Virus record (IMG/VR): IMGVR_UViG_3300025118_000005
Span: 1 to 64,000 of that record
Strand: one strand, 5' to 3'
DNA: 64,000 bases
Source: a virus
The position numbers were made by a program, and so were the translations under genes. This document shows, one piece after another, positions 1 through 64,000 of this stretch (its first letter is position 1; each line of letters starts with the position of its first letter). Below the pieces are notes generated by a model that saw nothing but the letters and a program-made list of their open reading frames with translations, was not told the DNA's origin and searched no databases.

Positions 1-186
1 GGAATTGAATCGAATCAGATGCACTTTAGAAATGACAGATATACAATTTTTGAAAATCATTTGGAAGGGTGTGAATTTCCAAATATGGACGAAATAGAAA
101 ACAATTACCTCGTCTTGCCGCTTCATCATAAGATGAGCGAAGATGATGTTGTAAGAGTATGCGAGCAAATAAAGAAAGGTTGGTAA
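1..186 (+). CDS. DegT/DnrJ/EryC1/StrS-type aminotransferase, C-terminal fragment
   Basis: Frame 1 is open from the window edge to TAA at 184-186 (61 residues), so the gene is cut by the edge. The tail LPLHHKMSEDDVVRVCEQIK is typical of the C-terminus of PLP-dependent sugar aminotransferases of the DegT family, which end in a LPxxxxLSxEDVxxVxxxI helix. The catalytic lysine region is outside the window. It fits with the nucleotide-sugar genes at 27-36 kb and suggests a second glycan locus, or the other end of that locus on a circular or permuted map. The family call rests only on the C-terminal signature. Confidence 0.65.
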   Translation, partial: GIESNQMHFRNDRYTIFENHLEGCEFPNMDEIENNYLVLPLHHKMSEDDVVRVCEQIKKGW

Positions 187-191
187 ATAAA

Positions 192-494
192 ATGAAAACA
201 TTTATTGTAGAAGGTAACGGTTGGGAACGAGCAATAGACATTGATGACTCTACTTACGAAAAGTACGGAGACATGGGAATGGAGGCGATGACCCAAGCAC
301 TTGAACAAGTAAAGAAGGGTGAAGAAGAAGCAAACTTTGGATTCATCCTCATGGCTTATGAAAATGGCTTTAAGGGTGATGACCAAAAAACGATTGCGTG
401 TTTAACCGAAATCGTATTAAGAAATGCGGGTTATTATGAATTGGCAGAGCAAGCCAGAAAAGAGGCTCGCAGATTAATGCAGGGTGGAGACTAA
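192..494 (+). CDS. hypothetical protein, 100 aa
   Basis: Starts at the ATG 5 nt after the aminotransferase stop, in an A-rich context without Shine-Dalgarno, as for its neighbours; an in-frame ATG at 159 would overlap the upstream gene. The protein is acidic and mostly helical, with a C-terminal half suggesting a small helical bundle. No family recognised. It heads a run of small early genes. Confidence 0.6.
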   Translation: MKTFIVEGNGWERAIDIDDSTYEKYGDMGMEAMTQALEQVKKGEEEANFGFILMAYENGFKGDDQKTIACLTEIVLRNAGYYELAEQARKEARRLMQGGD

Positions 495-508
495 TTAAAA
501 TTATTAAA

Positions 509-676
509 ATGAAATCATTTGCGAAGCCCTTAATAGAAGGTAAGTGGAAAGTATATGTAACCGATGATGATTATGATACTTATACTACTATACTAGATAA
601 ACATGAACCCCCATCAGGTAGAGAGATGGAAGATTTATTTAAGAAAGACAAGGATAATTTTAGAGAAGCATATTAA
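509..676 (+). CDS. hypothetical protein, 55 aa
   Basis: A 55-codon frame from ATG 509 to TAA 676. It starts after an AT-rich TTAAAATTATTAAAATG context that recurs before several early genes of this window (1615, 3336, 3708, 5415, 8057) in place of a Shine-Dalgarno. The product is charged, DDDYDTY-rich, with no membrane segment. No family recognised. Confidence 0.5.
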   Translation: MKSFAKPLIEGKWKVYVTDDDYDTYTTILDKHEPPSGREMEDLFKKDKDNFREAY

Positions 677-690
677 TTGACAAAAAGTGC

Positions 691-719
691 TTGACTTAAC
701 ATCGGACATCCCTCATAAT
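691..719 (+). promoter_or_regulatory. sigma70-type promoter for the HhH-GPD-like gene
   Basis: -35 TTGACT (691-696), 17-bp spacer containing CGGA, -10 CATAAT (714-719). The gene's ATG at 726 is 7 nt past the -10, so transcription should start on or next to the start codon. Confidence 0.65.
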
Positions 720-725
720 AGGAGG

Positions 726-1475
726 ATGCAAGCACAACTCGACTTTATCGGAACCCCGCAAGTAAAAAAAGTGGGTCAGTATCAGTTCCCTTTATGGGAC
801 AACAAAGGCAAACCTACAAAGATTCGCAATGATGTAGATTTCAGCAAGGTCGATGCCTTATTTAACTCTTTTGATATGAAAGAGGTTTCCGATTACAAAC
901 TTTATTGGGAGGGAATCAAGCCAAAGAACGATACAGAGATGTTTCAGCGTTGGCTATTCGCTTTCATGTCCGTCCATACCAGTTGGGAATCCAACGTGCG
1001 AGGATACCTCGCGGTTAAGGATTGGACTAAATGGGTAAACCGCGACGATGAGCTTGAACGACTACTCGTAGAGAGTCGAGTAGGCTTGCATAAAAATCGT
1101 ACAAGATTTGTCTCGCAGTTTGCCCATCACTTTTGGAGCAACCCCGAAGAATATAAGTATGATGGAGGGAACTGGCAAGAGTTCCGCAACAAGTTAGTGA
1201 AGAAGATACTTGGACTTGGGATTGCGAAGGTATCATTTGGATTTGAAATGATTTATCCTAATGAAGCGGAAGTGACCTGTATGGATACTCACCTCTTTCA
1301 AGCGTATGGACTCGACCAGAGTAAAGACGCTACGAGGTATATGGAGATTGAGAATTATTGGCTGGATATGTGTCGTATGTGGAATGTGCCGTCTACGATT
1401 GCCCGTGCAATCTTGTGGGACAGGAAGCAAGACCAAGCTGATAGCAGATATTGGACTTATGTATTGGAGAATTAA
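726..1475 (+). CDS. HhH-GPD-like DNA glycosylase family protein
   Basis: 249 aa from ATG 726. Residues 161-171 (ILGLGIAKVSF) look like the helix-hairpin-helix of endonuclease III/MutY-type glycosylases, and residues 184-190 (TCMDTHL) match the VDTHV segment that carries the catalytic Asp (here D187). The HhH lysine used by bifunctional lyases is not obvious. In phages this fold includes repair glycosylases and the thymine-hypermodification enzymes of the alpha-glutamyl/putrescinyl type; the sequence alone does not decide. A longer frame with GTG at 687 would put the start inside the promoter, so ATG 726 is preferred. Followed by a DNA ligase, which agrees with a DNA repair or modification role. 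Confidence 0.6.
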   Translation: MQAQLDFIGTPQVKKVGQYQFPLWDNKGKPTKIRNDVDFSKVDALFNSFDMKEVSDYKLYWEGIKPKNDTEMFQRWLFAFMSVHTSWESNVRGYLAVKDWTKWVNRDDELERLLVESRVGLHKNRTRFVSQFAHHFWSNPEEYKYDGGNWQEFRNKLVKKILGLGIAKVSFGFEMIYPNEAEVTCMDTHLFQAYGLDQSKDATRYMEIENYWLDMCRMWNVPSTIARAILWDRKQDQADSRYWTYVLEN

Positions 1476-1477
1476 GA

Positions 1478-1606
1478 ATGTTATTTAGATACGAACACGC
1501 CGCCCGAACTTGGGCATATCAACAGAAGCAATGGTATGGCAGAACAGTCAAAGTCATTGAGATTAAGGAAACTCCAGAAGGAGCAAGGTGGAAAGTATTA
1601 AATTAA
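1478..1606 (+). CDS. hypothetical protein, 42 aa
   Basis: Small frame starting 2 nt after the previous stop and ending 8 nt before the ligase start, so it fills the gap in the operon. Product is aromatic and basic (RTWAYQQKQWYGRTVKV). Not recognised; length makes the call uncertain. Confidence 0.45.
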   Translation: MLFRYEHAARTWAYQQKQWYGRTVKVIEIKETPEGARWKVLN

Positions 1607-1614
1607 TTAAAATT

Positions 1615-2814
1615 ATGAAACTAGATACACTATACAAAAAAACCACAATCGGTAAGACCCAAACTTGGGAAATTGAAGTGAGCGGGAATAAATTCCGCAC
1701 AATATCGGGACAATCAGACGGAAAGAAAATCACGAACAAGTGGACGATATGCGAAGGTAAGAATGTGGGAAAGAAAAACGCTACCACTGGTGCAGAACAG
1801 GCACTAAAGGAAGCTGAAGCAAAGCACAAGAAAAAGCTGGAGGCTGGATACCACTTGAATCTCAAGAATATCAGCGAGAAGCGTTTCTATGAGCCTATGC
1901 TTGCACAGGATTTCAAGAACAAGAATCGTCAGAAGGAAGTAACAAAGAACCTTGACGACCAGTTAGATGGAGAAGCGATTTTTTCGCAACCCAAGCTAGA
2001 TGGCATACGTTGTATCGCCATGCGCGAAGGATTGTTTACTCGCACTGGTAAGGAAATCGTTGCCGTGCCTCACATTCACGAAGCACTAGAACCCTTCTTT
2101 GAGAAGTATCCTAATGCTGTTCTTGACGGTGAGTTATACAATCATGCTTACAAAGATGATTTCAACAAAATCATTCACCTAGTTCGCAAGCAGAATCTTA
2201 CTGAAGAACATTTGGCAGAGAGCAAGAAGATGATTCAATATCATATTTATGATGCGCCAGTGATAGGTAAGGATAATCCATTCCGTAAGGGTGGATGTTA
2301 CACAGAGAAGGACTATTTTTCGGACAGGACTTCTGTATTGGATGCACAGTTCGCTAATTTAGGAATAGATGGTCGTTCACTTCATGGAGAGCCTAATCCC
2401 CTTGTTATCGTTGAGACTATCGAAATCCTTGGTAGGGAACAGCTAGACCGTTGCTACGAAGATTATGTAGAAGCGGGATACGAAGGGCAAATGATTAGGC
2501 TCGATGGGCCTTACGAGAATAAACGCTCACCGAAGTTACTCAAGCGCAAAGAATTTATAGACAGGGAATATACAATCCTTGGTTACGAGGAAGGCGAAGG
2601 CAATCGTGCGGGAACAATCAAGCATTTCAAATTTGAGAATGAACATGGTAGACCTTTTAGTTCAAACGTCAAAGGTTCATTTGAATATCTGGCAGATTTG
2701 CTAGAAAAAGCAGATGATTTAATAGGAGTGGAGGCAACGGTTAAGTTCTTTAACCTTACGCCTGACGGTGTGCCTCGCTTCCCTTACGTCATTGCGATTA
2801 GAGATTATGAATGA
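1615..2814 (+). CDS. ATP-dependent DNA ligase
   Basis: 399 aa. The N-terminal ~75 residues resemble a WGR-like nucleic-acid-binding module (WEIEVSGNKFRTISGQ). The nucleotidyltransferase domain follows: motif I QPKLDGIR with the adenylated lysine at K127, motif III VLDGELYN, motif IV YEGQMIRL, and motif V PKLLKRK, followed by an OB-fold-like tail. Joins nicks in phage DNA during replication and repair. Start chosen at ATG 1615 after the AT-rich SD-less context; an in-frame ATG at 1588 would overlap the upstream gene. The last codons overlap the start of the next small gene, which suggests coupled translation. Confidence 0.93.
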   Translation: MKLDTLYKKTTIGKTQTWEIEVSGNKFRTISGQSDGKKITNKWTICEGKNVGKKNATTGAEQALKEAEAKHKKKLEAGYHLNLKNISEKRFYEPMLAQDFKNKNRQKEVTKNLDDQLDGEAIFSQPKLDGIRCIAMREGLFTRTGKEIVAVPHIHEALEPFFEKYPNAVLDGELYNHAYKDDFNKIIHLVRKQNLTEEHLAESKKMIQYHIYDAPVIGKDNPFRKGGCYTEKDYFSDRTSVLDAQFANLGIDGRSLHGEPNPLVIVETIEILGREQLDRCYEDYVEAGYEGQMIRLDGPYENKRSPKLLKRKEFIDREYTILGYEEGEGNRAGTIKHFKFENEHGRPFSSNVKGSFEYLADLLEKADDLIGVEATVKFFNLTPDGVPRFPYVIAIRDYE

Positions 2815-2938
2815 GAATCTTCCACCTCCAAATTGGAGTCCTACTGGAGAAGAAGGCTATTGGGTCTGGAGGGATGAAAAATGGAAATGGTTGACTGACG
2901 AAGAATATAACAAACTAAAAGTAGAAGAAAATGAATAA
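2807..2938 (+). CDS. hypothetical Trp-rich protein, 43 aa
   Basis: Overlaps the ligase stop by 8 nt and the next start by 8 nt. The product has five Trp in 43 residues (NWSP..GYWVWRDEKWKWL), a pattern of small WW-like or tail-lysozyme-type adaptors, but no family can be assigned. The tight overlaps on both sides support it being real. Confidence 0.55.
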   Translation: MNENLPPPNWSPTGEEGYWVWRDEKWKWLTDEEYNKLKVEENE

Positions 2939-3134
2939 CAAAGAACAAGAACGAAAAATTACGCTCGACCGATTGGTTGATGAGAAGTTCGGGGAGATAT
3001 TCTTTTTGGCAAAAGACGAATACGATATAGTAAACAACACTCCAGAAGAACAACAGTTATGGGATATGTTAGAAAGATTCAAGGAACTTTTGAAAAGGAA
3101 ATGTAAGCACCACTTTCAAAATGATGAGGATTAA
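2931..3134 (+). CDS. hypothetical protein, 67 aa
   Basis: Charged helical protein (MNNKEQERKITLDRLVDEK) with a basic C-terminal patch LLKRKCKHHF. Starts inside the previous gene and its stop shares bases with the following start (3134). No family recognised. Confidence 0.6.
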   Translation: MNNKEQERKITLDRLVDEKFGEIFFLAKDEYDIVNNTPEEQQLWDMLERFKELLKRKCKHHFQNDED

Positions 3135-3331
3135 TGATTGTTAAGATTAAATTAGATGATTGGGCGAAGAAGAAACTCAAGAACCGTATGGGGTTGAAGA
3201 TGTTGGGTGGAGGCGAATTAAGCGTACCAGAATTGCTCATCTTGTCTTTGATAGAAAAAGAAGATGGAGACACAGTGGACTTGACCGAAGAAGCGGGTAA
3301 GTTGCAAAAGGCTTTAGATAGATACAGTTAA
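3134..3331 (+). CDS. hypothetical protein, 65 aa
   Basis: Stop-start overlap with the upstream gene. Basic N-terminus (KLDDWAKKKLKNRMGLKM) and a short hydrophobic stretch LSVPELLILSLI, followed by an acidic tail. No family recognised. Confidence 0.6.
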   Translation: MIVKIKLDDWAKKKLKNRMGLKMLGGGELSVPELLILSLIEKEDGDTVDLTEEAGKLQKALDRYS

Positions 3332-3335
3332 AATT

Positions 3336-3692
3336 ATGAAACTAAAATGGGAAAAAAACACACGGGTAATGGACTTGGTAAATCAAGGTAAGATTGATTT
3401 CGAGGACGTAATACCACGAACACAAACCGCAAACTTCCCTTATGAGATGGCAACCGTAAGGTTAGCAAAAGTAAGGGAAAAGTATCCTTTTGTCACGGTT
3501 CACATTCGCGGCAAGGCTACGAAGTCTCAATGGGGAATCTACTACGGCCCAACTTGTCGAGTGAACTTTGGAGGTTCATGGCAAGGGAAGGCTAACAATT
3601 TTATGGACTCAAATGGACAGTTGGAAGAAGGCTTAACTTGGCTTGACGTACACAACGTAGTCGAGCGTACAAAACAAGCACTTGGAATCTAA
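3336..3692 (+). CDS. hypothetical protein, 118 aa
   Basis: Starts after AT-rich SD-less context. Contains a central basic/aromatic segment (VTVHIRGKATKSQWGIYYG) that could bind nucleic acid; no known domain recognised. Lies in the early mini-gene operon. Confidence 0.65.
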   Translation: MKLKWEKNTRVMDLVNQGKIDFEDVIPRTQTANFPYEMATVRLAKVREKYPFVTVHIRGKATKSQWGIYYGPTCRVNFGGSWQGKANNFMDSNGQLEEGLTWLDVHNVVERTKQALGI

Positions 3693-3707
3693 TTAAAATT
3701 AATTAAA

Positions 3708-3857
3708 ATGGGATACAAAATACCAGACCTAAAAGAAGATATAAAAGAAGAAATCGAAAAATGGTTTCAGACTTACGGCCAAGTGCAGATAGGCGAAGAA
3801 TGTATTGAGCCAATCCACGATATTATAGACGAGCAATTTGAAAAGATAGAACGATGA
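3708..3857 (+). CDS. hypothetical protein, 49 aa
   Basis: ATG follows the repeated TTAATTAAAATTAATTAAAA leader. Acidic and helical, with DLKEDIKEEIEKWF near the N-terminus. The TGA overlaps the next ATG (ATGA). Not recognised. Confidence 0.55.
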   Translation: MGYKIPDLKEDIKEEIEKWFQTYGQVQIGEECIEPIHDIIDEQFEKIER

Positions 3858-4048
3858 GGAACTACGAACTGATAAAAAAGATTTGGAAAATCGGCAACAT
3901 GAAGTCGCCTTCATCATCGACCAAGTTGATAGCGATTGAAAATCTTATTGAAAAGCATCGTCCCGAAATAGCGGGGAAGCTACCCACACATGAAAGTTTG
4001 ATGGAAGAAATGAGGAAATACCCTCACAGAGATAACCACATGGACTAA
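3854..4048 (+). CDS. hypothetical protein, 64 aa
   Basis: ATGA overlap with the upstream gene indicates translational coupling. Basic N-terminus, helical middle (LIAIENLIEKHRPEIAGKL). No family recognised. Confidence 0.55.
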   Translation: MRNYELIKKIWKIGNMKSPSSSTKLIAIENLIEKHRPEIAGKLPTHESLMEEMRKYPHRDNHMD

Positions 4049-4050
4049 AA

Positions 4051-4227
4051 ATGGAAGAACAACCGACAAATTTAACGCTAGTAGCGGAGACATTAGATAT
4101 TGCCAATGAGCATGGTATGGCAGCAGAAGTAATGTGGAGTGCGCTCACGATGGCGGCAGAAGCAAATGAGCATGGGCAAACTATGGAACAAGTATTGTCA
4201 GCAGCATTGAGCGAATGGGATATTTAG
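4051..4227 (+). CDS. hypothetical protein, 58 aa
   Basis: Begins 2 nt after the previous stop. Strongly acidic, Met/Ala-rich helical protein (AAEVMWSALTMAAEANEHG). Its end is followed directly by a promoter (4231). Not recognised. Confidence 0.55.
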   Translation: MEEQPTNLTLVAETLDIANEHGMAAEVMWSALTMAAEANEHGQTMEQVLSAALSEWDI

Positions 4228-4230
4228 TCA

Positions 4231-4259
4231 TTGACACAAAATAGGAAACCGAATAAGAT
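4231..4259 (+). promoter_or_regulatory. sigma70-type promoter with GGAAACCG spacer
   Basis: -35 TTGACA (4231-4236), 17-bp spacer carrying GGAAACCG, -10 TAAGAT (4254-4259). ATG of the next gene at 4268. Same spacer motif as at 8505, 10721, 11027, 17980 and others. Confidence 0.65.
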
Positions 4260-4267
4260 TACAGAAG

Positions 4268-4516
4268 ATGACTGATAAAGAAATACTAGGAACGATACAT
4301 CGTTGGATTAGCTTGGCAAATAGTCGAGATGAAAATCCTGACCACACTCGCCAACGCCTCAAGGACTTTCAAGGTTTCATTGAGCAGGAGTGGCAGAAAC
4401 AAGATGAGATGGAAGATACTACGTTTAGCAAGAATTGGTACACGGATGCCCGTGACATGGAACGACATCGTGGATTGGAAATCGGGCCTGACGGCACAGT
4501 AACGGAGGGCAAATGA
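4268..4516 (+). CDS. hypothetical protein, 82 aa
   Basis: First gene after a clear promoter, with a leader of only a few nt. Contains HRWISLANSRDENPDHTRQR followed by a helical, acidic segment. ATGA-type overlap with the next gene. No family recognised. Confidence 0.65.
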   Translation: MTDKEILGTIHRWISLANSRDENPDHTRQRLKDFQGFIEQEWQKQDEMEDTTFSKNWYTDARDMERHRGLEIGPDGTVTEGK

Positions 4517-4689
4517 ACTTTACCGTAGAGAAAATCGAAGGTGAATACTATGTAAGTGATAACGGTGATATGTATGGGCCTTTTAATACTTACAAAGAAG
4601 CAACTAATTTTATGGAAGAACAAATAGGCTTATTATACGAGCATGGTGCAATGAGTGAGATGGCAGACGATAACCATTACAGAGAATAA
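4513..4689 (+). CDS. hypothetical protein, 58 aa
   Basis: Overlaps the previous stop (ATGA). The N-terminal half (YYVSDNGDMYGPFNTYKEA) looks like a small beta-hairpin plus helix, as in many phage orphan proteins. Not recognised. Confidence 0.55.
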   Translation: MNFTVEKIEGEYYVSDNGDMYGPFNTYKEATNFMEEQIGLLYEHGAMSEMADDNHYRE

Positions 4690-4690
4690 A

Positions 4691-4873
4691 ATGAAGAACT
4701 TATTTATTATTTTAATTATTTTAATTACGGGTTGTCAGTCTACGCCAAGAACGATTGACGAAATCATGCCAGACGAGAAGTATCAACTACTCCACATTGC
4801 AGAACAGTGGGCATACAAAAGCGTCACAAAAGAAGATTATACCATAGAAGAAAGTTGCTCGACAAAGGGCTAA
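4691..4873 (+). CDS. small predicted lipoprotein, 60 aa
   Basis: Signal peptide MKNLFIILIILITGC with a lipobox (LITGC) that places the lipidated Cys at residue 15, then a short polar mature part. Start at ATG 4691, 1 nt after the previous stop; a longer in-frame start would hide the signal peptide. Expressed early, so it may act on the host envelope (for example exclusion or inhibition), but no function is shown. Confidence 0.65.
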   Translation: MKNLFIILIILITGCQSTPRTIDEIMPDEKYQLLHIAEQWAYKSVTKEDYTIEESCSTKG

Positions 4874-4887
4874 AAGAATAGTATATT

Positions 4888-5094
4888 ATGAAAACGGTTA
4901 AGAAGAATAAGACCATCAAGCGGGTATCAGATACCCAAGCAGAGTCTTTAACTAAAAAGGGTTGGAAATACTGCCCTAAATCTGAATGGCGAGAGAAAGT
5001 GCGAGACGCTAAACCAGCAGAGACTAAAAAGAAAGTAAGTAAGAAAAAAAATGAGCGGAAGCCAAAAACAAGAGCAAAAGCAACGCCTAGATAG
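4888..5094 (+). CDS. hypothetical basic protein, 68 aa
   Basis: Central segment KKGWKYCPKSEWREKVRDAK followed by a highly basic Lys/Arg-rich tail, consistent with nucleic-acid binding. Its 3' end overlaps the next gene by 44 nt in a different frame. No family recognised. Confidence 0.6.
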   Translation: MKTVKKNKTIKRVSDTQAESLTKKGWKYCPKSEWREKVRDAKPAETKKKVSKKKNERKPKTRAKATPR

Positions 5095-5227
5095 GATGTT
5101 GAGTAACAGTCTCCAAGAGACTCTTGAGCGTAAAGCCCAATACTATAAGAAGTATGGGATGGAGGTTCAAGCCAAGAAGGTTCGCGCCTTCAAGAAGCAA
5201 GTGCGAGAAATGGTAGGTGCTTTATGA
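5051..5227 (+). CDS. hypothetical protein, 58 aa
   Basis: Charged, Gln/Lys-rich coiled-coil-like protein. Overlaps both neighbours (44 nt with the upstream gene, 4 nt ATGA with the downstream one). Not recognised. Confidence 0.5.
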   Translation: MSGSQKQEQKQRLDRMLSNSLQETLERKAQYYKKYGMEVQAKKVRAFKKQVREMVGAL

Positions 5228-5397
5228 GTGACGTTAACCGACAAAACCGACTGCGCGGCAAATATAGACAATGCCTTCAACAACCATTAGATAATCCAGA
5301 AATTCCGAATAAGAAAGATTGGTGGCAGGAAATCTGCGATGCGGCGGGAGAAAAGAATCTTTGGGCTAAAGATAAAGAAAAGAAAAAAACTAATTAA
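5224..5397 (+). CDS. hypothetical protein, 57 aa
   Basis: ATGA overlap with the upstream gene. Contains RQNRLRGKYRQCLQQPLDNP and KKDWWQEICDAAGEKNLW, a pattern like small phage DNA-metabolism accessory proteins, but no family can be named. Confidence 0.5.
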   Translation: MSDVNRQNRLRGKYRQCLQQPLDNPEIPNKKDWWQEICDAAGEKNLWAKDKEKKKTN

Positions 5398-5414
5398 ATT
5401 AATTAAAATTATTT

Positions 5415-5654
5415 ATGAGTCAGCGTGTAGAAAATCTTCACAAGAGAAGAAAGAAGCTCGGATTAAGTATTTACAGATACTATCATGCTTTCATGGTCGG
5501 TTATGCAGACAAGGGACTGAGGTGGAAGGCGAGTCCCTATAAGCAAAAGAAGTTAAATGCTGCTTATTGGGAAGGCAGGAGAACACGCTACGATTACAGT
5601 GCTTTGAACGAAAATGAATTAAGTGACAGAAAGTGCTTGACTATAAGACGGTAA
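5415..5654 (+). CDS. hypothetical basic protein, 79 aa
   Basis: Follows the AT-rich TTAATTAAAATTATTT leader. Basic and aromatic (RRKKLGLSIYRYYHAFMVGY). The 3' end overlaps the -35 of the rIIA promoter. No family recognised. Confidence 0.6.
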   Translation: MSQRVENLHKRRKKLGLSIYRYYHAFMVGYADKGLRWKASPYKQKKLNAAYWEGRRTRYDYSALNENELSDRKCLTIRR

Positions 5655-5665
5655 TCCATTAAACT
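5637..5665 (+). promoter_or_regulatory. sigma70-type promoter for rIIA-like gene
   Basis: -35 TTGACT (5637-5642), 17-bp spacer, -10 TAAACT (5660-5665). Lies in the 3' end of the upstream gene; gives a leader of about 17 nt before ATG 5689. Confidence 0.6.
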
Positions 5666-5688
5666 AGGGATAGACATTAAGAAAACCT

Positions 5689-7959
5689 ATGAAACCTATA
5701 ATCAACAAGCAATCTATTAAATCCAGCGGAGTCCAAAAGTCTGTTTCTTTCGGAATTAAATCCTCTGGACTGCATCACATCCTCGGAATCCTCCGTAATC
5801 AACTTTACTCGGATAAGATTCTTGCGGTCATTCGCGAATACTCCTGTAATGCGGTTGACGCTCATACGGAAGCGGAACATTCAGACCGTCCTATCGAAGT
5901 AACCGTCCCGACTCGCATGAGCCTGTTCTTCAAGGTTCGTGATTTCGGCCCAGCACTTTCAGAGGACGAAATTTCAGACGTTTATGCTTTCTATGGTGAG
6001 TCTACCAAGCGAGGCAGCAATGACCAGATTGGTATGTTGGGCATAGGTTCCAAAGCGGCATTTGCCTATGGAGACAATTACGTTATTAATTCTTTCCTAG
6101 ACGGCACAAAGTATATTTACAACGCCTTCATTGACCCCTCGCAGATTGGTCAAATCTCCAAAATCGGTGAGGAACCGACGAAGGAAGAAAATGGTATCGA
6201 AATCGTTGTGCCTGTAAACGGCGATGATGTCCAAGAGTTTTACGAAAAGGCGAAAGACCTATTTCGTTGGTTCAAAGTGACTCCAAAAATTAAGGGACAC
6301 ACTCAATTTGAATATGAGAATGAGGCACTCTTTGAAGCTGAAGGATGGAAATGGTTAGCCGAAAAGCGTGACCGTTATGATAAGGGTGAGGCAGTTGCGG
6401 TCATGGGAAACATTGGTTATCCTATTGACCTCTATTCTTTGGGAGAGTTTGACGAAGAAGAACAGCAGTTGAAGGAACTACTTTGCGGCAACCTCGTAAT
6501 GAAGTTCGACATTGGCGATTTGGAAATCTCAGCATCACGCGAAAAACTCCAATATACTGAGTACACAAGGAAGAATATAAAGAAGAAATTGAAAACCGTT
6601 TCTGATGAGCTTATCAGCGTCATCAGTAAACAATTCAATGATGCTAAAACGCTATGGGATGCAAAGTGCCTCATGGGTTCTATATTCGACATGGCGAGTA
6701 ATCTCTATAACTTGCGTAATTTCGTAGCAAAGAATATGAAATTCAAAGGTAAGAAGATCGGTGAATCTCATATTAATGGTTACTATCAGCATACCAAAGA
6801 TGCCAAAGGTAATTGGGTAGAATCCGAAACGGTTGAGATGTTTAATTGGGTTAAATCATGGCGAAGCGCAAAGTATAAGAAAACAGAGACTCACAACATT
6901 GAAGCGGCGAAGAACGTAGTGGTTATTGAGAATGACCAAGGACATTACCGTGGAATTATGGGCAAGATTCTCCCTATCCTTCTGGAGAAGGAGCAGAAAC
7001 CTTTCTTGGTTAAGTTTAAGGACGCGAAAGAGAAAAAGCGTTGGCTTGATTATTCTGGTTTTGATGGCAAGATGCTCAAATTGTCAGAGATGGAAAAACG
7101 TCCATTGTCAGACTTTGCGGGATACTCTGCTGCTCCTGCTGGTTCGGGAGTGGGTGAGAAGAACAAAAAGCACTCTGCAAAATGCTTCTCGTTCAAATTC
7201 GACCATGCTGGTCACAGTTGGGACAGAAAGAAGTCTGCTTGGTGGAAGATTGCCGAAGTAGATGTAGCCAACGACAAGGGAGTGTACGTTATCCTTGACG
7301 CTTTCAACATTGAAAAGAAGGTGAAGGGTCATCACGATATGTACGAAAATCCGCACAGTCTCAAGCAAGTTAAAGAGGCTTTTGACAAGGCTAAAATCCC
7401 CTTCCCGAAAGAGGTTCACGGTTTCAAGATTAAGAATCGTAGTGACGTAGAAGGCAAGGAGAACTGGATGAGCTTTTGGGATTACGTTCGGGTTACTCTC
7501 CAGACTCAACTGGAAGAAGGTAACTATGAACAGGCATGGGCCGATCTCTTGGAAATCAAGGAATTGGAGAACTGTCGTGACTTCACCGAGGACTATTGGA
7601 ATTGGGACGCAAAGGGTCTATGTGCCGCTTTAAGCCAACGTAAAGACGAACTGGCACTCAAGGACGTAGAAGGGTCTGCACACGCTTTAGCGAGCAATTA
7701 TGGACGAATGAAGGCACTCTCTGATGATGTTGCCGTTCAAAGTATCAAAGACCTCTGCTCCTCTCATGGAGTCAAGGTGAACATTAAGACGCAACCCTCG
7801 TTTTCGCTGGTAAAGGGACTCAAAGCAGTTTTGAAACGCTACGAAATGTTGGAAGATATATCGTCTACGGTCTGGCGTAACAGTAAGACCAAAAGTATGA
7901 AAAGCCTAGTCAACTACCTAAACTTGGTTGACGTTTGTAACAACAATCCTCAAACATAG
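5689..7959 (+). CDS. rIIA: rIIA-like protein (GHKL ATPase fold)
   Basis: 756 aa, close to T4 rIIA in length. The N-terminus has a GHKL-type ATP site: REYSCNAVDAH (residues 49-59, with the metal-binding Asn), DFGPALS (85-91, the DxG motif) and GMLGIGSKAAF (115-125). T4 rIIA/rIIB are membrane-associated proteins that protect infected cells from prophage-encoded exclusion and influence lysis. The partner-type gene rIIB follows with one small gene in between, which supports the assignment. A strong stem-loop follows the stop. Confidence 0.9.
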   Translation: MKPIINKQSIKSSGVQKSVSFGIKSSGLHHILGILRNQLYSDKILAVIREYSCNAVDAHTEAEHSDRPIEVTVPTRMSLFFKVRDFGPALSEDEISDVYAFYGESTKRGSNDQIGMLGIGSKAAFAYGDNYVINSFLDGTKYIYNAFIDPSQIGQISKIGEEPTKEENGIEIVVPVNGDDVQEFYEKAKDLFRWFKVTPKIKGHTQFEYENEALFEAEGWKWLAEKRDRYDKGEAVAVMGNIGYPIDLYSLGEFDEEEQQLKELLCGNLVMKFDIGDLEISASREKLQYTEYTRKNIKKKLKTVSDELISVISKQFNDAKTLWDAKCLMGSIFDMASNLYNLRNFVAKNMKFKGKKIGESHINGYYQHTKDAKGNWVESETVEMFNWVKSWRSAKYKKTETHNIEAAKNVVVIENDQGHYRGIMGKILPILLEKEQKPFLVKFKDAKEKKRWLDYSGFDGKMLKLSEMEKRPLSDFAGYSAAPAGSGVGEKNKKHSAKCFSFKFDHAGHSWDRKKSAWWKIAEVDVANDKGVYVILDAFNIEKKVKGHHDMYENPHSLKQVKEAFDKAKIPFPKEVHGFKIKNRSDVEGKENWMSFWDYVRVTLQTQLEEGNYEQAWADLLEIKELENCRDFTEDYWNWDAKGLCAALSQRKDELALKDVEGSAHALASNYGRMKALSDDVAVQSIKDLCSSHGVKVNIKTQPSFSLVKGLKAVLKRYEMLEDISSTVWRNSKTKSMKSLVNYLNLVDVCNNNPQT

Positions 7960-7970
7960 AGGAAAAAAGA

Positions 7971-8010
7971 GGGAGCGTGAGGGTTTAGTAGGTTTTTCCC
8001 TTGCGCTCCC
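7971..8010 (+). terminator. stem-loop after rIIA-like gene
   Basis: GGGAGCG (7971-7977) pairs with CGCTCCC (8004-8010), with an inner GGG/CCC step. No long T-run follows, so termination may be weak; it may equally protect mRNA ends. The stem shares GGGAGCG with the one after rIIB. Confidence 0.5.
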
Positions 8011-8056
8011 TAAACTAAAAAGTAAAAACTCAATTTAATTAATTTTAATTAGAAAA

Positions 8057-8482
8057 ATGAAACAAAACGAATTATCACCATTTGAGAAACTTGAAGTAGC
8101 TTTTCAGAGTCACAAGTTCTACCATCATCAGTGTGCAGACTTGGAAAAGAAACTATCAACCAGCATAGACAAAATTTTTCAATCTAATGAAGATATGCCT
8201 TCAAAAAAAGACTGCTCTAAAACGATAGAGATGGTTAAGAAGCTATTGACCTTATCGAATAAGTATATTCAAGAAACAACAACTATCATAAATCAATTAG
8301 ATGAGCTTCCAAAAGAAGAAAAACAACAGAAAAAAGAATTTATCAAAGCGATGAAGATACAGTTGCTTTCTCTTGGGAAACGACAATCCTCAATTCATGC
8401 GAGAGTAGAAGAAATTAAAGCGATGATTGTTGAAATGTACGACATGGATGGAAACGGAGATGAGTGGAAAAGTGGACGATAG
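8057..8482 (+). CDS. hypothetical coiled-coil protein, 141 aa
   Basis: Sits between rIIA and rIIB after an AT-rich SD-less leader. Long amphipathic helices with Lys/Glu/Gln heptad-like content suggest a coiled coil; no membrane segment. No family recognised. Position suggests co-expression with the rII pair. Confidence 0.7.
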   Translation: MKQNELSPFEKLEVAFQSHKFYHHQCADLEKKLSTSIDKIFQSNEDMPSKKDCSKTIEMVKKLLTLSNKYIQETTTIINQLDELPKEEKQQKKEFIKAMKIQLLSLGKRQSSIHARVEEIKAMIVEMYDMDGNGDEWKSGR

Positions 8483-8504
8483 ATACTTTTTAGCAAAAAT
8501 TAGC

Positions 8505-8533
8505 TTGCACCCAAACCGGAAACAAACTACAAT
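8505..8533 (+). promoter_or_regulatory. promoter for rIIB-like gene
   Basis: -35 TTGCAC (8505-8510), 17-bp spacer with CCGGAAAC, -10 TACAAT (8528-8533). Leader ~20 nt includes AGGAG before ATG 8559. Confidence 0.65.
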
Positions 8534-8558
8534 AGAAAGATAGGAGAAACAAAAACTT

Positions 8559-9383
8559 ATGATACCACACATATTAACAGAAAATAGCCTGACCGTGGTG
8601 ATAAATGGTCAAGCTCAAACCATGAACAGTGACCATCCCGCTTGGGAACAGGCGAAGGATGCACTCAAGGGTTCCGATTGGGACAGGCTTGAGAAGTTGT
8701 TCGATGTTTCCCATGCGGTTGAGGATTACCTTGACCAATCGGCTAACATTGAGGTCAAGGATGGAAATGTCTTTTACAAAGGCGAGTCCGTTCACAACTA
8801 TTGCGTGGATAAGATTTTGGACTTCATGCGCCAAAGTCTCCCGTATCAACCACTGGTAAAATTCCTTGGTAAGCTGATGGCAAACCCATCACGCCGCGCC
8901 ACAGAGGAACTTTATCGGTTCTTGGAGCATAAGAATATGCCCCTTACGCCCGAAGGTAATTTCCTTGCCTACAAAGGCGTGAACCACGACTTCACCGATA
9001 AGTGGAGTGGTAAGTGCAACAACTCTGTTGGACAGGTGTTAAGCATGATTCGCAACAATGTTTGCGATGATGCGAATGTCGGTTGTTCTGACGGGTTTCA
9101 TGCTGGTAGTTATGAGTACGCCAAGGGTTATGCCTCTGGTGGAGGCAATCTGATGATTGTGGAAATTGACCCATCTGATGTGGTCAGTGTCCCGCATGAT
9201 TGCGATTGCCAGAAATTGCGTACAGCCGAATATAAGGTTGTAGGACACATGGAGAGTATCGAAACTCCCCCTCTGGAAGATGGTATTAACTACGACTACG
9301 GTGATTTTTCCGATGAGGAAAATGAAGCGTATGCGGCTGGATACTCGCAAGCTCAAGATGATTTGCGTAGTCATCTGAACTAG
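8559..9383 (+). CDS. rIIB: rIIB-like protein
   Basis: 274 aa. Residues from ~125 on carry the signature of phage rIIB-like proteins: MPLTPEGNFLAYKGV, FHAGSYEYAKGY, then VVSVPHDCDCQKLR and a YKVVGH strand. T4 rIIB (312 aa) acts with rIIA. A SD-like AGGAG lies 12 nt before the start and a own promoter at 8505. Followed by a perfect 10-bp stem terminator. Confidence 0.88.
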   Translation: MIPHILTENSLTVVINGQAQTMNSDHPAWEQAKDALKGSDWDRLEKLFDVSHAVEDYLDQSANIEVKDGNVFYKGESVHNYCVDKILDFMRQSLPYQPLVKFLGKLMANPSRRATEELYRFLEHKNMPLTPEGNFLAYKGVNHDFTDKWSGKCNNSVGQVLSMIRNNVCDDANVGCSDGFHAGSYEYAKGYASGGGNLMIVEIDPSDVVSVPHDCDCQKLRTAEYKVVGHMESIETPPLEDGINYDYGDFSDEENEAYAAGYSQAQDDLRSHLN

Positions 9384-9390
9384 ACTCAAA

Positions 9391-9432
9391 GGGAGCGGGG
9401 CGATAGATAATCAAACCCCGCTCCCCCTTTCT
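9391..9432 (+). terminator. terminator after rIIB-like gene
   Basis: Perfect 10-bp stem GGGAGCGGGG (9391-9400) / CCCCGCTCCC (9416-9425), followed by CCTTTCTAATTTT. Confidence 0.75.
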
Positions 9433-9545
9433 AATTTTATTAATTAAAATTACGACCAATTAACTTAAACTTCATACCTAATTACATATAAATAGGAACC
9501 TACTTATGAATAAATTACAACCTTATAGATATAGCTTAATACATA

Positions 9546-9644
9546 ATGGAACTAATCCTATTCATACAAGTAGTAATTATTGTACTTTTTACTATTTTCA
9601 AGAGCGGAGACGGTGACGATAACTTTTTCGATGGTATGTCATAA
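9546..9644 (+). CDS. possible small membrane protein, 32 aa
   Basis: ATG 9546 to TAA 9644. Residues 2-18 (ELILFIQVVIIVLFTIF) form one hydrophobic segment, followed by an acidic tail (SGDGDD). A perfect intrinsic terminator starts 9 nt after the stop. An overlapping 36-codon frame from ATG 9506 is less protein-like. Short, so tentative. Confidence 0.4.
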   Translation: MELILFIQVVIIVLFTIFKSGDGDDNFFDGMS

Positions 9645-9653
9645 TCGGAATTA

Positions 9654-9674
9654 GGGGGCTTTTGCCCCCTTTTT
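9654..9674 (+). terminator. intrinsic terminator
   Basis: GGGGGC-TTTT-GCCCCC followed by five T. A textbook rho-independent terminator; closes the early rII region. Confidence 0.9.
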
Positions 9675-9699
9675 CCACACTTCCCCCCCTTTTCCCACA

Positions 9700-9910
9700 C
9701 TCTAGGTTCGACGAATGAGAGAGTCTAAATATAGCCTAGTGCCAAATATAACAAGAGAGAATAGTAGATAGAATAAAGGATTTACTTATTGTCATTTATT
9801 TTATGGGTCTGCACCAATTATATTTATTAAAATAAGCAGCTTGTTTTTATTCTATTTATATAAGTATTAGGGGCAAATCAAATATAATGTATTATAGTGT
9901 ATTTATCAAC
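9700..9910 (+). repeat. AT-rich intergenic stretch with TTCGA/AAATATA elements
   Basis: No gene seen. Contains GGTTCGACGAAT (from 9705) and two AAATATA boxes (about 9731 and 9746), the same elements as in 10200-10310, 12461-12610 and 19205-19300. C-runs precede it. Confidence 0.45.
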
Positions 9911-10162
9911 ATGGCTAATTACCATAAAATTAAAGTAATTGATAAAAAATTAGGTAGGCAAAAGGCAGTAGGCCAAGCGTATTCTGATGCAAAGGTAATT
10001 GAAATAGACCCAAGACAAAGAAGTAAAGCATATTTAGATACATTAATACATGAGATGCTTCATGTCTATAATCCAGATTGGTCTGAAAGTAAAGTTACAA
10101 AAACTGCAAATGAAATGACTGATATTATCTGGAAGAAAAATTACAGAAGAATCAAAAGATAA
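9911..10162 (+). CDS. putative HExxH zinc metallopeptidase, 83 aa
   Basis: Residues ~50-56 read LIHEMLHVY, i.e. an HExxH zinc-binding motif with the general-base Glu, followed by an acidic helix. Minimal metallopeptidases of this size occur in phages (SprT/ImmA-like cores), but substrate is unknown. Start placed at ATG 9911 (MANYHKIKVI); an in-frame ATG at 9887 is possible. Confidence 0.65.
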   Translation: MANYHKIKVIDKKLGRQKAVGQAYSDAKVIEIDPRQRSKAYLDTLIHEMLHVYNPDWSESKVTKTANEMTDIIWKKNYRRIKR

Positions 10163-10450
10163 ATTAGCCGCCAATTAAAATTATTTTATTAATTAAATTA
10201 AGTTCGAACAGTTTGCTGCTTAAATATAGCAACTAGGTTCGAAGAGATTCACCGCGAAATATAGAGTATCGTCCACTATCTTATAGAATAACAGCCTTAA
10301 ATATAGTAGCCCCGATTTCCGGCCCGATGTCAAGCCTTTTTTTTCGCGTTAAAGAAAGTGATTTAGAAAATTATTCTTAATTATTTTGATTTTTTTTGCT
10401 TTTTTAATAATTTTATTGATTTTTTTTGTAGTGTATATTTTGTTATAGGC
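10163..10450. repeat. non-coding region with TTCGAA and AAATATAG repeats
   Basis: No gene seen. Three AAATATAG copies (about 10222, 10252, 10292), GTTCGAA at 10202 and 10234, then a T/A-rich tract with long T runs (10338-10440) before the promoter at 10451. Probably regulatory or replication-related; function not shown. Confidence 0.45.
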
Positions 10451-10479
10451 TTGACTTTATTTCGGATATAAAAGATAAT
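10451..10479 (+). promoter_or_regulatory. leaderless-type promoter
   Basis: -35 TTGACT (10451-10456), 17-bp spacer with TTCGGA, -10 GATAAT (10474-10479). ATG 10486 is 7 nt beyond the -10. Confidence 0.75.
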
Positions 10480-10485
10480 TTTGTT

Positions 10486-10701
10486 ATGGCAAAAAAAGTA
10501 AAATTAGATGGTGAAACACTAAAGTTAGCTCGACGCTATGAGATGGCATGGCACAACCTATTCTACAAGAAAGCAAGAGGGATGCAGCAAATGATAATTG
10601 ACGAGCCTCATGGGAGGCACGCTAATGAATTAGCTAAGGAAGTAAGAAGGATGGCGGAGAACGAAGATATAGAGATAGAAGTAAGTGGGAAGATATATTA
10701 A
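10486..10701 (+). CDS. hypothetical protein, 71 aa
   Basis: Basic protein (MAKKVKLDGETLKLARRYEM) with helical character, GRHANELAKEVRRMAENED near the end. No SD; the ATG lies exactly where transcription should begin. No family recognised. Confidence 0.7.
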   Translation: MAKKVKLDGETLKLARRYEMAWHNLFYKKARGMQQMIIDEPHGRHANELAKEVRRMAENEDIEIEVSGKIY

Positions 10702-10720
10702 TTTTATTAATTTTATTAGC

Positions 10721-10749
10721 TTGACTCTAATTCGGAAACCGACTATACT
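10721..10749 (+). promoter_or_regulatory. promoter with CGGAAACCG spacer
   Basis: -35 TTGACT (10721-10726), 17-bp spacer, -10 TATACT (10744-10749); ATG 10759 follows after 10 nt. Confidence 0.75.
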
Positions 10750-10758
10750 GGTTAAAGA

Positions 10759-11040
10759 ATGAGCGAAAAAAAGAAACGTAAGTCGGGCGCGGGACGTAAA
10801 AAAGGAAGCGTGAGCTTTTGCCTAGTGCCATTAACTGAATTAAATGCAAAATTACCTACTGGCGCGATTATCGTAGTGAGTAGGAAATACTGCGAGGCAA
10901 TGTCTATTGAAGGACAACCTGTTGTATCCACCCCAAGCATGATGATGCCAATGGCAGTAGCGACCAAGGCGAACGCAGTCCAAGTCACTAATCTTAATGA
11001 CGAGGAAACTACCCCCGAATTAAGCGTTGACAACTGGTAG
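10759..11040 (+). CDS. hypothetical protein with basic N-terminus, 93 aa
   Basis: Starts MSEKKKRKSGAGRKKGSVSF, resembling an AT-hook-like Arg/Lys/Gly tail that could bind DNA, then a beta-rich middle and a Met-rich patch (STPSMMMPMAVAT). The 3' end holds the -35 of the next promoter. No family recognised. Confidence 0.65.
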   Translation: MSEKKKRKSGAGRKKGSVSFCLVPLTELNAKLPTGAIIVVSRKYCEAMSIEGQPVVSTPSMMMPMAVATKANAVQVTNLNDEETTPELSVDNW

Positions 11041-11055
11041 GAAACCCTTTATACT
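11027..11055 (+). promoter_or_regulatory. promoter inside 3' end of preceding gene
   Basis: -35 TTGACA (11027-11032), 17-bp spacer with GGAAACC, -10 TATACT (11050-11055). The two candidate ATGs of the next gene are 6 and 9 nt beyond the -10. Confidence 0.75.
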
Positions 11056-11060
11056 TATTA

Positions 11061-12035
11061 ATGATGACTGAAACCTACTTCCCCGATATTATCGGACAAG
11101 AAACTGTTAAAAAAGCACTCGGCTTTTACATTGACGGATACCAGAAAACTGGTGTGATACCGCATCTCATGTTTACTGCGCCTCGCGGGTGTGGCAAGAC
11201 TACGATGGCAACGGCAATGGCAAAGAACCTTACAAAGAACGGTTCTATCAAGCCTCTCATTACCCTTAACTGTTCCACTGTCAAATCATTGAAGCAGTTT
11301 TTCAATATGATTGTGATACCGCACATGGTTGACACTGACGCAACCGTGCTGTTCGATGAGTGTTCTGAATTGCCAAAGGACGTTACGATGGCACTCTTGA
11401 CCATCACCAATCCAAACCCACGCAACCGTAACGAATTTTCCTATGAGGATTACAACGTGGAGTTTGATTACAGACGCTTGAGTTTCATGTTCGCCACCAC
11501 TGAAGGTCAGAGTATCTTTCATGCACTGATGGACAGGATGGAGCGCATCGACTTGGAAGAATATAAGTTAGATGAATTGGGCAAGATTGTCATGCTGGGC
11601 CTTGAAGGCTACACCGTTGAGAGCAACGCACTAAAGGAAGTCGCGACCGTTCTCCGTGGTAATGCGCGAGCAGGGCAGAAGATGGCAATGAAGATGAAGC
11701 TATTTCTTAATGCTAAAGATAAGGTGAATTTCAATATCAGCGATTGGAAGGAACTCACGGGTAAACTCGGCATCCTGCCTCTCGGCATATCCATACAGGA
11801 ACTCAACCTTATGCGTTACATGGCGCGGAAGAAAACTACTCGCCTCACTGAACTGTCTGCTATCACTGGACTCTCCAAGGGGGCAATCCAGAAGGACTAT
11901 GAATTGTATCTTTCTAAAATGGGTCTAATGGAGATTCAACCAGAGGGACGTTCCCTCACAACAAAAGGGATAGACTATCTTAATGAGCTTGATGGAGTTA
12001 AGAAGCACAAGCGAGACAAGAAAAGTAAAAAATAA
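11061..12035 (+). CDS. RuvB-like AAA+ ATPase (Holliday-junction helicase / clamp-loader type)
   Basis: 324 aa. FPDIIGQETVKKAL at the N-terminus, Walker A APRGCGKTT (40-48), Walker B TVLFDE (95-100), sensor-1-like FMFATTEG, and a sensor-2 region RGNARAGQKM like the RGTPRIA segment of RuvB. A C-terminal winged helix follows (TRLTELSAITGLSKGAIQ) and a Lys-rich tail. Probably drives branch migration or loads a replication or repair factor. No RuvA or resolvase gene is seen next to it. Start is ATG 11061 or 11064, both next to the predicted transcription start. Confidence 0.82.
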   Translation: MMTETYFPDIIGQETVKKALGFYIDGYQKTGVIPHLMFTAPRGCGKTTMATAMAKNLTKNGSIKPLITLNCSTVKSLKQFFNMIVIPHMVDTDATVLFDECSELPKDVTMALLTITNPNPRNRNEFSYEDYNVEFDYRRLSFMFATTEGQSIFHALMDRMERIDLEEYKLDELGKIVMLGLEGYTVESNALKEVATVLRGNARAGQKMAMKMKLFLNAKDKVNFNISDWKELTGKLGILPLGISIQELNLMRYMARKKTTRLTELSAITGLSKGAIQKDYELYLSKMGLMEIQPEGRSLTTKGIDYLNELDGVKKHKRDKKSKK

Positions 12036-12063
12036 ATATAAGATAGATGACGAGCCTTTCCAG

Positions 12064-12285
12064 ATGACGCAGTTCGAATGGCGGGGCACATTAAATAATG
12101 GTGATTTATTTGTAGTTATAAAATATAACCTTGGAGCTTGGAAAGTGAAATATGCTGAAACAGAATATGAGTTAAATAATACTAATTTTATTTATGTAGC
12201 TCAACACCCAAAGCCTTTAAGTTTTTTATATAATAATAATGATTTAGATATAGAACAACTTCTAACATATATACAATGGAAATAA
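12064..12285 (+). CDS. hypothetical protein, 73 aa
   Basis: Frame ends at TAA 12285. Start uncertain: ATG 12064 (MTQFEWRGTLNNG) lies after the RuvB-like stop, while an in-frame ATG at 11983 would overlap that gene by 53 nt. Beta-rich sequence with GDLFVVIKYNLGAWKVKY; no family recognised. Confidence 0.55.
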   Translation: MTQFEWRGTLNNGDLFVVIKYNLGAWKVKYAETEYELNNTNFIYVAQHPKPLSFLYNNNDLDIEQLLTYIQWK

Positions 12286-12297
12286 TGAAAAATAATT

Positions 12298-12326
12298 TTG
12301 ACTTTAGTCTGGAAGTAGGCTAATAT
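12298..12326 (+). promoter_or_regulatory. promoter of a short non-coding transcript
   Basis: -35 TTGACT (12298-12303), 17-bp spacer with GGAAG, -10 TAATAT (12321-12326). Predicted start near 12333, directly before a hairpin and a terminator. Confidence 0.6.
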
Positions 12327-12331
12327 ATAGA

Positions 12332-12405
12332 TAGTGAGCGCAATGCTCACGTTCGTTCATCATCATCGAATCCTCTCCGTGTGAAAACGGGGGGGATTTT
12401 TTTTG
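12332..12405 (+). ncRNA. candidate small RNA or attenuator leader (~70 nt)
   Basis: Begins with hairpin GTGAGC-GCAAT-GCTCAC and ends with a terminator (AATCC...CCGT-GTGAAA-ACGG...GGATT plus eight T, 12369-12404). A 13-codon frame inside (MLTFVHHHRILSV, with three consecutive His codons) ends in the terminator stem, which is the layout of an attenuation leader, but no histidine-related gene follows. Confidence 0.5.
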
Positions 12406-12460
12406 TATTTAACCTCATGGAGTGTAGATAATAAATAAGGCCTTGCTGTATTTTACAGGC

Positions 12461-12610
12461 AAGCTCGAACAGGTTATGTTAAAATAAGTTTGAAGAATAG
12501 GCTCGCTAAATATATGACTTAAATATACTTCGAAGAAATTAGGCTTGAAATATAGTCTCGTTAAATATGACTTCGAAATATAGGTTGGTTAAATATGAGA
12601 CCGAAATAAA
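12461..12610. repeat. iteron-like AAATAT array
   Basis: AAATAT occurs at 12508, 12521, 12548, 12563, 12576 and 12591, with AAATAA at 12604: spacings of 13, 27, 15, 13, 15, 13 nt, i.e. multiples of 13-15. TTCGAA occurs between copies. No gene. Could be an origin iteron array, a regulator binding array or a degenerate non-coding repeat. Confidence 0.5.
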
Positions 12611-12705
12611 GCAAAAATAAACAGCCTAAATAAGTAAGGCAATATAATACGTAACGTCCATCGTTAGCGTTAAAGTTCTTGATTGAATGTTATCGTTAAA
12701 GTGCC

Positions 12706-12740
12706 GACCCGTCCCGTCCCGATTTTGAGACCCATTCTCA
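12706..12740. repeat. composite element GACCCGTCCCGTCCCG + TGAGA-N5-TCTCA
   Basis: A 35-nt element almost repeated at 20047-20081: GACCCGTCCCGTCCCG, then a TGAGA/TCTCA inverted repeat. The rest of 12611-12888 holds no gene; GACCCCACGAAAACAGG (12805) recurs at 21413. Confidence 0.6.
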
Positions 12741-12888
12741 GTTTCTTAAAAAGGGCGATTTCTCCGGTGCGAAATCTCTCCACACAAGAAATTATTTGAT
12801 GTCCGACCCCACGAAAACAGGTATATCGTCCAAAACAATTACCCTATATAAACGCGATTAATTAGCCTAATTGATTTGCCGCTCACGA

Positions 12889-12970
12889 ATGATTGACAAA
12901 CTATTTAGCCAATCAAAATTCACGAAAAATGATTGACAAAGTAATTTGCCGCTCAAAAATGATTGACAAA
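12889..12970 (+). repeat. three direct repeats ATGATTGACAAA
   Basis: Copies at 12889-12900, 12929-12940 and 12959-12970. The first and third are preceded by TTTGCCGCTCA, so the unit is ~25 nt. Each holds a TTGACA; the last forms the -35 of a promoter for the DUF932 gene. Confidence 0.7.
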
Positions 12971-13027
12971 AAAAATGCGTGTGATGTACATTATATGCTT
13001 GCTTGTGATTCGGAAAAATGAGATAAT
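12963..13027 (+). promoter_or_regulatory. tandem promoters for the DUF932 gene
   Basis: P1: TTGACA (12963-12968) with TACATT (12987-12992), spacer 18. P2: TTGCTT (12999-13004) with GATAAT (13022-13027), spacer 17 including CGGAAA. Leader then has AAAGGAA before ATG 13070. Confidence 0.6.
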
Positions 13028-13069
13028 TATAACAGTGAAGAAAACAACGAACAAAAGGAAATCAAGCTT

Positions 13070-14005
13070 ATGCCGATAACAGCAAAGCAGACAGTAAATC
13101 AAGACTGGGATTTCGAAGTCGCTCAAGAGGAGTTATTCCTTCCTGACGGCGCGAAATCGGGATACTTGGCGGCTCGCCGCCTAGACAACAACGAGGTTCT
13201 GGGCATCCACACTGACCGTTATGGCATTGTGAAAAACGCCGACCTCGTAGACAAAGCCGAATCCGCTTTTGCGCGGAAGGGGCTGACAAACTACGAACGC
13301 CAGATTTATGTCACTGATGGTGGTGCAAAACTGCGCGTAAATTATGACTTCAAGGGCAACGATATTGAAGTGCCAGAAGTCGGTGACAAGATGGGTTTTC
13401 GGCTCACCTTGCAAAACTCATTCGACCGCTCTTTGCGCGTGTCGTTTGCGCTGGGGATGCTTCGGTTGGTTTGCACCAACGGGATGCAGACGCTCGAAAA
13501 AGAGATGGATATGCTTCGCAAGCACTCCAAGTCTTTTGACCTCGACTCACTCCTAACTGATGACGCTATCGACAAAGCGATGGCGCGATTCGGTGAAAGC
13601 GTGAACACGTTTGCGTCACTTGCCCGTTGTGGTATCACCCAAGAGCAAGGCATTTACGCCCTGCAAAACCAAGCGAACACCGGACTCATCAGTGAGAAGG
13701 TGCGCGAGGGTATTAACAGCGTGTGGAACAATCCACGCGAAGATGGTGCTGACGGTTCCGTTGGCGATGACCGCAACCTGTATCAGCTTTATAATTCTGC
13801 CACGCAGTATTTGACGGCTGACAATCTGGTTGACAAGAAAACAGGCGATGCCGTTGGCACGTTTGAGTCAACTCGGTTTGAGTACGCGAACCGCATCAGC
13901 GGTCAACTGCTCAGGCGTTTCAGCCTTGCGACTGACAACCCCAAGCGGCTTGAGAAAATGCTCAAGGCCGTGACGGTTGACGGCGTGAAGGTCGAAAACA
14001 ACTAG
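13070..14005 (+). CDS. DUF932 family phage protein
   Basis: 311 aa. Matches the DUF932 (phage/plasmid-like) pattern: YLAARRLDNNEVLGIHTDRYGIV near the N-terminus split by a short loop, a DGGAKLRVNYDF strand, then SFALGMLRLVCTNGM in the middle and a helical C-terminus with the ERISxxLLRR-like segment ANRISGQLLRRF. Members occur widely in phages and plasmids and are thought to act with DNA metabolism; the biochemical role is not established. Higher G+C than its neighbours and a strong SD-like AAAGGAA. Followed by a UUCG-loop terminator. Confidence 0.82.
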   Translation: MPITAKQTVNQDWDFEVAQEELFLPDGAKSGYLAARRLDNNEVLGIHTDRYGIVKNADLVDKAESAFARKGLTNYERQIYVTDGGAKLRVNYDFKGNDIEVPEVGDKMGFRLTLQNSFDRSLRVSFALGMLRLVCTNGMQTLEKEMDMLRKHSKSFDLDSLLTDDAIDKAMARFGESVNTFASLARCGITQEQGIYALQNQANTGLISEKVREGINSVWNNPREDGADGSVGDDRNLYQLYNSATQYLTADNLVDKKTGDAVGTFESTRFEYANRISGQLLRRFSLATDNPKRLEKMLKAVTVDGVKVENN

Positions 14006-14021
14006 GCCAAAACCTACTCAC

Positions 14022-14048
14022 CCCCGCCTTCGGGCGGGGATTTTTTTT
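14022..14048 (+). terminator. intrinsic terminator with TTCG loop
   Basis: CCCCGCC-TTCG-GGCGGGG then A and eight T. Very stable tetraloop hairpin closing the DUF932 unit. Confidence 0.92.
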
Positions 14049-14079
14049 GCCATTGTATGTATTTTTTGCTTGACATCGG

Positions 14080-14093
14080 CGGGACCGGTCCCG
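14080..14093. repeat. palindrome CGGGACCGGTCCCG, copy 1
   Basis: Perfect 14-bp palindrome 5 bp after a TTGACA (14070-14075) that has no -10 of its own. One of seven copies in the window. Confidence 0.8.
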
Positions 14094-14121
14094 ATTTTTG
14101 TCAAGCTTATTTTTGTGTTGT

Positions 14122-14167
14122 TGTGAATAAGTTTGTTCTTGACTTGGAAACGGATGTATAGTATTAT
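14122..14167 (+). promoter_or_regulatory. leaderless promoter with DnaA-box-like site
   Basis: TGTGAATAA (14122-14130; TTATTCACA on the other strand), 8-bp gap, -35 TTGACT (14139-14144), 17-bp spacer, -10 TATTAT (14162-14167), ATG at 14174 (7 nt). Confidence 0.75.
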
Positions 14168-14173
14168 ATTAAC

Positions 14174-14383
14174 ATGATGAACGAATTAGATCAACTCAAG
14201 GAAGACATTTGCATGGAGAGCTTCGGTCGCAGCCGAAATCTCGCGCTAGCCGCAGGGCAGTGCGTCAAGTGCGGAACCTACGACCTCAACTTCCGCGATG
14301 AACCATCGCAGCGTGAGTACAAGCTCACTGTGTGGTGTCAGTCGTGCCAAGATGATTTCTTCGGCGTAGGGGAGGAGGAATAG
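14174..14383 (+). CDS. small zinc-ribbon protein, 69 aa
   Basis: Contains QCVKCG and WCQSCQ, two CxxC pairs 25 residues apart, the pattern of a zinc ribbon. Acidic tail (GVGEEE). The start codon coincides with the predicted transcription start. Possible regulator or adaptor; the family is unknown. Confidence 0.7.
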   Translation: MMNELDQLKEDICMESFGRSRNLALAAGQCVKCGTYDLNFRDEPSQREYKLTVWCQSCQDDFFGVGEEE

Positions 14384-14386
14384 ATT

Positions 14387-14911
14387 ATGCCGTTTTACGA
14401 TATCACTGATATGAAAGCTACGGTAAAGAATTTTCGCCGTGATGTTTACCGTAATCTTCGCTTCAAAGACGCAGTTGTTTACTCCGTTCGCAAGGAGGGG
14501 ATTGTTGAGGGGCACGCTATGGCTATCATTTTAGATGGCAACGCCAAGTATCCTGTCACTTTTGCCGTTGGCCCCAAGGGCAACCAGCGCGTTCGTGATG
14601 AAAAGCGCAAAAATGTTCACGCAGTTATTCGCGGTTGTATTGTTAATGCTGTTTGGGCCTACGCAGACATGAGCGAAGACGAATTGAATCACGCTAAGGA
14701 TGCTTGTGATTATTTTAAGTCTGAGCATATGACTGAGCGAGAGGGGTATGAGTGGAAAGAAGTCACTTACGATCCCTACAAGCATAGGTCTTTTGTCTCA
14801 GTAGAAGACGGATCAACAATTCTTATTTCTCGCAAAGTCATTTTGACAGGCACAGAGAATGGGCATACAAAAGTATGGGCGCAGCTTCCTACAACTTTAA
14901 GCTTGAACTAA
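14387..14911 (+). CDS. hypothetical protein, 174 aa
   Basis: Preceded by a strong GGGGAGGAGGAA Shine-Dalgarno in the end of the upstream gene, so it is the second gene of the unit. Mixed alpha/beta with a central Lys/Arg-rich loop (PKGNQRVRDEKRKNVHAV). No known domain recognised. Confidence 0.7.
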   Translation: MPFYDITDMKATVKNFRRDVYRNLRFKDAVVYSVRKEGIVEGHAMAIILDGNAKYPVTFAVGPKGNQRVRDEKRKNVHAVIRGCIVNAVWAYADMSEDELNHAKDACDYFKSEHMTEREGYEWKEVTYDPYKHRSFVSVEDGSTILISRKVILTGTENGHTKVWAQLPTTLSLN

Positions 14912-14931
14912 ACTCGGATATCGATTAAGAT
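14903..14931 (+). promoter_or_regulatory. promoter overlapping end of upstream gene
   Basis: -35 TTGAAC (14903-14908), 17-bp spacer with CTCGGATA, -10 TAAGAT (14926-14931). ATG 14942. Confidence 0.6.
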
Positions 14932-14941
14932 ATAGATAGTC

Positions 14942-15178
14942 ATGAAAGCAAAACAACTAAGAAACGGGTCTTTGTATGAAGACACAGAATCAGGAAAAAT
15001 TGTGCGAGTACTCGGTAAAGTTAACTCTCAAAGAGTATGGACGACTCAACACGAGGAGCGCCCGCAGGCGACGAAGAGCAAGATTTTGGAATTGGCGAGC
15101 GATGCGCAGGTCACTAATTACCTGAATGTATCTAAGGCAATCAAAGATGACGACGGTATACCCTACTCTCTAGAATAG
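14942..15178 (+). CDS. hypothetical protein, 78 aa (paralog of 25713 gene)
   Basis: N-terminus LRNGSLYEDTESGKIVRVLG followed by VW matches the pattern LRxGxxYxxTxxGxxxR...VW in the protein at 25713-26087, so the two look like distant paralogs with a small beta-barrel fold. Function unknown. Confidence 0.65.
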   Translation: MKAKQLRNGSLYEDTESGKIVRVLGKVNSQRVWTTQHEERPQATKSKILELASDAQVTNYLNVSKAIKDDDGIPYSLE

Positions 15179-15193
15179 AATTATCTTCCATCG

Positions 15194-15241
15194 GGTGGGG
15201 CCCGGGTTTTGGTGTGTTTGACCGGGTCCCACCTCTTTTTT
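15194..15241 (+). terminator. terminator
   Basis: GGTGGGGCCCGG pairs with CCGGGTCCCACC (one G-T wobble) around a 17-nt loop, followed by CTCTTTTTTG. Confidence 0.8.
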
Positions 15242-15254
15242 GCTTGACATCCGG

Positions 15255-15268
15255 CGGGACCGGTCCCG
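15255..15268. repeat. palindrome CGGGACCGGTCCCG, copy 2
   Basis: Perfect copy, 5 bp after TTGACA (15244-15249). A DnaA-box-like TGTGAATAA follows at 15292-15300. Confidence 0.8.
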
Positions 15269-15328
15269 CGTGCCATTTTGGCACACCTCATTGTGAATAA
15301 CTTTTTGCCCATTGGGACACATTGTCTC

Positions 15329-15357
15329 TTGACTTTATGGTAAAAATGGGTTATATT
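15329..15357 (+). promoter_or_regulatory. leaderless promoter
   Basis: -35 TTGACT (15329-15334), 17-bp spacer, -10 TATATT (15352-15357), ATG 15364 (7 nt). TGTGAATAA lies 28 bp upstream of the -35. Confidence 0.75.
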
Positions 15358-15363
15358 ATACCC

Positions 15364-15480
15364 ATGAAGGCGAGAAAGACCAAGTACGGATTCATGGGAA
15401 GCGCGTCCCGCGAGCATCGCGTGAAGAAGGGCAAAGGTTCTTTCAAGCGTAGAAAAAAACACCAGAAAAAGCTTGACTGA
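15364..15480 (+). CDS. small highly basic protein, 38 aa
   Basis: 38 residues, about half of them Lys/Arg (KARKTKYGFMGSASREHR at the start, KRRKKHQKK near the end). Likely binds nucleic acid or ribosomes. Promoter and ATG are in register with the leaderless pattern, which supports translation despite the length. The stop codon overlaps the next -35. Confidence 0.6.
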   Translation: MKARKTKYGFMGSASREHRVKKGKGSFKRRKKHQKKLD

Positions 15481-15501
15481 CAAGCGGAAAACCCTTATTC
15501 T
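15473..15501 (+). promoter_or_regulatory. promoter inside the 3' end of the basic-protein gene
   Basis: -35 TTGACT (15473-15478), spacer with GCGGAAAAC, -10 TATTCT (15496-15501). The second in-frame ATG (15509) is 8 nt past it. Confidence 0.6.
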
Positions 15502-15508
15502 TATGAAG

Positions 15509-15943
15509 ATGATTATGGACGATATAAAACTCACTTACATTCCCGACTCTCACGGCTTTATCAAAGTCTATATTTCCGCCAAGGACGGGGAAACAGTAGA
15601 GGCATGGTTTAATGCCTTTTGGAATCACAACGCCACCAGCAATGAAGAAATCGAATGGATTTTTGATAATGAGGGCGCGTTTTGCTCGAATTGGAAAAGG
15701 TTCACCAGTGCTATACAAGATATTTTCTTGTTTTCAATTCTAAACGAAAACGAGGACGCTTACAAGGGCGAAAAGGGCGGAGCAATGCCACGCGCAAAAG
15801 AATTGGCAAAAGCTAAAATTGACAGCATGGAGAAAAAAGACGGCTCCATGCGATACGGGCGAATCGGTCACGTTTATACGCTGGGCGAGGTTGTTACTAA
15901 CGATGAAAAATCTTTCTTCTCTGGAAAATCCGCAGGAGAATAA
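15509..15943 (+). CDS. hypothetical protein, 144 aa
   Basis: Start set at ATG 15509 because the promoter removes upstream ATGs at 15473 and 15503. Alpha/beta protein with IYI/VEAWFNAFW and a C-terminal glycine-containing tail (GRIGHVYTLGEVVTNDEKS). No family recognised. Confidence 0.65.
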   Translation: MIMDDIKLTYIPDSHGFIKVYISAKDGETVEAWFNAFWNHNATSNEEIEWIFDNEGAFCSNWKRFTSAIQDIFLFSILNENEDAYKGEKGGAMPRAKELAKAKIDSMEKKDGSMRYGRIGHVYTLGEVVTNDEKSFFSGKSAGE

Positions 15944-15945
15944 AA

Positions 15946-15974
15946 TTGACACAGGGGGAGAAATCCCCTATAAT
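15946..15974 (+). promoter_or_regulatory. consensus promoter for GP88-like gene
   Basis: -35 TTGACA (15946-15951), 17-bp spacer with a GGGG/CCCC inverted repeat, -10 TATAAT (15969-15974). Confidence 0.8.
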
Positions 15975-15982
15975 TGGAGTTG

Positions 15983-16744
15983 ATGATGAAATTGAAATTC
16001 GGAGAGCCAAACTCTAAACTTAAGAAATTGGCAAAGAAACTAAAACTGAAACTCAAGACGTTTTCCTTGCCTAGTGGCTGGACGTGTGGAGGTGCGAAAG
16101 AATGTTTTTCACGCGCAGACCGTGAGACTGGAAAAATCAAAGATGGAAAGCACACAAAATTTCGTTGCTTTCAAGCAAGCGCGGAAGCTGTTTACCCATC
16201 ACTACGCAATGCCGTTTGGCACAACATGGATTTGATTGATGCGATTTTGAAAGATCACACAAAAGAATGTAAGTGGGAACCAATCGCGGATTTGATTTGC
16301 GAAAGTCTACCCAAGGCTGACATTTACCGTGTCCACGTTGGCGGTGATTATTTTAATTATGATTACATGATTGCATGGTGTGAAGTTGCGAGGCGACACC
16401 CTGACAGGATTTTTTACTCCTACACGAAGAGCCTTCACTTGTGGACGTTGTTTCCAAAATGCACAGATGGAACTCGCGCAGGAATCCCACCCAATTTAAT
16501 TCTAACCGCATCGCGTGGTGGGCATTATGATAGTAAGATAGAAGAAAATGCTTTCAAGTGCGCGGAAGTTGTTTTTAGTGAGCAAGAGGCAATCGACAAA
16601 GGATTGGAAATTGACCACGACGACGAACACGCAGCGTTTGGCAAATCATCTTTTGCGTTGTTGCTTCATGGTGTGCAACCGAAGGGCAGCGAAGCAAGCA
16701 AGGCGTTGTCAGCAATCAAACGACTAGCCAAGGTTACGGCGTGA
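15983..16744 (+). CDS. GP88-like phage protein
   Basis: 253 aa. LPSGWTCGGAKECFSRADRE near residue 30, then FRCFQASAEA and a long region with HVGGDYFNYDYMIAWCEVAR and YTKSLHLW, matching the GP88-type family found in mycobacteriophages and marine phages. Several conserved Cys suggest a metal or Fe-S site. The function of this family is not established. Start at ATG 15983 or 15986, 9-12 nt past the -10. Confidence 0.7.
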   Translation: MMKLKFGEPNSKLKKLAKKLKLKLKTFSLPSGWTCGGAKECFSRADRETGKIKDGKHTKFRCFQASAEAVYPSLRNAVWHNMDLIDAILKDHTKECKWEPIADLICESLPKADIYRVHVGGDYFNYDYMIAWCEVARRHPDRIFYSYTKSLHLWTLFPKCTDGTRAGIPPNLILTASRGGHYDSKIEENAFKCAEVVFSEQEAIDKGLEIDHDDEHAAFGKSSFALLLHGVQPKGSEASKALSAIKRLAKVTA

Positions 16745-16825
16745 TTATCATATTGGGATTTTTATGTATTATATTCTTTATCCACCTAGACAACTCAAAC
16801 AAACGAAGATAAATGAAAAAAAAGC

Positions 16826-16854
16826 TTGCACTGTATAAGGAAACAGGCTATACT
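16826..16854 (+). promoter_or_regulatory. promoter of the large structured RNA
   Basis: -35 TTGCAC (16826-16831), 17-bp spacer with AAGGAAACAGG, -10 TATACT (16849-16854). Predicted start ~16861, exactly where a GNRA hairpin begins. Confidence 0.75.
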
Positions 16855-16860
16855 TATTAA

Positions 16861-17470
16861 AGTGATGAGGGAAACCTTATCGGCTCTTTGAAACAATTTA
16901 TGTTGCGGAAATTGGTGCGAAATCTCGTTTAGAGACTAGCAGTCTGGTAGCCGAAAGTGAATGCTCTGGGAAAACGTATCCATAACAAGGAGCAGGAGCG
17001 AAACGATAGGTATCGGGCGGGGTTCGAATCCTCAACGCGACGACAATTTAGCATAGGTGACGGAACAAACGTCCGACAGAGGAAACGGCCTATGCGACAA
17101 TTTAAGCTGACGACGGTCGGCTTAAGGGTATGGCTGAATATCCCTCCATCATAAGGGGAAAGGCATAGGGCCATGTGAGAGAGTGCAATCGTATGACTTG
17201 CATGGTTCTAGTAAGCTGGAAACAAGAACTGTATTGTGCACTGGCTTTGTAGGTAATGCAGCAATCCTACTACCCATTAATTTTCGTGGTGCTGGATTAC
17301 AGGCCATGATTAACAGACGCGCCTCAAACGGAAAGCAGGGAAGTATTCCACCTGTCGGCAAGAGAGGGAAGCCGTGGCGCGATAACTGAGAACTCACAAT
17401 TTTTCCTGTGGTCGGTACAACCGTTAAAGAGATTGTAGGTACCAACGCCGAAGTCCGCCACGTCACTTTT
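16861..17470 (+). ncRNA. large structured non-coding RNA (~600 nt; GOLLD/ROOL-type candidate)
   Basis: No credible protein over 600 nt although frames are open. The transcript would start with GATGAGG-GAAA-CCTTATC. Further stems: AGACT-AGC-AGTCT (~16934), CGAT-AGGT-ATCG (~17004), GCATAGG/CCTATGC enclosing GACG...CGTC (~17053-17097), TTAAGC/GCTTAA (~17101), AGTGCA/TGCACT enclosing GTTCT/AGAAC (~17182-17245), GTAGG/CCTAC (~17249) and a 3' CACTTT/AAAGTG stem near 17465. A GGTTCGAATCC T-arm-like loop lies at 17021-17031. Size, phage context and tRNA-like T-loop are those of giant phage RNAs such as GOLLD and ROOL; the class name is inference, the structured RNA itself is well supported. Confidence 0.72.
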
Positions 17471-17500
17471 ATATAAAGTGGACGATATTATACTAGGCGG

Positions 17501-17514
17501 CGGGACCGGTCCCG
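17501..17514. repeat. palindrome CGGGACCGGTCCCG, copy 3, with TGAGA-N5-TCTCA
   Basis: Perfect copy followed 4 bp later by TGAGATTCAGTCTCA (17519-17533). Lies between the large RNA and the next promoter. Confidence 0.8.
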
Positions 17515-17545
17515 AAATTGAGATTCAGTCTCATTACTTTTCTTC

Positions 17546-17574
17546 TTGACTCGGATACAGAAAAAGCTTATACT
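17546..17574 (+). promoter_or_regulatory. promoter for lipoprotein gene
   Basis: -35 TTGACT (17546-17551), 17-bp spacer with TCGGATACAG, -10 TATACT (17569-17574). ATG 17584. Confidence 0.75.
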
Positions 17575-17583
17575 ATAAAAACG

Positions 17584-17964
17584 ATGAGAGATTATCCTCT
17601 AAAGAGATACGCACTTTTAATCCTGATTGTTTCGAATACTGGTTGCCAGATGACTCAGAAAGTGTGGAGTGGCGTTAAACAATCTTTTGACCCCACAATT
17701 GCCCGTGGGGTTAATTCAATGTCTCCTCAGCAGCGTTATGAAAGTGATTATGAAGCAGGGCTGCCAGTTAGTCCAGAACAGTATGGGATAAATGAGCAAG
17801 CATGGGATAACGAGCGGGTCTGGGGAAACATGCATAAAATTGGTGCTAGCAACTTTTACATGAGTAATGGTGGCAAAGCCGCATGGGAATTAAAAAGGGT
17901 ATATGACCCGACAACCAGAAAATTCAGGAACTACAGAAACGAATTCGAATATTTAAATCGATAA
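17584..17964 (+). CDS. predicted lipoprotein, 126 aa
   Basis: Signal peptide MRDYPLKRYALLILIVSNTGC, with lipobox SNTGC at residues 17-21. The mature part is Gln/Asn/Tyr-rich with MSPQQRYESDYEAGLPVSPE. The start follows the promoter; a longer frame from 17518 would be fused to the promoter. No family recognised. Early envelope protein, possibly exclusion-related. Confidence 0.65.
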   Translation: MRDYPLKRYALLILIVSNTGCQMTQKVWSGVKQSFDPTIARGVNSMSPQQRYESDYEAGLPVSPEQYGINEQAWDNERVWGNMHKIGASNFYMSNGGKAAWELKRVYDPTTRKFRNYRNEFEYLNR

Positions 17965-17979
17965 TTGATTAAAAAGAAC

Positions 17980-18008
17980 TTGACTCGGAAGCGGAAACCG
18001 AGTAAGAT
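17980..18008 (+). promoter_or_regulatory. promoter with GCGGAAACCG spacer
   Basis: -35 TTGACT (17980-17985), 17-bp spacer, -10 TAAGAT (18003-18008); candidate ATGs at 18021, 18024 and 18030. Confidence 0.7.
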
Positions 18009-18020
18009 AGAAACAGTTAG

Positions 18021-18473
18021 ATGATGATTATGAATAACCTACTATATAAAAACTACTGTGTCGGCGCAGAAATGCCTGACGGAACCATCCTGTTGTATGC
18101 TGGTAAGACCCGTAACCCTTTGTGGTATGGTGCGAATGCACGTGCCTGTGGAGGTTGGGCTGGTTACCCATCAGGATATTTTGACGAAATCCACGTTCAT
18201 CACAACTCGCCTAATGACAAGGCTCTTGAACAACGCCACATTAACACTGTCCGTGCTGTGGCTGCGCTCATGCCTGACGTTATTAAGTCGGGGAATATCA
18301 ACGATGATGGCTTTTATGGTTATCTCGGTGGTATTAGTCAACCTCTGTTCGATAAGATTGTAACATGGGTGCAAAGCACTCGTATTATGACCGAACGCCG
18401 AATGGAGGCAAACAAGCGTAAGTTGGCTCGTAAGTTGAGCCAGTTGCGGAAACAACAACAGAAGGCTAACTAA
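18021..18473 (+). CDS. hypothetical protein, 150 aa
   Basis: N-terminus MMIMNNLLYKNYCVGAEMPD, then GWAGYPSGYFDEIHVHHNSP, then a basic coiled-coil C-terminus (RRMEANKRKLARKLSQLRK). Start may be ATG 18021, 18024 or 18030. The His/Asp patch could bind metal. No family recognised. Confidence 0.7.
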   Translation: MMIMNNLLYKNYCVGAEMPDGTILLYAGKTRNPLWYGANARACGGWAGYPSGYFDEIHVHHNSPNDKALEQRHINTVRAVAALMPDVIKSGNINDDGFYGYLGGISQPLFDKIVTWVQSTRIMTERRMEANKRKLARKLSQLRKQQQKAN

Positions 18474-18485
18474 CAGTAGGGTCTT

Positions 18486-18516
18486 GGGGGAAGGGAAAAC
18501 TTCCCCCTTGACTTTT
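18486..18516 (+). terminator. terminator fused to next promoter
   Basis: GGGGGAAG (18486-18493) pairs with CTTCCCCC (18500-18507), directly followed by TTGACTTTTT, so the T-tract and the -35 of the next promoter are the same bases. Confidence 0.7.
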
Positions 18517-18536
18517 TAACAGTTATATGTTATATT
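18508..18536 (+). promoter_or_regulatory. promoter for cell-wall hydrolase
   Basis: -35 TTGACT (18508-18513), 17-bp spacer, -10 TATATT (18531-18536). ATG 18544 is 8 nt beyond. Confidence 0.72.
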
Positions 18537-18543
18537 TAATACA

Positions 18544-19191
18544 ATGAAAGCCTACCACTACATCATCGGAGCAATTATTTTTATCCTTGTCACTTTGGCT
18601 GCGGCTAAAGATGTAAAAAAGCAAAGACAAGAATTAAGATTTCCTTTTCAAACTCAACCTGTTGAAGTAGACCAGACACTTCCCGAACAAGCACCGAAGC
18701 TAGACCCAAAAGAGTTAATGAGGAGAAAGCATCTCCGAATTATCGCTTGCACCTTGTTGGCAGAAGCGCGTGGAGAGGGTACGGATGGAATGTATGCTGT
18801 CGCCGCTGTCATATCACAACGAGCATTAAATCGTAAAATGCACCCAGTAGACGTTTGCTTACAAAGGAAACAATTTTCTTGCTGGAATAGCAAAAGCCTT
18901 GATGCTTATAACAATCTTCTTGAATTAAAACCGTGGGGAGTATATGCCGTAAGAACAGCGAGGCTAGTCCTTGACGGTTACGAAAAGAATCAGTATTATC
19001 TTGCTCGTGAGGCATTTGGCTGGCCTGACCATTACCACGCTAAAGGAGTAAAGCCTTTTTGGACTAAAGGGCAACAGCCAGTGTGGATACTAAAGAATCA
19101 TATCTTTTACCGCTTAAACAAAAACGGAGTTCGTCATTATCCAGAAGGAACAGGCACACACTATAAACCAAAGCAATCGAAGTTCAAATAA
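18544..19191 (+). CDS. SleB-like cell-wall hydrolase (Hydrolase_2)
   Basis: 215 aa. An N-terminal hydrophobic segment (IIGAIIFILVTLAAA, residues 7-21) may be a signal anchor. The Hydrolase_2 catalytic domain spans ~65-200: CTLLAEARGEGTDGMYAVAA (the Glu is the likely catalytic residue), MHPVDVCLQRKQFSCWN, and DHYHAKGVKPFW...HIFYRL. This family cleaves peptidoglycan between N-acetylmuramic acid and N-acetylglucosamine. The gene is in the early region far from the late genes, with its own promoter, so it may be an endolysin with a signal-arrest-release anchor or an entry/superinfection factor. Confidence 0.85.
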   Translation: MKAYHYIIGAIIFILVTLAAAKDVKKQRQELRFPFQTQPVEVDQTLPEQAPKLDPKELMRRKHLRIIACTLLAEARGEGTDGMYAVAAVISQRALNRKMHPVDVCLQRKQFSCWNSKSLDAYNNLLELKPWGVYAVRTARLVLDGYEKNQYYLAREAFGWPDHYHAKGVKPFWTKGQQPVWILKNHIFYRLNKNGVRHYPEGTGTHYKPKQSKFK

Positions 19192-19204
19192 AAAATAACT
19201 TCAA

Positions 19205-19400
19205 ATAAAAAACAACTTCAAATATATTAAGAAGCCAAATAAAGAAGTTCGACCCGTCCCGCCGCCAAATATGGTTCGAAGAATATAACTGACAAATATG
19301 ACTCGAGAGATTTTTCTCGTGAGATTTTTCTCACGAGATTTTTTTTGAGATTTTTGAAAATGAGAATTTTTGAAGACGAAGATTTTTGAGATTTTCCCGA
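19205..19400. repeat. AAATAT/TTCGAA elements and a bidirectional terminator cluster
   Basis: AAATATA-type boxes at 19211, 19257 and 19285 and GTTCGACCCGTCCCG (19247-19261). Then repeated GAGATTTTT tracts with CTCGTGAG-ATTTTT-CTCACGAG followed by ATTTTTTTT (~19318-19348). Both a rightward end (SleB) and a leftward end (19404) converge here. Confidence 0.6.
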
Positions 19401-19403
19401 TTT

Positions 19404-19652
19404 TTACCAATCGGGATATTCGTGGGCATCGTGCCATGCGTCATCCGCATACGTGCCATAGCCGTCATCCATGCTGCCGCCATCACCACAGCACCCACAG
19501 CAAGGCGCGTCCTCACAACGGGCATTCGCCTCGTCGTGATCTGCCTCAGTGGGCTCAGTGGGCTCATTCGCCCAATCGGCTGGCCCCATGTCCTCGGTGA
19601 AAGTTTCCTCGCAAGAAATGCGAGCGTCGTGGTTGTTGTTGTTATTCATCAT
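19404..19652 (-). CDS. Cys/Asp-rich small protein, 82 aa
   Basis: Leftward gene. Starts MMNNNNNHDARISCEETFTE, then an acidic tail with CCGCCG and DDGYGTYADD, i.e. clustered Cys that could bind metal. Real-gene support: the promoter upstream (-10 TACACT, 7 nt from the ATG, plus TTATTCACA) has the same geometry as the rightward genes. No family recognised. Confidence 0.6.
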   Translation of the reverse strand: MMNNNNNHDARISCEETFTEDMGPADWANEPTEPTEADHDEANARCEDAPCCGCCGDGGSMDDGYGTYADDAWHDAHEYPDW

Positions 19653-19658
19653 TTTTAG

Positions 19659-19703
19659 AGTGTAGCTGATTTTTAAGATTGTTACAAGGAAAAGTTATTC
19701 ACA
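19659..19703 (-). promoter_or_regulatory. leaderless promoter, minus strand
   Basis: Minus strand: TTATTCACA-type site (19695-19703), 7-bp gap, -35 TTGTAA (19682-19687), 17-bp spacer, -10 TACACT (19659-19664), ATG at 19652 (7 nt). Confidence 0.65.
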
Positions 19704-19953
19704 GGTTACTACCCGCTAGGAAATCCTCCTCCACACAGCCCAACTGACTCCAGCCATCTTCATGCACCTCCTGCACACGCTCACGGAAACGCTTCTCATC
19801 AAAGCGAGGGTGCGTATCCCTCAAACGGATACAGGTATCCGTAAGGACTGATTCACGGGATTCGTTGTCTTCGATCTCGCCCAAAGTGCAGGCGATGAAT
19901 TCAAAGTGGCGGCGGGTGAGGTTGAGGCTCGTGATTTGTTGTTTGTTTAACAT
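19699..19953 (-). CDS. small DNPRFD-type phage protein, 84 aa
   Basis: MLNKQQ... then LTRRHFEFIACTLGEIED and THPRFDEKRF. The segment H(x)EFIA...NPRFDExRF is shared with the gene at 26116-26370 and with a common orphan family of phage proteins that end DNPRFDxxRF. Start at 19953, set by the promoter; an in-frame extension to 19977 is inside it. Function unknown. Confidence 0.7.
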   Translation of the reverse strand: MLNKQQITSLNLTRRHFEFIACTLGEIEDNESRESVLTDTCIRLRDTHPRFDEKRFRERVQEVHEDGWSQLGCVEEDFLAGSNL

Positions 19954-19959
19954 GCTATA

Positions 19960-20014
19960 AATGTAACACAGAAACACCCATTTGTCAACCCACTATTTAA
20001 GAAAGTTATTCACA
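19960..20014 (-). promoter_or_regulatory. leaderless promoter with DnaA-box-like site, minus strand
   Basis: Minus strand: TTATTCACA (20006-20014), 17-bp gap, -35 TTGACA (19983-19988), 17-bp spacer, -10 TACATT (19960-19965), ATG at 19953 (7 nt). Confidence 0.75.
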
Positions 20015-20027
20015 TTTAGAATGATTC

Positions 20028-20096
20028 TGAGACTCATTCTCAATTTGACCCGTCCCGTCCCGATTCTGAGATTCAGTCTCAATTCGACCCGTCCCG
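20028..20096. repeat. composite operator-like elements
   Basis: TGAGA-N5-TCTCA at 20028-20042 and 20067-20081; GACCCGTCCCGTCCCG at 20047-20062 and GACCCGTCCCG at 20086-20096. Lies between the divergent promoters (19960 and 20142). Confidence 0.6.
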
Positions 20097-20103
20097 CGCC
20101 GAG

Positions 20104-20170
20104 TTATTCACAGGCTGTTGATAACTTTTTGAAAAAACCGCTTGACTTTTTGTCATTTATGGGTTATATT
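20104..20170 (+). promoter_or_regulatory. promoter with two DnaA-box-like sites
   Basis: TTATTCACA (20104-20112) and TGTTGATAA (20116-20124), 17-bp gap, -35 TTGACT (20142-20147), 17-bp spacer TTTTGTCATTTATGGGT, -10 TATATT (20165-20170). Leader ~20 nt to ATG 20195. Confidence 0.72.
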
Positions 20171-20194
20171 ATAACAACGAAAGCGAGAAAGATT

Positions 20195-20710
20195 ATGGTG
20201 ATGCTTGTGGCGAGAGCCTACAGACGGTCTAACCGTTGGAGCATTAAAACAGGGAGCGAGAAAGTCGCCCCACTCACCATTCATAGTTTACAGGATATGG
20301 CGGTATTCAGTCCGCGTAACGGGTATTGGATCCCACCACCCTTGCAGACTGTGAATAACTTTTTGAAAAAACCGCTTGACTTTGTGTCATTTATGTGCTA
20401 TATTATACGTATAGAGAGTAAGAAAAACAAGATTATGACAGAGATAGAACTAAAAAAACAAGAGGCGAAACTTCTCCTCAATCAGCAAGTGAAGATTCGC
20501 GCTCCTTGGAACGCCAACCTTCGCGGCCAAATCGCAACCGTCAAGGCCATCATGGCAGACGGTCAAACTCTTGACGTTGAGCTTGCTAATGGTAAGCACG
20601 CCTTTCTTGACGTGACTTTCGTGGATGAGATTCAAGAGCGGACACAGTTCGCCAAGACCGAGCAAAGCCTCGGCCCAATCGCCAACAGCGTTGTGCAAGA
20701 CGGAATTTAG
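20195..20710 (+). CDS. open frame running through the next promoter into the next gene
   Basis: ATG 20195 (context AAGATTATG, as in other genes here) starts a frame with no stop before 20710. Its first ~80 codons include the next promoter region, then it continues in frame into the gene at 20435. The N-terminal part is basic (ARAYRRSNRWSIKTGSEK) and unlike a known domain. Either a real N-terminally extended version or an artefact of the promoter element, which reads as NNFLKKPLDF in this frame. Confidence 0.35.
   Translation: MVMLVARAYRRSNRWSIKTGSEKVAPLTIHSLQDMAVFSPRNGYWIPPPLQTVNNFLKKPLDFVSFMCYIIRIESKKNKIMTEIELKKQEAKLLLNQQVKIRAPWNANLRGQIATVKAIMADGQTLDVELANGKHAFLDVTFVDEIQERTQFAKTEQSLGPIANSVVQDGI
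20350..20404 (+). promoter_or_regulatory. promoter with DnaA-box-like site
   Basis: TGTGAATAA (20350-20358), 17-bp gap, -35 TTGACT (20376-20381), 17-bp spacer, -10 TATATT (20399-20404); leader to ATG 20435. Confidence 0.75.
20435..20710 (+). CDS. hypothetical KOW/SH3-like small barrel, 91 aa
   Basis: MTEIELKKQEAKLLLNQQ helix, then VKIRAPWNANLRGQIATV, which has the charge and Gly spacing of a KOW/SH3-like strand pair. Start set by the promoter at 20376. It is in frame with the longer frame from 20195. Function unknown. Confidence 0.6.
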   Translation: MTEIELKKQEAKLLLNQQVKIRAPWNANLRGQIATVKAIMADGQTLDVELANGKHAFLDVTFVDEIQERTQFAKTEQSLGPIANSVVQDGI

Positions 20711-20713
20711 ATT

Positions 20714-20872
20714 ATGACAATAGAAAACAAAACACTAAAAGTAGGCGATGAAATTCGCTTTGGTATGCAACTAATGATAGTTGATGAGATTACAGAATTT
20801 GACACCATCATTGCAATTGATGAAGATGGTCAAGATTTTGAACTAACAGAGAATGAAATTGACATTTATTAA
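20714..20872 (+). CDS. hypothetical protein, 52 aa
   Basis: Starts 3 nt after the previous stop in the GATTATGA context. Acidic, beta-rich (LKVGDEIRFGMQLMIVDEIT), like a small barrel. Same operon as 20435. Not recognised. Confidence 0.55.
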   Translation: MTIENKTLKVGDEIRFGMQLMIVDEITEFDTIIAIDEDGQDFELTENEIDIY

Positions 20873-20875
20873 ATT

Positions 20876-21115
20876 ATGAAAATGAAAAGACAACTAATTT
20901 TTAAGAGTGGAAAGCCTCAAAACGTAGTGCAGACCACGCGCAAACAAAATCTTGCTGCGGCGAAGTCCTGCGAGACATACAACGAAGCGGTGAGCCTATT
21001 CAGGGCGTTGCAACACGCCAACAACATGGGAACGGGTGAAAGTGATTTTGATATTCTTGAAACTCATTTTATTAATGAGAAAGGATTGACCAATTATATT
21101 AAGGAGGGATTATAA
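20876..21115 (+). CDS. hypothetical protein, 79 aa
   Basis: Begins with a basic stretch (MKMKRQLIFKSGKPQNVVQT) and has helical KQNLAAAKSCETYNEAVSLF. Not recognised. Confidence 0.6.
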   Translation: MKMKRQLIFKSGKPQNVVQTTRKQNLAAAKSCETYNEAVSLFRALQHANNMGTGESDFDILETHFINEKGLTNYIKEGL

Positions 21116-21119
21116 GATT

Positions 21120-21293
21120 ATGAAAAAAAACACAACGGAGCAAACTATCGCAGAAATTAAGGCAGACATCAAACGCACAGAAAAACATACTTGGTATTGT
21201 GAGCTAATCATTGCCGCCTGTGTTGGCGCGTCTATTGCTTTCGCTTTCGTTATTGCCCATTTAATGATAACAGGCCCAGCGTGGACATGGTGA
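21120..21293 (+). CDS. small membrane protein, 57 aa
   Basis: Charged N-terminal half, then one hydrophobic segment (CELIIAACVGASIAFAFVIA, residues ~27-46). Last gene of the 20435 operon. No family recognised. Confidence 0.6.
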   Translation: MKKNTTEQTIAEIKADIKRTEKHTWYCELIIAACVGASIAFAFVIAHLMITGPAWTW

Positions 21294-21328
21294 GCCGATA
21301 AAAAAGTTAAAAAAAAGCTTGACACCGG

Positions 21329-21356
21329 CGGGACCGGTCCCTGAGACTCAGTCTCA
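21329..21356. repeat. palindrome GGGACCGGTCCC, copy 4, fused to TGAGA-N5-TCTCA
   Basis: TTGACA at 21319-21324, then CGGGACCGGTCCCT (last base differs) running into TGAGACTCAGTCTCA (21342-21356). Confidence 0.75.
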
Positions 21357-21361
21357 TTAGA

Positions 21362-21384
21362 GGTAGGACAATACCTGTCCCACC
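21362..21384. repeat. GGTAGGAC-N7-GTCCCACC hairpin, copy 1
   Basis: Stem GGTAGGAC/GTCCCACC with one A-C mismatch and 7-nt loop; recurs at 21742-21766 and 25669-25693. Confidence 0.6.
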
Positions 21385-21461
21385 GTTAAAACTATTTTTC
21401 AGACCCTCATTTGACCCCACAAAAACAGGGTTATTCTGACCGATTTATTTTCGCCCAGCCA

Positions 21462-21490
21462 TTGACTTTTTGTCATTTATGGATTATATT
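21462..21490 (+). promoter_or_regulatory. leaderless promoter
   Basis: -35 TTGACT (21462-21467), 17-bp spacer identical to 20142 at most positions, -10 TATATT (21485-21490). ATG 21496 at 6 nt, ATG 21505 at 15 nt. Confidence 0.7.
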
Positions 21491-21495
21491 TAGGT

Positions 21496-21747
21496 ATGTT
21501 AAAGATGACAGAGAAACAAAAAGCCACTTATGAACTTTGGTTCTTGGGTGATGTCTACGAGTCTGGTGTTAAGACTCGCGAAACCTTCAACAGGTTTTTA
21601 GTTGAGGCTGGATCTCTCTTGCGTATCGCCATAGACGAGAAAATTCTCGTTGGTGGTGTTGAGATTGTAGAAGTCAGCCCTGACGGTAGGGTAGTTGATT
21701 CGGTTTGGTCAATGAATGTTGACGAATTTGAGAAAGTTAATGGGTAG
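21496..21747 (+). CDS. hypothetical protein, 83 aa
   Basis: MLKMTEKQKATYELWFLGDV helix, then a beta-rich segment with VEIVEVSPDGRVVDSVW. Start 21496 or 21505. Its stop codon lies in the repeated GGGTAGGAC hairpin. Not recognised. Confidence 0.65.
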   Translation: MLKMTEKQKATYELWFLGDVYESGVKTRETFNRFLVEAGSLLRIAIDEKILVGGVEIVEVSPDGRVVDSVWSMNVDEFEKVNG

Positions 21748-21779
21748 GACTACGGATGTCCCACCCTCTATGGTATACT
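21742..21779 (+). promoter_or_regulatory. hairpin plus extended -10 promoter
   Basis: GGGTAGGAC-N7-GTCCCACCC (21742-21766), then TGGTATACT (TG-n-TATACT, -10 at 21774-21779) with no -35 consensus. ATG 21786 at 7 nt. Confidence 0.55.
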
Positions 21780-21785
21780 AGACGC

Positions 21786-22025
21786 ATGAAGAATATGAAA
21801 AACAAAACTAAAACCTACAACGTAGAGTTTACGACAGCATTCGCTGGCTCTCGTTATATTAACATTGTCCTAGAGGCGATTGACTCTCACCAAGCTGAAT
21901 GGGTTGCTCGCAACCTTTGCCGCTTTGGTTACATTAGCAACACCACCGAAACCGATGAGGTTGCTGCTTACACTGAAGCAACTCACGATTGGGCTTATGA
22001 TGAAGATTACGAAGTTTACTCCTAA
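21786..22025 (+). CDS. hypothetical protein, 79 aa
   Basis: MKNMKNKTKTYNVEFTTAFA, then AIDSHQAEWVARNLCRFGYI. The segment A.D.HQA.WVARN resembles the DExHAxRI segment of the genes at 24635 and 25495, so these could be distant paralogs. Start set by the -10 at 21774. Acidic C-terminus. Confidence 0.6.
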   Translation: MKNMKNKTKTYNVEFTTAFAGSRYINIVLEAIDSHQAEWVARNLCRFGYISNTTETDEVAAYTEATHDWAYDEDYEVYS

Positions 22026-22032
22026 AAAGATT

Positions 22033-22188
22033 ATGAAGAAAACAAAAAGACAACTGATTGAGGAATTACCATCCTCAAACCTACGCAAAGAACACGAAAA
22101 AGAAATTCTCATTCACGGGATTTTTATGGGTGTTTTAATTGGTAGCCTATTCACGGGAATTATGATTCACCTTTTGGAAAAGCTTTAA
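22033..22188 (+). CDS. small membrane protein, 51 aa
   Basis: MKKTKRQLIEELPSSNLRKE followed by a hydrophobic segment IHGIFMGVLIGSLFTGIMIH. Starts 7 nt after the previous stop in AAGATTATG context. No family recognised. Confidence 0.6.
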   Translation: MKKTKRQLIEELPSSNLRKEHEKEILIHGIFMGVLIGSLFTGIMIHLLEKL

Positions 22189-22192
22189 GATT

Positions 22193-22498
22193 ATGAAAGA
22201 AAAACAACACTACTATACAGAACTCCGCGCAAAGGGGTTTAAGTACACCAACAAGTTCAGCGGATTTGATTCTGCTTGCGCTCACTTCTCAACAGAGTTC
22301 GAGCCTTATACTCTCGGCTGGGTAACTGCACAGGTTGAAGCCATCGATAAAATCGGTGGACAACAAACCTCTCACGGTTGGGTTGACTATACCGTTGGCA
22401 AAACATTTGCCCAAACGGGTCACAAAGAAGTAACCGCTTCTTGCCCTTCATACTTTGAGGGGCACCGTAGCCAACCAGTATTTGAGGAGGTAAAGTAA
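22193..22498 (+). CDS. hypothetical protein, 101 aa
   Basis: Starts in AAGATTATG context 4 nt after the previous stop. Aromatic-rich with FSGFDSACAHFSTEFEPY and a GHKEVTASCPSYFEGHR tail; two Cys and three His could bind metal, but no motif is diagnostic. Confidence 0.6.
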   Translation: MKEKQHYYTELRAKGFKYTNKFSGFDSACAHFSTEFEPYTLGWVTAQVEAIDKIGGQQTSHGWVDYTVGKTFAQTGHKEVTASCPSYFEGHRSQPVFEEVK

Positions 22499-22501
22499 TT
22501 T

Positions 22502-22786
22502 ATGAAAACACAAACAAGAAACATTATTAACGCGAACAACGAAGATTCAAGCGAACCTTTTGCAGTCGCACAGCACATCATCCTAAAAAACTTTTGGGAG
22601 TATTACCTAGAGCAAGCAGATGAAAACGGCATTGCCTTTGGTTTTGTTATGGGTGCAGAAAATGAATGGGGAAGCGTGGATCTCAACGAGATTAAACCTT
22701 ACGTGTTGAGCGTTGCAGGATACGGCAGCACCGAATCACTTAATGACGTCATGCCTCCAGCGGGCTATCGCTGGGAAGACGAGTAA
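22502..22786 (+). CDS. hypothetical protein, 94 aa
   Basis: Acidic protein with IILKNFWEYYLEQADENGIA and VMPPAGYRWEDE at the end. Tight spacing with the previous gene. Not recognised. Confidence 0.6.
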   Translation: MKTQTRNIINANNEDSSEPFAVAQHIILKNFWEYYLEQADENGIAFGFVMGAENEWGSVDLNEIKPYVLSVAGYGSTESLNDVMPPAGYRWEDE

Positions 22787-22824
22787 GATTATAAACTAAA
22801 CAAAGTAAAAGAAAGAAAACCAAA

Positions 22825-22986
22825 TTGGAAAACATAACACTAAACGAAAACGGAGATGCCGCCATTGTAGACGGCAAAGAATACCCAGTGCATGGCTTTG
22901 ACTATGCTGGATCAGAGGCAATCACAATCCCCGCATTGGATTTGATCTCTTACGACGATGGCGACACATGGGGAGACTTGGAATAA
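22825..22986 (+). CDS. hypothetical acidic protein with TTG start, 53 aa
   Basis: No ATG in frame; a TTG (22825) opens a 53-codon frame that ends in TAA overlapping the next ATG (TAATG). Acidic, with ENGDAAIVDGKEYPVHGF. The overlap and codon content support it. Start codon is inferred. Confidence 0.45.
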   Translation: MENITLNENGDAAIVDGKEYPVHGFDYAGSEAITIPALDLISYDDGDTWGDLE

Positions 22987-23198
22987 TGATTAAACATAAG
23001 AAAACACCACTATCAAAGAAGCTCAAGCCTCAGTATGCGTGCCACTATGAAGAAGATGGCACCAAGGTAGAGACTTGGGTCAAGAAAGATTACAACGGCA
23101 TTGTAATTGCTCGTGTGCGTCAAGTGACTAACATCTTTGGCGAGATGTTACCCAAGGAAACTGTCGAGAGTCTTCCAGACCACCGATGGGTACTCTAA
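22986..23198 (+). CDS. hypothetical protein, 70 aa
   Basis: TAATG overlap with the previous frame. Basic N-terminus (MIKHKKTPLSKKLKPQYACH), then a small beta region with KKDYNGIVIARVRQVTN. Not recognised. Confidence 0.6.
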   Translation: MIKHKKTPLSKKLKPQYACHYEEDGTKVETWVKKDYNGIVIARVRQVTNIFGEMLPKETVESLPDHRWVL

Positions 23199-23265
23199 TT
23201 TGCGTTTGCAAGCATAGATTAGATTCGGCGATAAGTTTATAAAAAGACTTGACTTCTATAGGCGG

Positions 23266-23279
23266 CGGGACCGGTCCCG
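23266..23279. repeat. palindrome CGGGACCGGTCCCG, copy 5
   Basis: Perfect copy; TTGACT at 23249-23254 puts the palindrome centre 23.5 bp after the first T, where a -10 would lie. Confidence 0.8.
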
Positions 23280-23326
23280 AGCGCCATATTGACACACGAA
23301 AAACGCTATTTGTGCCACATTGTCTC

Positions 23327-23355
23327 TTGACTTTGTGTCTTTTATGTGGTATATT
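23327..23355 (+). promoter_or_regulatory. leaderless promoter
   Basis: -35 TTGACT (23327-23332), 17-bp spacer, -10 TATATT (23350-23355), ATG 23362 (7 nt). Confidence 0.75.
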
Positions 23356-23361
23356 ATAACA

Positions 23362-23460
23362 ATGAACAACGACATGAGAAGTTTTGAGATTTGGATTCTT
23401 ATCAGCATAGTGCTGTTTATCGGTACGCTTGCTTTCGGTTTTTACATCGAGAGCATTTAG
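23362..23460 (+). CDS. small single-pass membrane protein, 32 aa
   Basis: MNNDMRSFEIW then IDLE-like hydrophobic stretch (WILISIVLFIGTLAFGFYI) and ESI end. Real-gene support: consensus promoter with the 7-nt register. Similar micro-genes at 24206 and 24822. Confidence 0.6.
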   Translation: MNNDMRSFEIWILISIVLFIGTLAFGFYIESI

Positions 23461-23462
23461 AT

Positions 23463-23517
23463 TGTGAATAACTTTTTGAGAATATCGCTTGACTTTTTGT
23501 CATAAATGGAGTATATT
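23463..23517 (+). promoter_or_regulatory. leaderless promoter with DnaA-box-like site
   Basis: TGTGAATAA (23463-23471), 17-bp gap, -35 TTGACT (23489-23494), 17-bp spacer, -10 TATATT (23512-23517), ATG 23524 (7 nt). Confidence 0.8.
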
Positions 23518-23523
23518 ATAACA

Positions 23524-23973
23524 ATGAAAGAGATGAACAAGAAAACCTTAAAACCCTTATTCGACCTAGATGGCACGCTCATCAAGGAAGACAGAGACTC
23601 TGACAGGTTATTTGATTTCTTTCGCCCTCACGCGATTCTCGCACTGACAGAAGATGATTTGACTCCTCTCGGCATATTGGTCAGAGACTCTGGAAAAGAA
23701 TTTGACATCCTCACCGCAAGAGGTCATCAAAACGCGGAATTTGTTAGAATCGCTTTAAGTGCTCTCGGATTCAACGTAGGCAGAATTGTTACCGTTGGAA
23801 TCGACATTAACGAAGCTTCCGACTTGGATAACATCAGCAGCAAGAGAGTGGCTGAAAAGAAAATCAGAATTGCCAAATTCGTTCAACGTAAGCTAGTTGA
23901 CAACGACGAAAGAAACTTACGAGGATTAGGTGAGTTAGGTGAGTTAGTAAGTGAGACACAAACAGAATTTTAA
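23524..23973 (+). CDS. HAD-superfamily phosphatase-like protein
   Basis: 149 aa. Motif I FDLDGTLI (residues 13-20), motif II-like ILTARGH, a Lys in KKIRIAKF and motif III-like VDNDERN match the HAD fold. In phages this fold includes 5'(3')-nucleotidases and the 3'-phosphatase domain of polynucleotide kinase. No kinase domain is fused. The substrate is not clear from the sequence. Start set by the leaderless promoter; an in-frame ATG at 23506 lies inside it. Confidence 0.75.
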   Translation: MKEMNKKTLKPLFDLDGTLIKEDRDSDRLFDFFRPHAILALTEDDLTPLGILVRDSGKEFDILTARGHQNAEFVRIALSALGFNVGRIVTVGIDINEASDLDNISSKRVAEKKIRIAKFVQRKLVDNDERNLRGLGELGELVSETQTEF

Positions 23974-23975
23974 TC

Positions 23976-24004
23976 TTGACAAAGAAACAGAAAACCCGTA
24001 TACT
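23976..24004 (+). promoter_or_regulatory. promoter
   Basis: -35 TTGACA (23976-23981), 17-bp spacer with AGAAACAGAAAAC, -10 TATACT (23999-24004), ATG 24013 (9 nt). Confidence 0.75.
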
Positions 24005-24012
24005 ATAAAAAG

Positions 24013-24201
24013 ATGATGAAGAAAAACAAACTACCTATCGTTGGAAAAATTCAAGACATCAACGACGAATTCAACAAAGCATTTCGCGATGAAGTGATGA
24101 TGCCAATGGTCACGTTCGCCGTGACGCTCATGGTGTTCGCCGTGATGCTTGATTATTCGTTTCAACTCGTTGAAGCGATTGACATTATCCTAACCAACTA
24201 A
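24013..24201 (+). CDS. small membrane protein, 62 aa
   Basis: Charged N-terminus, then a hydrophobic segment (MPMVTFAVTLMVFAVMLDYS). A second gene (24206) with another membrane segment follows 4 nt later. No family recognised. Confidence 0.6.
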   Translation: MMKKNKLPIVGKIQDINDEFNKAFRDEVMMPMVTFAVTLMVFAVMLDYSFQLVEAIDIILTN

Positions 24202-24205
24202 GATT

Positions 24206-24322
24206 ATGAAAAACCTATTAAATGCAATTGATGACCTCCTGTGGCCTTTGGGTACCGCTCTACTCGTAATCCTTGCGAGCGTGCATTTCGTGCCTATGTT
24301 TATCGGCCTTTTGATTTTTTAA
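24206..24322 (+). CDS. small membrane protein, 38 aa
   Basis: One or two short hydrophobic segments (WPLGTALLVILASVHFVPMF and IGLLIF). Coupled to the previous gene by AAGATTATG. No family recognised. Confidence 0.5.
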   Translation: MKNLLNAIDDLLWPLGTALLVILASVHFVPMFIGLLIF

Positions 24323-24405
24323 GTAGTCACTAAAACCTACGCTTGAGCCCTGAGCTTGTTATCTATTCCAAGCTTGTAACGAAACAGCGTGATGATTATG
24401 ACTGC

Positions 24406-24454
24406 GACCCCCCTAGGGGGTACCCCCCCGGGGGCATACCCTTGGGGGGGTTAT
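24406..24454. terminator. G/C-run palindromes, probable terminator
   Basis: CCCCCTAGGGGG palindrome, then CCCCCCGGGGGC and CCCTTGGGGGGG, then TTATTATACT. A similar CCCCCCTAGGGGGG follows the gene at 24822. Confidence 0.5.
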
Positions 24455-24486
24455 TATACTATTAAAGGCTTGACATTATATAGCGG

Positions 24487-24581
24487 CGGGACCGGTCCTG
24501 CTTGGTACGTATACGTATAGTACGTATGCGTACAGTGTGTGTGTATGTGTGTGGTAGTACGTATGCGTACAGTGTGAATAA
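24487..24581. repeat. palindrome copy 6 and alternating purine-pyrimidine tract
   Basis: CGGGACCGGTCCTG (24487-24500, one change). Then TACGTATACGTA, two copies of GTACGTATGCGTACAGTG (~24520 and ~24558) and a GTGTGT tract: nearly perfect purine-pyrimidine alternation over ~60 nt, a sequence prone to Z-DNA. DnaA-box-like TGTGAATAA at 24573-24581. Confidence 0.6.
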
Positions 24582-24599
24582 CTTTTATTAAAAAAGCCC

Positions 24600-24628
24600 T
24601 TGACAAATGCCTTGGTGTGTGTTATATT
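24600..24628 (+). promoter_or_regulatory. leaderless promoter
   Basis: -35 TTGACA (24600-24605), 17-bp spacer, -10 TATATT (24623-24628), ATG 24635 (7 nt). TGTGAATAA ends 18 bp upstream of the -35. Confidence 0.78.
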
Positions 24629-24634
24629 ATTACC

Positions 24635-24802
24635 ATGATGAACGAAGAATCGATATACAAAGTAACCCTAGTCAAAGGGCCACAAACATCTATTATGCCT
24701 ATTAAGGCACGTGATGAGGCGCACGCTGTACGTATAGCGCAGCACATGGGCCTAGGCCTAGTGGTGAGGGTAGAATTCGCCTGTATAGACAATTTTAACT
24801 AA
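24635..24802 (+). CDS. hypothetical protein, 55 aa (paralog of 25495 gene)
   Basis: MMNEESIYKVTLVKGPQTSI and IKARDEAHAVRIAQHMG match the protein at 25495 (MMKTESIFDVTFEDGGSVFI, AMDEEHARRIVE). Shared pattern: ESIxxVTxxxG...A.DExHAxRI. Function unknown. Confidence 0.65.
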   Translation: MMNEESIYKVTLVKGPQTSIMPIKARDEAHAVRIAQHMGLGLVVRVEFACIDNFN

Positions 24803-24821
24803 ACAACAAAAGGATAAACAT

Positions 24822-24971
24822 ATGATAAGCATAGGATTCGAGACACTCGTAGGCATAGGGCTAGTAGCATACGCACTATGGAAAACAGATAAAAAGAATT
24901 TGGGCATAGTGCTCATTGGCTTGGCTGGTGTGGCATTAGCCATATTGGGTAGACATAGTTGTGGGTGGTAG
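24822..24971 (+). CDS. small membrane protein, 49 aa
   Basis: SD-like AAGGATAAAC before ATG. Two hydrophobic segments (FETLVGIGLVAYALW and LGIVLIGLAGVALAILG) with a KTDKKN loop. May be a holin-like or stress-type membrane peptide; no family assigned. Confidence 0.6.
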   Translation: MISIGFETLVGIGLVAYALWKTDKKNLGIVLIGLAGVALAILGRHSCGW

Positions 24972-25003
24972 GGGGTACACCCCCCACACCCCCCCTAGGG
25001 GGG

Positions 25004-25058
25004 TGTGAATAACTTTATTAAGAAAGCCCTTGACTTTTAGGTGATTATAGACTATATT
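25004..25058 (+). promoter_or_regulatory. promoter with DnaA-box-like site
   Basis: TGTGAATAA (25004-25012) next to CCCCCCTAGGGGGG, 17-bp gap, -35 TTGACT (25030-25035), 17-bp spacer, -10 TATATT (25053-25058); ATG 25067 (9 nt). Confidence 0.72.
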
Positions 25059-25066
25059 ACATACAG

Positions 25067-25285
25067 ATGAAGATGATAATGAAACTACTCGGAGCTAAGT
25101 ACATGGTCACCAGCCATGCTGGCACACGCTACTTCTGGAGGCTTAATGCAGCCATCAAGGCAGTACAGCATAACGTAAGCAGGGACATAGTATGGACGCT
25201 TAACTATAAGCCCGCTTATGTACATAACCCTGTATTCACCAGCGTACACCCTGACGCTGCTAACTATCACACTGCTAGGCCCTAG
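25067..25285 (+). CDS. hypothetical protein, 72 aa
   Basis: Three possible ATGs (25067, 25073, 25079). Basic, aromatic protein with RYFWRLNAAIKAVQHNVSRD. Not recognised. Confidence 0.55.
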   Translation: MKMIMKLLGAKYMVTSHAGTRYFWRLNAAIKAVQHNVSRDIVWTLNYKPAYVHNPVFTSVHPDAANYHTARP

Positions 25286-25372
25286 GGCGTACCCATCTAC
25301 TAACAAGCATGGACACAGGCTTATGTAAACAACACATACATCTTATATTAAAAGCTTGACATTGTATAGCAT

Positions 25373-25405
25373 CGGGACCGGTCCCGTTATTGAGAATTAG
25401 TCTCA
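25373..25405. repeat. palindrome copy 7 with TGAGA-N5-TCTCA
   Basis: CGGGACCGGTCCCG (25373-25386) and TGAGAATTAGTCTCA (25391-25405) in a 210-nt gap without a gene. TTGACA at 25356-25361. Confidence 0.8.
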
Positions 25406-25412
25406 TTACAAT

Positions 25413-25467
25413 TGTGAATAACTTTTTCATATTATCGCTTGACTTTTTGTCATTTATGAGGTATACT
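25413..25467 (+). promoter_or_regulatory. promoter with DnaA-box-like site
   Basis: TGTGAATAA (25413-25421), 17-bp gap, -35 TTGACT (25439-25444), 17-bp spacer, -10 TATACT (25462-25467). Leader ~20 nt to ATG 25495. Confidence 0.78.
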
Positions 25468-25494
25468 ATATGTATTGAGAGTGAGAGATTAAAG

Positions 25495-25668
25495 ATGATG
25501 AAAACAGAAAGCATATTCGACGTAACCTTTGAAGATGGTGGAAGCGTATTTATTCAAGCAATGGATGAAGAACACGCGCGCCGTATCGTAGAAACAAACA
25601 ACTTGTGGCGTTGGAACACTGAAGATGAGGGCCACGCTCGCACCGTAAGAAAGATTGAGAAAGTCTAA
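25495..25668 (+). CDS. hypothetical protein, 57 aa (paralog of 24635 gene)
   Basis: ESIFDVTFEDGG, then AMDEEHARRIVETNNLWRW: same ESI..VT and DEEHARRI signature as the 24635 protein. Start at ATG 25495/25498; longer frame from 25390 passes through the promoter and is rejected. The TAA is followed at once by the GGGTAGGAC hairpin. Confidence 0.65.
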   Translation: MMKTESIFDVTFEDGGSVFIQAMDEEHARRIVETNNLWRWNTEDEGHARTVRKIEKV

Positions 25669-25706
25669 GGGTAGGACAGCCTTTGTCCCACCCCTCGTGG
25701 TATACT
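25669..25706 (+). promoter_or_regulatory. hairpin plus extended -10 promoter, second copy
   Basis: GGGTAGGAC-N7-GTCCCACCC (25669-25693), then GTGGTATACT with -10 at 25701-25706. ATG 25713 at 7 nt. Same layout as 21742-21779. Confidence 0.6.
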
Positions 25707-25712
25707 TAACGT

Positions 25713-26087
25713 ATGAAAATGATTATGAAAGAACAAACTAACAAAGCAAACAACCTTCGCCTTGGAGCGATTTACATCAACACCAACACTGGCGCACCTT
25801 GCCGCTTGGTCAACATCGTTGCCTGTCAAGGCGTATGGTTAGAAGCCTATGACGGACAAGGCTATGGTGACCTTGTGAAATTCGAAGATGTAGCGTATGC
25901 TGACACGGATGAAGTCCAAGACTATTTGGATGACTATCGTGCTTACACCGCAAGCGAGAAAGCTCCAGCATACAAGCCAGAGCGTGAGTATGCTTACGGC
26001 AAAGAGATTGTGCGTGACTCTGATGGCTCTGCTGTTATCGGATGGTACGATGACAATGATGGCAACGACATTCGTTGCAGAGACTAA
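25713..26087 (+). CDS. hypothetical acidic protein, 124 aa (paralog of 14942 gene)
   Basis: LRLGAIYINTNTGAPCRLVN followed by VACQGVW resembles the N-terminus at 14942. A YLDDYRAYTASEK linker and a strongly acidic tail follow. Function unknown. Confidence 0.65.
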   Translation: MKMIMKEQTNKANNLRLGAIYINTNTGAPCRLVNIVACQGVWLEAYDGQGYGDLVKFEDVAYADTDEVQDYLDDYRAYTASEKAPAYKPEREYAYGKEIVRDSDGSAVIGWYDDNDGNDIRCRD

Positions 26088-26115
26088 CACTATTAAACTT
26101 AACCCTTATTATATT

Positions 26116-26370
26116 ATGACAAAGAAACATTTGGAATTCCTCGCCGCTCTCATTAACGCCGCACACAACGGCACAAGCGCAGAGACGCTGGCCACGCTGG
26201 CCGCCGCCTACTGTGCCAAGACCAACCCGCGCTTTGATGAAGCGCGTTTTCTGGCCGCGTGCGGAACCCACCTACCGCCACCCCCTGAGGTGATTGAGAG
26301 CCAAGACGACAACCGCAGGCCAGATGGTAAGGTCAAGCGCATGTACGGATTAGAAAATCACGCGCCGTAA
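26116..26370 (+). CDS. small DNPRFD-type phage protein, 84 aa
   Basis: MTKKHLEFLAALINAAHNGT, then TNPRFDEARFLAACGTHL: family of small phage orphans with a DNPRFDxxRFxxACG end, paralogous to the minus-strand gene at 19699. G+C content is higher than its neighbours (ACGCTGGCC repeats), suggesting separate origin. Function unknown. Confidence 0.75.
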   Translation: MTKKHLEFLAALINAAHNGTSAETLATLAAAYCAKTNPRFDEARFLAACGTHLPPPPEVIESQDDNRRPDGKVKRMYGLENHAP

Positions 26371-26480
26371 GGCGCGGGGGGCATACCCCCCCCATTTATG
26401 AAAAAAACGGAGGGGCACATTTTAGAAAACGGGCGGGGGGGGTTAAAAATGAGTCTCCCCGAGGGCCTAAAAATCCCCCG
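26362..26480. terminator. hairpins and G/C runs closing the mini-gene region
   Basis: CGCGCC-GTAA-GGCGCG over the stop codon, then GGGGGG-cata-CCCCCC, later CCCCCGGGGGCTTATT. Strongest terminator cluster of the window; nothing coding until the leftward gene at 26504. Confidence 0.6.
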
Positions 26481-26503
26481 GGGGCTTATTAAAATAATTT
26501 AAA

Positions 26504-26776
26504 TTATCTAATACCGCTAGAATATACAATAATCAGCGCGGCGTTCGATGGGGTAAAATTAGTACAATGGATAGGATAAGCTAAATTTAATGCCGTTTGA
26601 CCGGGTATAGTAATTTGATCTAAATGAGGTTGATCATTAAAATTAATAGTATGTTGACCGGCAGCAGCGTTGATTACATTAAAAATATGAAATTGACCTG
26701 TAACCGCTGTGCTTCCAGCCATTGTCCTCAACTGTACTCCGTGAGGGAATCCTGTGTCTTGATAGCTTACATTCAT
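26504..26776 (-). CDS. hypothetical protein, 90 aa
   Basis: Beta-rich, no charged clusters: AGSTAVTGQFHIFNVINAAA and QTALNLAYPIHCTNF. Could be a small virion or head-tail component or secreted protein; no family recognised. Leftward, in tandem with the glycosyltransferase. Confidence 0.6.
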   Translation of the reverse strand: MNVSYQDTGFPHGVQLRTMAGSTAVTGQFHIFNVINAAAGQHTINFNDQPHLDQITIPGQTALNLAYPIHCTNFTPSNAALIIVYSSGIR

Positions 26777-26799
26777 GTTATTTACTTACACTATATATT

Positions 26800-27735
26800 T
26801 TAGTTTTGACCGCATCCTTGACAAGGGCCCTGAGGGTCTACCGATTTAGAGCGGGAGTTTTCATATTCTTTTCTATTAATATAATTTTCCATTGCTTCCT
26901 CTGCTTCTTCGCGACTAGGTGGATTTTTAAAGATATCTCTAGAATGGTCTTTAATAAGCTCCGAAAGACCCCAAAAAGTATTTCTATTATAATTGAGAGA
27001 ACCTTTATCAGCGGGACGAGAGGCGGTTACTCTATCGACCCCTCCTTCCTTTCGGATTCTATAACGATGTACGGGAGTATCATCATCTAGAGAAACCTGT
27101 TTGGAAGAATGGGCGACAGGAACGATATCTTTAATATATTTTAAATGATACCATAATAAAAGATCTTCGAATCCAGTATTGAATATCTTGTGTTCGGGGA
27201 AGAAAACTCCATCTTCTGGCAAAAAGTTACAATCAAATAAAGTAGCCCAAGGTCCGAATCTAAGGGTATCTACAGAATATTGAGCATTATTAATTCGAGG
27301 CTGAAAGGGGAATGGATTTTTTTCCCACGCTCCGACAACGAAAGGAGAATTTTTCTCAACGGCGGTATGTATCATATTCGGACGTTCGGGTAACATGTCG
27401 TCGTCTGCGTCCATAAATAAAATTGATTGATAGTCTTCTTTAAAATTATGCGCTTCTTTAATAAGGCGGTTTTTTGCTTCTCCCACTGTAGAAGCTTTAT
27501 CGTATTCGTATAAATGAACCTTGTCTGCGGTTATCCTGCCCGCCTCTACATATCTAGCTAACTCTACTAAAGAGTTATCTGTAGAATCATCATCTCCAAC
27601 CAAAAGTATCCAACTTTTATCTTTTAAAGATTCATCTAGGCTAAGAAGGCAATTTTCTAAACAACTTTCTTCATTGTACATGGAAAGCAATACTTGATAG
27701 CCATGTCTCTCGGGTTGATATTCGTTTGACCACAT
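26800..27735 (-). CDS. glycosyltransferase family 2 (GT-A fold)
   Basis: 311 aa. N-terminus YQVLLSMYNEESCLENCLLS and VGDDDSTDNS are the nucleotide-sugar-binding half of GT2 enzymes, and ILFMDADDDM contains the DxD metal site. A C-terminal extension ends in PQGPCQGCGQ. Transfers a sugar from a nucleotide donor, probably to an envelope or virion glycan. Transcribed away from the rest of the island, with the shared promoter region between 27735 and 27782. Confidence 0.85.
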   Translation of the reverse strand: MWSNEYQPERHGYQVLLSMYNEESCLENCLLSLDESLKDKSWILLVGDDDSTDNSLVELARYVEAGRITADKVHLYEYDKASTVGEAKNRLIKEAHNFKEDYQSILFMDADDDMLPERPNMIHTAVEKNSPFVVGAWEKNPFPFQPRINNAQYSVDTLRFGPWATLFDCNFLPEDGVFFPEHKIFNTGFEDLLLWYHLKYIKDIVPVAHSSKQVSLDDDTPVHRYRIRKEGGVDRVTASRPADKGSLNYNRNTFWGLSELIKDHSRDIFKNPPSREEAEEAMENYINRKEYENSRSKSVDPQGPCQGCGQN

Positions 27736-27741
27736 ATTTAC

Positions 27742-27770
27742 TTGATTTTTTACAAGATAACATATATTAT
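27742..27770 (+). promoter_or_regulatory. promoter of the glycan operon
   Basis: -35 TTGATT (27742-27747), 17-bp spacer, -10 TATTAT (27765-27770). ATG 27782. Confidence 0.5.
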
Positions 27771-27781
27771 AAAATAGTCAA

Positions 27782-28648
27782 ATGAAAGGTATAATTTTAA
27801 CTGGAGGACACGGTTCAAGGCTATATCCTTCAACCTTGGCTACGAACAAACAGCTTTTACCCGTCTTTGATAAACCCATGATCTATTATCCGTTGACGAC
27901 GTTAATGGAAAACGGCGTTAATGATATTTGTATTATTACAAACCCTGCCTCCACGTCGAACTTCAAAAAATTAATGGGAGATGGGTCTCAGTGGGGTATA
28001 AAAATTATATACAGAGTCCAAAAAGAGCCCAAGGGGATTCCCGAGGCATTTTTAATTGCTAAAAGCTTTCTAAAGCGTGACGACGGAGTAGTTTTGATAC
28101 TCGGAGACAATATTTATTATGGAGCAAATGATATTTTGCAAGATGCTTTTTATAATTTTAGTTCAGGCGGTACGATCTTTGGTTATCGCGTGGAAGACCC
28201 AAGACGATATGGGGTTGTAGAGATGCAAAGCAATAAAGTTTTATCTCTCGAAGAAAAACCCAAAAAGCCTAAAAGCAATTTCGCTATACCGGGACTCTAT
28301 CTTTTTGACTATGACGTAATCGAAATTACAGAAAAATTAAAACCCTCTAAACGTGGCGAGCTTGAGATTACAGACGTTATGAAAGCGTACCTTCGTGATG
28401 ATGCCCTAAGTGCATTTAAGCTCCCTAGAGGAACAGTGTGGCTCGATGCGGGTACTTCTAGTAGCCTGTTTGATAGCTCCGCGTACGTTCAGACGATTGA
28501 AAAGCGACAAGGCGTAAAAATTGGCTGCCCAGAAGAAGCGGCTTACCAACAGGGTTACATTAACAAGACACAATTAAGAAAATTAATAAAAAACACTCCT
28601 GATTGTGAGTATAAAAATTATCTATTAACAATATTAAAAAATGAATAA
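27782..28648 (+). CDS. rmlA: glucose-1-phosphate thymidylyltransferase
   Basis: 288 aa, the usual RmlA length. GGHGSRLYPST (8-18) is the pyrophosphorylase signature, followed by KQLLPVFDKPMIYYPL, VLILGDNIYYG, and the C-terminal GTVWLDAGTSSSL. Makes dTDP-glucose from dTTP and glucose-1-phosphate, the first step toward dTDP-deoxysugars. rmlB (34996) and an RmlD-like gene (29441) are in the same island; rmlC is not seen. Confidence 0.95.
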   Translation: MKGIILTGGHGSRLYPSTLATNKQLLPVFDKPMIYYPLTTLMENGVNDICIITNPASTSNFKKLMGDGSQWGIKIIYRVQKEPKGIPEAFLIAKSFLKRDDGVVLILGDNIYYGANDILQDAFYNFSSGGTIFGYRVEDPRRYGVVEMQSNKVLSLEEKPKKPKSNFAIPGLYLFDYDVIEITEKLKPSKRGELEITDVMKAYLRDDALSAFKLPRGTVWLDAGTSSSLFDSSAYVQTIEKRQGVKIGCPEEAAYQQGYINKTQLRKLIKNTPDCEYKNYLLTILKNE

Positions 28649-29225
28649 CACAGAATGTAATCATGTACTAACAAAAATAGCTTCTAAGTATAAAGCTTAT
28701 ACAGATAAGTGCCCAATGAGCGAGTATAACATCCAACATGTATATACTGAGATTTATGGGCCTTTATTCGAGCATTTAAGGTATGAGCCCGTAAGATTAC
28801 TCGAAGTTGGTGTTAGATGGGGCGGTTCGTTGGCAATGTGGCGTGATTTTTTCCCTAACGCAGTAATTTATGGGGTAGATATTAACCTCTCTCAGATGGT
28901 CGGTGAGCTAAAATCTGTAAATGTTATAGAAGGAAATGCGTATGACGAAGATTTTGCGAAAAAACATTTTGAAAATACAGAATTTGACATTATGATTGAT
29001 GACGGAACCCACGCGGAAAAAGACATTATAAAGTATTTTAACATTTATCGTAAATATTTAAAAAAAGGCGGTTATTTAATTGCTGAAGACATCGCGACTA
29101 TTGAATTAGCAAGAAACGTTATCGATAATTTTAACGGGCCTATTAATAATATGAGCATAATTGATAGAGCTCATTGTATTCCTTCAACGAGAGGAGAGAG
29201 AATGATCATGTATAAAGGCTGCTAA
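28641..29225 (+). CDS. SAM-dependent methyltransferase (sugar O-methyltransferase type)
   Basis: 194 aa. LLEVGVRWGGSLAMWRDFFP and VIYGVDI (SAM site), then FDIMIDDGTHAEKDI and LKKGGYLIAEDI match the MycE/macrocin-type O-methyltransferases. Overlaps rmlA by 8 nt, so is translationally coupled. Likely methylates a sugar or its acceptor. Confidence 0.82.
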   Translation: MNNTECNHVLTKIASKYKAYTDKCPMSEYNIQHVYTEIYGPLFEHLRYEPVRLLEVGVRWGGSLAMWRDFFPNAVIYGVDINLSQMVGELKSVNVIEGNAYDEDFAKKHFENTEFDIMIDDGTHAEKDIIKYFNIYRKYLKKGGYLIAEDIATIELARNVIDNFNGPINNMSIIDRAHCIPSTRGERMIMYKGC

Positions 29226-29428
29226 TGAAAAAAGAAAATTATTTTAATAAACTTAAGTCTCCTATTCCCCAGCATCTTACTCCAGAAGAGAGGGAAAGGT
29301 GGGAAGAGGAGCACGAGTGGGAATTACAGGAAAGAGCGAGACGTAGAAAAGAGGGTTTTTATGATCAAAAGCCTAAAAAGAAAAATATAGGTTGGAAACT
29401 TATACAAAAATTGTTTAAAAAGAGCTAA
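29225..29428 (+). CDS. hypothetical protein, 67 aa
   Basis: Overlaps the methyltransferase stop. Very charged, Arg/Glu/Trp-rich (EERERWEEEHEWELQERARR), a single helix or coiled coil, with a basic C-terminus. No family recognised. Confidence 0.6.
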   Translation: MKKENYFNKLKSPIPQHLTPEERERWEEEHEWELQERARRRKEGFYDQKPKKKNIGWKLIQKLFKKS

Positions 29429-29440
29429 AAAGGATCATTA

Positions 29441-30364
29441 ATGGTATTACTTTTAGGAGGAAGCGGATATATAGGCAATCAGTTTTTAAAAGAACTGAAG
29501 AAAATGGGCATAAATACTTATGACTTATCTCGTTCTGAATATGATTACTATGATGTAGACACACTAAGGCGCTTAATAAAGACTAAGGGGATTAAATTTT
29601 TAATTAATTGTGCTGGGTATACTGGTAAACCCAACGTGGACGCTTGCGAAGATAATCAAAAGGAAGCCCTTCGAGGAAACGTGACGCTTCCTAGAGTCAT
29701 AGCAAAAGCCTGTAGGTACTCAAAGGTTCCTTGGGCGCACGTCTCTTCGGGATGTATTTACAATGGAACCAAGGGGGCTAATGGATTTACTGAAAAGGAT
29801 GTACCTAATTTTACATTTGACTATGGTAACTGTAGTTATTATTCTGGTACAAAGGCTATGGCAGAAGAAGCACTATTGAAAGAATCAGATCAATGTTATA
29901 TTTGGAGGTTAAGGATACCGTTTGATGAATTTGATGGATCAAGAAATTATTTGTCTAAATTAATGCGTTACCCAATGCTCCTAAGCGTTGATAATTCTAT
30001 TTCTCATAGGGGAGATTTTGTTAAATATTGTCTAGCGTTATGGCAAGCGAAAGCAGATTTTGGTATATATAATGTAGTTAACACCGGTGCAGTAACAGCA
30101 AAACAAATAACGGAAAAAATGAAGGAGATATTAAATAATGATATGTCTTTTAAGTTTTTTCAATCTGAACAGGATATGTATAGTTTAGGTGCCGCTCGTA
30201 CCCCACGTTCTAATTGTGTTTTAGATAATACTAAGTTAAGAAAAGCCCTTTACCCCAAAAGGGTTCGTACCGCTCTCAAAGCTGTAGAGCATTCACTTAA
30301 ACATTGGATAGAAGAAGGTAAAGAAAAAAAAGATAATGGAATCCCCAATTCGTATTGGGATTAA
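29441..30364 (+). CDS. RmlD-like NAD-dependent sugar reductase/epimerase (SDR)
   Basis: 307 aa. Rossmann GGSGYIG (residues 6-12), then INCAGYTGKPNVDACE and the SDR catalytic YSGTK. The fold and NCAGYT segment resemble RmlD and the plant NRS/ER-type 3,5-epimerase/4-reductase. Substrate is inferred, probably a dTDP-4-keto sugar made by rmlB. With no rmlC in the window it may combine steps. Confidence 0.82.
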   Translation: MVLLLGGSGYIGNQFLKELKKMGINTYDLSRSEYDYYDVDTLRRLIKTKGIKFLINCAGYTGKPNVDACEDNQKEALRGNVTLPRVIAKACRYSKVPWAHVSSGCIYNGTKGANGFTEKDVPNFTFDYGNCSYYSGTKAMAEEALLKESDQCYIWRLRIPFDEFDGSRNYLSKLMRYPMLLSVDNSISHRGDFVKYCLALWQAKADFGIYNVVNTGAVTAKQITEKMKEILNNDMSFKFFQSEQDMYSLGAARTPRSNCVLDNTKLRKALYPKRVRTALKAVEHSLKHWIEEGKEKKDNGIPNSYWD

Positions 30365-30393
30365 TTATTTTAATTATTGTTGTTTTATTTGCC

Positions 30394-30483
30394 ATGAGAA
30401 AAGAAATTAAATTTCCATCTAGCCCCCCTCCTGTTGACGATGGAAATATATACTTTCTATTAACGAATATAAATAAATTATGA
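30394..30483 (+). CDS. possible small protein, 29 aa
   Basis: MRKEIKFPSSPPPVDDGNIY..., ends overlapping the NeuB ATG (ATGA). Pro-rich. Only length and the coupled overlap support it. Confidence 0.3.
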   Translation: MRKEIKFPSSPPPVDDGNIYFLLTNINKL

Positions 30484-31292
30484 AGATTATCGCTGAGATT
30501 GGTATAAATCACAATGGAGAAGTCTCTTTGGCTAAAAAGCTAATCGACATTGCTTTAATTGCTGGATGTAGCCATGTAAAGCTTCAAAAGCGTAATCCAG
30601 ACCTCTGCGTACCCGAACATCAAAAAAACGTCTCTAAGAGTACTCCTTGGGGCAATATGACCTATCTGGAGTATAAGCACAGAATCGAATTTAACCATAA
30701 ACAATATAAAGAGATATTTGACTATTGTGATCTTAAAGGCATAAAGTGCTTCGCGAGCGTTTGGGATAAAGACTCTGTAGACTTCATGATGAAATATGCC
30801 GATATGGCAAAAATCCCTTCTGCTTTAATCACTGATTTAGAATTATGTGAATACGCGAGGTGGAAGAACAAAGAACTATTAATCTCTACAGGTATGTCCA
30901 CAGAAGAGGAAATAGAGCAGTGTGTTGAAGCTTGTAGTCCAGATGTAATTTTTCATACCAACTCTACTTATCCGGCTCCCGTCTCAGAGCTTAACCTTTC
31001 GTATATAACTTGGTTAAAGGAGAAATACCCTCATTCAATTATTGGATATAGTGGACATGAATACGGTTTGGTCCCAACGTTTGCTGCTGTTGTCATGGGG
31101 GCGGAATATATTGAAAGGCATATTACCCTAGATCGAACAATGTGGGGGTCTGATCAAATGGCCTCGGTAGAGCCTGCGGGATTAATCAAAATGGTCAAAG
31201 CTATTAAAGATCTCAAATCAAGCGTGGGTCATGGAGGCCCACGTGAATTGTTAGAGAGTGAAAAAGCCAAAAGACAGAGTCTAAGAAAATGA
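30480..31292 (+). CDS. neuB: NeuB-family sialic-acid-type synthase
   Basis: 270 aa. AEIGINHNGEVSLAKKLID (4-22) and VKLQKR, then FASVWD, KIPSALITD, STGMSTEEEIEQ, and SIIGYSGHEYG with AEYIERHITLDRTM are the NeuB core. Condenses phosphoenolpyruvate with an N-acyl-mannosamine-type sugar to make a nonulosonic acid. Ends right after the barrel (ESEKAKRQSLRK); the usual ~60-residue SAF cap is missing. Ends overlap the next gene. Pairs with neuA (32915). Confidence 0.92.
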   Translation: MKIIAEIGINHNGEVSLAKKLIDIALIAGCSHVKLQKRNPDLCVPEHQKNVSKSTPWGNMTYLEYKHRIEFNHKQYKEIFDYCDLKGIKCFASVWDKDSVDFMMKYADMAKIPSALITDLELCEYARWKNKELLISTGMSTEEEIEQCVEACSPDVIFHTNSTYPAPVSELNLSYITWLKEKYPHSIIGYSGHEYGLVPTFAAVVMGAEYIERHITLDRTMWGSDQMASVEPAGLIKMVKAIKDLKSSVGHGGPRELLESEKAKRQSLRK

Positions 31293-32317
31293 AACGAGCC
31301 TTACATCTATTTCCATCCGACGGACATAATAACTCTGGAGATTTTATTATAGGCCCCGCAACGAAATGGCATTTCGAAAAAAATATTGTAAAAGAAGAAA
31401 TAGAGTGGTCCAACAAAAATGTTAGGGATTATTTTGAAGATAAAGATGCTGACATGGTTAATAAGTATGATTATTTATTAATTGGAGGAGGTGGTTTAAT
31501 ATTACCCGATACTAACCCTAATAATATATCATGCTGGCAATGGCCCGTATACTGTGATACTCTAAGAAAAATAACTGTCCCTATTTATGTTTTATCTATA
31601 GGTTATAATCTATTTTATAACCAAAAAATTACCATGATGAACCAAGCGGTCCCATCAGAGATTCCGCAAAGGTCTACTATTTTCAAAAACAATATTGAGA
31701 CTTTAATTGAAATTAGCAAGCATTTTTCGTTAAGGCATAATGGAGATTGTGACCGACTAAAAGAAATCGTTGATCCAGAGTATCATGATAAAATCAAATT
31801 TGAATTTTGTCCCACTATAGAGTTTTCTAAAGATTATAAAGAGAAACACAAATTATCGTCCGATACAAGGGATATATACGCATTTGAGGTTAAAGACGAT
31901 AGACCAGATAGGAGATATCATAATACATCCAGACAAATTTTTTATGATCACTTAAAGAATTTTATTCTGCATCTTTTATCCTTAAACAAAAAAGTTTGTG
32001 TTTTATCTCATGACGGAAGCACGTCTTTTAAATCTTATCTTGATAAAGTAGGCGTAAACGTGGGCTTTATTAGTAACGCTTTTTCTACGGAAGAAAAAAT
32101 TATATCCAATTACTTAAAGATCGACAAATTATTTTGTATGGCTGGACACAGTCAAATGATGGGGCATGCGCTGGGATGTAACGTGATTAGCATGATCAGC
32201 CATAATAAACAAAAATACTTCTTAGAAGACATAGGGGAATATATCGATAACAAATATGTTGATGTTAACAACGAACATGTATATAGTAAACTAATGGGAA
32301 TATATGAACAAATATAA
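31289..32317 (+). CDS. polysaccharide pyruvyl transferase family protein
   Basis: 342 aa. NNSGDFIIGPATKWHF near the N-terminus, LLIGGGGLILPD, LSIGYNLFY and AGHSQMMGHALGC match the PS_pyruv_trans family (CsaB-like). Such enzymes add a ketal-linked pyruvate to a sugar in capsule, secondary cell-wall polymer or glycans. The acceptor is unknown here. Overlaps neighbouring genes. Confidence 0.82.
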   Translation: MKRALHLFPSDGHNNSGDFIIGPATKWHFEKNIVKEEIEWSNKNVRDYFEDKDADMVNKYDYLLIGGGGLILPDTNPNNISCWQWPVYCDTLRKITVPIYVLSIGYNLFYNQKITMMNQAVPSEIPQRSTIFKNNIETLIEISKHFSLRHNGDCDRLKEIVDPEYHDKIKFEFCPTIEFSKDYKEKHKLSSDTRDIYAFEVKDDRPDRRYHNTSRQIFYDHLKNFILHLLSLNKKVCVLSHDGSTSFKSYLDKVGVNVGFISNAFSTEEKIISNYLKIDKLFCMAGHSQMMGHALGCNVISMISHNKQKYFLEDIGEYIDNKYVDVNNEHVYSKLMGIYEQI

Positions 32318-32918
32318 TCCGCACAACCCTCACGTAAGCCCAACGGAGATAAAGCGATCTTTATCTAAGCATAAAACCGAAGAGCACATAGACTATAAAA
32401 GTTTTTATAATGAAATAAATTATATTTCCCCGGGTATTCATATGCGAAGCTATTATGATGTTTGCGTGGGTAAACTTAATGAGGGAGAAAAGTGGTTAGA
32501 CGTAGGCTGTGGGTGCGCAAATTTTTTAAAACAAGCTATATCCGATAAAAATATAAAGCTTTACGGAATGGACGTAGTTGACGAAAGTGTTACTCGCGCG
32601 ATTAAGAACGGGGTTAATTGTATTAAAAATTCCGCGTCAGACCCATATCCTTATGAAAATGAAAGTTTTGATATGGTTACCTCAACGGACGTGTTAGAGC
32701 ATTTACATCCGAACGATGTAGACAAAGCTTTAAAAGAAATATTCAGGGTAGTAAAAAATAATAGGCACGCCCTCTTAGCTCCAGCAACGACGCCCGACCT
32801 AACGGGGCTCTTGCACCTTACCGTGCAATCCAGAGATTGGTGGGTGAAGAAACTACAAGAAACGGGCTTCCAATTAGTTTCATACGTTGCCTACAAAGGA
32901 ATTCTTTTGCGCAAATGA
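32304..32918 (+). CDS. class I SAM-dependent methyltransferase
   Basis: 204 aa. EKWLDVGCGCANFLKQAI and LYGMDVVDES (SAM site motif I/II), FDMVTSTDVLEHLHP and the post-motif AL helix are typical of Methyltransf_11. Overlaps neuA by 4 nt. Probable sugar or lipid methylation in the island. Confidence 0.82.
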   Translation: MNKYNPHNPHVSPTEIKRSLSKHKTEEHIDYKSFYNEINYISPGIHMRSYYDVCVGKLNEGEKWLDVGCGCANFLKQAISDKNIKLYGMDVVDESVTRAIKNGVNCIKNSASDPYPYENESFDMVTSTDVLEHLHPNDVDKALKEIFRVVKNNRHALLAPATTPDLTGLLHLTVQSRDWWVKKLQETGFQLVSYVAYKGILLRK

Positions 32919-33550
32919 AAACTTTTTCTCTTATCTTGGCTCGAGGAGGGAGCAAGGGTATACCTAATAAAAATATAATCAAATTGGGTCATATTCCCCT
33001 CATTCAATATTCTATAGAAGCCTCTAAGGCGTCCAGTGTTGACCAAACATGGGTAAGTACAGACTCTTTAAAAATAAGAGACACCGCAGCTAAGTTGGGA
33101 GCATTTGTTATAAACCGGCCAGACGAAATTTCCCAAGATAATTCAAAAAGTGACGAAGCTCTAGTCCATTTTGCGAAAAATATAGATTTTGATATATTAG
33201 TATTTATTCAGCCCACTTCTCCCCTACTTAAAGCGAAAGACATTGATAAGGGGATACAAATGATGAAAGACTATGATTCCGTCTTTTCCGTTTACAAAGA
33301 GCACTGGATTCCCGAGTGGAATTTGAATGGAACCCCTTATCATTGGGATATCGCTAATCGGCCGATGAGACAAGACGTTCCCGAAACTTATGTGGAAAAC
33401 GGAGCTTTTTATATTACTACTAAAAAAGCCTTGTTAAATTCTGGGTTAAGATATAGCGGTAGAATAGGGATGACGGAGATGCCCAAGAATAGAAGCTTTC
33501 AAATAGATACTCCAGATGACTTAGAATTAGTAAAAAAGCTTTTATATTAA
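32915..33550 (+). CDS. neuA: CMP-nonulosonate cytidylyltransferase
   Basis: 211 aa from ATG 32915 (TGA/ATG overlap). LARGGSKGIPNKNI (7-20), TDSLKIRDTAAKLGA, VFIQPTSPLL and the FYITTKKALL segment are the NeuA/CMP-sialic acid synthetase signature. Activates a sialic-acid-like sugar as CMP derivative. An in-frame start at 32837 would overlap the methyltransferase. Confidence 0.92.
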   Translation: MKTFSLILARGGSKGIPNKNIIKLGHIPLIQYSIEASKASSVDQTWVSTDSLKIRDTAAKLGAFVINRPDEISQDNSKSDEALVHFAKNIDFDILVFIQPTSPLLKAKDIDKGIQMMKDYDSVFSVYKEHWIPEWNLNGTPYHWDIANRPMRQDVPETYVENGAFYITTKKALLNSGLRYSGRIGMTEMPKNRSFQIDTPDDLELVKKLLY

Positions 33551-33559
33551 TTCGTTCCA

Positions 33560-33568
33560 TGCTATAAT
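33560..33568 (+). promoter_or_regulatory. extended -10 promoter
   Basis: TGCTATAAT (TG-n-TATAAT, -10 at 33563-33568) without a -35. ATG 33576 is 8 nt past it. Confidence 0.6.
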
Positions 33569-33575
33569 TAATAGT

Positions 33576-34280
33576 ATGAATAAATTTGTAGAAGACTTTC
33601 AAGAAAACGGATTTGCTCTAGTTAAAGGCGTTCTTACCGGGAAAGAGAACGAAAATTTTAGAAAAATAGTCGAAGAATACTTCGCTGATCATCCGAGTTT
33701 AAAATTCAGCGGAGGAAGATGTCTGGGCGGATATACCAATATCACACCAGAGCTAAAAGAGCTAAACACCTTTCACGAAGACAAAAAAATGTTAGATATC
33801 GCTAAGGCTATTCTCGGAGAAGGTTTTATTTTCGCAGGGCATAGTGACCTTCACCAAGACAAAACAACAGATTGGCATAGAGATATTCTAATGGGGCCGT
33901 ATAAAATATATCAACAACGTGACCTGTGGGATGATGATTATAAAATTATTAAAATCGCATTTCTGTTACAGGATCATAGTGACAATGATTACGGGCTATG
34001 GGTTGTCCCTAAATCACATAATAGGCGAGACGATGATCCCTCTGTGAGAGCCGAGGGAGAGTATTGTGTACATAGTGAAGTGGGAGACGCGATTGTATTT
34101 GACCAAAGAATATTACATAGAGGACAGCTATTATCTCAATATGTAGAGGAGTATAATCAATCGAGGTATTTAATTACATTCGGATACGGACTAGACAATA
34201 CTCATACGGCCGAGCACGCACGAGGCACCGCAGCGAGACAGCAAGATCAACGAAGGAATCTTACTTACAAAAATGGCTAA
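33576..34280 (+). CDS. PhyH-type Fe(II)/2-oxoglutarate dioxygenase
   Basis: 234 aa. Metal ligands WHRD (H101, D103) and distal ILHRG (H181), with a downstream Arg for 2-oxoglutarate. The N-terminus GFALVKGVL and SGGRCLGGY fit phytanoyl-CoA hydroxylase-like enzymes. In sugar islands these often hydroxylate deoxysugars or lipid carriers; the substrate is not clear. Confidence 0.85.
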   Translation: MNKFVEDFQENGFALVKGVLTGKENENFRKIVEEYFADHPSLKFSGGRCLGGYTNITPELKELNTFHEDKKMLDIAKAILGEGFIFAGHSDLHQDKTTDWHRDILMGPYKIYQQRDLWDDDYKIIKIAFLLQDHSDNDYGLWVVPKSHNRRDDDPSVRAEGEYCVHSEVGDAIVFDQRILHRGQLLSQYVEEYNQSRYLITFGYGLDNTHTAEHARGTAARQQDQRRNLTYKNG

Positions 34281-34965
34281 ATTAAAAAAAATATCTGATT
34301 CTGACTTTGATCTTAATAAATCAGTAATTATTGCTGGTAAAGGCCCTACTATATCTAATGTCGAAAAGTTTTTAAGTGGGAAAGACCTAAATGACTTTTA
34401 TATTTGCGGGGTTAATACCGCTTACCAGCTTTTGCCTAAAGTAGATTTTTTATCTTTCTGTGACACAAATGTCTTAGATATTTTAAACAAAAATAGAAAA
34501 GACTTTAATAAAATTAAGAGCCTTGTCTGCCCGTTGGTCTTGAGAAAGATGTATGACAACGGAATGTGCTTCGACACGGATAAGACTTATGAGTGGCTTC
34601 TGGAAGAGCTAAAAGATCTAGATATAAATATATATAATTTTAAATTATTTACTCAGCACTTATTTTTAGAAATAGATAGCGGAAAGATGGATGATTTTTA
34701 TTTTAAAAGCTGCGGGGAAAAAGCAAAGTCAATTCCTCCTGAAGATACTTTAACAAGTAGCTATCATTGTGGATTATTGTGGTTAACGAAAGCGGGTTTC
34801 AAGGATTTTCATATTTTTGGAGTAAGCCAGCAAAACGAATATCACGCTTCTTTTAGCGAAAGTAATGATTGTGGAAATGATAGAGATAGTAAATGGTACG
34901 CAGAAAACTCGTTGAAGGGAGAGAGTATTTTAGAGGAAAATCACTGTAAATATCAATATCACTGA
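34273..34965 (+). CDS. possible sialyltransferase-like glycosyltransferase
   Basis: 230 aa. IIAGKGPTISNVEKFL and CGVNTAYQLLPKVD at the N-terminus and TSSYHCGLLWLTKAGFKDFH are like the GT42 (CstII) layout, where TSGVYMC...KEIYLSG follows the same way, and also like the DUF115/Maf fold. With neuA/neuB in the operon a CMP-sugar transferase is plausible. Not certain. Confidence 0.45.
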   Translation: MAKLKKISDSDFDLNKSVIIAGKGPTISNVEKFLSGKDLNDFYICGVNTAYQLLPKVDFLSFCDTNVLDILNKNRKDFNKIKSLVCPLVLRKMYDNGMCFDTDKTYEWLLEELKDLDINIYNFKLFTQHLFLEIDSGKMDDFYFKSCGEKAKSIPPEDTLTSSYHCGLLWLTKAGFKDFHIFGVSQQNEYHASFSESNDCGNDRDSKWYAENSLKGESILEENHCKYQYH

Positions 34966-34981
34966 CCCTCAAAAAGTGTAT

Positions 34982-34987
34982 TATAAT
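34982..34987 (+). promoter_or_regulatory. promoter -10 of rmlB
   Basis: GTGTATTATAAT; -10 TATAAT. No good -35. ATG 34996 is 9 nt beyond. Same GTGTA-TTAT motif before late genes. Confidence 0.5.
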
Positions 34988-34995
34988 TAGAGGCT

Positions 34996-35970
34996 ATGAA
35001 TCTTTTAGTCACAGGTGGAGCAGGTTTTATCGGAACCAATTTCGTTAAAATGATGCTAAGAAAAAGAACGGGCGTTAAGTTATTAGTCGTCATGGACAGT
35101 CTTACATACGCTTCTGATTTTAGTAACCTCGAAGAAGATCTAGACGATTATGCTGATTTTAAGTTTGCTAAAGTCGATATAAAAGACGATAAATATATTG
35201 ATTCGACCTTCGAAAAATATGGTATTACCCACGTAGTACATTTTGCAGCAGAAACTCATGTAGACAATTCTATTATCGGGCCAAGAGCTTTTGTAGAGAC
35301 GAACATCCTCGGGACCTTCAATCTTTTAGAGTCTGCTAGAAAACATGAGGTGGAAAGGTTTCATCATATCTCTACTGACGAAGTATTCGGTCATTTGGGA
35401 GAAAAGGGTAAGTTCACAGAAGATACTCCTTATGCTCCTAGGAACCCGTATTCGGCTTCTAAGGCGTCTTCTGACCATTTGGTAAGGTCATACTACCATA
35501 CGTACGAATTACCTGTGACGATCTCAAATTGCTCTAATAATTACGGCCCCTATCAACATGAAGAGAAACTTATTCCTACCATTATTAATTCCATTTTAAA
35601 AAGAAAAAAAATACCAGTATACGGCCAAGGTTTAAACGTAAGAGACTGGATACATGTCGATGATCATTGCGACGCGCTATTAACTGTCTTGAAGAAGGGC
35701 GTCCCGGGAGAAACATATAATATCGGAGCCAACTGCGAAAAAAGAAATCTTGATGTTATTGTCTCTATTTGCGATATCTTAAAAGTAGAGCTCGAAGACT
35801 GTACAGAATTTGTTTGTGACAGATTAGGCCATGATTTTAGATATGCCATAGACGCTTCTAAAATTATAAAAGAATTAAAGTGGAAGCCTAAGATCCCATT
35901 CGAAAAGGGTATTAGTAAGACCGTAGCGCATTATAAGAGTAAATATGATACTGAATTTAGAGACTTATAG
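34996..35970 (+). CDS. rmlB: dTDP-glucose 4,6-dehydratase
   Basis: 324 aa. TGGAGFIGTNFVK (6-18), then HFAAETHVDNSI, STDEVFGHLGEKG, NPYSASKASSDH with catalytic YSASK, NNYGPYQHEEKLIP, and VRDWIHVDDHC. Converts dTDP-glucose to dTDP-4-keto-6-deoxyglucose. Ends the island and is followed by phoH. Confidence 0.95.
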   Translation: MNLLVTGGAGFIGTNFVKMMLRKRTGVKLLVVMDSLTYASDFSNLEEDLDDYADFKFAKVDIKDDKYIDSTFEKYGITHVVHFAAETHVDNSIIGPRAFVETNILGTFNLLESARKHEVERFHHISTDEVFGHLGEKGKFTEDTPYAPRNPYSASKASSDHLVRSYYHTYELPVTISNCSNNYGPYQHEEKLIPTIINSILKRKKIPVYGQGLNVRDWIHVDDHCDALLTVLKKGVPGETYNIGANCEKRNLDVIVSICDILKVELEDCTEFVCDRLGHDFRYAIDASKIIKELKWKPKIPFEKGISKTVAHYKSKYDTEFRDL

Positions 35971-35986
35971 CGTGTAAATATAATTA

Positions 35987-36775
35987 ATGCTTGATAAACA
36001 AGTCAAATCAAAAGGGAAAGTCAAGATCAGAGGAGACAAAAAACTCGCGGAAGATCTAAACGAAACCAAAAACAAATATATTGCCGAAAACCCAATTGAA
36101 AGGCAAATTAAAATCAACCAATTTCCTTGGACGGAAAAACAAAAAGAATTTTTCAGAATAGCTTTAGATTATAATACTAAAATTATTTTCGTTAACGGCC
36201 CAGCAGGGACCTCTAAAACCCTTTTGTCCACTTATTGCGGATTGCAGCTTCTCAACATGAAGGCTATTTCAGACATTATGTATCTTCGATCTGCCGTGGA
36301 GAGCTCAGAAAAAAGTCTGGGGTATTTACCCGGAGACGCTAACGAAAAATTAAGATTTTATAATTTACCTTTTCTGGATAAGCTAGACGAACTATTAACT
36401 ACGACTAAACCAGAAAAGCTAGAAGAGCAACGTAGGATTTCTATGTTCCCAGTCAATTTCGCGAGAGGAATGAATTGGAAGGGAAAATGTATTATACTTG
36501 ATGAAGCTCAGAACTCTACAATAAAGGAGGTCGTGACCGTTCTTACGAGAATGGGGCAGGGCAGTAGGTGTTTCGTTTTAGCGGACCCGATGCAAACGGA
36601 CCTTAGAAGCGAGAGTTGTCAGGGAGCGTTTGAAAACTTATCAAAACTATTCTCAGACGAAGAAAGCGCAGCAATGGGAATTTATACGTTTAACTTCTCC
36701 GAGGAGGATATTATGAGATCAGAGTTAGTTAAATTTATAGTCCAAAAAATAAACAAAGAAGGAGAAAGCAAATGA
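35987..36775 (+). CDS. phoH: PhoH-like P-loop ATPase
   Basis: 262 aa. Walker A VNGPAGTSKT (69-78), LRSAVESSEKSLGYLPGD, Walker B IILDEAQN (169-176) and LADPMQTDL. Common in phages, where the role (RNA helicase-like, phosphate-starvation or RNA metabolism) is not settled. Four-nt overlap with the ClpP-like gene. Confidence 0.93.
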   Translation: MLDKQVKSKGKVKIRGDKKLAEDLNETKNKYIAENPIERQIKINQFPWTEKQKEFFRIALDYNTKIIFVNGPAGTSKTLLSTYCGLQLLNMKAISDIMYLRSAVESSEKSLGYLPGDANEKLRFYNLPFLDKLDELLTTTKPEKLEEQRRISMFPVNFARGMNWKGKCIILDEAQNSTIKEVVTVLTRMGQGSRCFVLADPMQTDLRSESCQGAFENLSKLFSDEESAAMGIYTFNFSEEDIMRSELVKFIVQKINKEGESK

Positions 36776-37554
36776 GTGACCAAGCAAGAACTAAAAAAGA
36801 AGTAGAAGCCGACTTGTTACTCAAGCAAGCCGAACTAAAATATAAAGAGGCCGAGATTGAAAAGACTAAAGCCGAAACCAAGAAGGTCCAAGCAGAAGCT
36901 GGAAAAGCTCAGCTAGAATTTGAAAAGGCCCACAACTCTAGAAGCAAAGAGTTATATACGGACGAAGAAAATTATTTATATAGATTCTCTAAAGACGTAA
37001 ACCACCATTCCGTACAAGCATGTATGAGCAAGCTCACAGAATGGCATCGTAAAGACTCCAAGTGCAAAATAGAAATCGTTTTTTCTTCTCCCGGAGGAAG
37101 TATCGTTGACGGATTTGAATTATTTGATTTCATTCAAGAACTTAGATCTAAAGGTCATCATATCTCGACGGGCTCGTTGGGTATGGCCGCTTCTATGGCG
37201 GGAATCCTTCTCCAAGCTGGAGACACTAGGTGGATTGGTCATCAAGCATGGTTGATGATTCACAGAGCCGCGTTCGGAGCCATAGGTAAAACGTATGAGA
37301 TAGAAGACGAAGTAAGACTTGTTAAAAGAATCGAAGAGCGCGTCCTAGATATCTTTACATCAAGATCCAAGCTCAGCAAGCGCAGGCTCAAAAGAAACTG
37401 GGATAGAAAAGATTGGTGGATTGACGCAGACGAATGTCTAGAGTTAGGTTTGGTAGACGAAATTAAAGCTATGATGCCAGAGCACCAAGTTAGCGCCAAA
37501 AGCAAAAAGAAGGTTAAAAAAAATGTACGGAAAGCTAAAAAAAGTTTGGAATAA
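36772..37554 (+). CDS. ClpP-like serine protease with N-terminal coiled coil
   Basis: 260 aa. Residues ~6-58 are a long coiled coil rich in KAEAEK. The ClpP/SppA-like domain follows: SSPGGSIVDGFELFDFIQ, SLGMAASMAG with nucleophile S141, and MIHRAAFG with H164. A SD (GAAGGAGAAAGCAA) precedes the start. Ser-protease of this kind may process head or envelope proteins or recruit an unfoldase; no Clp ATPase gene is seen here. Confidence 0.9.
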   Translation: MSDQARTKKEVEADLLLKQAELKYKEAEIEKTKAETKKVQAEAGKAQLEFEKAHNSRSKELYTDEENYLYRFSKDVNHHSVQACMSKLTEWHRKDSKCKIEIVFSSPGGSIVDGFELFDFIQELRSKGHHISTGSLGMAASMAGILLQAGDTRWIGHQAWLMIHRAAFGAIGKTYEIEDEVRLVKRIEERVLDIFTSRSKLSKRRLKRNWDRKDWWIDADECLELGLVDEIKAMMPEHQVSAKSKKKVKKNVRKAKKSLE

Positions 37555-37630
37555 AATTAGACATTGGGGCTGTAAAGTAGGATTATGTAATCTAGACAGG
37601 TGCAAATGCCAATGTCATGAAAATAAGTAA
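37523..37630 (+). CDS. possible Cys-rich small protein, 35 aa
   Basis: Overlaps the ClpP end and the sulfotransferase start. Ends with WGCKVGLCNLDRCKCQCH: five Cys and a His in 16 residues, as in a small zinc-binding fold. Support is from position and overlaps. Confidence 0.4.
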   Translation: MYGKLKKVWNKIRHWGCKVGLCNLDRCKCQCHENK

Positions 37631-38336
37631 TTCACATAAGTTTATTTTTTTATCTAACCCGAAGTGTGGCTCTAGTTCACTAAGGAGGACTTTATATCCT
37701 TATAGTCAGATAGACGCGCATAGTTTATATAAAAATGCTCCGTCGGGAAATAAAGAAATTATAAAACAAAATTTCATTAATATACTACATATAAGCGCTA
37801 AGGAGCTTAAGCACAGTATTAATCAATCAAACCTTCCTGATATATGGGACGAGTATTATACATTTAGTACAGTTAGAAATCCTTGGAGAAAAATGGTTTC
37901 TTGGTACTTTTTCCTTCAGCCCGATAAAAATATGTTAACGATACTAGATGCTCGTAACGCCTATGATATAGACTCTGCCTATACTCCGCACTTTAATGAT
38001 TTTGTAGACCATTTGGCCAATAACGCCCGAGAGACCCTTCTTCCTAGTTATGATTTCTTTTTTAAAGACTGGGATACCGGAGCGGAACTTATGGATGATG
38101 TTTTTAAACTGGAAGACCTAGACGCTACGCTCCCTCCCCGTCTCGAAGAAAAGACAGGCCTTAAGCTGGAGACTCCCTTGCCTAATTATATGCCAGATTT
38201 TAAATTAGAAGCTCAATCCAAGCATGTTAAATTTAAAGGCGACCCTTACGATTTATACAACGAATCTTCCAAACAATTCGTTAGTGAGTTCTACAAAAGT
38301 GATATAGAAAAATTTGATTATTCCTTCGGAGAATAA
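37617..38336 (+). CDS. sulfotransferase (PAPS-dependent)
   Basis: 239 aa. The N-terminal FLSNPKCGSSSLRRTL (residues 11-26) is the 5'-phosphosulfate loop of Sulfotransfer_2-type enzymes, and STVRNPWRKMVSWY the 3'-phosphate site. Transfers a sulfate from PAPS, probably to a glycan (the island lies upstream) or a Tyr. An unusual phage gene. Follows ClpP and precedes the late genes. Confidence 0.82.
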   Translation: MKISNSHKFIFLSNPKCGSSSLRRTLYPYSQIDAHSLYKNAPSGNKEIIKQNFINILHISAKELKHSINQSNLPDIWDEYYTFSTVRNPWRKMVSWYFFLQPDKNMLTILDARNAYDIDSAYTPHFNDFVDHLANNARETLLPSYDFFFKDWDTGAELMDDVFKLEDLDATLPPRLEEKTGLKLETPLPNYMPDFKLEAQSKHVKFKGDPYDLYNESSKQFVSEFYKSDIEKFDYSFGE

Positions 38337-38344
38337 TTAGTCTC

Positions 38345-38512
38345 CTATTCAATTTCTCTGTGGTCTATTAACTTCAACAATGCGTAAGCTTTGTTATTAA
38401 TCATACTTAACTCGACACTAATCCCGGGGTCATCATGTTTACAAAAAGGAAAAGATATGTCTAGTATCTCGTTTATTAGTTTTTTTGCTTCTTCTTTACC
38501 GTCTTTGCTCAT
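38345..38512 (-). CDS. hypothetical protein, 55 aa
   Basis: Only leftward gene between the two rightward blocks. MSKDGKEEAKKLINEILDIS, then PGISVELSMINNKAYALLKL. Start at 38512; an in-frame ATG at 38536 is possible. No family recognised. Confidence 0.45.
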   Translation of the reverse strand: MSKDGKEEAKKLINEILDISFPFCKHDDPGISVELSMINNKAYALLKLIDHREIE

Positions 38513-38562
38513 GCTATATCTTACAGAAATAAGCACAAAAAATCAATAAAATATTGAAAAGT

Positions 38563-38577
38563 ATGGTATAATATAAT
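38563..38577 (+). promoter_or_regulatory. late-type extended -10 promoter
   Basis: ATGGTATAATATAAT: TG-n-TATAAT with two overlapping TATAAT copies; no -35. ATG 38581 is 9 nt after the first. Confidence 0.6.
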
Positions 38578-38580
38578 GTT

Positions 38581-38979
38581 ATGCTAAAGACATATTGTCA
38601 AAATTGCGGGTCATTAAATCAATACGTATCAGAAAAACCTAATTTTTGTAACAAGTGTGGAATTAAATTTTCTCACGCTTTAGCCACCTCTGATACAGAA
38701 CTTAAGGTCGACGCCTTCGGCGTGGTAGAAGAGGTCGTTGTCGATGACCCCGATCAAACCATAACAAATATTTTAAAACTGGGAGGGCTAGATGTAGAGA
38801 TAGATATGACCAATCGGCCCATAGGCGATACTGTCGGTAGCTTAATGGGAACTAGTGAAGAGGGCACCCATCCCGGATCGACCACGGGTATAGACGAAAA
38901 ATATACCATGGAAGATTTCGAGAGAGAGGCTGGCTCTGTGAGAAAACAAGACAGTGGAAATGAAAAAGAAGAAACCTAA
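38581..38979 (+). CDS. zinc-ribbon protein, 132 aa
   Basis: CQNCG (residues 6-10) and CNKCG (23-27), 17 residues apart, form a zinc ribbon; the rest is acidic with TSEEGTHPGSTTG. Overlaps the sigma-like gene. May be a partner of transcription or packaging; no family assigned. Confidence 0.7.
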   Translation: MLKTYCQNCGSLNQYVSEKPNFCNKCGIKFSHALATSDTELKVDAFGVVEEVVVDDPDQTITNILKLGGLDVEIDMTNRPIGDTVGSLMGTSEEGTHPGSTTGIDEKYTMEDFEREAGSVRKQDSGNEKEET

Positions 38980-39685
38980 GAAAAAAACAGCGAAGAAGTC
39001 GGGGGAAAAGGAAAAAGGTTTTGAGGATTACATAGAAATTATCAATGAGGAAATATCAAAAAAAAGGTACAAATGGAATTTAACTTCTTTAGCTTGGCTA
39101 GATTTTGAAGATGTATCTCAGATATTGAGATTTCATATTTTTAAAAAATGGCACTTATATGACCAAAGCAAAAATATTAAGCCTTGGATAAGAACCATTA
39201 TAGCTAACCAAATAAAGAACTTAATTAGAAATAATTATACGAACTTTATTAAACCCTGTTCTCGATGCGAGGCTACTAGAGGAGAAGAGGGCTGCGAGAT
39301 TTACGAAAAACAATGTAGCGCTTGTCCTTTATATAAAAATTGGGAAAAAAATAAAAAAGCTGGCTTCGCGGCTAAGATGCCCGTGCCGCTTGAGAGCTAT
39401 AGGCAGGAAGCGTTCTATATTGAAAATAATCAGTCTTTGGATATAGAAAGGTGCGCGACGATATTACATGAGAAAATGGAGGAGGCATTAAAGCCTCATG
39501 AATGGAAAATTTATAAATATTTATACATAGACCATCTAGACGAATTAGCGGCCGCTAAAAAAATGGGGTATAAGACTTCGGAAAAAAATAGGTCTCCGGG
39601 GTACAAGCAGATTAAAAATGTCAAAAAAAGAATAATAGCTAAAGTAAAAGACTTAATAGAAAAAGACGAAATAGATATTTGGTGA
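38960..39685 (+). CDS. RNA polymerase sigma-factor-like protein (late sigma type)
   Basis: 241 aa from ATG 38960 (GTG 38954 also possible). Basic N-terminus, then WLDFEDVSQILRFHIFKKW and NIKPWIRTIIANQIKNLIRN, which match sigma70 region 2 (the DxEDLVQ.. and ..WIRxxIxxxIKN.. patterns). An inserted Cys segment (five Cys, ~100-122) separates it from a C-terminal helix-turn-helix (KIYKYLYIDHLDELAAAKKM, then KQIKNVKKRI) like region 4. The gene precedes the terminase and fits the extended -10 promoters of the late region. Function is by comparison. Confidence 0.7.
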   Translation: MKKKKPKKKTAKKSGEKEKGFEDYIEIINEEISKKRYKWNLTSLAWLDFEDVSQILRFHIFKKWHLYDQSKNIKPWIRTIIANQIKNLIRNNYTNFIKPCSRCEATRGEEGCEIYEKQCSACPLYKNWEKNKKAGFAAKMPVPLESYRQEAFYIENNQSLDIERCATILHEKMEEALKPHEWKIYKYLYIDHLDELAAAKKMGYKTSEKNRSPGYKQIKNVKKRIIAKVKDLIEKDEIDIW

Positions 39686-39687
39686 TA

Positions 39688-40770
39688 ATGAAAATAAAAT
39701 TAACAAACCAACAAAAAAGAAACGTTCTGGAAGAATGGGACTCTAGAAAAAAGAATCCCCCCTCCCTTCTAGAACTAATTAGAGTCGCATATCCAGATCA
39801 ACCGCATTTAGACGGCAGGAGTAAAGAGGGTAAAAGCGTAAAGGCTTTCTTGGCTATGAAACAAATTAAAGCTCTGGCCTCTCATCAATATCAACCCAAA
39901 AAAATTGAGCTAACAGAAGAGCAAGAAGAATTTATTAACAACAACTTCGGTATGATGTCTGCTGTCGAAATGGCTAGAGTTTTGTTTAAGAATAATGAAT
40001 TGACTAATCTTAATCAGGAGTCTAGGGCTGTCGACGAGCACATTAAAACTTTAAATCCTACCGCCGCTTTTCAGCCTAGTCAAGTTCCCGAACAAGGATA
40101 TAAACCGCCCAAAACCATACCCGCGGCAATCACTAAGGTTAACCATTATGTTCTTGAGGGAATAGACAAAAATAAAATTACCCCCAAAAATAAAAAGGAT
40201 ATTAATAGTTTAATCGGTTATCTTCATACTTATAGATTCTTACATCAGATGAACGGTTATGAAAATCAAACTTCTAGAGAGCTTTTTGAAAGTAGCTTTG
40301 TTAGATATACTTATGATAAAAGCGATTTAATGCAAGAAGAGGTAGATCAATATATTGTACTTGCTACAGAAGTCGTTATCGCCTCAAATATCCAAAGAAG
40401 AGTGGAAAGACTTCAACAACATTTAGATAATGCCGCAGAAGACACAGAAGGAAGAAGGATCGCAATGGCTCTTGTTGATGCAATTAACACGGCGCAAACA
40501 GAATATAATCAATGCGTTAACCGCCAGCAAAAGCTTCTCGAAAGCCTAAAGGAAAAACGGAGCGACAAGCTAAAAAAACAAATTAAAGAAAATGCTAGTG
40601 TGCTTACTTTGGTTGAGATGTGGAGGGAAGAAGAAACTCGCAAGAAAATGATTGAGTTAGCCGAACGTCGAAAAATGGTCATAAAAAACGAAATCGAAAA
40701 TCTCACGTCTATGGACGAAGTTAAATCTAGAATTTTGGGAATATCAGAAGGAGAAATATTAGATGGATGA
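39688..40770 (+). CDS. hypothetical packaging-region protein, 360 aa
   Basis: Starts at ATG 39688, after the previous TGA. N-terminal ~60 residues (KLTNQQKRNVLEEWDSRKKN) resemble a helical DNA-binding region; the remainder is helical and coiled coil (RRVERLQQHLDNAAEDTEGR). The position, two genes before terL, suggests a small-terminase role, but no family match. Confidence 0.65.
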   Translation: MKIKLTNQQKRNVLEEWDSRKKNPPSLLELIRVAYPDQPHLDGRSKEGKSVKAFLAMKQIKALASHQYQPKKIELTEEQEEFINNNFGMMSAVEMARVLFKNNELTNLNQESRAVDEHIKTLNPTAAFQPSQVPEQGYKPPKTIPAAITKVNHYVLEGIDKNKITPKNKKDINSLIGYLHTYRFLHQMNGYENQTSRELFESSFVRYTYDKSDLMQEEVDQYIVLATEVVIASNIQRRVERLQQHLDNAAEDTEGRRIAMALVDAINTAQTEYNQCVNRQQKLLESLKEKRSDKLKKQIKENASVLTLVEMWREEETRKKMIELAERRKMVIKNEIENLTSMDEVKSRILGISEGEILDG

Positions 40771-41734
40771 AAAACCAAAAATTATTTGCAAAATATGCGA
40801 AGACCGCTTCACCGATTATAAAGGCTTACATAGGCACTTAAGAGCTCATAATTGTTTGGTGGTAGACTACTATCATGCTTATTACCCTAGGAAAGACTTA
40901 TTAACTGGGGATTTAATTAAATTTAAAAATAGAAAACAATATCTTTATTCACATTTTAATACTCGGCACTCTATGAAAAAGTGGACTCAGGTCACGCCGA
41001 AAAAAGATGTTCGTAATTATTGTGAGTCTTATTTAAAAAGAAGAGCAAAGAAAAAAAAGTTAAAGTTCGCGCCTTGCGAGGTAGAAGCAAGGTCTCTCAT
41101 GTGCCCGCCCATTACATATCTTAATTCTACTTTCGACGACAATTATTATGGATATTGTTCGACAGAGCTCGGCTTAGAAAATAAATACACAAAATGGCCC
41201 GGGAAAATCTCTCTACCTTTTGACGCGCCAATAGACGCTATTAAAAAAATGCGTTATAAAATATATATTGACAGCAGAGAGCAAAAACCATTTAAGCTAT
41301 CATTTCCTACAGAAGTAAAAGCTTTGAAATACGGGGACTACGCATTAGATGACGATCGTCTTAGTGGAAATACTTATATAGAAAGAAAATCTATAACAGA
41401 TTTTATAGGGACTTTAAGTGGGGGGTATGATAGATTTGTTAAAGAAATAGAGCGGTCCGAAAAAGATAAAGTTAGATTAGTAGTATTAGTCGAAGAAAGT
41501 ATTAACGACTGTTTGTCATTTAAGCATTTACCTTATGTTTCAAAAAAAATAAAAGCTACGCCAGAATTTGTTTTTCATAATGTCCGGACACTTTTGCAGA
41601 CGTACAAAAACTTAGATTTTTTATTTGTCCGGGGGAGAAAAGAAGCGACAAGGGTAACTGAAAAATTACTTTTAAATGGCCGTGTTTATTCTAAGATAGA
41701 CCTGCAGCTAGCTTATGATATAAAAAAATTATAA
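40763..41734 (+). CDS. ERCC4-domain nuclease with N-terminal C2H2 zinc finger
   Basis: 323 aa. The N-terminus has a classical C2H2 finger: C9, C12, H25, H29 (CKICEDRF...LHRHLRAH). The ERCC4/XPF-type nuclease spans ~165-265: IYIDSREQ (catalytic Asp170), KYGDYALD (GDY) and TYIERKSITDFIG (ERK at 207-209). XPF-family nucleases cut at branched or flap DNA. Placement 1 nt before terL suggests a role in resolving DNA before packaging. SD GAAGGAGAAATA. Confidence 0.85.
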   Translation: MDEKPKIICKICEDRFTDYKGLHRHLRAHNCLVVDYYHAYYPRKDLLTGDLIKFKNRKQYLYSHFNTRHSMKKWTQVTPKKDVRNYCESYLKRRAKKKKLKFAPCEVEARSLMCPPITYLNSTFDDNYYGYCSTELGLENKYTKWPGKISLPFDAPIDAIKKMRYKIYIDSREQKPFKLSFPTEVKALKYGDYALDDDRLSGNTYIERKSITDFIGTLSGGYDRFVKEIERSEKDKVRLVVLVEESINDCLSFKHLPYVSKKIKATPEFVFHNVRTLLQTYKNLDFLFVRGRKEATRVTEKLLLNGRVYSKIDLQLAYDIKKL

Positions 41735-41735
41735 T

Positions 41736-43559
41736 ATGTGGTATTGTCCAGACAAATACATTAAAGACGTCCCCAACATCAACCAAGAGCTTCTAAAGCT
41801 AGAGGGGGCACTCACAGAAAAAGAGGCTAAAGTTTCTTTGGCTAAATTTTTAAGAAGTAATCTCGGATTTACGACAGAGCTCGTCTCCGGAATCAAACTC
41901 GCCCCATATCAAGAGATCACCTTAAAGGGGATGATGAACCGTAATTTTTCGATGTGTGTGTGGGGACGCGGCTGCGGTAAAACTTTTATCGCATCTATTT
42001 TTTGTTTTCTTCAATGTATCTTTTTTCCGGGGACTAAAATCCTTATCGCTGGCCCGACGTTTCGTACGGCCAGATTCATATTCGAAAATTTAGAAAAAAT
42101 TACCGAATCTAAAGGGGCGGAACTTTTAATGCAATGTTTCGGTGCAAAATCAAAACGCAATGATCAATTTAAATGGGACATTAACGGGGGGACAATTACA
42201 GCTATTCCTTTAAGCGGAGAAAAAATCCGCGGCTTTCGTGCAAACGTCCTTGTCCTCGATGAGTACCTTCTGCTTCCAGAAGACTTAATTAAAACAGTTT
42301 TAATGCCTTTTCTAGTAGCCCCGCAAGACATGAAAGAGCGAATAGAAATTAGAGAAATGGAAGACAGACTCATATCTGAAGGAAAAATGGAAGAGTCGCA
42401 TAGGATGGTTTTCGAAAATGATTCTAAAATGATAGCCTTATCTTCTGCGTCTTATACATTCGAAAATTTGTTCAAACAATATAAGGAGTGGATACAAAAA
42501 ATTAATAGCCCGGAAAAGGGGGACGCAGATTATTTTGTGTCTCAAATGGGATATGAATCTTTACCCGAACATATGATTGACCAGATAATCATTGAGGAAG
42601 CTAAAGAGGGAGGACAAAGCCACTCTAGTTTTCAGCGAGAATATTGCGCTCAATTTACTGACGGGTCAGATAGTTATTTTAGCGCTAAAAAAATGCACGA
42701 ATGTACTATCCCCGACGGAGAAAGTCCTACCTCAAAAATAGTAGGAGATAAAAATACAAAATATATTTTAGCTATCGATCCTAGCTTTTCAAATAGCCCG
42801 ACGTCTGATTACTTTGCGATGTCTATTTTAGAATTAGATGATCATACGAAACAAGGGACGCTAGTCCACAGTTATGCTGTCGCGGGAGGCGACTTGGGAG
42901 ATCATATACGTTATATGTATTATATAATTAAAAATTTCGATTTAGAGATGATCGTCATTGATAACGCGGGATACCAATTTATAGACAGTTGCAATGAAAA
43001 TGGATTATTTAAAAACGCTAAAATAGAATTAAAGTTTTTTGATTTTAATAGCGACGCCGAGGGGGAGGATTATGACAAGATGCTAGTCAAATCTCGTAGG
43101 GCGTACAACAAAGAGAATGGAGCAATTTGTTTTAAACAAGTTTTCACTTCTGATTTTATTAGAAGAGCGAACGAGCATCTTCAAGCTAATATAGATCATA
43201 AAAGAATATGGTTTGCGTCTAAAGCCGTGGCTAATGAAAAAGCCTTTAACAAATATTCCAGCCAAAGGATCACTCTAAAACACACTGGAGAGAAGAGCCT
43301 TATAGAGCTTATTGAAGGTCAGGACGCTCTTATCTATCAAACCAAAAAACAATGTGCCTTGGTTGAGGTTAAAACTACCGCTAGAGGAACGCAGACATTT
43401 GACCTTCCACAGCACCTAAAGCGTTCTACAAGCGCAAGTAGAGCTCGCAAAGATAATTATACTACCCTTATGCTCTCTAATTGGGGGATCAAGTGCTATT
43501 ATGATATGATGGGAATGCCCAAAGAAGATATTGGCACTTTTGTTCCAAGGATGCTATAA
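41736..43559 (+). CDS. terL: terminase large subunit
   Basis: 607 aa. ATPase: WGRGCGKT (76-83), Walker B VLVLDEY (171-177). The nuclease domain has YILAIDPSF with D348, and SDYFAM downstream. Packages the genome by ATP hydrolysis and cuts concatemers. Starts 1 nt after the ERCC4 gene, so co-translated. Confidence 0.95.
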   Translation: MWYCPDKYIKDVPNINQELLKLEGALTEKEAKVSLAKFLRSNLGFTTELVSGIKLAPYQEITLKGMMNRNFSMCVWGRGCGKTFIASIFCFLQCIFFPGTKILIAGPTFRTARFIFENLEKITESKGAELLMQCFGAKSKRNDQFKWDINGGTITAIPLSGEKIRGFRANVLVLDEYLLLPEDLIKTVLMPFLVAPQDMKERIEIREMEDRLISEGKMEESHRMVFENDSKMIALSSASYTFENLFKQYKEWIQKINSPEKGDADYFVSQMGYESLPEHMIDQIIIEEAKEGGQSHSSFQREYCAQFTDGSDSYFSAKKMHECTIPDGESPTSKIVGDKNTKYILAIDPSFSNSPTSDYFAMSILELDDHTKQGTLVHSYAVAGGDLGDHIRYMYYIIKNFDLEMIVIDNAGYQFIDSCNENGLFKNAKIELKFFDFNSDAEGEDYDKMLVKSRRAYNKENGAICFKQVFTSDFIRRANEHLQANIDHKRIWFASKAVANEKAFNKYSSQRITLKHTGEKSLIELIEGQDALIYQTKKQCALVEVKTTARGTQTFDLPQHLKRSTSASRARKDNYTTLMLSNWGIKCYYDMMGMPKEDIGTFVPRML

Positions 43560-43560
43560 T
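43555..43560 (+). promoter_or_regulatory. extended -10 promoter before portal
   Basis: ATGCTATAAT overlaps the terL stop codon; TATAAT at 43555-43560. ATG of portal at 43579. Confidence 0.5.
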
Positions 43561-43578
43561 TAGTGTACTTATAAAAAG

Positions 43579-45699
43579 ATGAAAACAGGTCAAAATAGCT
43601 CAAAAAAGATCAAGCCAGAACCAAAGACCAAAACCCCAAGAAAAAGGGCGTCAAAACCTGATACTTCCGGTCAGCCTTTAATGGCAATGCATTCAAGCAC
43701 GGCGGCAACGACGACTAGAACCAGACGAAATAAAGCGGCAGGGATACAGCAGACTGATAGATTTGTAAACATTGATAAAGGTATGGTGCCGTTTAATTAT
43801 AGCACGACTGGGTATGGAAACAAAACCTCCAATATTGATGTAAGAGACGCCGTGGTTTTATGTCAAAAAGCCTATTATAATTTTTCTGTATTTAGAAACG
43901 CTATCGATATGATGGCAGAGTTTTCTTGTAGTGACATTTATCTTACGGAAGGAACGAAAAAGTCTAAAGAGTTTTTCTCCACTTTATTTAGCAAGGTTAA
44001 TATGTGGAGCCTTCAAGATAGATTTTTTAGAGAGTATTATAGGAGTGGGAATGTTTTTGTATATAGATTTGATTCTAAAATTTTAAAATCTGATTTAAAT
44101 AAAATGACTCGTACTTTCGGGCTATCCGCAGCAAATCAAAAGTATATTATCCCAGCTAGATACGTTGTCTTAAACCCCGCAGATATCCAAGTGGGAGGAA
44201 ATATCTCTTTCGCTGTTAATAAATATTATAAACGAATAAACGGCTATGAACTGTCAAGGCTTAGGAACCCGAGAACCGAAGAAGATAAAGAGGTCTACAA
44301 TGGTCTAGAGCCGGAGCTTCAAAAAGAAATCAAAACAAATAGTGAGGTCGCCATCCCCCTTAATGAAGAAAAAATTAATGCGGTCTTTTATAAAAAGCAA
44401 GATTACGAACCGCTTGCGGTTCCTATGGGCTACCCAGTGCTGGACGATATTAACTGGAAAGCGGAAATGAAAAAAATGGATATGGCCGTTTCTCGGACCA
44501 TGCAGCAAACCATTCTTCTTGTAACGATGGGCACAGACCCAGATAAAGGGGGAGTTAACCAACAAAATCTAGCGGCCATGCAAGACTTGTTTACAAATGA
44601 ATCTGTCGGTCGAGTTTTAATTGCAGATTATACTACCAAAGCGAGCTTCGTGGTTCCGGAAATTGGAAGTATCCTTGACCCCAAAAAATACGAAGTCGTT
44701 GATAAAGATATAGCCATGGGTCTTAGCGCCATTATCACAGGCGGAACAGAAAAATTTGCTAATCAATCAGTAAAGATAGAAATGTTTGTTGCTAGATTAA
44801 GACAAGCACGGAAAGCGTTTTTAAATCAATTTCTTATGCCAGAGATTAAAAGGATAGCGAAAGACTTAGGCTTTAAAGGTTATCCTACCGCACACTTTCA
44901 TAAATTGTCGATAAAGAATGATCCAATTCTTGCTAGAATTTACGCTAGGTTTGTTGAGATGGGAATTATGACTCCGGAAGAAGGCATGCAAGCTATTGAA
45001 AGTGGTAGGCTGCCGTTAAGTGAAGAGTCTGTAGAGTCTCAACAAGAATATAAAAAGTTGAGAAGTAAAGGTCTTTATGAGCCCATGGTGGGCGGGCCAG
45101 AAACTCAAAAAGACTTGTCGGATAGAACGCAAAAAGGGCAGATGGATCTTCAAAAAGAAAATATTAAGTCGCAAGAGAAAATGAATAAAGAAAAGATGAA
45201 AAGCGACGAAAAGAAGGCCGCACAAAAACCAGCAGGAGTGACGCCTCAAAAAAACGGAGCAAAGCCTGCGCCAAAGACAAAAAACGGACCGGCTGGAAGA
45301 CCCGGAGGAACAAGCTCTCCTCAAACAACTAAAAAAGTATCTCCCATAGGGGCAAAATATACCAAGGACGGTAAGGCATATAAATCATATAATTTCTTAC
45401 TAACTAAAGTTAAAGACTGCTTTATTGAAGCGGATAAGCTTAATAAGAAAGTAGAAACCTCATTAAAAAGAAAGCATAAAGTAAAAGAACTAAGTGAAGA
45501 TCAAAGAGCTATCGCTTTTGATATAACCAAAATAATTGTCGCTAACGAAGAGCCGAAGAACTGGAGCAGAAAAGCTAAAGATTATATAAAGAATCCGATA
45601 GACACGAATCCAGACAGAATTAAAGAAATTCAAATTATAGCAGCCGAGCATCAAGTCGATGATTATTTAGCCAGCATTTTATATATAAGCAAAGAATAA
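43579..45699 (+). CDS. portal protein
   Basis: 706 aa. Follows terL. The middle (VFRNAIDMMAEFSCSDIYLT, DRFFREYYRSGNVFVYRF, IIPARYVVLNPADIQVGG, GLSAIITGGTEKFANQS) is typical of large phage portal proteins. Basic, Pro-rich N-terminus and a Lys/Gln/Pro-rich C-terminal tail (QKNGAKPAPKTKNGPAGR). Forms the dodecameric ring for DNA entry. Confidence 0.9.
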   Translation: MKTGQNSSKKIKPEPKTKTPRKRASKPDTSGQPLMAMHSSTAATTTRTRRNKAAGIQQTDRFVNIDKGMVPFNYSTTGYGNKTSNIDVRDAVVLCQKAYYNFSVFRNAIDMMAEFSCSDIYLTEGTKKSKEFFSTLFSKVNMWSLQDRFFREYYRSGNVFVYRFDSKILKSDLNKMTRTFGLSAANQKYIIPARYVVLNPADIQVGGNISFAVNKYYKRINGYELSRLRNPRTEEDKEVYNGLEPELQKEIKTNSEVAIPLNEEKINAVFYKKQDYEPLAVPMGYPVLDDINWKAEMKKMDMAVSRTMQQTILLVTMGTDPDKGGVNQQNLAAMQDLFTNESVGRVLIADYTTKASFVVPEIGSILDPKKYEVVDKDIAMGLSAIITGGTEKFANQSVKIEMFVARLRQARKAFLNQFLMPEIKRIAKDLGFKGYPTAHFHKLSIKNDPILARIYARFVEMGIMTPEEGMQAIESGRLPLSEESVESQQEYKKLRSKGLYEPMVGGPETQKDLSDRTQKGQMDLQKENIKSQEKMNKEKMKSDEKKAAQKPAGVTPQKNGAKPAPKTKNGPAGRPGGTSSPQTTKKVSPIGAKYTKDGKAYKSYNFLLTKVKDCFIEADKLNKKVETSLKRKHKVKELSEDQRAIAFDITKIIVANEEPKNWSRKAKDYIKNPIDTNPDRIKEIQIIAAEHQVDDYLASILYISKE

Positions 45700-45703
45700 T
45701 AAC

Positions 45704-48412
45704 ATGTCTCGAAATAGAATTATCCATAATATACAAAATGTATTCGTGGGTTCTCCCGAGGACGAGACGGATAATTTGATTACTGGTATCGCTGGACACC
45801 AAGTCTTAAAACGCTTAAACAAAGTCCAGTCTATCAATTACAATATCGATCTACCTAAGGGTGATGCTGCCGTCTTAGGAAAATCCATTCCCTTTTCAAG
45901 AAAAGCAGATCAACCAGCGGAGGTCGGTCTTAGCATAGACTATTTATTAGACGGGGTTAATAACGAAAAAAGAATAGGCTTAAACACAGACAACGAAAAC
46001 GAAAATTCTGTTGACCGTAATAAGTCCATAGTTCACGATATGGCTACGGTGGGCACGAAGGACAAAAGAAATCTTTACTTGGTAGTTAATAATAAAGAGG
46101 GAGATATTAAACAGGGGAACTGGGATAGGGATATTATTTATACTTCAGATTTTAGTACGGATACTGATGGTTGGGGACAAAGTAATGGAACTAAGAGTCG
46201 TGTGGATCTGTACGGTGGGGAAACTAACGTGTTCAGGAGTAAAGGAAACACTACCGAAGATCCGCATGATGCATGGAAGCAGTATTTGTTCACGGTGGGG
46301 AAAAGATACAAAATATCAGGTAAATTTTATATTTCTGGCGGCAGCACTACTTATAAAGGAATGGTTATATACTTGGGATCGCAGAGCTCATATGAGGGCC
46401 AGAAGTTTCATTTCACGAAAACCTCGTCACCTTGGACTCCTATAACTATAGCAACATGGGTAGATTTTGAGTTTGAAGTTATTGCCGGTCACGAGAATAT
46501 TTATTTTTACCCTGTAGATACTAACGGACTCTCAGACTTCGCAGCGACAACCTCGGATGAATTTGGACTTAAAGATATTGTAGTAACAGAAATATATTCA
46601 ACTGACATTCCTCATGATGGATTTTATAATGGGACATTTGGTGAACTTGATGTTATCGATCCCAATAGCGCGGATTACTCTACCGTAATTTTTCAAAATT
46701 GTTACCTTACTAAATACGCTTTAAACTTAGAGGTCGGTTCTCTCCCCAATGTAAGTTTAGATTACGTCGGAGAAAACATAGTGGGTTACGCTTCCGGCAG
46801 TGGAGTTAATATTCCTTATTTGGATTTAAAAAAGGGAGAGATAACGAATACTGCTGCTAGTGTTTATACTTCAGATTTTAGTGCTAGCAAAGATGAATGG
46901 GAAGGAATTAGCCTTTCTGTGCTTGAAAATTATTCTTCTGAATCTACAGACGAGGGCTTTTCCTTATGCGCTAGGGCAGATACCTGCGCCGCAGGGTGCT
47001 CTCACTATATACGTCGTGATGACGTATTTGAGGCTGGAAAAAAATATAAAGTATCAGGGAAAATTCTTATAGCTAATACGTCTGCGAATATAGACTATGT
47101 GCGAGTTATTACTGCTGACACTGAAATTGCGAGAGTAACTGTAAAAAATTCGTGGGAAAGCTTTTCTGCTGAAGTTGCGGTATCAACCGCTTATGACCTA
47201 CAGTCCTTATTTTTCACTACGCACAAGTCGAACGGCAGTCAGATTTATACTGGTGGAAGCACCACAAGTACATATGATGCATTTTATGTTGCAGATATTG
47301 TAGTAACAGAAGTCAAAGAATTCATTGTCCCACGAAATTTTAGTGAAGCTGCTCTTTATGATAACGATTTTTTTGTAGCTCATGGAGATATTGGTATCAC
47401 AATTAGTCAAACGGACTTGAACTATACTTCTGACTGGAGCAAGGGGTCGGTGAATACAACGATCAATACTGATGGATGGGTTAGCGACGATGAGTTATTA
47501 GCTAATCATGACGGAGTAGCCGGAGAAGACGATACGCTTTGGATAAGGGGACAAGGTACGGACGGTAATCATTTTACATATAAGAACGGCGTGTTCGTGA
47601 AGGGAGAAAAATACAAAATAAGCGGTAAAATATACCTCGAGTCCTCATCAGTATCATATAAAAAAGTTGAAGTTATAAATGGAGCCACTTGCGGAGAAAA
47701 TGTTATATTTTCGTTCGATGAAACGTTATCAGATCAATGGGTGACTTTTGAAAAAGAATTCGTTGCTACTCAAGAGAATCTTCAAGTCAGATATCTTACG
47801 CTGCAAGGTGCCACTTATATATGTTCATTTTTAGACGTAGACTATACTTCCGCACAAAAGGACAGTATTTATCTTAAGGACTTTATAATAACGTCCCTGA
47901 CTCAAACCACCGGGTTCTATGATAATCATATCACAAGTTGTAGTATTTCTTCGAACTTTAATAGAGATAAAATAAGTTATATCGGTCACAAAATGGTCTC
48001 AGATAGACCGATACAACTACCTGCGGGAGCAGAGCTATCCTTTAGCACTACAGCTAAAGATAATATATCTGGCTCTTTTTTAGACGACATGAGGTTAGAT
48101 AAGGAGTATAATATAACGGTAGAGTTTAAGCACCACCCAAAGGAAAATCCGACGGATAACGTGTTAGCTAGATATATTTTGTCTGGGGCCAAGTTCGACG
48201 GTATAGATTATAGCAGCGCGATAGGAAGCAATAAGACTGCCAATATGAATTTTTCAACATACATGGACCTTGAGGCGGGAAGAAGCTGCGGACTTTTTAT
48301 AAGTGGAAAAGTAACCACGGCGGTTGCAGATTTGATAACAGAAAATGGAGATAACGTTACTGATAATAATTCTAATGAAATTATATCAATGCCGGTGTAT
48401 CCACAATACTAA
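45704..48412 (+). CDS. virion surface protein with three CBM-like modules
   Basis: 902 aa. Three repeats of ~150 residues start at ~144 (YTSDFSTDTDGW), ~385 (YTSDFSASKDEW) and ~571 (YTSDWSKGSVNT), each followed by a KYKISGKFYI-type strand and ending VVTEIYS, VVTEVKE or IITSLTQ. They look like jelly-roll carbohydrate-binding modules. Between the repeats are structural segments (GFYNGTFGELD). Likely a head or neck fibre that binds a glycan. Confidence 0.7.
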   Translation: MSRNRIIHNIQNVFVGSPEDETDNLITGIAGHQVLKRLNKVQSINYNIDLPKGDAAVLGKSIPFSRKADQPAEVGLSIDYLLDGVNNEKRIGLNTDNENENSVDRNKSIVHDMATVGTKDKRNLYLVVNNKEGDIKQGNWDRDIIYTSDFSTDTDGWGQSNGTKSRVDLYGGETNVFRSKGNTTEDPHDAWKQYLFTVGKRYKISGKFYISGGSTTYKGMVIYLGSQSSYEGQKFHFTKTSSPWTPITIATWVDFEFEVIAGHENIYFYPVDTNGLSDFAATTSDEFGLKDIVVTEIYSTDIPHDGFYNGTFGELDVIDPNSADYSTVIFQNCYLTKYALNLEVGSLPNVSLDYVGENIVGYASGSGVNIPYLDLKKGEITNTAASVYTSDFSASKDEWEGISLSVLENYSSESTDEGFSLCARADTCAAGCSHYIRRDDVFEAGKKYKVSGKILIANTSANIDYVRVITADTEIARVTVKNSWESFSAEVAVSTAYDLQSLFFTTHKSNGSQIYTGGSTTSTYDAFYVADIVVTEVKEFIVPRNFSEAALYDNDFFVAHGDIGITISQTDLNYTSDWSKGSVNTTINTDGWVSDDELLANHDGVAGEDDTLWIRGQGTDGNHFTYKNGVFVKGEKYKISGKIYLESSSVSYKKVEVINGATCGENVIFSFDETLSDQWVTFEKEFVATQENLQVRYLTLQGATYICSFLDVDYTSAQKDSIYLKDFIITSLTQTTGFYDNHITSCSISSNFNRDKISYIGHKMVSDRPIQLPAGAELSFSTTAKDNISGSFLDDMRLDKEYNITVEFKHHPKENPTDNVLARYILSGAKFDGIDYSSAIGSNKTANMNFSTYMDLEAGRSCGLFISGKVTTAVADLITENGDNVTDNNSNEIISMPVYPQY

Positions 48413-48423
48413 AGGAATTAAAA

Positions 48424-49539
48424 ATGGCGCAAATTAAATTAAGAAACGTAAATCCAGTAGTCTTTAATTATAACGTGGGCTTAGGCGATATCAACCCGGA
48501 CGAAAAGCTGGTTATTAATGATGGGAATCTCCGCTTCGACCATGGAAACGACGGAAGCGGACTTCGGTTTAAGTCTAGCTCTAGCTCCGGTAATAAAAGT
48601 TCAATCCGCTGGATAAATCAATCAGACACAGAAGTATTTAAACTGACTGTCGATCCAGACGGCAATAAAACAGATAAATTCACACTAAACGCTGGAGCAG
48701 TCGATTGCGTTACATTTTTACAGGACGGTAAGACCGGTTTGGGCAAAGACGACCCTCAAGTAAGATTGCACGTTAAGGACGGAGGCACTGAAACTGTAAG
48801 GTTCGAAAGTACTTCTGATCCTTCGTGGCTGCGCTTGACAAATAGCGCTGGGTTTGCTCAGTTAGGGGCTCGAGGGAATGATATAGAACTTGCTCCGGCT
48901 GGTAGTCCAAAGTTTTATTTTAAAGAAGCTGGAAAGCTCGGTATCAATACGGGGGGCGCTCCAGATTCAGCATTGCATGTCGTAGGAGACTCTATTCGTA
49001 TAAATGATCAAGAAAGTGATGCGAGCAGTAGACTTTTTCTTAGTGAGGGCAACTATGAAGGTAAATATGGATTTTCTTTGTTATATGCAGGATCAGCGAA
49101 TCCAACACTAGATTTAACGACCTTCGCGTCTGAAGCGAACACTTTTAGTATAGTAAGGCATGATAATAATGCAATTGGCGAAAGCGTACTTGAGATAGCA
49201 AGGGGGTCAGGTAAAGTTACCATAAGAGAAGAGCTTGAAGTAGACGGAGACATTCAGGCGGGGGGGAATATATTAGAAAGCGGCTCCTCGTCTAATGCGG
49301 GGTCGCTATATATCTCTGGAGGAAACGCCACAAACACCGGCGGCAGCATTGTCCTGTGTGGGTCTTCTCACACGACGAAAACAAACGTCGTCGAGATTAG
49401 AAAGGGGTCTATTGTTATGCTGCAAATTACCGCCGATGGCAAACTTAATATTCCTCTTGCAAATCTACCTAGCTCAAATGACAATCTTGCTCAAGGAGAT
49501 TTATGGAAAAATGGAGAGTCTTTACAAGTTAAGGTTTAA
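48424..49539 (+). CDS. fibre-like structural protein
   Basis: 371 aa. Repeats of GLGKDDPQVRLHVKDGG and GKLGINTGGAPDSALHV type, typical of trimeric fibre shafts in marine phages. SD AAAGGAATTAAAA. Follows the CBM-like protein. Confidence 0.75.
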   Translation: MAQIKLRNVNPVVFNYNVGLGDINPDEKLVINDGNLRFDHGNDGSGLRFKSSSSSGNKSSIRWINQSDTEVFKLTVDPDGNKTDKFTLNAGAVDCVTFLQDGKTGLGKDDPQVRLHVKDGGTETVRFESTSDPSWLRLTNSAGFAQLGARGNDIELAPAGSPKFYFKEAGKLGINTGGAPDSALHVVGDSIRINDQESDASSRLFLSEGNYEGKYGFSLLYAGSANPTLDLTTFASEANTFSIVRHDNNAIGESVLEIARGSGKVTIREELEVDGDIQAGGNILESGSSSNAGSLYISGGNATNTGGSIVLCGSSHTTKTNVVEIRKGSIVMLQITADGKLNIPLANLPSSNDNLAQGDLWKNGESLQVKV

Positions 49540-49544
49540 TAAAT

Positions 49545-49572
49545 TTGACATTTTTTATAAAAGTGCTATAAT
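49545..49572 (+). promoter_or_regulatory. promoter, leaderless type
   Basis: -35 TTGACA (49545-49550), 16-bp spacer ending TGC, -10 TATAAT (49567-49572) with a second TATAAT overlapping. ATG 49579 (7 nt). Confidence 0.75.
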
Positions 49573-49578
49573 ATAATT

Positions 49579-49770
49579 ATGGCAGAAGATACTGATAAAA
49601 AGTTGGGGATAGAAGAATCATTTAATCTCATAGTCCAACTAGCTAGAAATGCCAAGCTTTCTTGGAACGAGCACAGGCAGGTTCACGCAGCGGTTGAAGT
49701 CGTTTACAACGCATTAAATGATAAAAAAACCTCAGCGCAAGAAGCTTTCGAAGAAGAGCAAGAGGAATAA
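49579..49770 (+). CDS. hypothetical protein, 63 aa
   Basis: MAEDTDKKLGIEESFNLIVQ, helical and acidic (EAFEEEQEE end). Start in the 7-nt register from the -10. Not recognised. Confidence 0.65.
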   Translation: MAEDTDKKLGIEESFNLIVQLARNAKLSWNEHRQVHAAVEVVYNALNDKKTSAQEAFEEEQEE

Positions 49771-49790
49771 TCTAGCATTATCCATAAATA

Positions 49791-49828
49791 AAGAAGGGGG
49801 CCTCCTTTTGGGGGGGGGCCCTTTTCTT
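49791..49828 (+). terminator. intrinsic terminator
   Basis: AAGAAGGGGGCC pairs with GGCCCTTTTCTT (G-T wobbles), inner TCC-TTTT-GGG. Long G run in the loop side. Confidence 0.75.
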
Positions 49829-49884
49829 ATGTAAAGCTAGGTAAAGTTTTACTTTTTATAGAAAAATAGGGTGTAGTATAATAT

Positions 49885-50073
49885 ATGCTGAGTTATCCGG
49901 AAATCCGTGGCGTCCTTGCCGAACTCGAAGAAGAATATTCATTTCAAAAAAAACATCCGCAAAGCGAAAACTTTGCTGTCAATGCCCGATACGTTATTGC
50001 CATAGTCGATCGTCGTATACGAGAAAAAATTAAAAGTAAATACGATAGCGGCGGAGAAAGAATACAATTTTAA
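49885..50073 (+). CDS. hypothetical protein, 62 aa
   Basis: MLSYPEIRGVLAELEEEYSF, helical, basic C-terminus. A GTGTAGTATAAT element lies directly upstream (49871-49882). Not recognised. Confidence 0.6.
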   Translation: MLSYPEIRGVLAELEEEYSFQKKHPQSENFAVNARYVIAIVDRRIREKIKSKYDSGGERIQF

Positions 50074-50076
50074 ATT

Positions 50077-50514
50077 ATGAAAAACCTACTACTTAAATTT
50101 AAAGGCTATCTAGGCTCCGCATGGAACTATACTCTAAATCACTACCTATGCGTTTGTGCCGTTTTAATTACCTCTATTTGTTTCATGGGATATAACTTAA
50201 AAATAAGAGCAGACTATGAAAAAAGACTGTCAGCCTTAGCAAATGATCGTGTTGAGGCTCTGGGCCTGATAGGAAATCAATCTGAAGCTTTATCGCTACA
50301 GGGAGAAGCTCTAAGTAGCCAGCGCAGCGCACTTAATGATCAGTCAGAACTAATGAGCCGGATGATAAAGATAATTAACGAACACAGAGCGACCATTATC
50401 CAACAAGATCAAGTGATCCAAGAGCTAGTAAAAAGACTTCGGGCGCTAGGAGGCTTACCAGAAGTGCCGCCCGTGGATAAAGGCAAGTGGATTATTTTTA
50501 ATGAATCTTCGTAA
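50077..50514 (+). CDS. membrane-anchored coiled-coil protein, 145 aa
   Basis: Transmembrane segment at ~22-40 (HYLCVCAVLITSICFMGYNL), then a long heptad region (EALSLQGEALSSQRSALNDQ). An inner-membrane spanin (Rz) would have this layout, but nothing else proves it. Confidence 0.6.
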   Translation: MKNLLLKFKGYLGSAWNYTLNHYLCVCAVLITSICFMGYNLKIRADYEKRLSALANDRVEALGLIGNQSEALSLQGEALSSQRSALNDQSELMSRMIKIINEHRATIIQQDQVIQELVKRLRALGGLPEVPPVDKGKWIIFNESS

Positions 50515-50770
50515 GCTAGATAAATATTCTCATTATTGGAATAAAGAAAAGACAGATTGGGCTGTTGAGGGTAAAGATGGACGCTGGTGGATTTTTCGTG
50601 GACCAGCGTCTTCTAAAGCAAGGAATAAAAAGAAGATGAAAATCAAAAAGAAAAAAGAATCTTCAATTATTTTAACAAAGCCCTATTTTCTGCTAATAAT
50701 AATAATAATAATAAGCGCAATATTAGGAGTGAGTTTAGCTCTTAATGTCGTGTATTACTTATTGAGATAA
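50501..50770 (+). CDS. small membrane protein, 89 aa
   Basis: Trp/basic N-terminal half, then a poly-Lys stretch (KKMKIKKKK) and a C-terminal membrane helix (YFLLIIIIIISAILGVSLAL). Overlaps the previous stop by 14 nt. Confidence 0.55.
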   Translation: MNLRKLDKYSHYWNKEKTDWAVEGKDGRWWIFRGPASSKARNKKKMKIKKKKESSIILTKPYFLLIIIIIISAILGVSLALNVVYYLLR

Positions 50771-50783
50771 AAAGGACAAAAAA

Positions 50784-51434
50784 ATGAGAGACAAAAATTT
50801 ACATGTATTAATTCACCCGGCTCTTTCGTTAGCCACGATTAAACGCGAAGTACAGTTGATCAGTCAAGCGGGAGACGACATCTCTATCGTTAGTCATGGT
50901 GGCGGTGACGGAGTTTTAGATGCGTATATGCTGGCTAAAAGCGACAATATTATAAGCTGTCACATCATAAAAAATAGTGACGTCCCACTGAGCGCCAGAG
51001 GGAGAGGCGTACTTTTACATGGTCATATTACGGCCGACAATCTTAAAAACTATGTCGTTGATTTTCTAAAAGGCTACCATGTAGAACATAATGTTTTGTA
51101 TATGGCTAATGTGGAAGCAGACGTCGTTGAAGAGGAAGTCATTGAAGACGAAGTGGTCGAAAGCGTAATCGAAGACGAATTGGTTGAAGACGAATTGGTT
51201 GAAGACGAATTGGTTGAAGACGAAGTCGAAGACGAATTGGTTGAAGACGAAGTCGAAGACGAATTGGTTGAAGACGAAGTCGAAGACGAATTGGTTGAAG
51301 ACGAAGTCGAAGACGAATTGGTTGAAGACGAAGACGTCGAGGAAGATTTAGATGAAGAAGACTCTACAGAAGATAACTTATCTGACGGCTCTGATTCTGA
51401 TGATAGGCCCGATAGTCGGATGTGGGATAATTAG
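50784..51434 (+). CDS. protein with C-terminal acidic EDELVEDEV repeats, 216 aa
   Basis: N-terminal ~110 residues have a compact alpha/beta sequence (HVLIHPALSLATIKREVQLI, DNIISCHIIK). The C-terminal ~90 is nearly only Glu/Asp/Val with EDELVEDEVED tandem repeats (51171-51330). SD AAAAGGACAAAA. Acidic arrays like this bind calcium or basic proteins. Its 3' end overlaps the lipoprotein gene by 83 nt. Confidence 0.7.
   Translation: MRDKNLHVLIHPALSLATIKREVQLISQAGDDISIVSHGGGDGVLDAYMLAKSDNIISCHIIKNSDVPLSARGRGVLLHGHITADNLKNYVVDFLKGYHVEHNVLYMANVEADVVEEEVIEDEVVESVIEDELVEDELVEDELVEDEVEDELVEDEVEDELVEDEVEDELVEDEVEDELVEDEDVEEDLDEEDSTEDNLSDGSDSDDRPDSRMWDN
51171..51330 (+). repeat. tandem repeat in acidic protein gene
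   Basis: 15-nt GAAGACGAATTGGTT units followed by four 27-nt units coding for EDELVEDEV; nearly identical at DNA level, suggesting recent expansion by slippage. Confidence 0.85.
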
Positions 51435-51885
51435 TCCTTACCAACGAAACTCCGAAGGATACTACGAAAGACACTATTGGACTTGCGGCCCTATTGCATT
51501 AGAAAAAGCTTTCAACGCGGTTTATACTAGAGACGGTATAGTTTTCGTTAGGGACCCTTTCCCTCGGGGAGCGCTAAGTAAAGAAATCCAAAAAAGAGGG
51601 ATGAAGCTAAAAGAGCTTTTATCCTTTTTTAATAAGGAGGCAATATGTATAACTTGGCCTAGCGATATTAAACACGTCGCTGAACATCACGGTTTTAAAC
51701 TCACAAAAATAGATGACATCGACAGCCTTGACCCCGCAAAGGATATCGCTATAGTTTTAATCCATGGTCGACATTTTTCTAAAGAATATCATTGGATCGT
51801 ATATCCCATTGATGATGTTAAAAACTTTTATGAAAAAAAAACAGTTATTGACACTATATATTTACTAAAATGGAAAGATAAATGA
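51352..51885 (+). CDS. lipoprotein with C39/papain-like peptidase signature
   Basis: 177 aa. Signal peptide with lipobox IVGC (C24). YWTCGPIAL places a potential catalytic Cys45 in the CGPxAL pattern of C39-like cysteine peptidases, and YHWIVYPIDD (H147, then Asp) the His/Asp. It begins in the frame overlapping the acidic-repeat gene, with ATG inside it. May cut a periplasmic or cell wall peptide; a role in lysis or exclusion is inference. Confidence 0.65.
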   Translation: MKKTLQKITYLTALILMIGPIVGCGIISPYQRNSEGYYERHYWTCGPIALEKAFNAVYTRDGIVFVRDPFPRGALSKEIQKRGMKLKELLSFFNKEAICITWPSDIKHVAEHHGFKLTKIDDIDSLDPAKDIAIVLIHGRHFSKEYHWIVYPIDDVKNFYEKKTVIDTIYLLKWKDK

Positions 51886-52061
51886 ATAATCTTAAATTAA
51901 TTCCACTATGGGCTTGGGCAGTTTTGCTCGGAGCGTGTATCGTCCTAGGCGTTTGGCTTGGAGGTAACGATGTCGGATGCGATGGCAATGACTGTGATGC
52001 TGGCTGTTGCGACTCTGGGGTTTGCGCTGTAGAAGACTGCTCTTGTTCCTGTAAAAAATAA
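51882..52061 (+). CDS. Cys-rich single-pass membrane protein, 59 aa
   Basis: Transmembrane WAWAVLLGACIVLGVWLGG, then eight Cys in a 27-residue ectodomain (VGCDGNDCDAGCCDSG, then CAVEDCSCSC). Start overlaps the lipoprotein stop (4 nt). Likely disulfide or metal-bound. Confidence 0.6.
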   Translation: MNNLKLIPLWAWAVLLGACIVLGVWLGGNDVGCDGNDCDAGCCDSGVCAVEDCSCSCKK

Positions 52062-52129
52062 CTCTTGCTTTTGCTTCGGTTCTCTGTTATTGTATATCTA
52101 TCCCTAGGTAGGGACTTAGATATATAAAT

Positions 52130-52348
52130 ATGAAAACTATTAAAATCGTGTGTATCGGGGCGCTTCTTGCATCTTTTTCTGTAGGCTGCGCCGTAACTCA
52201 GCATCTTCCCTCTGTCACCCTTGGCCCTAAAGCTAACCATGATAAATTGCTTGGCGTTAGCGTCAGTAAGAAAGGTGTAGCAGTGGTTGCTCCGCTCGTT
52301 GAGGTAGGTGTCCCGGCCCCCTCTTTAAGGGTGGGCGACAGTAAGTAG
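52130..52348 (+). CDS. small lipoprotein, 72 aa
   Basis: Signal peptide MKTIKIVCIGALLASFSVGC (lipobox SVGC). Mature part Val/Pro-rich. Size and anchor are like an outer-membrane spanin (Rz1-type), with 50077 as possible partner; not proven. Confidence 0.6.
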   Translation: MKTIKIVCIGALLASFSVGCAVTQHLPSVTLGPKANHDKLLGVSVSKKGVAVVAPLVEVGVPAPSLRVGDSK

Positions 52349-52378
52349 AAGAGATAAGATTCGTTTTATAGAATCTAC

Positions 52379-52413
52379 GAACCTCCCATTTTTAATGGGG
52401 GGTTATTTTTTTT
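52379..52413 (+). terminator. intrinsic terminator
   Basis: AACCTCCCATT-TTT-AATGGGGGGTT then ATTTTTTTTT. Ends the envelope-protein cluster. Confidence 0.85.
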
Positions 52414-52499
52414 TACTTTTAGTGATAATTAACCTAAAATAGGTGTATTAATATTTAGCTCTTACTGCGAAGAAATAATAATTTAATATCGATCTATTT

Positions 52500-53033
52500 A
52501 TGGATAAACTAGAGTTTGAAAACTTTGAAGTGAACGCCTCTGATCAAAATGCTGATCAAGAGGTAGTCAATGATGTACGGAATTCCGAAGAGCAAGCCAT
52601 CGAATTTTCTTCACGCGTGATGGCCGCGTTATATCGAAAAGTAAAAGAGCATAATAGTAACTGCCCTTCGAAGGTAGATCATTCACAATTAAAAAAAGTT
52701 TATAGGCGCGGTGCACAAACTGTAGAAGAAGAACCGGGTTTACACGCGATGGCTCGAGTGAATATGTTCTTAAGAATGAAAAAGGGCGGTAAGATCGTTT
52801 ATCAAAAACCGAAAGTAGAGCAGACAGCAGAGCTTAAAGAATTAATATTCGAAAACAAAGCCAGAATTCAAGTCAATACATTTATTGATATTACTGAAGA
52901 CTGGCTGCCGATAGAAGCCGACTTTATTCAGGCTGGCGAAGATATCGACGAACACAAACTAAATTATAACTTCAAAGATATTAACGAACTATATCTTGAT
53001 GATTACGAAAAATTAGATATTATCTGGGGATAA
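52500..53033 (+). CDS. hypothetical protein, 177 aa
   Basis: Acidic N-terminus, then YRKVKEHNSNCPSKVDHSQL and ELKELIFENKARIQVNTF. A GTGTATTAATA element at 52443 precedes. Located immediately before the capsid cassette, so may be a head completion or neck protein. Confidence 0.6.
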   Translation: MDKLEFENFEVNASDQNADQEVVNDVRNSEEQAIEFSSRVMAALYRKVKEHNSNCPSKVDHSQLKKVYRRGAQTVEEEPGLHAMARVNMFLRMKKGGKIVYQKPKVEQTAELKELIFENKARIQVNTFIDITEDWLPIEADFIQAGEDIDEHKLNYNFKDINELYLDDYEKLDIIWG

Positions 53034-53038
53034 AAAAA

Positions 53039-53506
53039 ATGGAAATAGACTTCACTGATCAAATCAAAAAACTAAAAGCGATAAAAGAATGCGGCTGCGC
53101 AGACAACTGTGATTGCTCGGGCGACTGTGGGGGAAATTGCGGCTGTCAAGAAATACAAGCGGAAAAAAACTATCCCGGGAAAAATGTAGAGCGTCGCGAA
53201 GACGGAGTACCTAAAAAGAAACAAAAAAAGCGGGCCTGCAAAAAGGGCGAACATCGAGACAAGAGCGGCAAGCTAGTAAAGAATAGTAAAGGCGATGAAG
53301 AAAAAGGTTACGACTTACCACAGCCTAAAACCAAAGGGTTAGAAAATCCCCGAAATCAACATGAATATGATAACAATAGAGACGTAAATGTTGATGGACC
53401 GGTTGACCTCTCTCCGTACATGCCTCAAACGAAAGAGCTAGAAAATCCCCGCAACATGCATGAGTATTATAAAAACTTGTATAAGAAAGTAAAGGGGCTA
53501 GACTAA
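53039..53506 (+). CDS. Cys-rich protein with basic C-terminus, 155 aa
   Basis: Residues 18-36 (ECGCADNCDCSGDCGGNCGC) contain nine Cys. Followed by KKKQKKRACKKGEHRDK and two copies of ELENPRNxHEY (KGLENPRNQHEY and KELENPRNMHEY). Shares 1 nt with the next start. May be a zinc-binding scaffolding partner. Confidence 0.6.
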   Translation: MEIDFTDQIKKLKAIKECGCADNCDCSGDCGGNCGCQEIQAEKNYPGKNVERREDGVPKKKQKKRACKKGEHRDKSGKLVKNSKGDEEKGYDLPQPKTKGLENPRNQHEYDNNRDVNVDGPVDLSPYMPQTKELENPRNMHEYYKNLYKKVKGLD

Positions 53507-55020
53507 TGCAAAAATATAAATATACAACTATTTTTAGTTCGACTCTGAAGCCCTTGGTGTCAGAAGAGAAAGATAAGTACTTAGCTATGGCTAGCTTAAT
53601 GGAAGTATCAGATTTTATTCCGAATATTGATACCTCCCAAAATATTGATTTATTGCCCATCGCTTTTAATGCCGCGGTCGCGAATAGAGTTAACAAGAAC
53701 GGGGATGTTATTGATGGTGGAACTGCTTTAAAAGTTTATAAAAATTTTATTAACAAACCTATTAATATTGAACATAATAGAGAGAAGATTGTAGGGACTA
53801 TCCTCGCTGCAGGATTTAGCGAGTTTGGAACCGATAAGGCTATGACCGAAACACAAGCGGCTGAGATGAAAGGCCCGTTTAATATTACGCTTGGTGGCGT
53901 AATTTGGAAAGTAGCTAGTAGCGAGTTAGCAGACTTAATTGAAGACTCTGCTGACCCGACAAGTGAAAATTATTTGAAAATTTCAGCCAGCTGGGAATTG
54001 GGTTTTACCGACTACCATCTGGTGATTTTGCCTGAAGATGAAAAAAATATTGAAGACGGTCAATTTGTTACAGAATCGAAAGAAATTGAGCTTCTCAGTA
54101 GTCATTTAAGGGCTTTGGGCGGTGACGGAAAGCTGGATAACGGCAAGAATGTTTATCGTCAAGTAGTGGCCGAAGTTGTTCCTCTGGGCATCGGTCTCAC
54201 TGAAACTCCCGCGGCGGAAGTCAAGGGGGTTGCAACTGAGGAAGATAAAAAGGAAGATAAAAAGGAAGAAATTTCTGACGATCAAAAGAACAACAGTTCA
54301 CAAATAGAAACAAATAATGTAAATATAAGTGAGAATACCATGAAAAAGACAATCGAAAAAATGAAAGATATCAACGACGAGTCGTTGACCGAAATGTCTG
54401 CTTCTACTATCACGGACTTCATTAAAAGCGAGCTCGATAAGGCCGCTGATCAATACCAACAGGAGATGACCGAGAAGGAAGCTGCCCTTGAGGTCGCTAC
54501 CACAAAATCCGATACTCTTCAGGTGGAACATGATCAGCTAACCGACGAACTTACTAAAGTGAAGGACGCGTTAGGTGAGCTTGAGAAAGCTAACACCGAG
54601 AGAGAAGCGGAAGAACAGTTTAATCAACGCATGTCTGGTTTAGACGAAGAATATGTGCTTACCGATGAAGATCGGGAGGTCATTGCTTCTGACATTAAAG
54701 ACATGAACAAAGATGCTTTTACTGCTTATACAGCGAAGTTAAGCGTTCTTTTGAAGGACAAGAACAAAGCTACTATTGCCGAGGCTGATGCCTTAACGCA
54801 GTTGGAGCCCCTTGTCGCTTCTGAAGAAAAGGAAGAGGTCAAAGAAGCTATTGCTTCTGAGACTGAAACTGCTGTGAAAGAAGTTGTAGAAGAAGCTTTA
54901 GAAAACGCCGAAGCCGAACAAGATGAGGTTCCGGTGAGTTCTGAGGCCGCAGAGCCTTCGATTTACGAAAAGTATGCAAAGGCTTTTGGTCTCGACCAAT
55001 TCGACATTAAAATTAACTAA
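53506..55020 (+). CDS. fused prohead protease and scaffold
   Basis: 504 aa. N-terminal half is protease-like: FINKPINIEHNREKIVG (H90) and LKISASWELGF (S160/S162) are the His and Ser motifs of prohead proteases. From ~280 on it is a long acidic coiled coil (TEKEAALEVATTKSDTLQVE) like a scaffold. An internal in-frame ATG (54340, residue 279, after AGTGAGAATACC) may start a free scaffold protein. Located directly before decoration and capsid genes. Confidence 0.82.
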   Translation: MQKYKYTTIFSSTLKPLVSEEKDKYLAMASLMEVSDFIPNIDTSQNIDLLPIAFNAAVANRVNKNGDVIDGGTALKVYKNFINKPINIEHNREKIVGTILAAGFSEFGTDKAMTETQAAEMKGPFNITLGGVIWKVASSELADLIEDSADPTSENYLKISASWELGFTDYHLVILPEDEKNIEDGQFVTESKEIELLSSHLRALGGDGKLDNGKNVYRQVVAEVVPLGIGLTETPAAEVKGVATEEDKKEDKKEEISDDQKNNSSQIETNNVNISENTMKKTIEKMKDINDESLTEMSASTITDFIKSELDKAADQYQQEMTEKEAALEVATTKSDTLQVEHDQLTDELTKVKDALGELEKANTEREAEEQFNQRMSGLDEEYVLTDEDREVIASDIKDMNKDAFTAYTAKLSVLLKDKNKATIAEADALTQLEPLVASEEKEEVKEAIASETETAVKEVVEEALENAEAEQDEVPVSSEAAEPSIYEKYAKAFGLDQFDIKIN

Positions 55021-55038
55021 ATTAAGGAGAAATAAAAA

Positions 55039-55614
55039 ATGGCATCAAAATTATTACCATTCAGACAAATCAGTGAAAACGACGTTGTCAACTTATTTGC
55101 CTATGACGGTTCTGAAGCTATCAGGGGACTAATTGTCTCTCTCGATACTGGTAAGGGCTGGAATATGGACGATGAGCTCGAGACGACTTCGATCAATCTA
55201 AGCTACAACAATACAGTTTCTGACCGTTATTCGGTCGCGGCGAGAGTAGACACCTGTGCATCAGGTGATGTTCCTTTCGGCATGTTAATGTATGACGTAA
55301 CTGAAACGGATGAGAACGGGGAGAAATTAATTTATCACCCTCGTAAAGCTCATGAAATGCAAGTATCGGTTAGCGGCCAAGCCGTTCCGGTCTTGACAAG
55401 GGGAATTGTCCTCGTTAACACTCCAGACGCGGACGTGGCGTTGCAGGCCGTTAAGGCTGGCGATGCAGCATACGCAGGAGCAGGTGGAGCAATTATTGCT
55501 CACGACAACGCTCCCGCAACGCTATTTAGAGTAGGAACCTTCCTAGGACCTCGCTCGGCAAAAGACAACGTTCTCTTGAAGCTTGATTGTCATTCGTCGC
55601 ACGGTGACCACTAA
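55039..55614 (+). CDS. decoration-like capsid protein, 191 aa
   Basis: Strong SD AAGGAG. Beta-rich with IRGLIVSLDTGKGWNM and GQAVPVLTRGIVLV. The place between protease/scaffold and major capsid gene is the usual place of a decoration or stabilising protein; no direct family match. Confidence 0.65.
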   Translation: MASKLLPFRQISENDVVNLFAYDGSEAIRGLIVSLDTGKGWNMDDELETTSINLSYNNTVSDRYSVAARVDTCASGDVPFGMLMYDVTETDENGEKLIYHPRKAHEMQVSVSGQAVPVLTRGIVLVNTPDADVALQAVKAGDAAYAGAGGAIIAHDNAPATLFRVGTFLGPRSAKDNVLLKLDCHSSHGDH

Positions 55615-55643
55615 ACAATTAAATAAAAAGGAGAATTAAAACA

Positions 55644-56807
55644 ATGAAATTAAAATTAAAAAATACTCCCGAGCAAGTAGAGTTGATTAAGGCTCTTGGT
55701 TCCAGAGATCAAACCGTTTCTGCTGAAGCTGCTTCAGCATTTGCGTCCTTTATTGGTCCTGTGATTTCCAAGGTAATCGCTACTGCCGGAACATCTAACC
55801 TCATCTTTTCTGATGTACGTTATGATGAAGACGACAGCCCCAGTTATCCACTGGATCTGTATTATGACGAGAGTGAGGGTTATGTAACCACTTGGTCTCA
55901 AAACATCGCTGGCGGTATGCCCACCTCGCAAGTCGAGGGCGTAGCCGAGATGAAAATCGCCACCTATCGTTTAGATAGCGCGGTTAGCTTCTTAAAGAAG
56001 TATGCTCGTAAGAGCCGTCTCGACGTCATCAGTAAAGCTCTTGAGCGTATGGCTCAGGAAGTTTTGATCAAGCAAGAGAGAAATGCTTGGGCCGTGATCC
56101 TTAAGGCTCTCGCTCAGGCGACCTCTGCACACTCAACAGCTTATGCACAGACTGACCAAAATGGTGGCCACATTCTTGCTAGTGAGAAGATGGGCGACTT
56201 CAAGGTAAATGACTTAAGCAGAATGTTGACCTTAATGAGAAGACTAAGTACTTCTTGGTCCGGTCATACTCCTGCTGGCGGCGACGCTTATGGCCTCACC
56301 GACTTATTCGTAAGTCCTGAGATCAAGCAGCAGATCCGTGCGTTTGCTTATAACGCTATGAACTCCGTGAGCGATACTCGCGGTACGGTTGCTCTCCCGG
56401 ACAATGTCCGTGAAGACATCTTCCGTGCGGCAGGAACAAGTGAGATCTACGGTGTGAGAATCAGTGATCTCTTGGAGCTCGGCATGGCTAAAAAATACAA
56501 CACGTTGTTCGCGTCCTTCTTGGGTGCGTCTCAAACGATTGCGCATGACGATAGTGATGCGGATCAAGACGACGTATTTAGCAACTCCGCTGAGGTAGGG
56601 ACCGGTCATCAAATTCTGATCGGACTTGATGGTTCTCGTGAATCATTCATTCGCCCAGTGGCTGTTCAGCATGATAGCGGCGGAACTTTCTCCGCGTTGC
56701 CTGATGACCAATTTGCTGCTCGCGCAGACAAAACTGGCTTCTACGGCTTCTTGGAAGAGGGTCGCGTCTGTATCGACGCTAAGGCTATTGTAGGCATGGT
56801 TGTCTAA
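55644..56807 (+). CDS. major capsid protein
   Basis: 387 aa. SD AAAAGGAGAA. Sequence has GPVISKVIATAGTSNLIFSD, TYRLDSAVSFLKKYARKSRL, DLFVSPEIKQQIRAFAYNAM and a GVRISDLLELGMAKKYN segment; this layout (N-terminal helix, P-domain, A-domain with LFVSPE) is the HK97-fold capsid protein. Followed by a strong terminator, as expected for the most expressed late gene. Confidence 0.9.
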   Translation: MKLKLKNTPEQVELIKALGSRDQTVSAEAASAFASFIGPVISKVIATAGTSNLIFSDVRYDEDDSPSYPLDLYYDESEGYVTTWSQNIAGGMPTSQVEGVAEMKIATYRLDSAVSFLKKYARKSRLDVISKALERMAQEVLIKQERNAWAVILKALAQATSAHSTAYAQTDQNGGHILASEKMGDFKVNDLSRMLTLMRRLSTSWSGHTPAGGDAYGLTDLFVSPEIKQQIRAFAYNAMNSVSDTRGTVALPDNVREDIFRAAGTSEIYGVRISDLLELGMAKKYNTLFASFLGASQTIAHDDSDADQDDVFSNSAEVGTGHQILIGLDGSRESFIRPVAVQHDSGGTFSALPDDQFAARADKTGFYGFLEEGRVCIDAKAIVGMVV

Positions 56808-56830
56808 TTTGACACTATATCTTTATCACA

Positions 56831-56859
56831 ACTCGGGGGGTTTCCCCCGAGTTTTTTTT
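56831..56859 (+). terminator. intrinsic terminator after capsid gene
   Basis: ACTCGGGGG-GTTT-CCCCCGAGT followed by eight T. Confidence 0.95.
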
Positions 56860-56877
56860 GTCTTTATAGTCATTATA

Positions 56878-56886
56878 TGTTATAAT
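56878..56886 (+). promoter_or_regulatory. late-type extended -10 promoter
   Basis: TGTTATAAT with -10 TATAAT (56881-56886); no clear -35. ATG 56903. Confidence 0.55.
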
Positions 56887-56902
56887 ATGTGAGTAGTTAA
56901 AG

Positions 56903-58447
56903 ATGGCTGTTTCTAGGAGAAAATATGGGGTTCCAGCGAGGGAAGTCGACAAAAAGACCAAAGGGTCAGAGACTTTAGGGCATAACTCTGACGTCGATAA
57001 GCGCCCCAGAGTATTAAAAGACGGAACTCTTCAAGTAGAAAACTTAAAGGAAGTCTCTAGCGATGGGCTAAGTTATGAATTAGACAAAAAAAATAATACG
57101 TTTTTCTTTTCACAGTCTTTAGACTCAAATACTCAAATAAATTATATTCCGCAAGCTGTAGATAAGGTATATAAAACTACAGCCTCATTCAAGGGCGAGG
57201 TTAAAGAGGCTTTCGCTACGTTTCGCAGTGATGTAAAAAAGTTTTCTGTCAAAAATATGGACAGATATAAAACTCAGCACAAGCAAGCTAGACTATTAAT
57301 AGACCAAATCCATAAAGATCATAATACGTTCCTTTTTACAGAGAAAAGAGGGGGGGACACTTTGTGGAATCAAATCTATCGAGACGTAACTAACTTTGGT
57401 CCTTATAATTATGACGTAAAATTAGAAGTAACAAAAGACATAGAATTTATTAATGACTTAATTGTGATCCGGTCAGGAGGGTTCGCGACTAAATATAATA
57501 AAGGAGCAAATGGATATTCCAATCTTAGAAGCGGAGATGGCATAGCTTGGGTTTCCCCTCATGATCAATTAGCTTATTCTGGTAAAAATTTGTATTTTTC
57601 TTCCGGAGCTAGTTATTTTAATAAAGCAAGCGGCGTAAGCACCGGGACCGCAGGCACGCTAGCAATAGATCACGGTATGCTTCCGACCGCTGTAAGCGGT
57701 AGAGACGTAACTTATTATGTGCATGCTTTATCTTCTAAATTTGTATCTATACCGAAGGGAGCAAATCTTGGGTCAGGAATGGTATATTCTAAACATAATT
57801 CTGATGGGACGTACGATAATCTTACAAGCACAAATCCTCTGTATGGAGATTTTTATTATATTTATGATGAATATCAAACAAATTTCAATAAAACTGGGTG
57901 GAACGGGGTTATCCCCTCTGGGTCTTGGTTTACGATAGAGACTTGGTCTACAAATCCAAAATATATAGGCTTTGATGGAGAAATTACAATTAAGCCAACG
58001 GGGGAAAATGATCCCACTTGTACTTATTCTGCAACTGCCCAAGGAACTGCTTCAGACACGGACTATCAAGAAAGCGTAAGAAAAGCTTACGCTGTAGCAA
58101 AGAAAAAATTCTATAAAAACCTAAACAAAATTTTAATTTCAAAAGGAATTAGAAATAAACCCTCTAGACTTTTAAGATATGAAAGAATGTTATTAAGAGC
58201 GGCCCAAGATATATTTGACGGGGTTACTATAATAAAAAATGATCAGATAGCCAAGGTCCAAGGAACCGAAAGCGACCCATTAAATAGCCCAGTTTATTAT
58301 GACGGTACTAGCGAAGTCTATGGAGGTAATCAGTCCAACGCTAATTATAATCCAGCTTCATTTTATGAAGAGAGATTTTTGAAAAATAAATCGTCTTCTA
58401 TCGGCTCCAATAGTTCCGGGGGGAGCTCTGGGGGAGGCTCATACTAG
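56903..58447 (+). CDS. virion structural protein, 514 aa
   Basis: Charged N-terminus (REVDKKTKGSETLG), helical ~90-150, a beta-rich centre (FVSIPKGANLGSGMVYSKHN), basic helix near the C-terminus and a Ser/Gly-rich tail (SSGGSSGGGS). In the neck/tail position of the late operon. No family recognised. Confidence 0.65.
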   Translation: MAVSRRKYGVPAREVDKKTKGSETLGHNSDVDKRPRVLKDGTLQVENLKEVSSDGLSYELDKKNNTFFFSQSLDSNTQINYIPQAVDKVYKTTASFKGEVKEAFATFRSDVKKFSVKNMDRYKTQHKQARLLIDQIHKDHNTFLFTEKRGGDTLWNQIYRDVTNFGPYNYDVKLEVTKDIEFINDLIVIRSGGFATKYNKGANGYSNLRSGDGIAWVSPHDQLAYSGKNLYFSSGASYFNKASGVSTGTAGTLAIDHGMLPTAVSGRDVTYYVHALSSKFVSIPKGANLGSGMVYSKHNSDGTYDNLTSTNPLYGDFYYIYDEYQTNFNKTGWNGVIPSGSWFTIETWSTNPKYIGFDGEITIKPTGENDPTCTYSATAQGTASDTDYQESVRKAYAVAKKKFYKNLNKILISKGIRNKPSRLLRYERMLLRAAQDIFDGVTIIKNDQIAKVQGTESDPLNSPVYYDGTSEVYGGNQSNANYNPASFYEERFLKNKSSSIGSNSSGGSSGGGSY

Positions 58448-58460
58448 GGGAGTTTAATAT

Positions 58461-59951
58461 ATGTCAGATGTTAAAATCAATAGAGTAAACAGGAACTTTA
58501 CGATTAAAGTCCATTTATATTACGATGCTTCATCAAAAAATCGTGATTCTGACAGTAATCCTCGATTTTATTTAAAGCCCGTATCGTTATTAAATGTTGA
58601 AAAGGTAGCTTTCACAGATGACGGGGGGCGAAAAAATAATTATACTAAATATGGAAATAGATTTTGGAAGTGGAAGTCCGATGATACGCTATCTGACGCT
58701 CAGGTGGAAGCTATTTATAATAAAATTAAAGATAATTATCCATATGGACACATAGAAAATGATCTTGCCACAGAAAATAAATATATTCTTGACGTAAAGG
58801 AAAATAAAGCTTTTCAATCTTTTTATAAAACTTATTGGGAAAACCATGCAGATGAAATAAAACAACCGAAAACTGTTCACGAAGAACAAAAGGACTATCC
58901 TCATCCTTACATATCGTTTATTTCTAACGAAATTATAACTTATAAATATACAGTTGGAGACGTGCCTGTCGTCCCAATTCAAACAGATTTAGCATATGAT
59001 TATGTTTCTGGAATAAATAATTATTATGCTCAGCCGCAAGATTATTCTTGTAACAGTGATGAGATATCTGTTTCTGTAGTAGGGAGTGTCTCTGGAGTAA
59101 CAGGGTTTAACAATTATTTTGTGACTGAAGGCTTCTATGAATACCCACTTAAACTAAAAGCCAGCGGTAGACACAGATTTGATTTATGGAGCGGAGACGA
59201 TCATTACGGAGGAGCCACTTGGCCAACTGGTGTAGACGGTAATTACAGCGGCTTTAGATTTAGATTTAGCACTGGGCTTGAAGGGACTTTGGCAGGATTT
59301 AATGATTATACAGATGGGATTTCTTATCACGAGGGTCCTGAGATAGGAAATTATTATGTAAAAGTATTAACTAAAACTCCCGCTTCTACGCCCGGGGACG
59401 ATTACCACCCCTATATTGATACTGGTAGCTCGTTAGGGTATGCTTTGAGCGGAAGCGGGGGAACCGCTACGGGAGTTAACTCTGGAGCGTATTCCCTTGG
59501 TTACGATGAAGGCCCAGTGATAACACTAAGGAGAGAGTCTACATATTACTTTAATCAACAGAATGCCTCAAACGAGGGACACCCAATATATATTTCTACT
59601 GATCCGTCAGGGGCTGGTTCCGATGTATATACGAGCGGAGTCTCTCATTTTCCGCAGGACCGAAAGTACATAAGCGGGGGCCAATATTTTACGACTTTTG
59701 AGGTCCCTTATAATGCCCCTAATACTTTATATTATTCTTGCGAGAATCACACTTATATGGGGGGTAAGATAAATATTATTGATTCTCCCGCACCTACTGG
59801 TTCTGGTCGTATACCGGGAGAAAGCATCGTCCTTAATTCTACCGGTACGGGAGATTTTGTTTTACGATACTATTCTCCAGAAGGCTCTGGAATGGGGGGA
59901 TTAGCGCTAATGAAGAAGGACTGTGGAGCAAGTGCTATGTTCGGAACGTAA
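58461..59951 (+). CDS. structural protein with cupredoxin-like domain, 496 aa
   Basis: The C-terminal 364-440 fits a cupredoxin fold: NEGHPIYIS (H374), then LYYSCENHTYMGG with C427, H430, M433, i.e. the His-Cys-His-Met of type I copper sites, with ITLRRESTYYF leading in. N-terminal two-thirds are beta-rich and unknown. Cupredoxin-like domains occur in virion proteins of marine phages. Whether copper binds is untested. Confidence 0.75.
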   Translation: MSDVKINRVNRNFTIKVHLYYDASSKNRDSDSNPRFYLKPVSLLNVEKVAFTDDGGRKNNYTKYGNRFWKWKSDDTLSDAQVEAIYNKIKDNYPYGHIENDLATENKYILDVKENKAFQSFYKTYWENHADEIKQPKTVHEEQKDYPHPYISFISNEIITYKYTVGDVPVVPIQTDLAYDYVSGINNYYAQPQDYSCNSDEISVSVVGSVSGVTGFNNYFVTEGFYEYPLKLKASGRHRFDLWSGDDHYGGATWPTGVDGNYSGFRFRFSTGLEGTLAGFNDYTDGISYHEGPEIGNYYVKVLTKTPASTPGDDYHPYIDTGSSLGYALSGSGGTATGVNSGAYSLGYDEGPVITLRRESTYYFNQQNASNEGHPIYISTDPSGAGSDVYTSGVSHFPQDRKYISGGQYFTTFEVPYNAPNTLYYSCENHTYMGGKINIIDSPAPTGSGRIPGESIVLNSTGTGDFVLRYYSPEGSGMGGLALMKKDCGASAMFGT

Positions 59952-59958
59952 CTTTAAT

Positions 59959-59987
59959 TTGACTTAAAGAGGAAATGGTATTATAAT
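59959..59987 (+). promoter_or_regulatory. promoter in front of the group I ribozyme
   Basis: -35 TTGACT (59959-59964), 17-bp spacer, -10 TATAAT (59982-59987), repeated as TATAATATAAT. Predicted start ~59994. Confidence 0.75.
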
Positions 59988-59993
59988 ATAATA

Positions 59994-60300
59994 GATTTAA
60001 AAATCGGCCTTATTGGGTGAATTCGGTGGAACTCTCTCGTAGACAATACCGAGCCAAGCTAGAGATGGTTTAAAGTTCTCTAGAAGGTGTAGAGACTAGA
60101 CGGTGAGAACCAAACGATAATCCGTCCACGAGCGCCCAACACCGTAAAGGTGAAGATATAGTCCGAACTACATGGCGACATGTAGAAGCCGTAATTAAAA
60201 AAGCGACGATAACAAATTGGACTACGCGATTAGTGCAGTGTACTAACCATGGGTTATGTACCTCATGGCATAAGTAAACTAAATTGTGTGTCGGCTGAGT
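59994..60300 (+). ncRNA. group I intron (ribozyme core) in a 5' leader
   Basis: Hallmarks of a compact group I core: CGGT/ACCG with GGAACTCTCTCGTAGACAAT between (P4-P5 region, 60023-60051), P6 stem CTAGAGA/TCTCTAG (60059-60083), the GGTGTAGAGACTAGACGG strand (60086-60103), whose GACTA pairs with TAGTC in GAAGATATAGTCC (60152-60164) as P7, CGGTG/CACCG (P8 region) and a GCGA-capped 7-bp stem CTACATG/CATGTAG (60168-60185, P9). Exact splice sites are not identified. No homing endonuclease inside. It lies between two genes, downstream of a promoter, so it interrupts an untranslated leader, unless it is a free ribozyme. Confidence 0.82.
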
Positions 60301-60307
60301 CTTAATT

Positions 60308-60697
60308 ATGGCAGCGAAGAAAAAAGTAACGGAAAAGAGTACGGCAAAAAAAGTCGAGAACCTGACGCAAACTGACGGAATGGTGAAGGGGGAGACCTCT
60401 GTTCCGTCATCTTTAGATCAGGTTTGGGGGGACGATGGAACATCAAAATATAAAACTTTAAATCTTGACGTATATGAACGAGTACTTAGTAACATGTCAA
60501 AATCTGATTTAAAAGCGGAAGCTGTTAGAACAGGTTTATTGCCTATAGATAATATGGATCAATTAAGGATTAGGCTCATAAGAGAATTTAGGGCTCATGT
60601 CTCTTCCTATAAGAGGCCAACCGGCTTAAAAAGAGAGTCTGTTGATGATCCAAATTTAGATCCAGATGTTCGTAAAATTTTAAGCGAAGGCAAATAA
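60308..60697 (+). CDS. structural/SAP-like protein, 129 aa
   Basis: Basic N-terminus (MAAKKKVTEKSTAKKVENLT), then NMSKSDLKAEAVRTGLLPID, a helix-extension-helix reminiscent of a SAP or lysine-rich DNA-binding motif, seen in late proteins of marine phages. ATG lacks a SD (TTAATTATGG); the ribozyme precedes directly. Confidence 0.65.
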   Translation: MAAKKKVTEKSTAKKVENLTQTDGMVKGETSVPSSLDQVWGDDGTSKYKTLNLDVYERVLSNMSKSDLKAEAVRTGLLPIDNMDQLRIRLIREFRAHVSSYKRPTGLKRESVDDPNLDPDVRKILSEGK

Positions 60698-60743
60698 ATT
60701 CCACTTAATATAAGTACTTCGAGTGTAGTATTAATAGAATACT

Positions 60744-61103
60744 ATGTCACTCGTTAATTACAATCTAGATGTTATTCAGGGATCGACCTTTGCTGCTCAA
60801 CTATTTACTCAAGACGCAAACGGCGTAGCAATTAATCTCTCTGGATATTTAGTAAGGGGCCACGTTAAATATAATTATGGTACGGGGGCCGCCTTATGCA
60901 ACTTAAACCCAGAGATTAATGAAGATTCTCCTTATACCTCTGAAAGCGGCGTCGTAGACGTATCTATTTCTGCCGCTGCCGCAGCGAGTTTGCCCGTTAC
61001 AGTCGGAGTATACGATATAGAAATGTATAAAGCGGACGAATCCGAGGTCAAAAAATTACTTGACGGAAGAGTTCGTATCCACCCAGAAGTTACTAATATT
61101 TAA
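60744..61103 (+). CDS. small virion protein, 119 aa
   Basis: DVIQGSTFAAQLFTQDANGV, NLSGYLVRGHVKYNYGTG and GRVRIHPEVTN are in the QGSTF..DANG..INLSGY..G.V pattern of a fibre/neck protein found in cyanophage-like genomes. Beta-rich. A GTGTAGTATTAAT element precedes. Confidence 0.65.
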   Translation: MSLVNYNLDVIQGSTFAAQLFTQDANGVAINLSGYLVRGHVKYNYGTGAALCNLNPEINEDSPYTSESGVVDVSISAAAAASLPVTVGVYDIEMYKADESEVKKLLDGRVRIHPEVTNI

Positions 61104-61108
61104 GGTTC

Positions 61109-62158
61109 ATGGCGCAAGACCCACAAAAAATTAAAGTGGTACTCTCTGGCGCTCAAAGCACCAGCGTCAAGCACCCTTCTAACTCTAATAAAGTAACCGT
61201 CGTCCAGCAAGAGCAGTCTTCTTCTGTCTCCAAGACGGCTAAGACAGATATAAATGTCGGGTTTATGGGCGTGCAGGGCCCAGCGGGTAATCAATTATTG
61301 GGGAAGGGGGCGGATGGATCGATACAATATAATCGTGATGGACTTGTGTCCGGTGCAAAAGGGTTCTTTTATCACCCTAAAGCGACCAACTTAAGCATAA
61401 CTAATAATGATCTTATCTTAGGCACAGGTAACGTTTTTGTTTTATCTGGTATACCTTCTGATTCGAACGCTTTTTTACTTAAAGATGCTAATAGAAATAT
61501 TCTTCGTGTGGATACAGACGAGAAAAGCATTGTCTTATCTGAAGATGGATCGAATGATTATTATGTAGGTTTAGGATTACAAGACCCGCAGGAAAGAGTT
61601 CACATAGGTGGTGGTAATTTAAGGGTAGACGGTGACATGCTTGTTAGCGGAAATCTTTTACCGTTAACTAGCGGAACATCCAGTTTAGGTTCTCAGGAGT
61701 ATCCGTTTAAGGATATATATTTACAGGGGAATAGTATTGTCTTTGTCGATTCAGAGTCCAAGATTACAGCTTCTTCAACCGGGTTTTCTTTTCAGGTAAT
61801 AACTGGAGGAGTAACGCGGACCTTATTTACGGCAACCGAAAAAAGCGTTGGCATATTTCAAGGTGACGGTTCGGCATTAACTGGCGTTCCTTATACCGGA
61901 CTACGAGACGCTGGGGCATATCTTAGTCTGGCGGTTCCAAGTGGAGCTTCGAGCGTAACTGTAAACTATGGAAAAACCTTAAATTATGACCCACAAATCA
62001 TTTGTTCATTAAATCCCCCAGCAAATAGTAATGAACAATATTTTACCTTTGTACAAGATATAGGGAGATCCGACTGTAAGGCCTTTTTTAGCGACAAAGT
62101 CAGTGGAGATGGCTTTATTTTAAACTGTCACGTCTCCCCCAGAAATCCAGCATATTAA
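61109..62158 (+). CDS. tail-fibre-like protein, 349 aa
   Basis: Contains GPAGNQLLGKGADGSIQYN, then a long beta-helix-like region with LGLQDPQERVHIGGGNLRVD and SGNLLPLTSGTSSLGSQEYP. C-terminal domain compact (YTGLRDAGAYLSLAVPSGAS). The QDPQERVHIGGG element also occurs as GLGKDDPQVRLHVKDGG in the 48424 protein. Confidence 0.75.
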   Translation: MAQDPQKIKVVLSGAQSTSVKHPSNSNKVTVVQQEQSSSVSKTAKTDINVGFMGVQGPAGNQLLGKGADGSIQYNRDGLVSGAKGFFYHPKATNLSITNNDLILGTGNVFVLSGIPSDSNAFLLKDANRNILRVDTDEKSIVLSEDGSNDYYVGLGLQDPQERVHIGGGNLRVDGDMLVSGNLLPLTSGTSSLGSQEYPFKDIYLQGNSIVFVDSESKITASSTGFSFQVITGGVTRTLFTATEKSVGIFQGDGSALTGVPYTGLRDAGAYLSLAVPSGASSVTVNYGKTLNYDPQIICSLNPPANSNEQYFTFVQDIGRSDCKAFFSDKVSGDGFILNCHVSPRNPAY

Positions 62159-62213
62159 TTTGTGACATTTTATTTTTAGGGTGTATTAATAAGGAGGAGC
62201 TTTGTAAGATATT

Positions 62214-63941
62214 ATGCCAAAAACATTCAACGTAGAACAATTAAGGTTAAACGGTCAGTTACTTACCGGTAACTCGGCTGGTGAACTATTTTATGACGGA
62301 CAGCCACTCGCCAATGGCGATACCGCCGTCCCTCTCGGGAGACTAATTATAGCTGGTGATGCTTTAAAGCATGCCGATAAGGTTAGTGACTCGGAGGATT
62401 TATCCGCCCATCGTACGCTGCATGTGATGGTAGACGAGAGTACTATCGACATTAATGCTTCTGATAAACTAATGGTCCCTACCGGTGGCATTGGTTATCA
62501 ACAACTTCACGCTACTAGTATTGCCGGTGCAGGTCTTGCTGGTGGCCAAACTGCTCCGTTAAGCGTTGTTGGAGGGTCAGGTATCGTAGTAGCTAGCGAT
62601 GCTGTGAATATTCCGGAAACGGGCGTTACTGCAACTATGTTACTCGGGTCTATCCCTGATAGTAAGCTCAACAACATCGTCTCTGTGGGTAAAGTAGAAG
62701 GTAGCGCAATACAATTAAATGGCACTACCTTAGTCGACTTAGCTTCCAACGGCCTCGCGTTAAATACAAACTCTGTCGGCATAACCCATATCCAATCTGC
62801 CGTTGCCGGAACCGGCCTGCAGGGAGGTAATGGTTCAGCAATTAGAGTTGGTGCTGGTGCCGGTCTCGAAGTAGATTCTACAACGGTCGGTATTGTGGCC
62901 GGTGGGGTTACTTCCGATATGCTCGAAGGAAGTATAGCGGATAGCAAATTAGCCACTATTACTACGGCAGGAAAAGTTGACGGCGGCGCAGTACAATTAA
63001 ACGCTAATGGTTTAGAAGACGACGAAGGTTTAGGAATTAAGAATTCTGGTGTTGTCGGTACGATGATTCATCCAAATACGGCCGGAGCCGGTTTGGGTGG
63101 AGGAGGCGTTGCCGGAGCCCTCGTGGTGAATGCCGGTTCAGGTATCTTGGTTCAAGATGACGAAGTAAACATCGATGAATCGGGAGTTATTACCTCAATG
63201 ATCCGTGACGGAAATGTTACAAATGACAAACTCGGTACGAACCTTTCGATTGCCAAAACTGATTTGGCTGCGGGAGACGGTTTAAATTTAAATAGCAATA
63301 CTTTATCTGTTGATCTTGCTACCGCTCCGGGCCTTGAATTTGACGGAGGAGACTTAAGAGTAAATCAAGACGTAATCTTGGGCAAGTCTAGCGCAACTCA
63401 AACTCTTTCTGGTAATTATACTTTTTCTAATACCCTAGTTCTTTCATCCGGCATAACTGTTGCGGGCGATTTACAGGTTCAAGGGACTACTTTAGTTACC
63501 GAACAAAATCAAGTTAACATTGGTGACGACATCATCGTACTTAATGCTGACTATCCCGGCGACGATCCGCCCGATGCGGGTATCGAAATTGAACGGGGCA
63601 CACTAACTAATGCCAAGTTCCTTTTTGACGACACCGACCATTATTGGGTAGCGGGTATTGGCTCAGACAAACATCGGGTTGATACCAAAAAGTACTCCCG
63701 GTCTTATGGAGTGGAAATGACCAAAGACGCCACGCAACATAAGTTATCTTTCGGGCATACTTTCGAATCATTGCCTAATGTCGTTGTTTCCCTACAGCAT
63801 ACTGGCAAACATAACGTAACCAATCCTGACCTACTCGGAGCAATGGTTACAAAGGTATATACCACGGGCGTATGGGTTGACTTTACGAACGAACTTCCGC
63901 ATTCAGGATATTATCTCAATGCTTATGCTGCTGTAGCATAA
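62214..63941 (+). CDS. tail-fibre protein with repeats, 575 aa
   Basis: SD AAGGAGGAG. Repeats of TSDMLEGSIADSKLATI / GKVDGGAVQLN and TATMLLGSIPDSKLNNI / GKVEGSAIQLN, then VTNDKLGTNLS, typical of phage fibre shafts. The later region (LQVQGTTLVTEQNQVNIGDD, ADYPGDDPPDAGIEIERG) is the standard fibre segment of marine T4-like phages. The C-terminal 120 residues are a compact head. Confidence 0.82.
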   Translation: MPKTFNVEQLRLNGQLLTGNSAGELFYDGQPLANGDTAVPLGRLIIAGDALKHADKVSDSEDLSAHRTLHVMVDESTIDINASDKLMVPTGGIGYQQLHATSIAGAGLAGGQTAPLSVVGGSGIVVASDAVNIPETGVTATMLLGSIPDSKLNNIVSVGKVEGSAIQLNGTTLVDLASNGLALNTNSVGITHIQSAVAGTGLQGGNGSAIRVGAGAGLEVDSTTVGIVAGGVTSDMLEGSIADSKLATITTAGKVDGGAVQLNANGLEDDEGLGIKNSGVVGTMIHPNTAGAGLGGGGVAGALVVNAGSGILVQDDEVNIDESGVITSMIRDGNVTNDKLGTNLSIAKTDLAAGDGLNLNSNTLSVDLATAPGLEFDGGDLRVNQDVILGKSSATQTLSGNYTFSNTLVLSSGITVAGDLQVQGTTLVTEQNQVNIGDDIIVLNADYPGDDPPDAGIEIERGTLTNAKFLFDDTDHYWVAGIGSDKHRVDTKKYSRSYGVEMTKDATQHKLSFGHTFESLPNVVVSLQHTGKHNVTNPDLLGAMVTKVYTTGVWVDFTNELPHSGYYLNAYAAVA

Positions 63942-63972
63942 AAGACTAGATAACAATATTCGACTCCTAAAA

Positions 63973-64000
63973 AGCCCCACCAAAATGGTGGGGTTTTTAT
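63973..64000 (+). terminator. intrinsic terminator
   Basis: GCCCCACC-AAAAT-GGTGGGG-TTTTTAT at the right edge, after the fibre gene. Confidence 0.85.

Follow-up and report, generated by a model that had tools for sequence, protein, structure and literature searches.

The 64,000-nt stretch analysed here (hereafter the window; positions 1-64,000 of IMG/VR record IMGVR_UViG_3300025118_000005) comes from an uncultured phage and carries a series of genes whose promoters nearly abut their start codons. The modal distance from the -10 hexamer to the ATG is 7 nt. This spacing is seen on the plus strand in the genes for a 249 aa protein (TTGACT-17-CATAAT promoter at 691-719, ATG 726; 691..1475), a 71 aa protein (TTGACT-17-GATAAT, ATG 10486; 10451..10701), a 69 aa protein (ATG 14174, with a second ATG at 10 nt; 14139..14383), a 38 aa ArfA-like protein (ATG 15364; 15329..15480), a 32 aa hydrophobic peptide (ATG 23362; 23327..23460), a 149 aa protein (ATG 23524; 23489..23973) and a 55 aa protein (ATG 24635; 24600..24802). 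On the minus strand, it recurs in a gene starting at 19652, 7 nt past TACACT (19404..19687), and in one starting at 19953 behind a TTGACA-17-TACATT promoter at 19988-19960 (19699..19988). Two further plus-strand genes, with ATGs at 21786 (21771..22025) and 25713 (124 aa; 25698..26087), possess an extended -10 promoter, TGGTATACT (TGG-TATACT), and no -35, and still show the 7 nt spacing. The late region has a single convincing abutting case, with a TTGACA-16-TATAAT promoter and ATG 49579 at 7 nt (49545..49770); the remainder are concentrated in the early-type region.

Other members of the set deviate slightly from the mode. The clamp-loader gene has an ATGATG at 6 and 9 nt (ATGs from 11061; 11027..12035), and ATG 21496 lies at 6 nt with a further in-frame ATG at 15 (21462..21747). 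A TTGACT-17-TATTCT promoter is followed by ATGs at 2, 8 (15509) and 14 nt (15473..15943), while a cell wall hydrolase gene (PF07486) starts at 8 nt (ATG 18544; 18508..19191). The same class of promoter is found with the ATG at 9 nt for 4268 (4231..4516) and 25067 (25030..25285), at 10 nt for 10759 (93 aa; 10721..11040) and 17584 (17546..17964), and with an ATGATG at 9/12 nt both for the GP88-family gene (TTGACA-17-TATAAT, 15983/15986; 15946..16744) and for 24013 (23976..24201). At least five promoters of this type lie farther away, at 13-31 nt: that of rIIA, with ATG 5689 at 24 nt (5637..7959), one with ATGs at 13, 16 and 22 nt (18021; 17980..18473), those at 20142 and 20376, with the ATG at 25 and 31 nt (20142..20710), and one with an ATGATG at 28/31 nt (25495; 25439..25668). 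Upstream of many of the abutting promoters lie long non-coding stretches with palindromes.

An earlier, sequence-only reading had drawn attention to 16 of these genes, and its -10 hexamers and distances were reproduced in full on re-measurement: 12 lie at 7 nt, 11061 and 21496 at 6, and 15509 and 18544 at 8. Its statements that the register occurs on both strands and across promoter sub-types likewise hold, as the two minus-strand genes and the two extended -10 genes illustrate. Of the 16, 13 have a -35 matching TTGACW at 5-6 of 6 positions, 16-17 nt from the -10, and minus-strand 19652 has a weak one (TTGTAA). Its ‘exactly 7 nt’, however, describes the mode and is no strict rule, as distances of 9-10 nt are common and those of 13-31 nt occur, and its list, though correct in each distance, was a selection that passed over same-class promoters in both of these ranges.

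When promoters are sought without regard to ATGs (TTGAC-N16..18-TAxxxT), positions 1-26500 yield 25 strict ones, compared with 1.75 in dinucleotide-shuffled sequence. Of these 25, 14 are followed 6-10 nt from the -10 by an ATG that is the first in an ORF of 35 aa or more, while the shuffles yield 0.25 with any ATG at 6-11 nt. The peak becomes blurred if the test is loosened to a 5-of-6 -10 alone preceding the initial ATG of all ORFs of 60 aa or more, as genes often start at some other codon. A generic promoter-plus-ATG pattern scan was set aside, the matches listed being mostly single and chance-like.

The comparison with related phages proposed in the sequence-only reading, for which relatives were found by terminase and GP88 scans, uncovered the same register in ~20 of them in IMG/VR. 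Among 250 distinct promoters pooled from 20 loci of this clade, 91 have the ATG at exactly 7 nt and 160 at 6-10 nt; no distance outside 6-10 nt accounts for more than 4 promoters, and 54 have no nearby ATG of a 35-aa ORF, some of these preceding shorter ORFs or GTG starts. The promoters without an ATG include few GTG or TTG codons at 7 nt, indicating that AUG is strongly preferred. Individual orthologues retain a start close to the promoter. In the relative G002, the counterpart of gene 726 (G002:122041) and that of 23524 are also at 7 nt, that of 14174 is at 8/11 nt and that of 10759 at 9 nt. G013 has its orthologues of 10759 and 21496, both distant ones, and of 24013 at 7 nt, and the orthologues of 15509 in both phages are at 10 nt. 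Those of the cell wall hydrolase gene lie at 7, 7 and 11 nt, GP88 spans 9, 9, 7, 7 and 12 nt across five genomes, and the ArfA-like gene is at ~7 nt in many relatives, its G013 copy starting with GTG. Two of the exceptions are leadered in relatives too: the rIIA ATG lies at 27 nt in G002 and 33 nt in G013, and the promoter at 25439 has the same 28 nt in G002. In a sister lineage, 20 of 37 promoters have the ATG at 11 nt, nearly always as GTTATG; G003-like phages have it at 11 rather than 7 nt. No relative emerged when IMG/VR was scanned with rIIA. The exact pattern of the long promoter module matched nothing elsewhere; hence, the register alone is conserved and not the sequence of the module. 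The -10/ATG distances of other genomes, used as negative controls, set this clade apart: the register is absent from the first 50 kb of phage T4, from cyanophages and from GP88 relatives with similar promoters but ordinary leaders, whose ATG is mostly at 24-39 nt.

The bases around the presumptive start site carry a signature of their own. In the clade promoters, position 7 past the -10 is A in 10/15, 14/20 and 17/21 of those with the ATG at 8, 9 and 10 nt, respectively; with the ATG at 9 nt, position 8 is G in 17/20, and with the ATG at 7 nt, the preceding base is G in only 4/91. The G of the sister lineage's GTTATG falls at position 7 or 8, again a purine. These A7/G8 preferences suggest that the start site is placed there whatever the distance to the ATG, with predicted 5' leaders of 0-3 nt. 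Thus, the earlier contention that the mRNA begins at the ATG finds support to within ~3 nt, though the leader need not always be of zero length. Such leaders leave no room for a Shine-Dalgarno sequence in the mRNA. Taken literally, the claim that these genes have none fails, since 726 has an AGGAGG adjoining its ATG, but it stands for the predicted leaders: the motif of 726, and the SD-like GGAG of 15983 outside the original list, fall downstream of the -10 but upstream of the predicted start site, and thus probably outside the mRNA. Among 15 promoter-first genes, an SD-like match is found upstream of two (23524 and 15983), in both cases in promoter DNA. Sites of this kind occur in 7 of 23 operon-internal early genes and in 16 of 37 late genes, so that the attribution of Shine-Dalgarno sequences to late genes is accurate for that part of them and not for the remainder. 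The first 40 nt from the ATG fold weakly (mean MFE -2.18 versus -3.11 for shuffles), and nucleotides 4-18 are 52% A.

We consider it highly probable from these sequence patterns that the clade makes leaderless or near-leaderless early mRNAs translated from a 5'-terminal AUG. A σ70-type RNA polymerase would transcribe each promoter-first early gene, whose -10 abuts the coding sequence; to judge from positions 7-8, the first transcribed base would be the A of the AUG or lie 1-3 nt upstream. The resulting mRNAs, leaderless or nearly so and devoid of a Shine-Dalgarno site, would present A-rich, weakly folded 5' coding ends, and their terminal AUG may be recognised by undissociated 70S ribosomes, on the model of lambda cI and phiYS40. 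Genes farther down these transcripts, like most of the structural genes, would retain ordinary leaders, partly with Shine-Dalgarno sites. The proposal of a leaderless early programme can accordingly be maintained for most promoter-first genes, with rIIA and others keeping predicted leaders of ~18-25 nt. Some genes may use a second ATG (ATGATG, ATGAAGATG).

That last arrangement could be general, with 5' ends as predicted but translation starting at a second in-frame AUG several triplets further on, the AUG at +1 serving just to load ribosomes. ATGATG pairs are indeed frequent (ATG is codon 2 in 18/160), and the G002 clamp-loader gene has lost the first ATG and kept the second, reading CTGATG; for the window gene, the ATG at 6 nt given in the sequence-only reading is present, but that at 9 nt is the likelier start. 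Yet a nearby second ATG is missing from most genes with the 7 nt spacing, and a start at 7 is also seen in orthologues that do not have the pair (GP88 in G007 and G013, the clamp loader in G007), making this explanation unlikely as a general one. We deem it quite improbable that promoters adjoin ORFs through genome compaction alone, with translation from longer read-through transcripts and no functional leaderless mRNA. While genes are densely packed in the early region and several operon-internal ones have Shine-Dalgarno sites, compaction predicts neither a fixed register on both strands with an A7/G8 signature nor the sister lineage's different one (11 nt, GTTATG), and the palindromic non-coding stretches upstream of many promoters indicate that space is not limiting.

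An unusual polymerase or start-site scanning might instead place the start of transcription at some distance from position 7-8, on either side. The G003-like phages, with their ATG at 11 nt, would fit this; nevertheless, the -35/17/-10 layout is textbook σ70, purines occupy positions 7-8 whatever the ATG distance, GTTATG included, and the spacing is shared by phiYS40, whose mRNA is reported to be leaderless, rendering a displaced start very improbable. Chance or choice of examples, which the preponderance of fitting genes in the original list could have suggested, is refuted by the ATG-blind scan and the pooled clade promoters and has a negligible probability.

Several known systems come close to the preferred leaderless reading. 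The lambda cI mRNA from PRM begins at its AUG, but this concerns a single repressor gene as opposed to most of an early region. According to PMC3160421, the first leaderless mRNA came from lambda. Leaderless translation is resistant to kasugamycin (PMC5230787). In bacteria, TA-led leaderless genes have a TANNNT, counted from its first T, ~12 nt before the start codon (Zheng 2011, PMC3160421; for the -10 motif of Deinococcus-Thermus, PMC12340547). The spacing is the same here, the start codon following the -10 hexamer at 6-8 nt in part of the set and at 9-10 nt in a further part, and the leader is absent there and predicted to be absent or 0-3 nt here; in contrast, those genes are chromosomal and often have no clear -35, whereas these are viral and mostly have a strong TTGACW at 17 nt. 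The Thermus phage phiYS40 has reported leaderless middle/late mRNA and a shift in host IF2/IF3 favourable to leaderless initiation (PMC3594737). As a positive control in the same scan, its annotated starts fall at 7, 7, 8, 8 and 10 nt. Both phages thus have many genes with a -10 abutting the start, but in phiYS40 these are middle/late genes rather than those of an early-type region, and its hosts belong to a phylum rich in leaderless genes, whereas the other genes of the present clade partly have Shine-Dalgarno sites. T4 and the cyanophages share the σ70-type consensus and many small early genes, but have leaders of ~12-25 nt before the ATG, a classical layout with a ribosome-binding site after the promoter, to which rIIA and the promoters at 20142, 20376 and 25439 come closest here as exceptions. 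The first 50 kb of T4 contain no abutting set, and in the cyanophages scanned the ATG lies 19-30 nt past the -10.

To our knowledge, leaderless mRNA is usually deemed rare in phages, as in lambda cI, or tied to leaderless-rich hosts, as in phiYS40 and Thermus. Here, ~20 phages of one clade share a fixed register for early-type genes only, while the other genes of the same genomes are leadered and more distant relatives are fully so, which offers a naturally occurring test of why a virus would lose its leaders. More tentatively, and as a possibility rather than an expectation, an early programme that is mostly leaderless across the clade, in a host otherwise using Shine-Dalgarno initiation, could uncouple the translation of early phage genes from the canonical initiation route during take-over, and the fixed 3-nt GUU leader of the sister lineage may reflect selection acting on the 5' terminus. 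The -10/ATG register is also of use in annotation, as it predicts the true starts of dozens of tiny genes missed by gene callers.

In the GP88 tree, the register-7 group requires two changes, since L290, L292 and L294 are separate from the main clade; these three have no match to the terminase family of the window phage, and the split may represent an independent origin or gene transfer. As to phage-encoded translation factors that could act as helpers, no IF3 homologue was found across seven incomplete phage records and bS21 was present only in G013. The sole genome match, a terminase on a Flavobacteriales MAG contig, was discounted as a pointer to the host, since the contig is without such promoters; the bin of this MAG contains several terminase-like genes.

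The window's phage, whose whole IMG/VR record is linear and 79,502 bases long (the window being its first 64 kb), is a member of an uncultured clade; we found no close cultured relative, the top terminase match among phage records being 27% identical. It encodes homologues of rIIA (5689) and rIIB (8559), a clamp loader (11061), a DUF932 protein (13070), GP88 (15974) and a T4-type large terminase (41736; PF03237). Many small genes lie behind sigma70-type promoters in the first 26 kb, a layout from which we infer that this is the early region. Sugar-nucleotide and glycan genes (RmlA, RmlB, RmlD-like, PseF-like and a glycosyltransferase) at 26800-35970 separate the early from the late block.

A promoter scan blind to start codons (TTGAC, spacing 16-18, TAxxxT, at least 4/6 matches) yields 25 promoters in 1-26500, where dinucleotide shuffles give 1.75. 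For 14 of these, the first ATG to open an ORF of 35 aa or more sits 6-10 nt past the last -10 base (two at 6, five at 7, one at 8, four at 9 and two at 10), whereas shuffles give 0.25 promoters with any ATG at 6-11. The remainder of the record has 12 promoters, with just one at 7 (49579). Thus, the spacing effect is genuine, and its cases cluster in the early region. Every distance reported by the sequence-only reading proved correct on re-measurement, but its claim of a -10 exactly 7 nt from the ATG needs loosening: 7 is the mode of a spread covering 6-10, and five others of this promoter type have distances of 13-31 nt (rIIA at 24, 20142 at 25, 25439 at 28, 20376 at 31, and 18021).

The same register recurs in related phages, which were collected with their early regions by terminase and GP88 scans of IMG/VR. 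Across 20 loci of the main clade, 91 of 250 distinct promoters have the ATG at exactly 7, with 13 at 6, 15 at 8, 20 at 9 and 21 at 10; no other distance has more than 4, and for 54 no 35-aa ORF opens with an ATG within reach, in some cases because the ORF is shorter or GTG-started. Among individual relatives, G013 has the ATG at 6-10 in 20 of its 27 promoters (at exactly 7 in 13), G007 has it at 7 in 5 of 8, and in G002 the distances are 7-10. In the early region of a sister lineage (L102-L109, G003; e.g., G003:132294-139364), the ATG lies at exactly 11 within a nearly invariant GTTATG. This distance is seen in 11/16 promoters of G003 alone and 20/37 when L265 and L272 are included; these 20 have G at position 8 without exception, and T at position 9 and at position 10 in 19 each. 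In the four promoters of this group at 10, GTT begins at position 7.

A start-site signature is visible as well. Where the ATG lies at 7, its A follows C, T or A, and only 4/91 have G there. A occupies position 7 in 10/15, 14/20 and 17/21 promoters with the ATG at 8, 9 and 10, respectively, position 8 is G in 17/20 at distance 9, and the G of GTTATG in the G003 group falls at position 7 or 8. Since a purine occupies the usual sigma70 start position wherever the ATG lies, leaders are predicted to be 0-3 nt: 0 at distance 7, about 1-2 at 8-9, and 3 at 10 and at 11 with GTT, the sister lineage thus having a predicted GUU leader. At their 5' ends, the predicted mRNAs are rich in A (52% across nt 4-18), have AAA as codon 2 in 42 of the 160 clade promoters with ATG at 6-10, and are folded less than shuffles (mean MFE of the first 40 nt from the ATG, -2.18 vs -3.11).

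Gene by gene, the promoter abuts GP88 in five genomes (distances 9, 9, 7, 7 and 12), and the 23524 gene keeps distance 7 in both the window and G002. Conversely, rIIA is leadered in all three genomes compared (24, 27 and 33), and the 28-nt distance of the 25439 gene is kept in G002. Both states are therefore conserved. Clamp loader orthologues show distances of 6/9, 9 and 7; G002 reads CTGATG at this point, which makes the second ATG the more probable start.

The claim that Shine-Dalgarno sites are absent from the genes listed in the sequence-only reading and present in late ones survives only in part. A predicted leader of 0-3 nt cannot hold such a site in promoter-proximal genes; 726 has AGGAGG and 15983 has GGAG, but both of these purine-rich runs follow the -10 and precede the predicted start site. 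Scored as a duplex with the 16S tail of -4.5 kcal/mol or better, sites precede 16/37 late genes and 7/23 operon-internal early genes, and 52 of about 300 random ATGs score likewise.

Counted in other genomes, the register is absent from T4 1-50 kb, which shows no set of promoter-abutting starts, from cyanophages S-SRM01 and Sf-FR1 (ATG at 19-30), and from the GP88-bearing loci L308, L312 and L315, whose similar TTGAC/TATAAT promoters have the ATG mostly at 24-38 and whose GP88 start is preceded by GGAAA-type sites. In contrast, Thermus phage phiYS40, with reported leaderless middle/late mRNA (PMC3594737), passes the scan: promoters 16602, 30351 and 35165 lie 10, 8 and 8 nt before starts, minus-strand promoters 21655 and 25282 both 7 nt, and all five starts agree with annotated CDS. 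A GP88 tree puts the leadered group (98/87) and the GTTATG group (100/97) each on one side of a branch, and the register-7 group requires two changes. The window-type terminase occurs in the leadered group only as a distant form or was not found; the register-7 loci L290, L292 and L294 show no match to its family.

Geometry, excess over chance, conservation, the start-site base signature and the contrast to leadered relatives are direct observations. We propose that a sigma70-type polymerase would start transcription at A7/G8, that the resulting 5'-AUG or 5'-N(1-3)-AUG mRNAs would be translated by leaderless initiation, and that the promoter-abutting genes would be expressed early. Early polycistrons would probably be of mixed mode, the first gene leaderless and internal genes leadered. 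The suggestion of leaderless early mRNA thus holds in a near-leaderless form: the clade-wide register, base signature and leadered contrast support a predicted leaderless to near-leaderless early programme common to the clade, with leaders of 0-3 nt and not always 0. It would operate as do the leaderless genes of phiYS40 and the TA-led genes of bacteria (PMC3160421; PMC12340547), but its timing class, its phage lineage and the strength of its promoters are different. Among the open-access papers searched, none was found to describe a phage clade using this layout for early genes. Seven incomplete phage records yielded no IF3 homologue; one, G013 (L101), encodes ribosomal protein bS21 (51882-52031, minus strand; PF01165, E 1.9e-14), in a gene adjoining rIIA.

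One predicted leaderless gene (15364-15480) encodes a 38-aa ArfA-like product (KKGKGSFKRRKKH; ribosome-rescue factor A). Counterparts occur in early regions of many relatives, many with an ATG about 7 nt past a -10 (GTG instead in G013), and two exceed the PF03889 cut-off of 25.5 bits (30.9 and 31.3). A phage ArfA was reported earlier from pelagiphage HTVC027P (PMC12753301).

The window contains several further elements. The palindrome GGGACCGGTCCC, probably a regulator site, has six exact copies, against 0 expected, in non-coding stretches ahead of early promoters (14081, 15256, 17502, 21330, 23267 and 25374). TGTGAATAACTTT has eight (15292, 19691(-), 20002(-), 20350, 23463, 24573, 25004 and 25413) and, with one mismatch, another at 14122; most lie some tens of bases ahead of ATG-abutting early promoters, on one strand or the other. 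The reverse complement of TGTGAATAACTTT includes TTATTCACA, close to a DnaA box. An inverted repeat, GGGTAGGAC...GTCCCACCC, directly precedes (at 21742-21766 and 25668-25692) the two extended -10 promoters that lack a -35 (21786 and 25713), and also occurs near 21363; it could serve this promoter sub-type as a terminator or operator. A manA RNA (17105-17280; RF01745, 72.7 bits) lies within a non-coding stretch of ~700 nt. Finally, a group I intron (59972-60185; RF00028, 67.7 bits) sits between one gene that ends at 59951 and another that starts at 60308. The intron's 5' end, TATAATATAATAGATTT, is common to G001 (L002:13020) and partly to G002, and resembles a promoter in scans.
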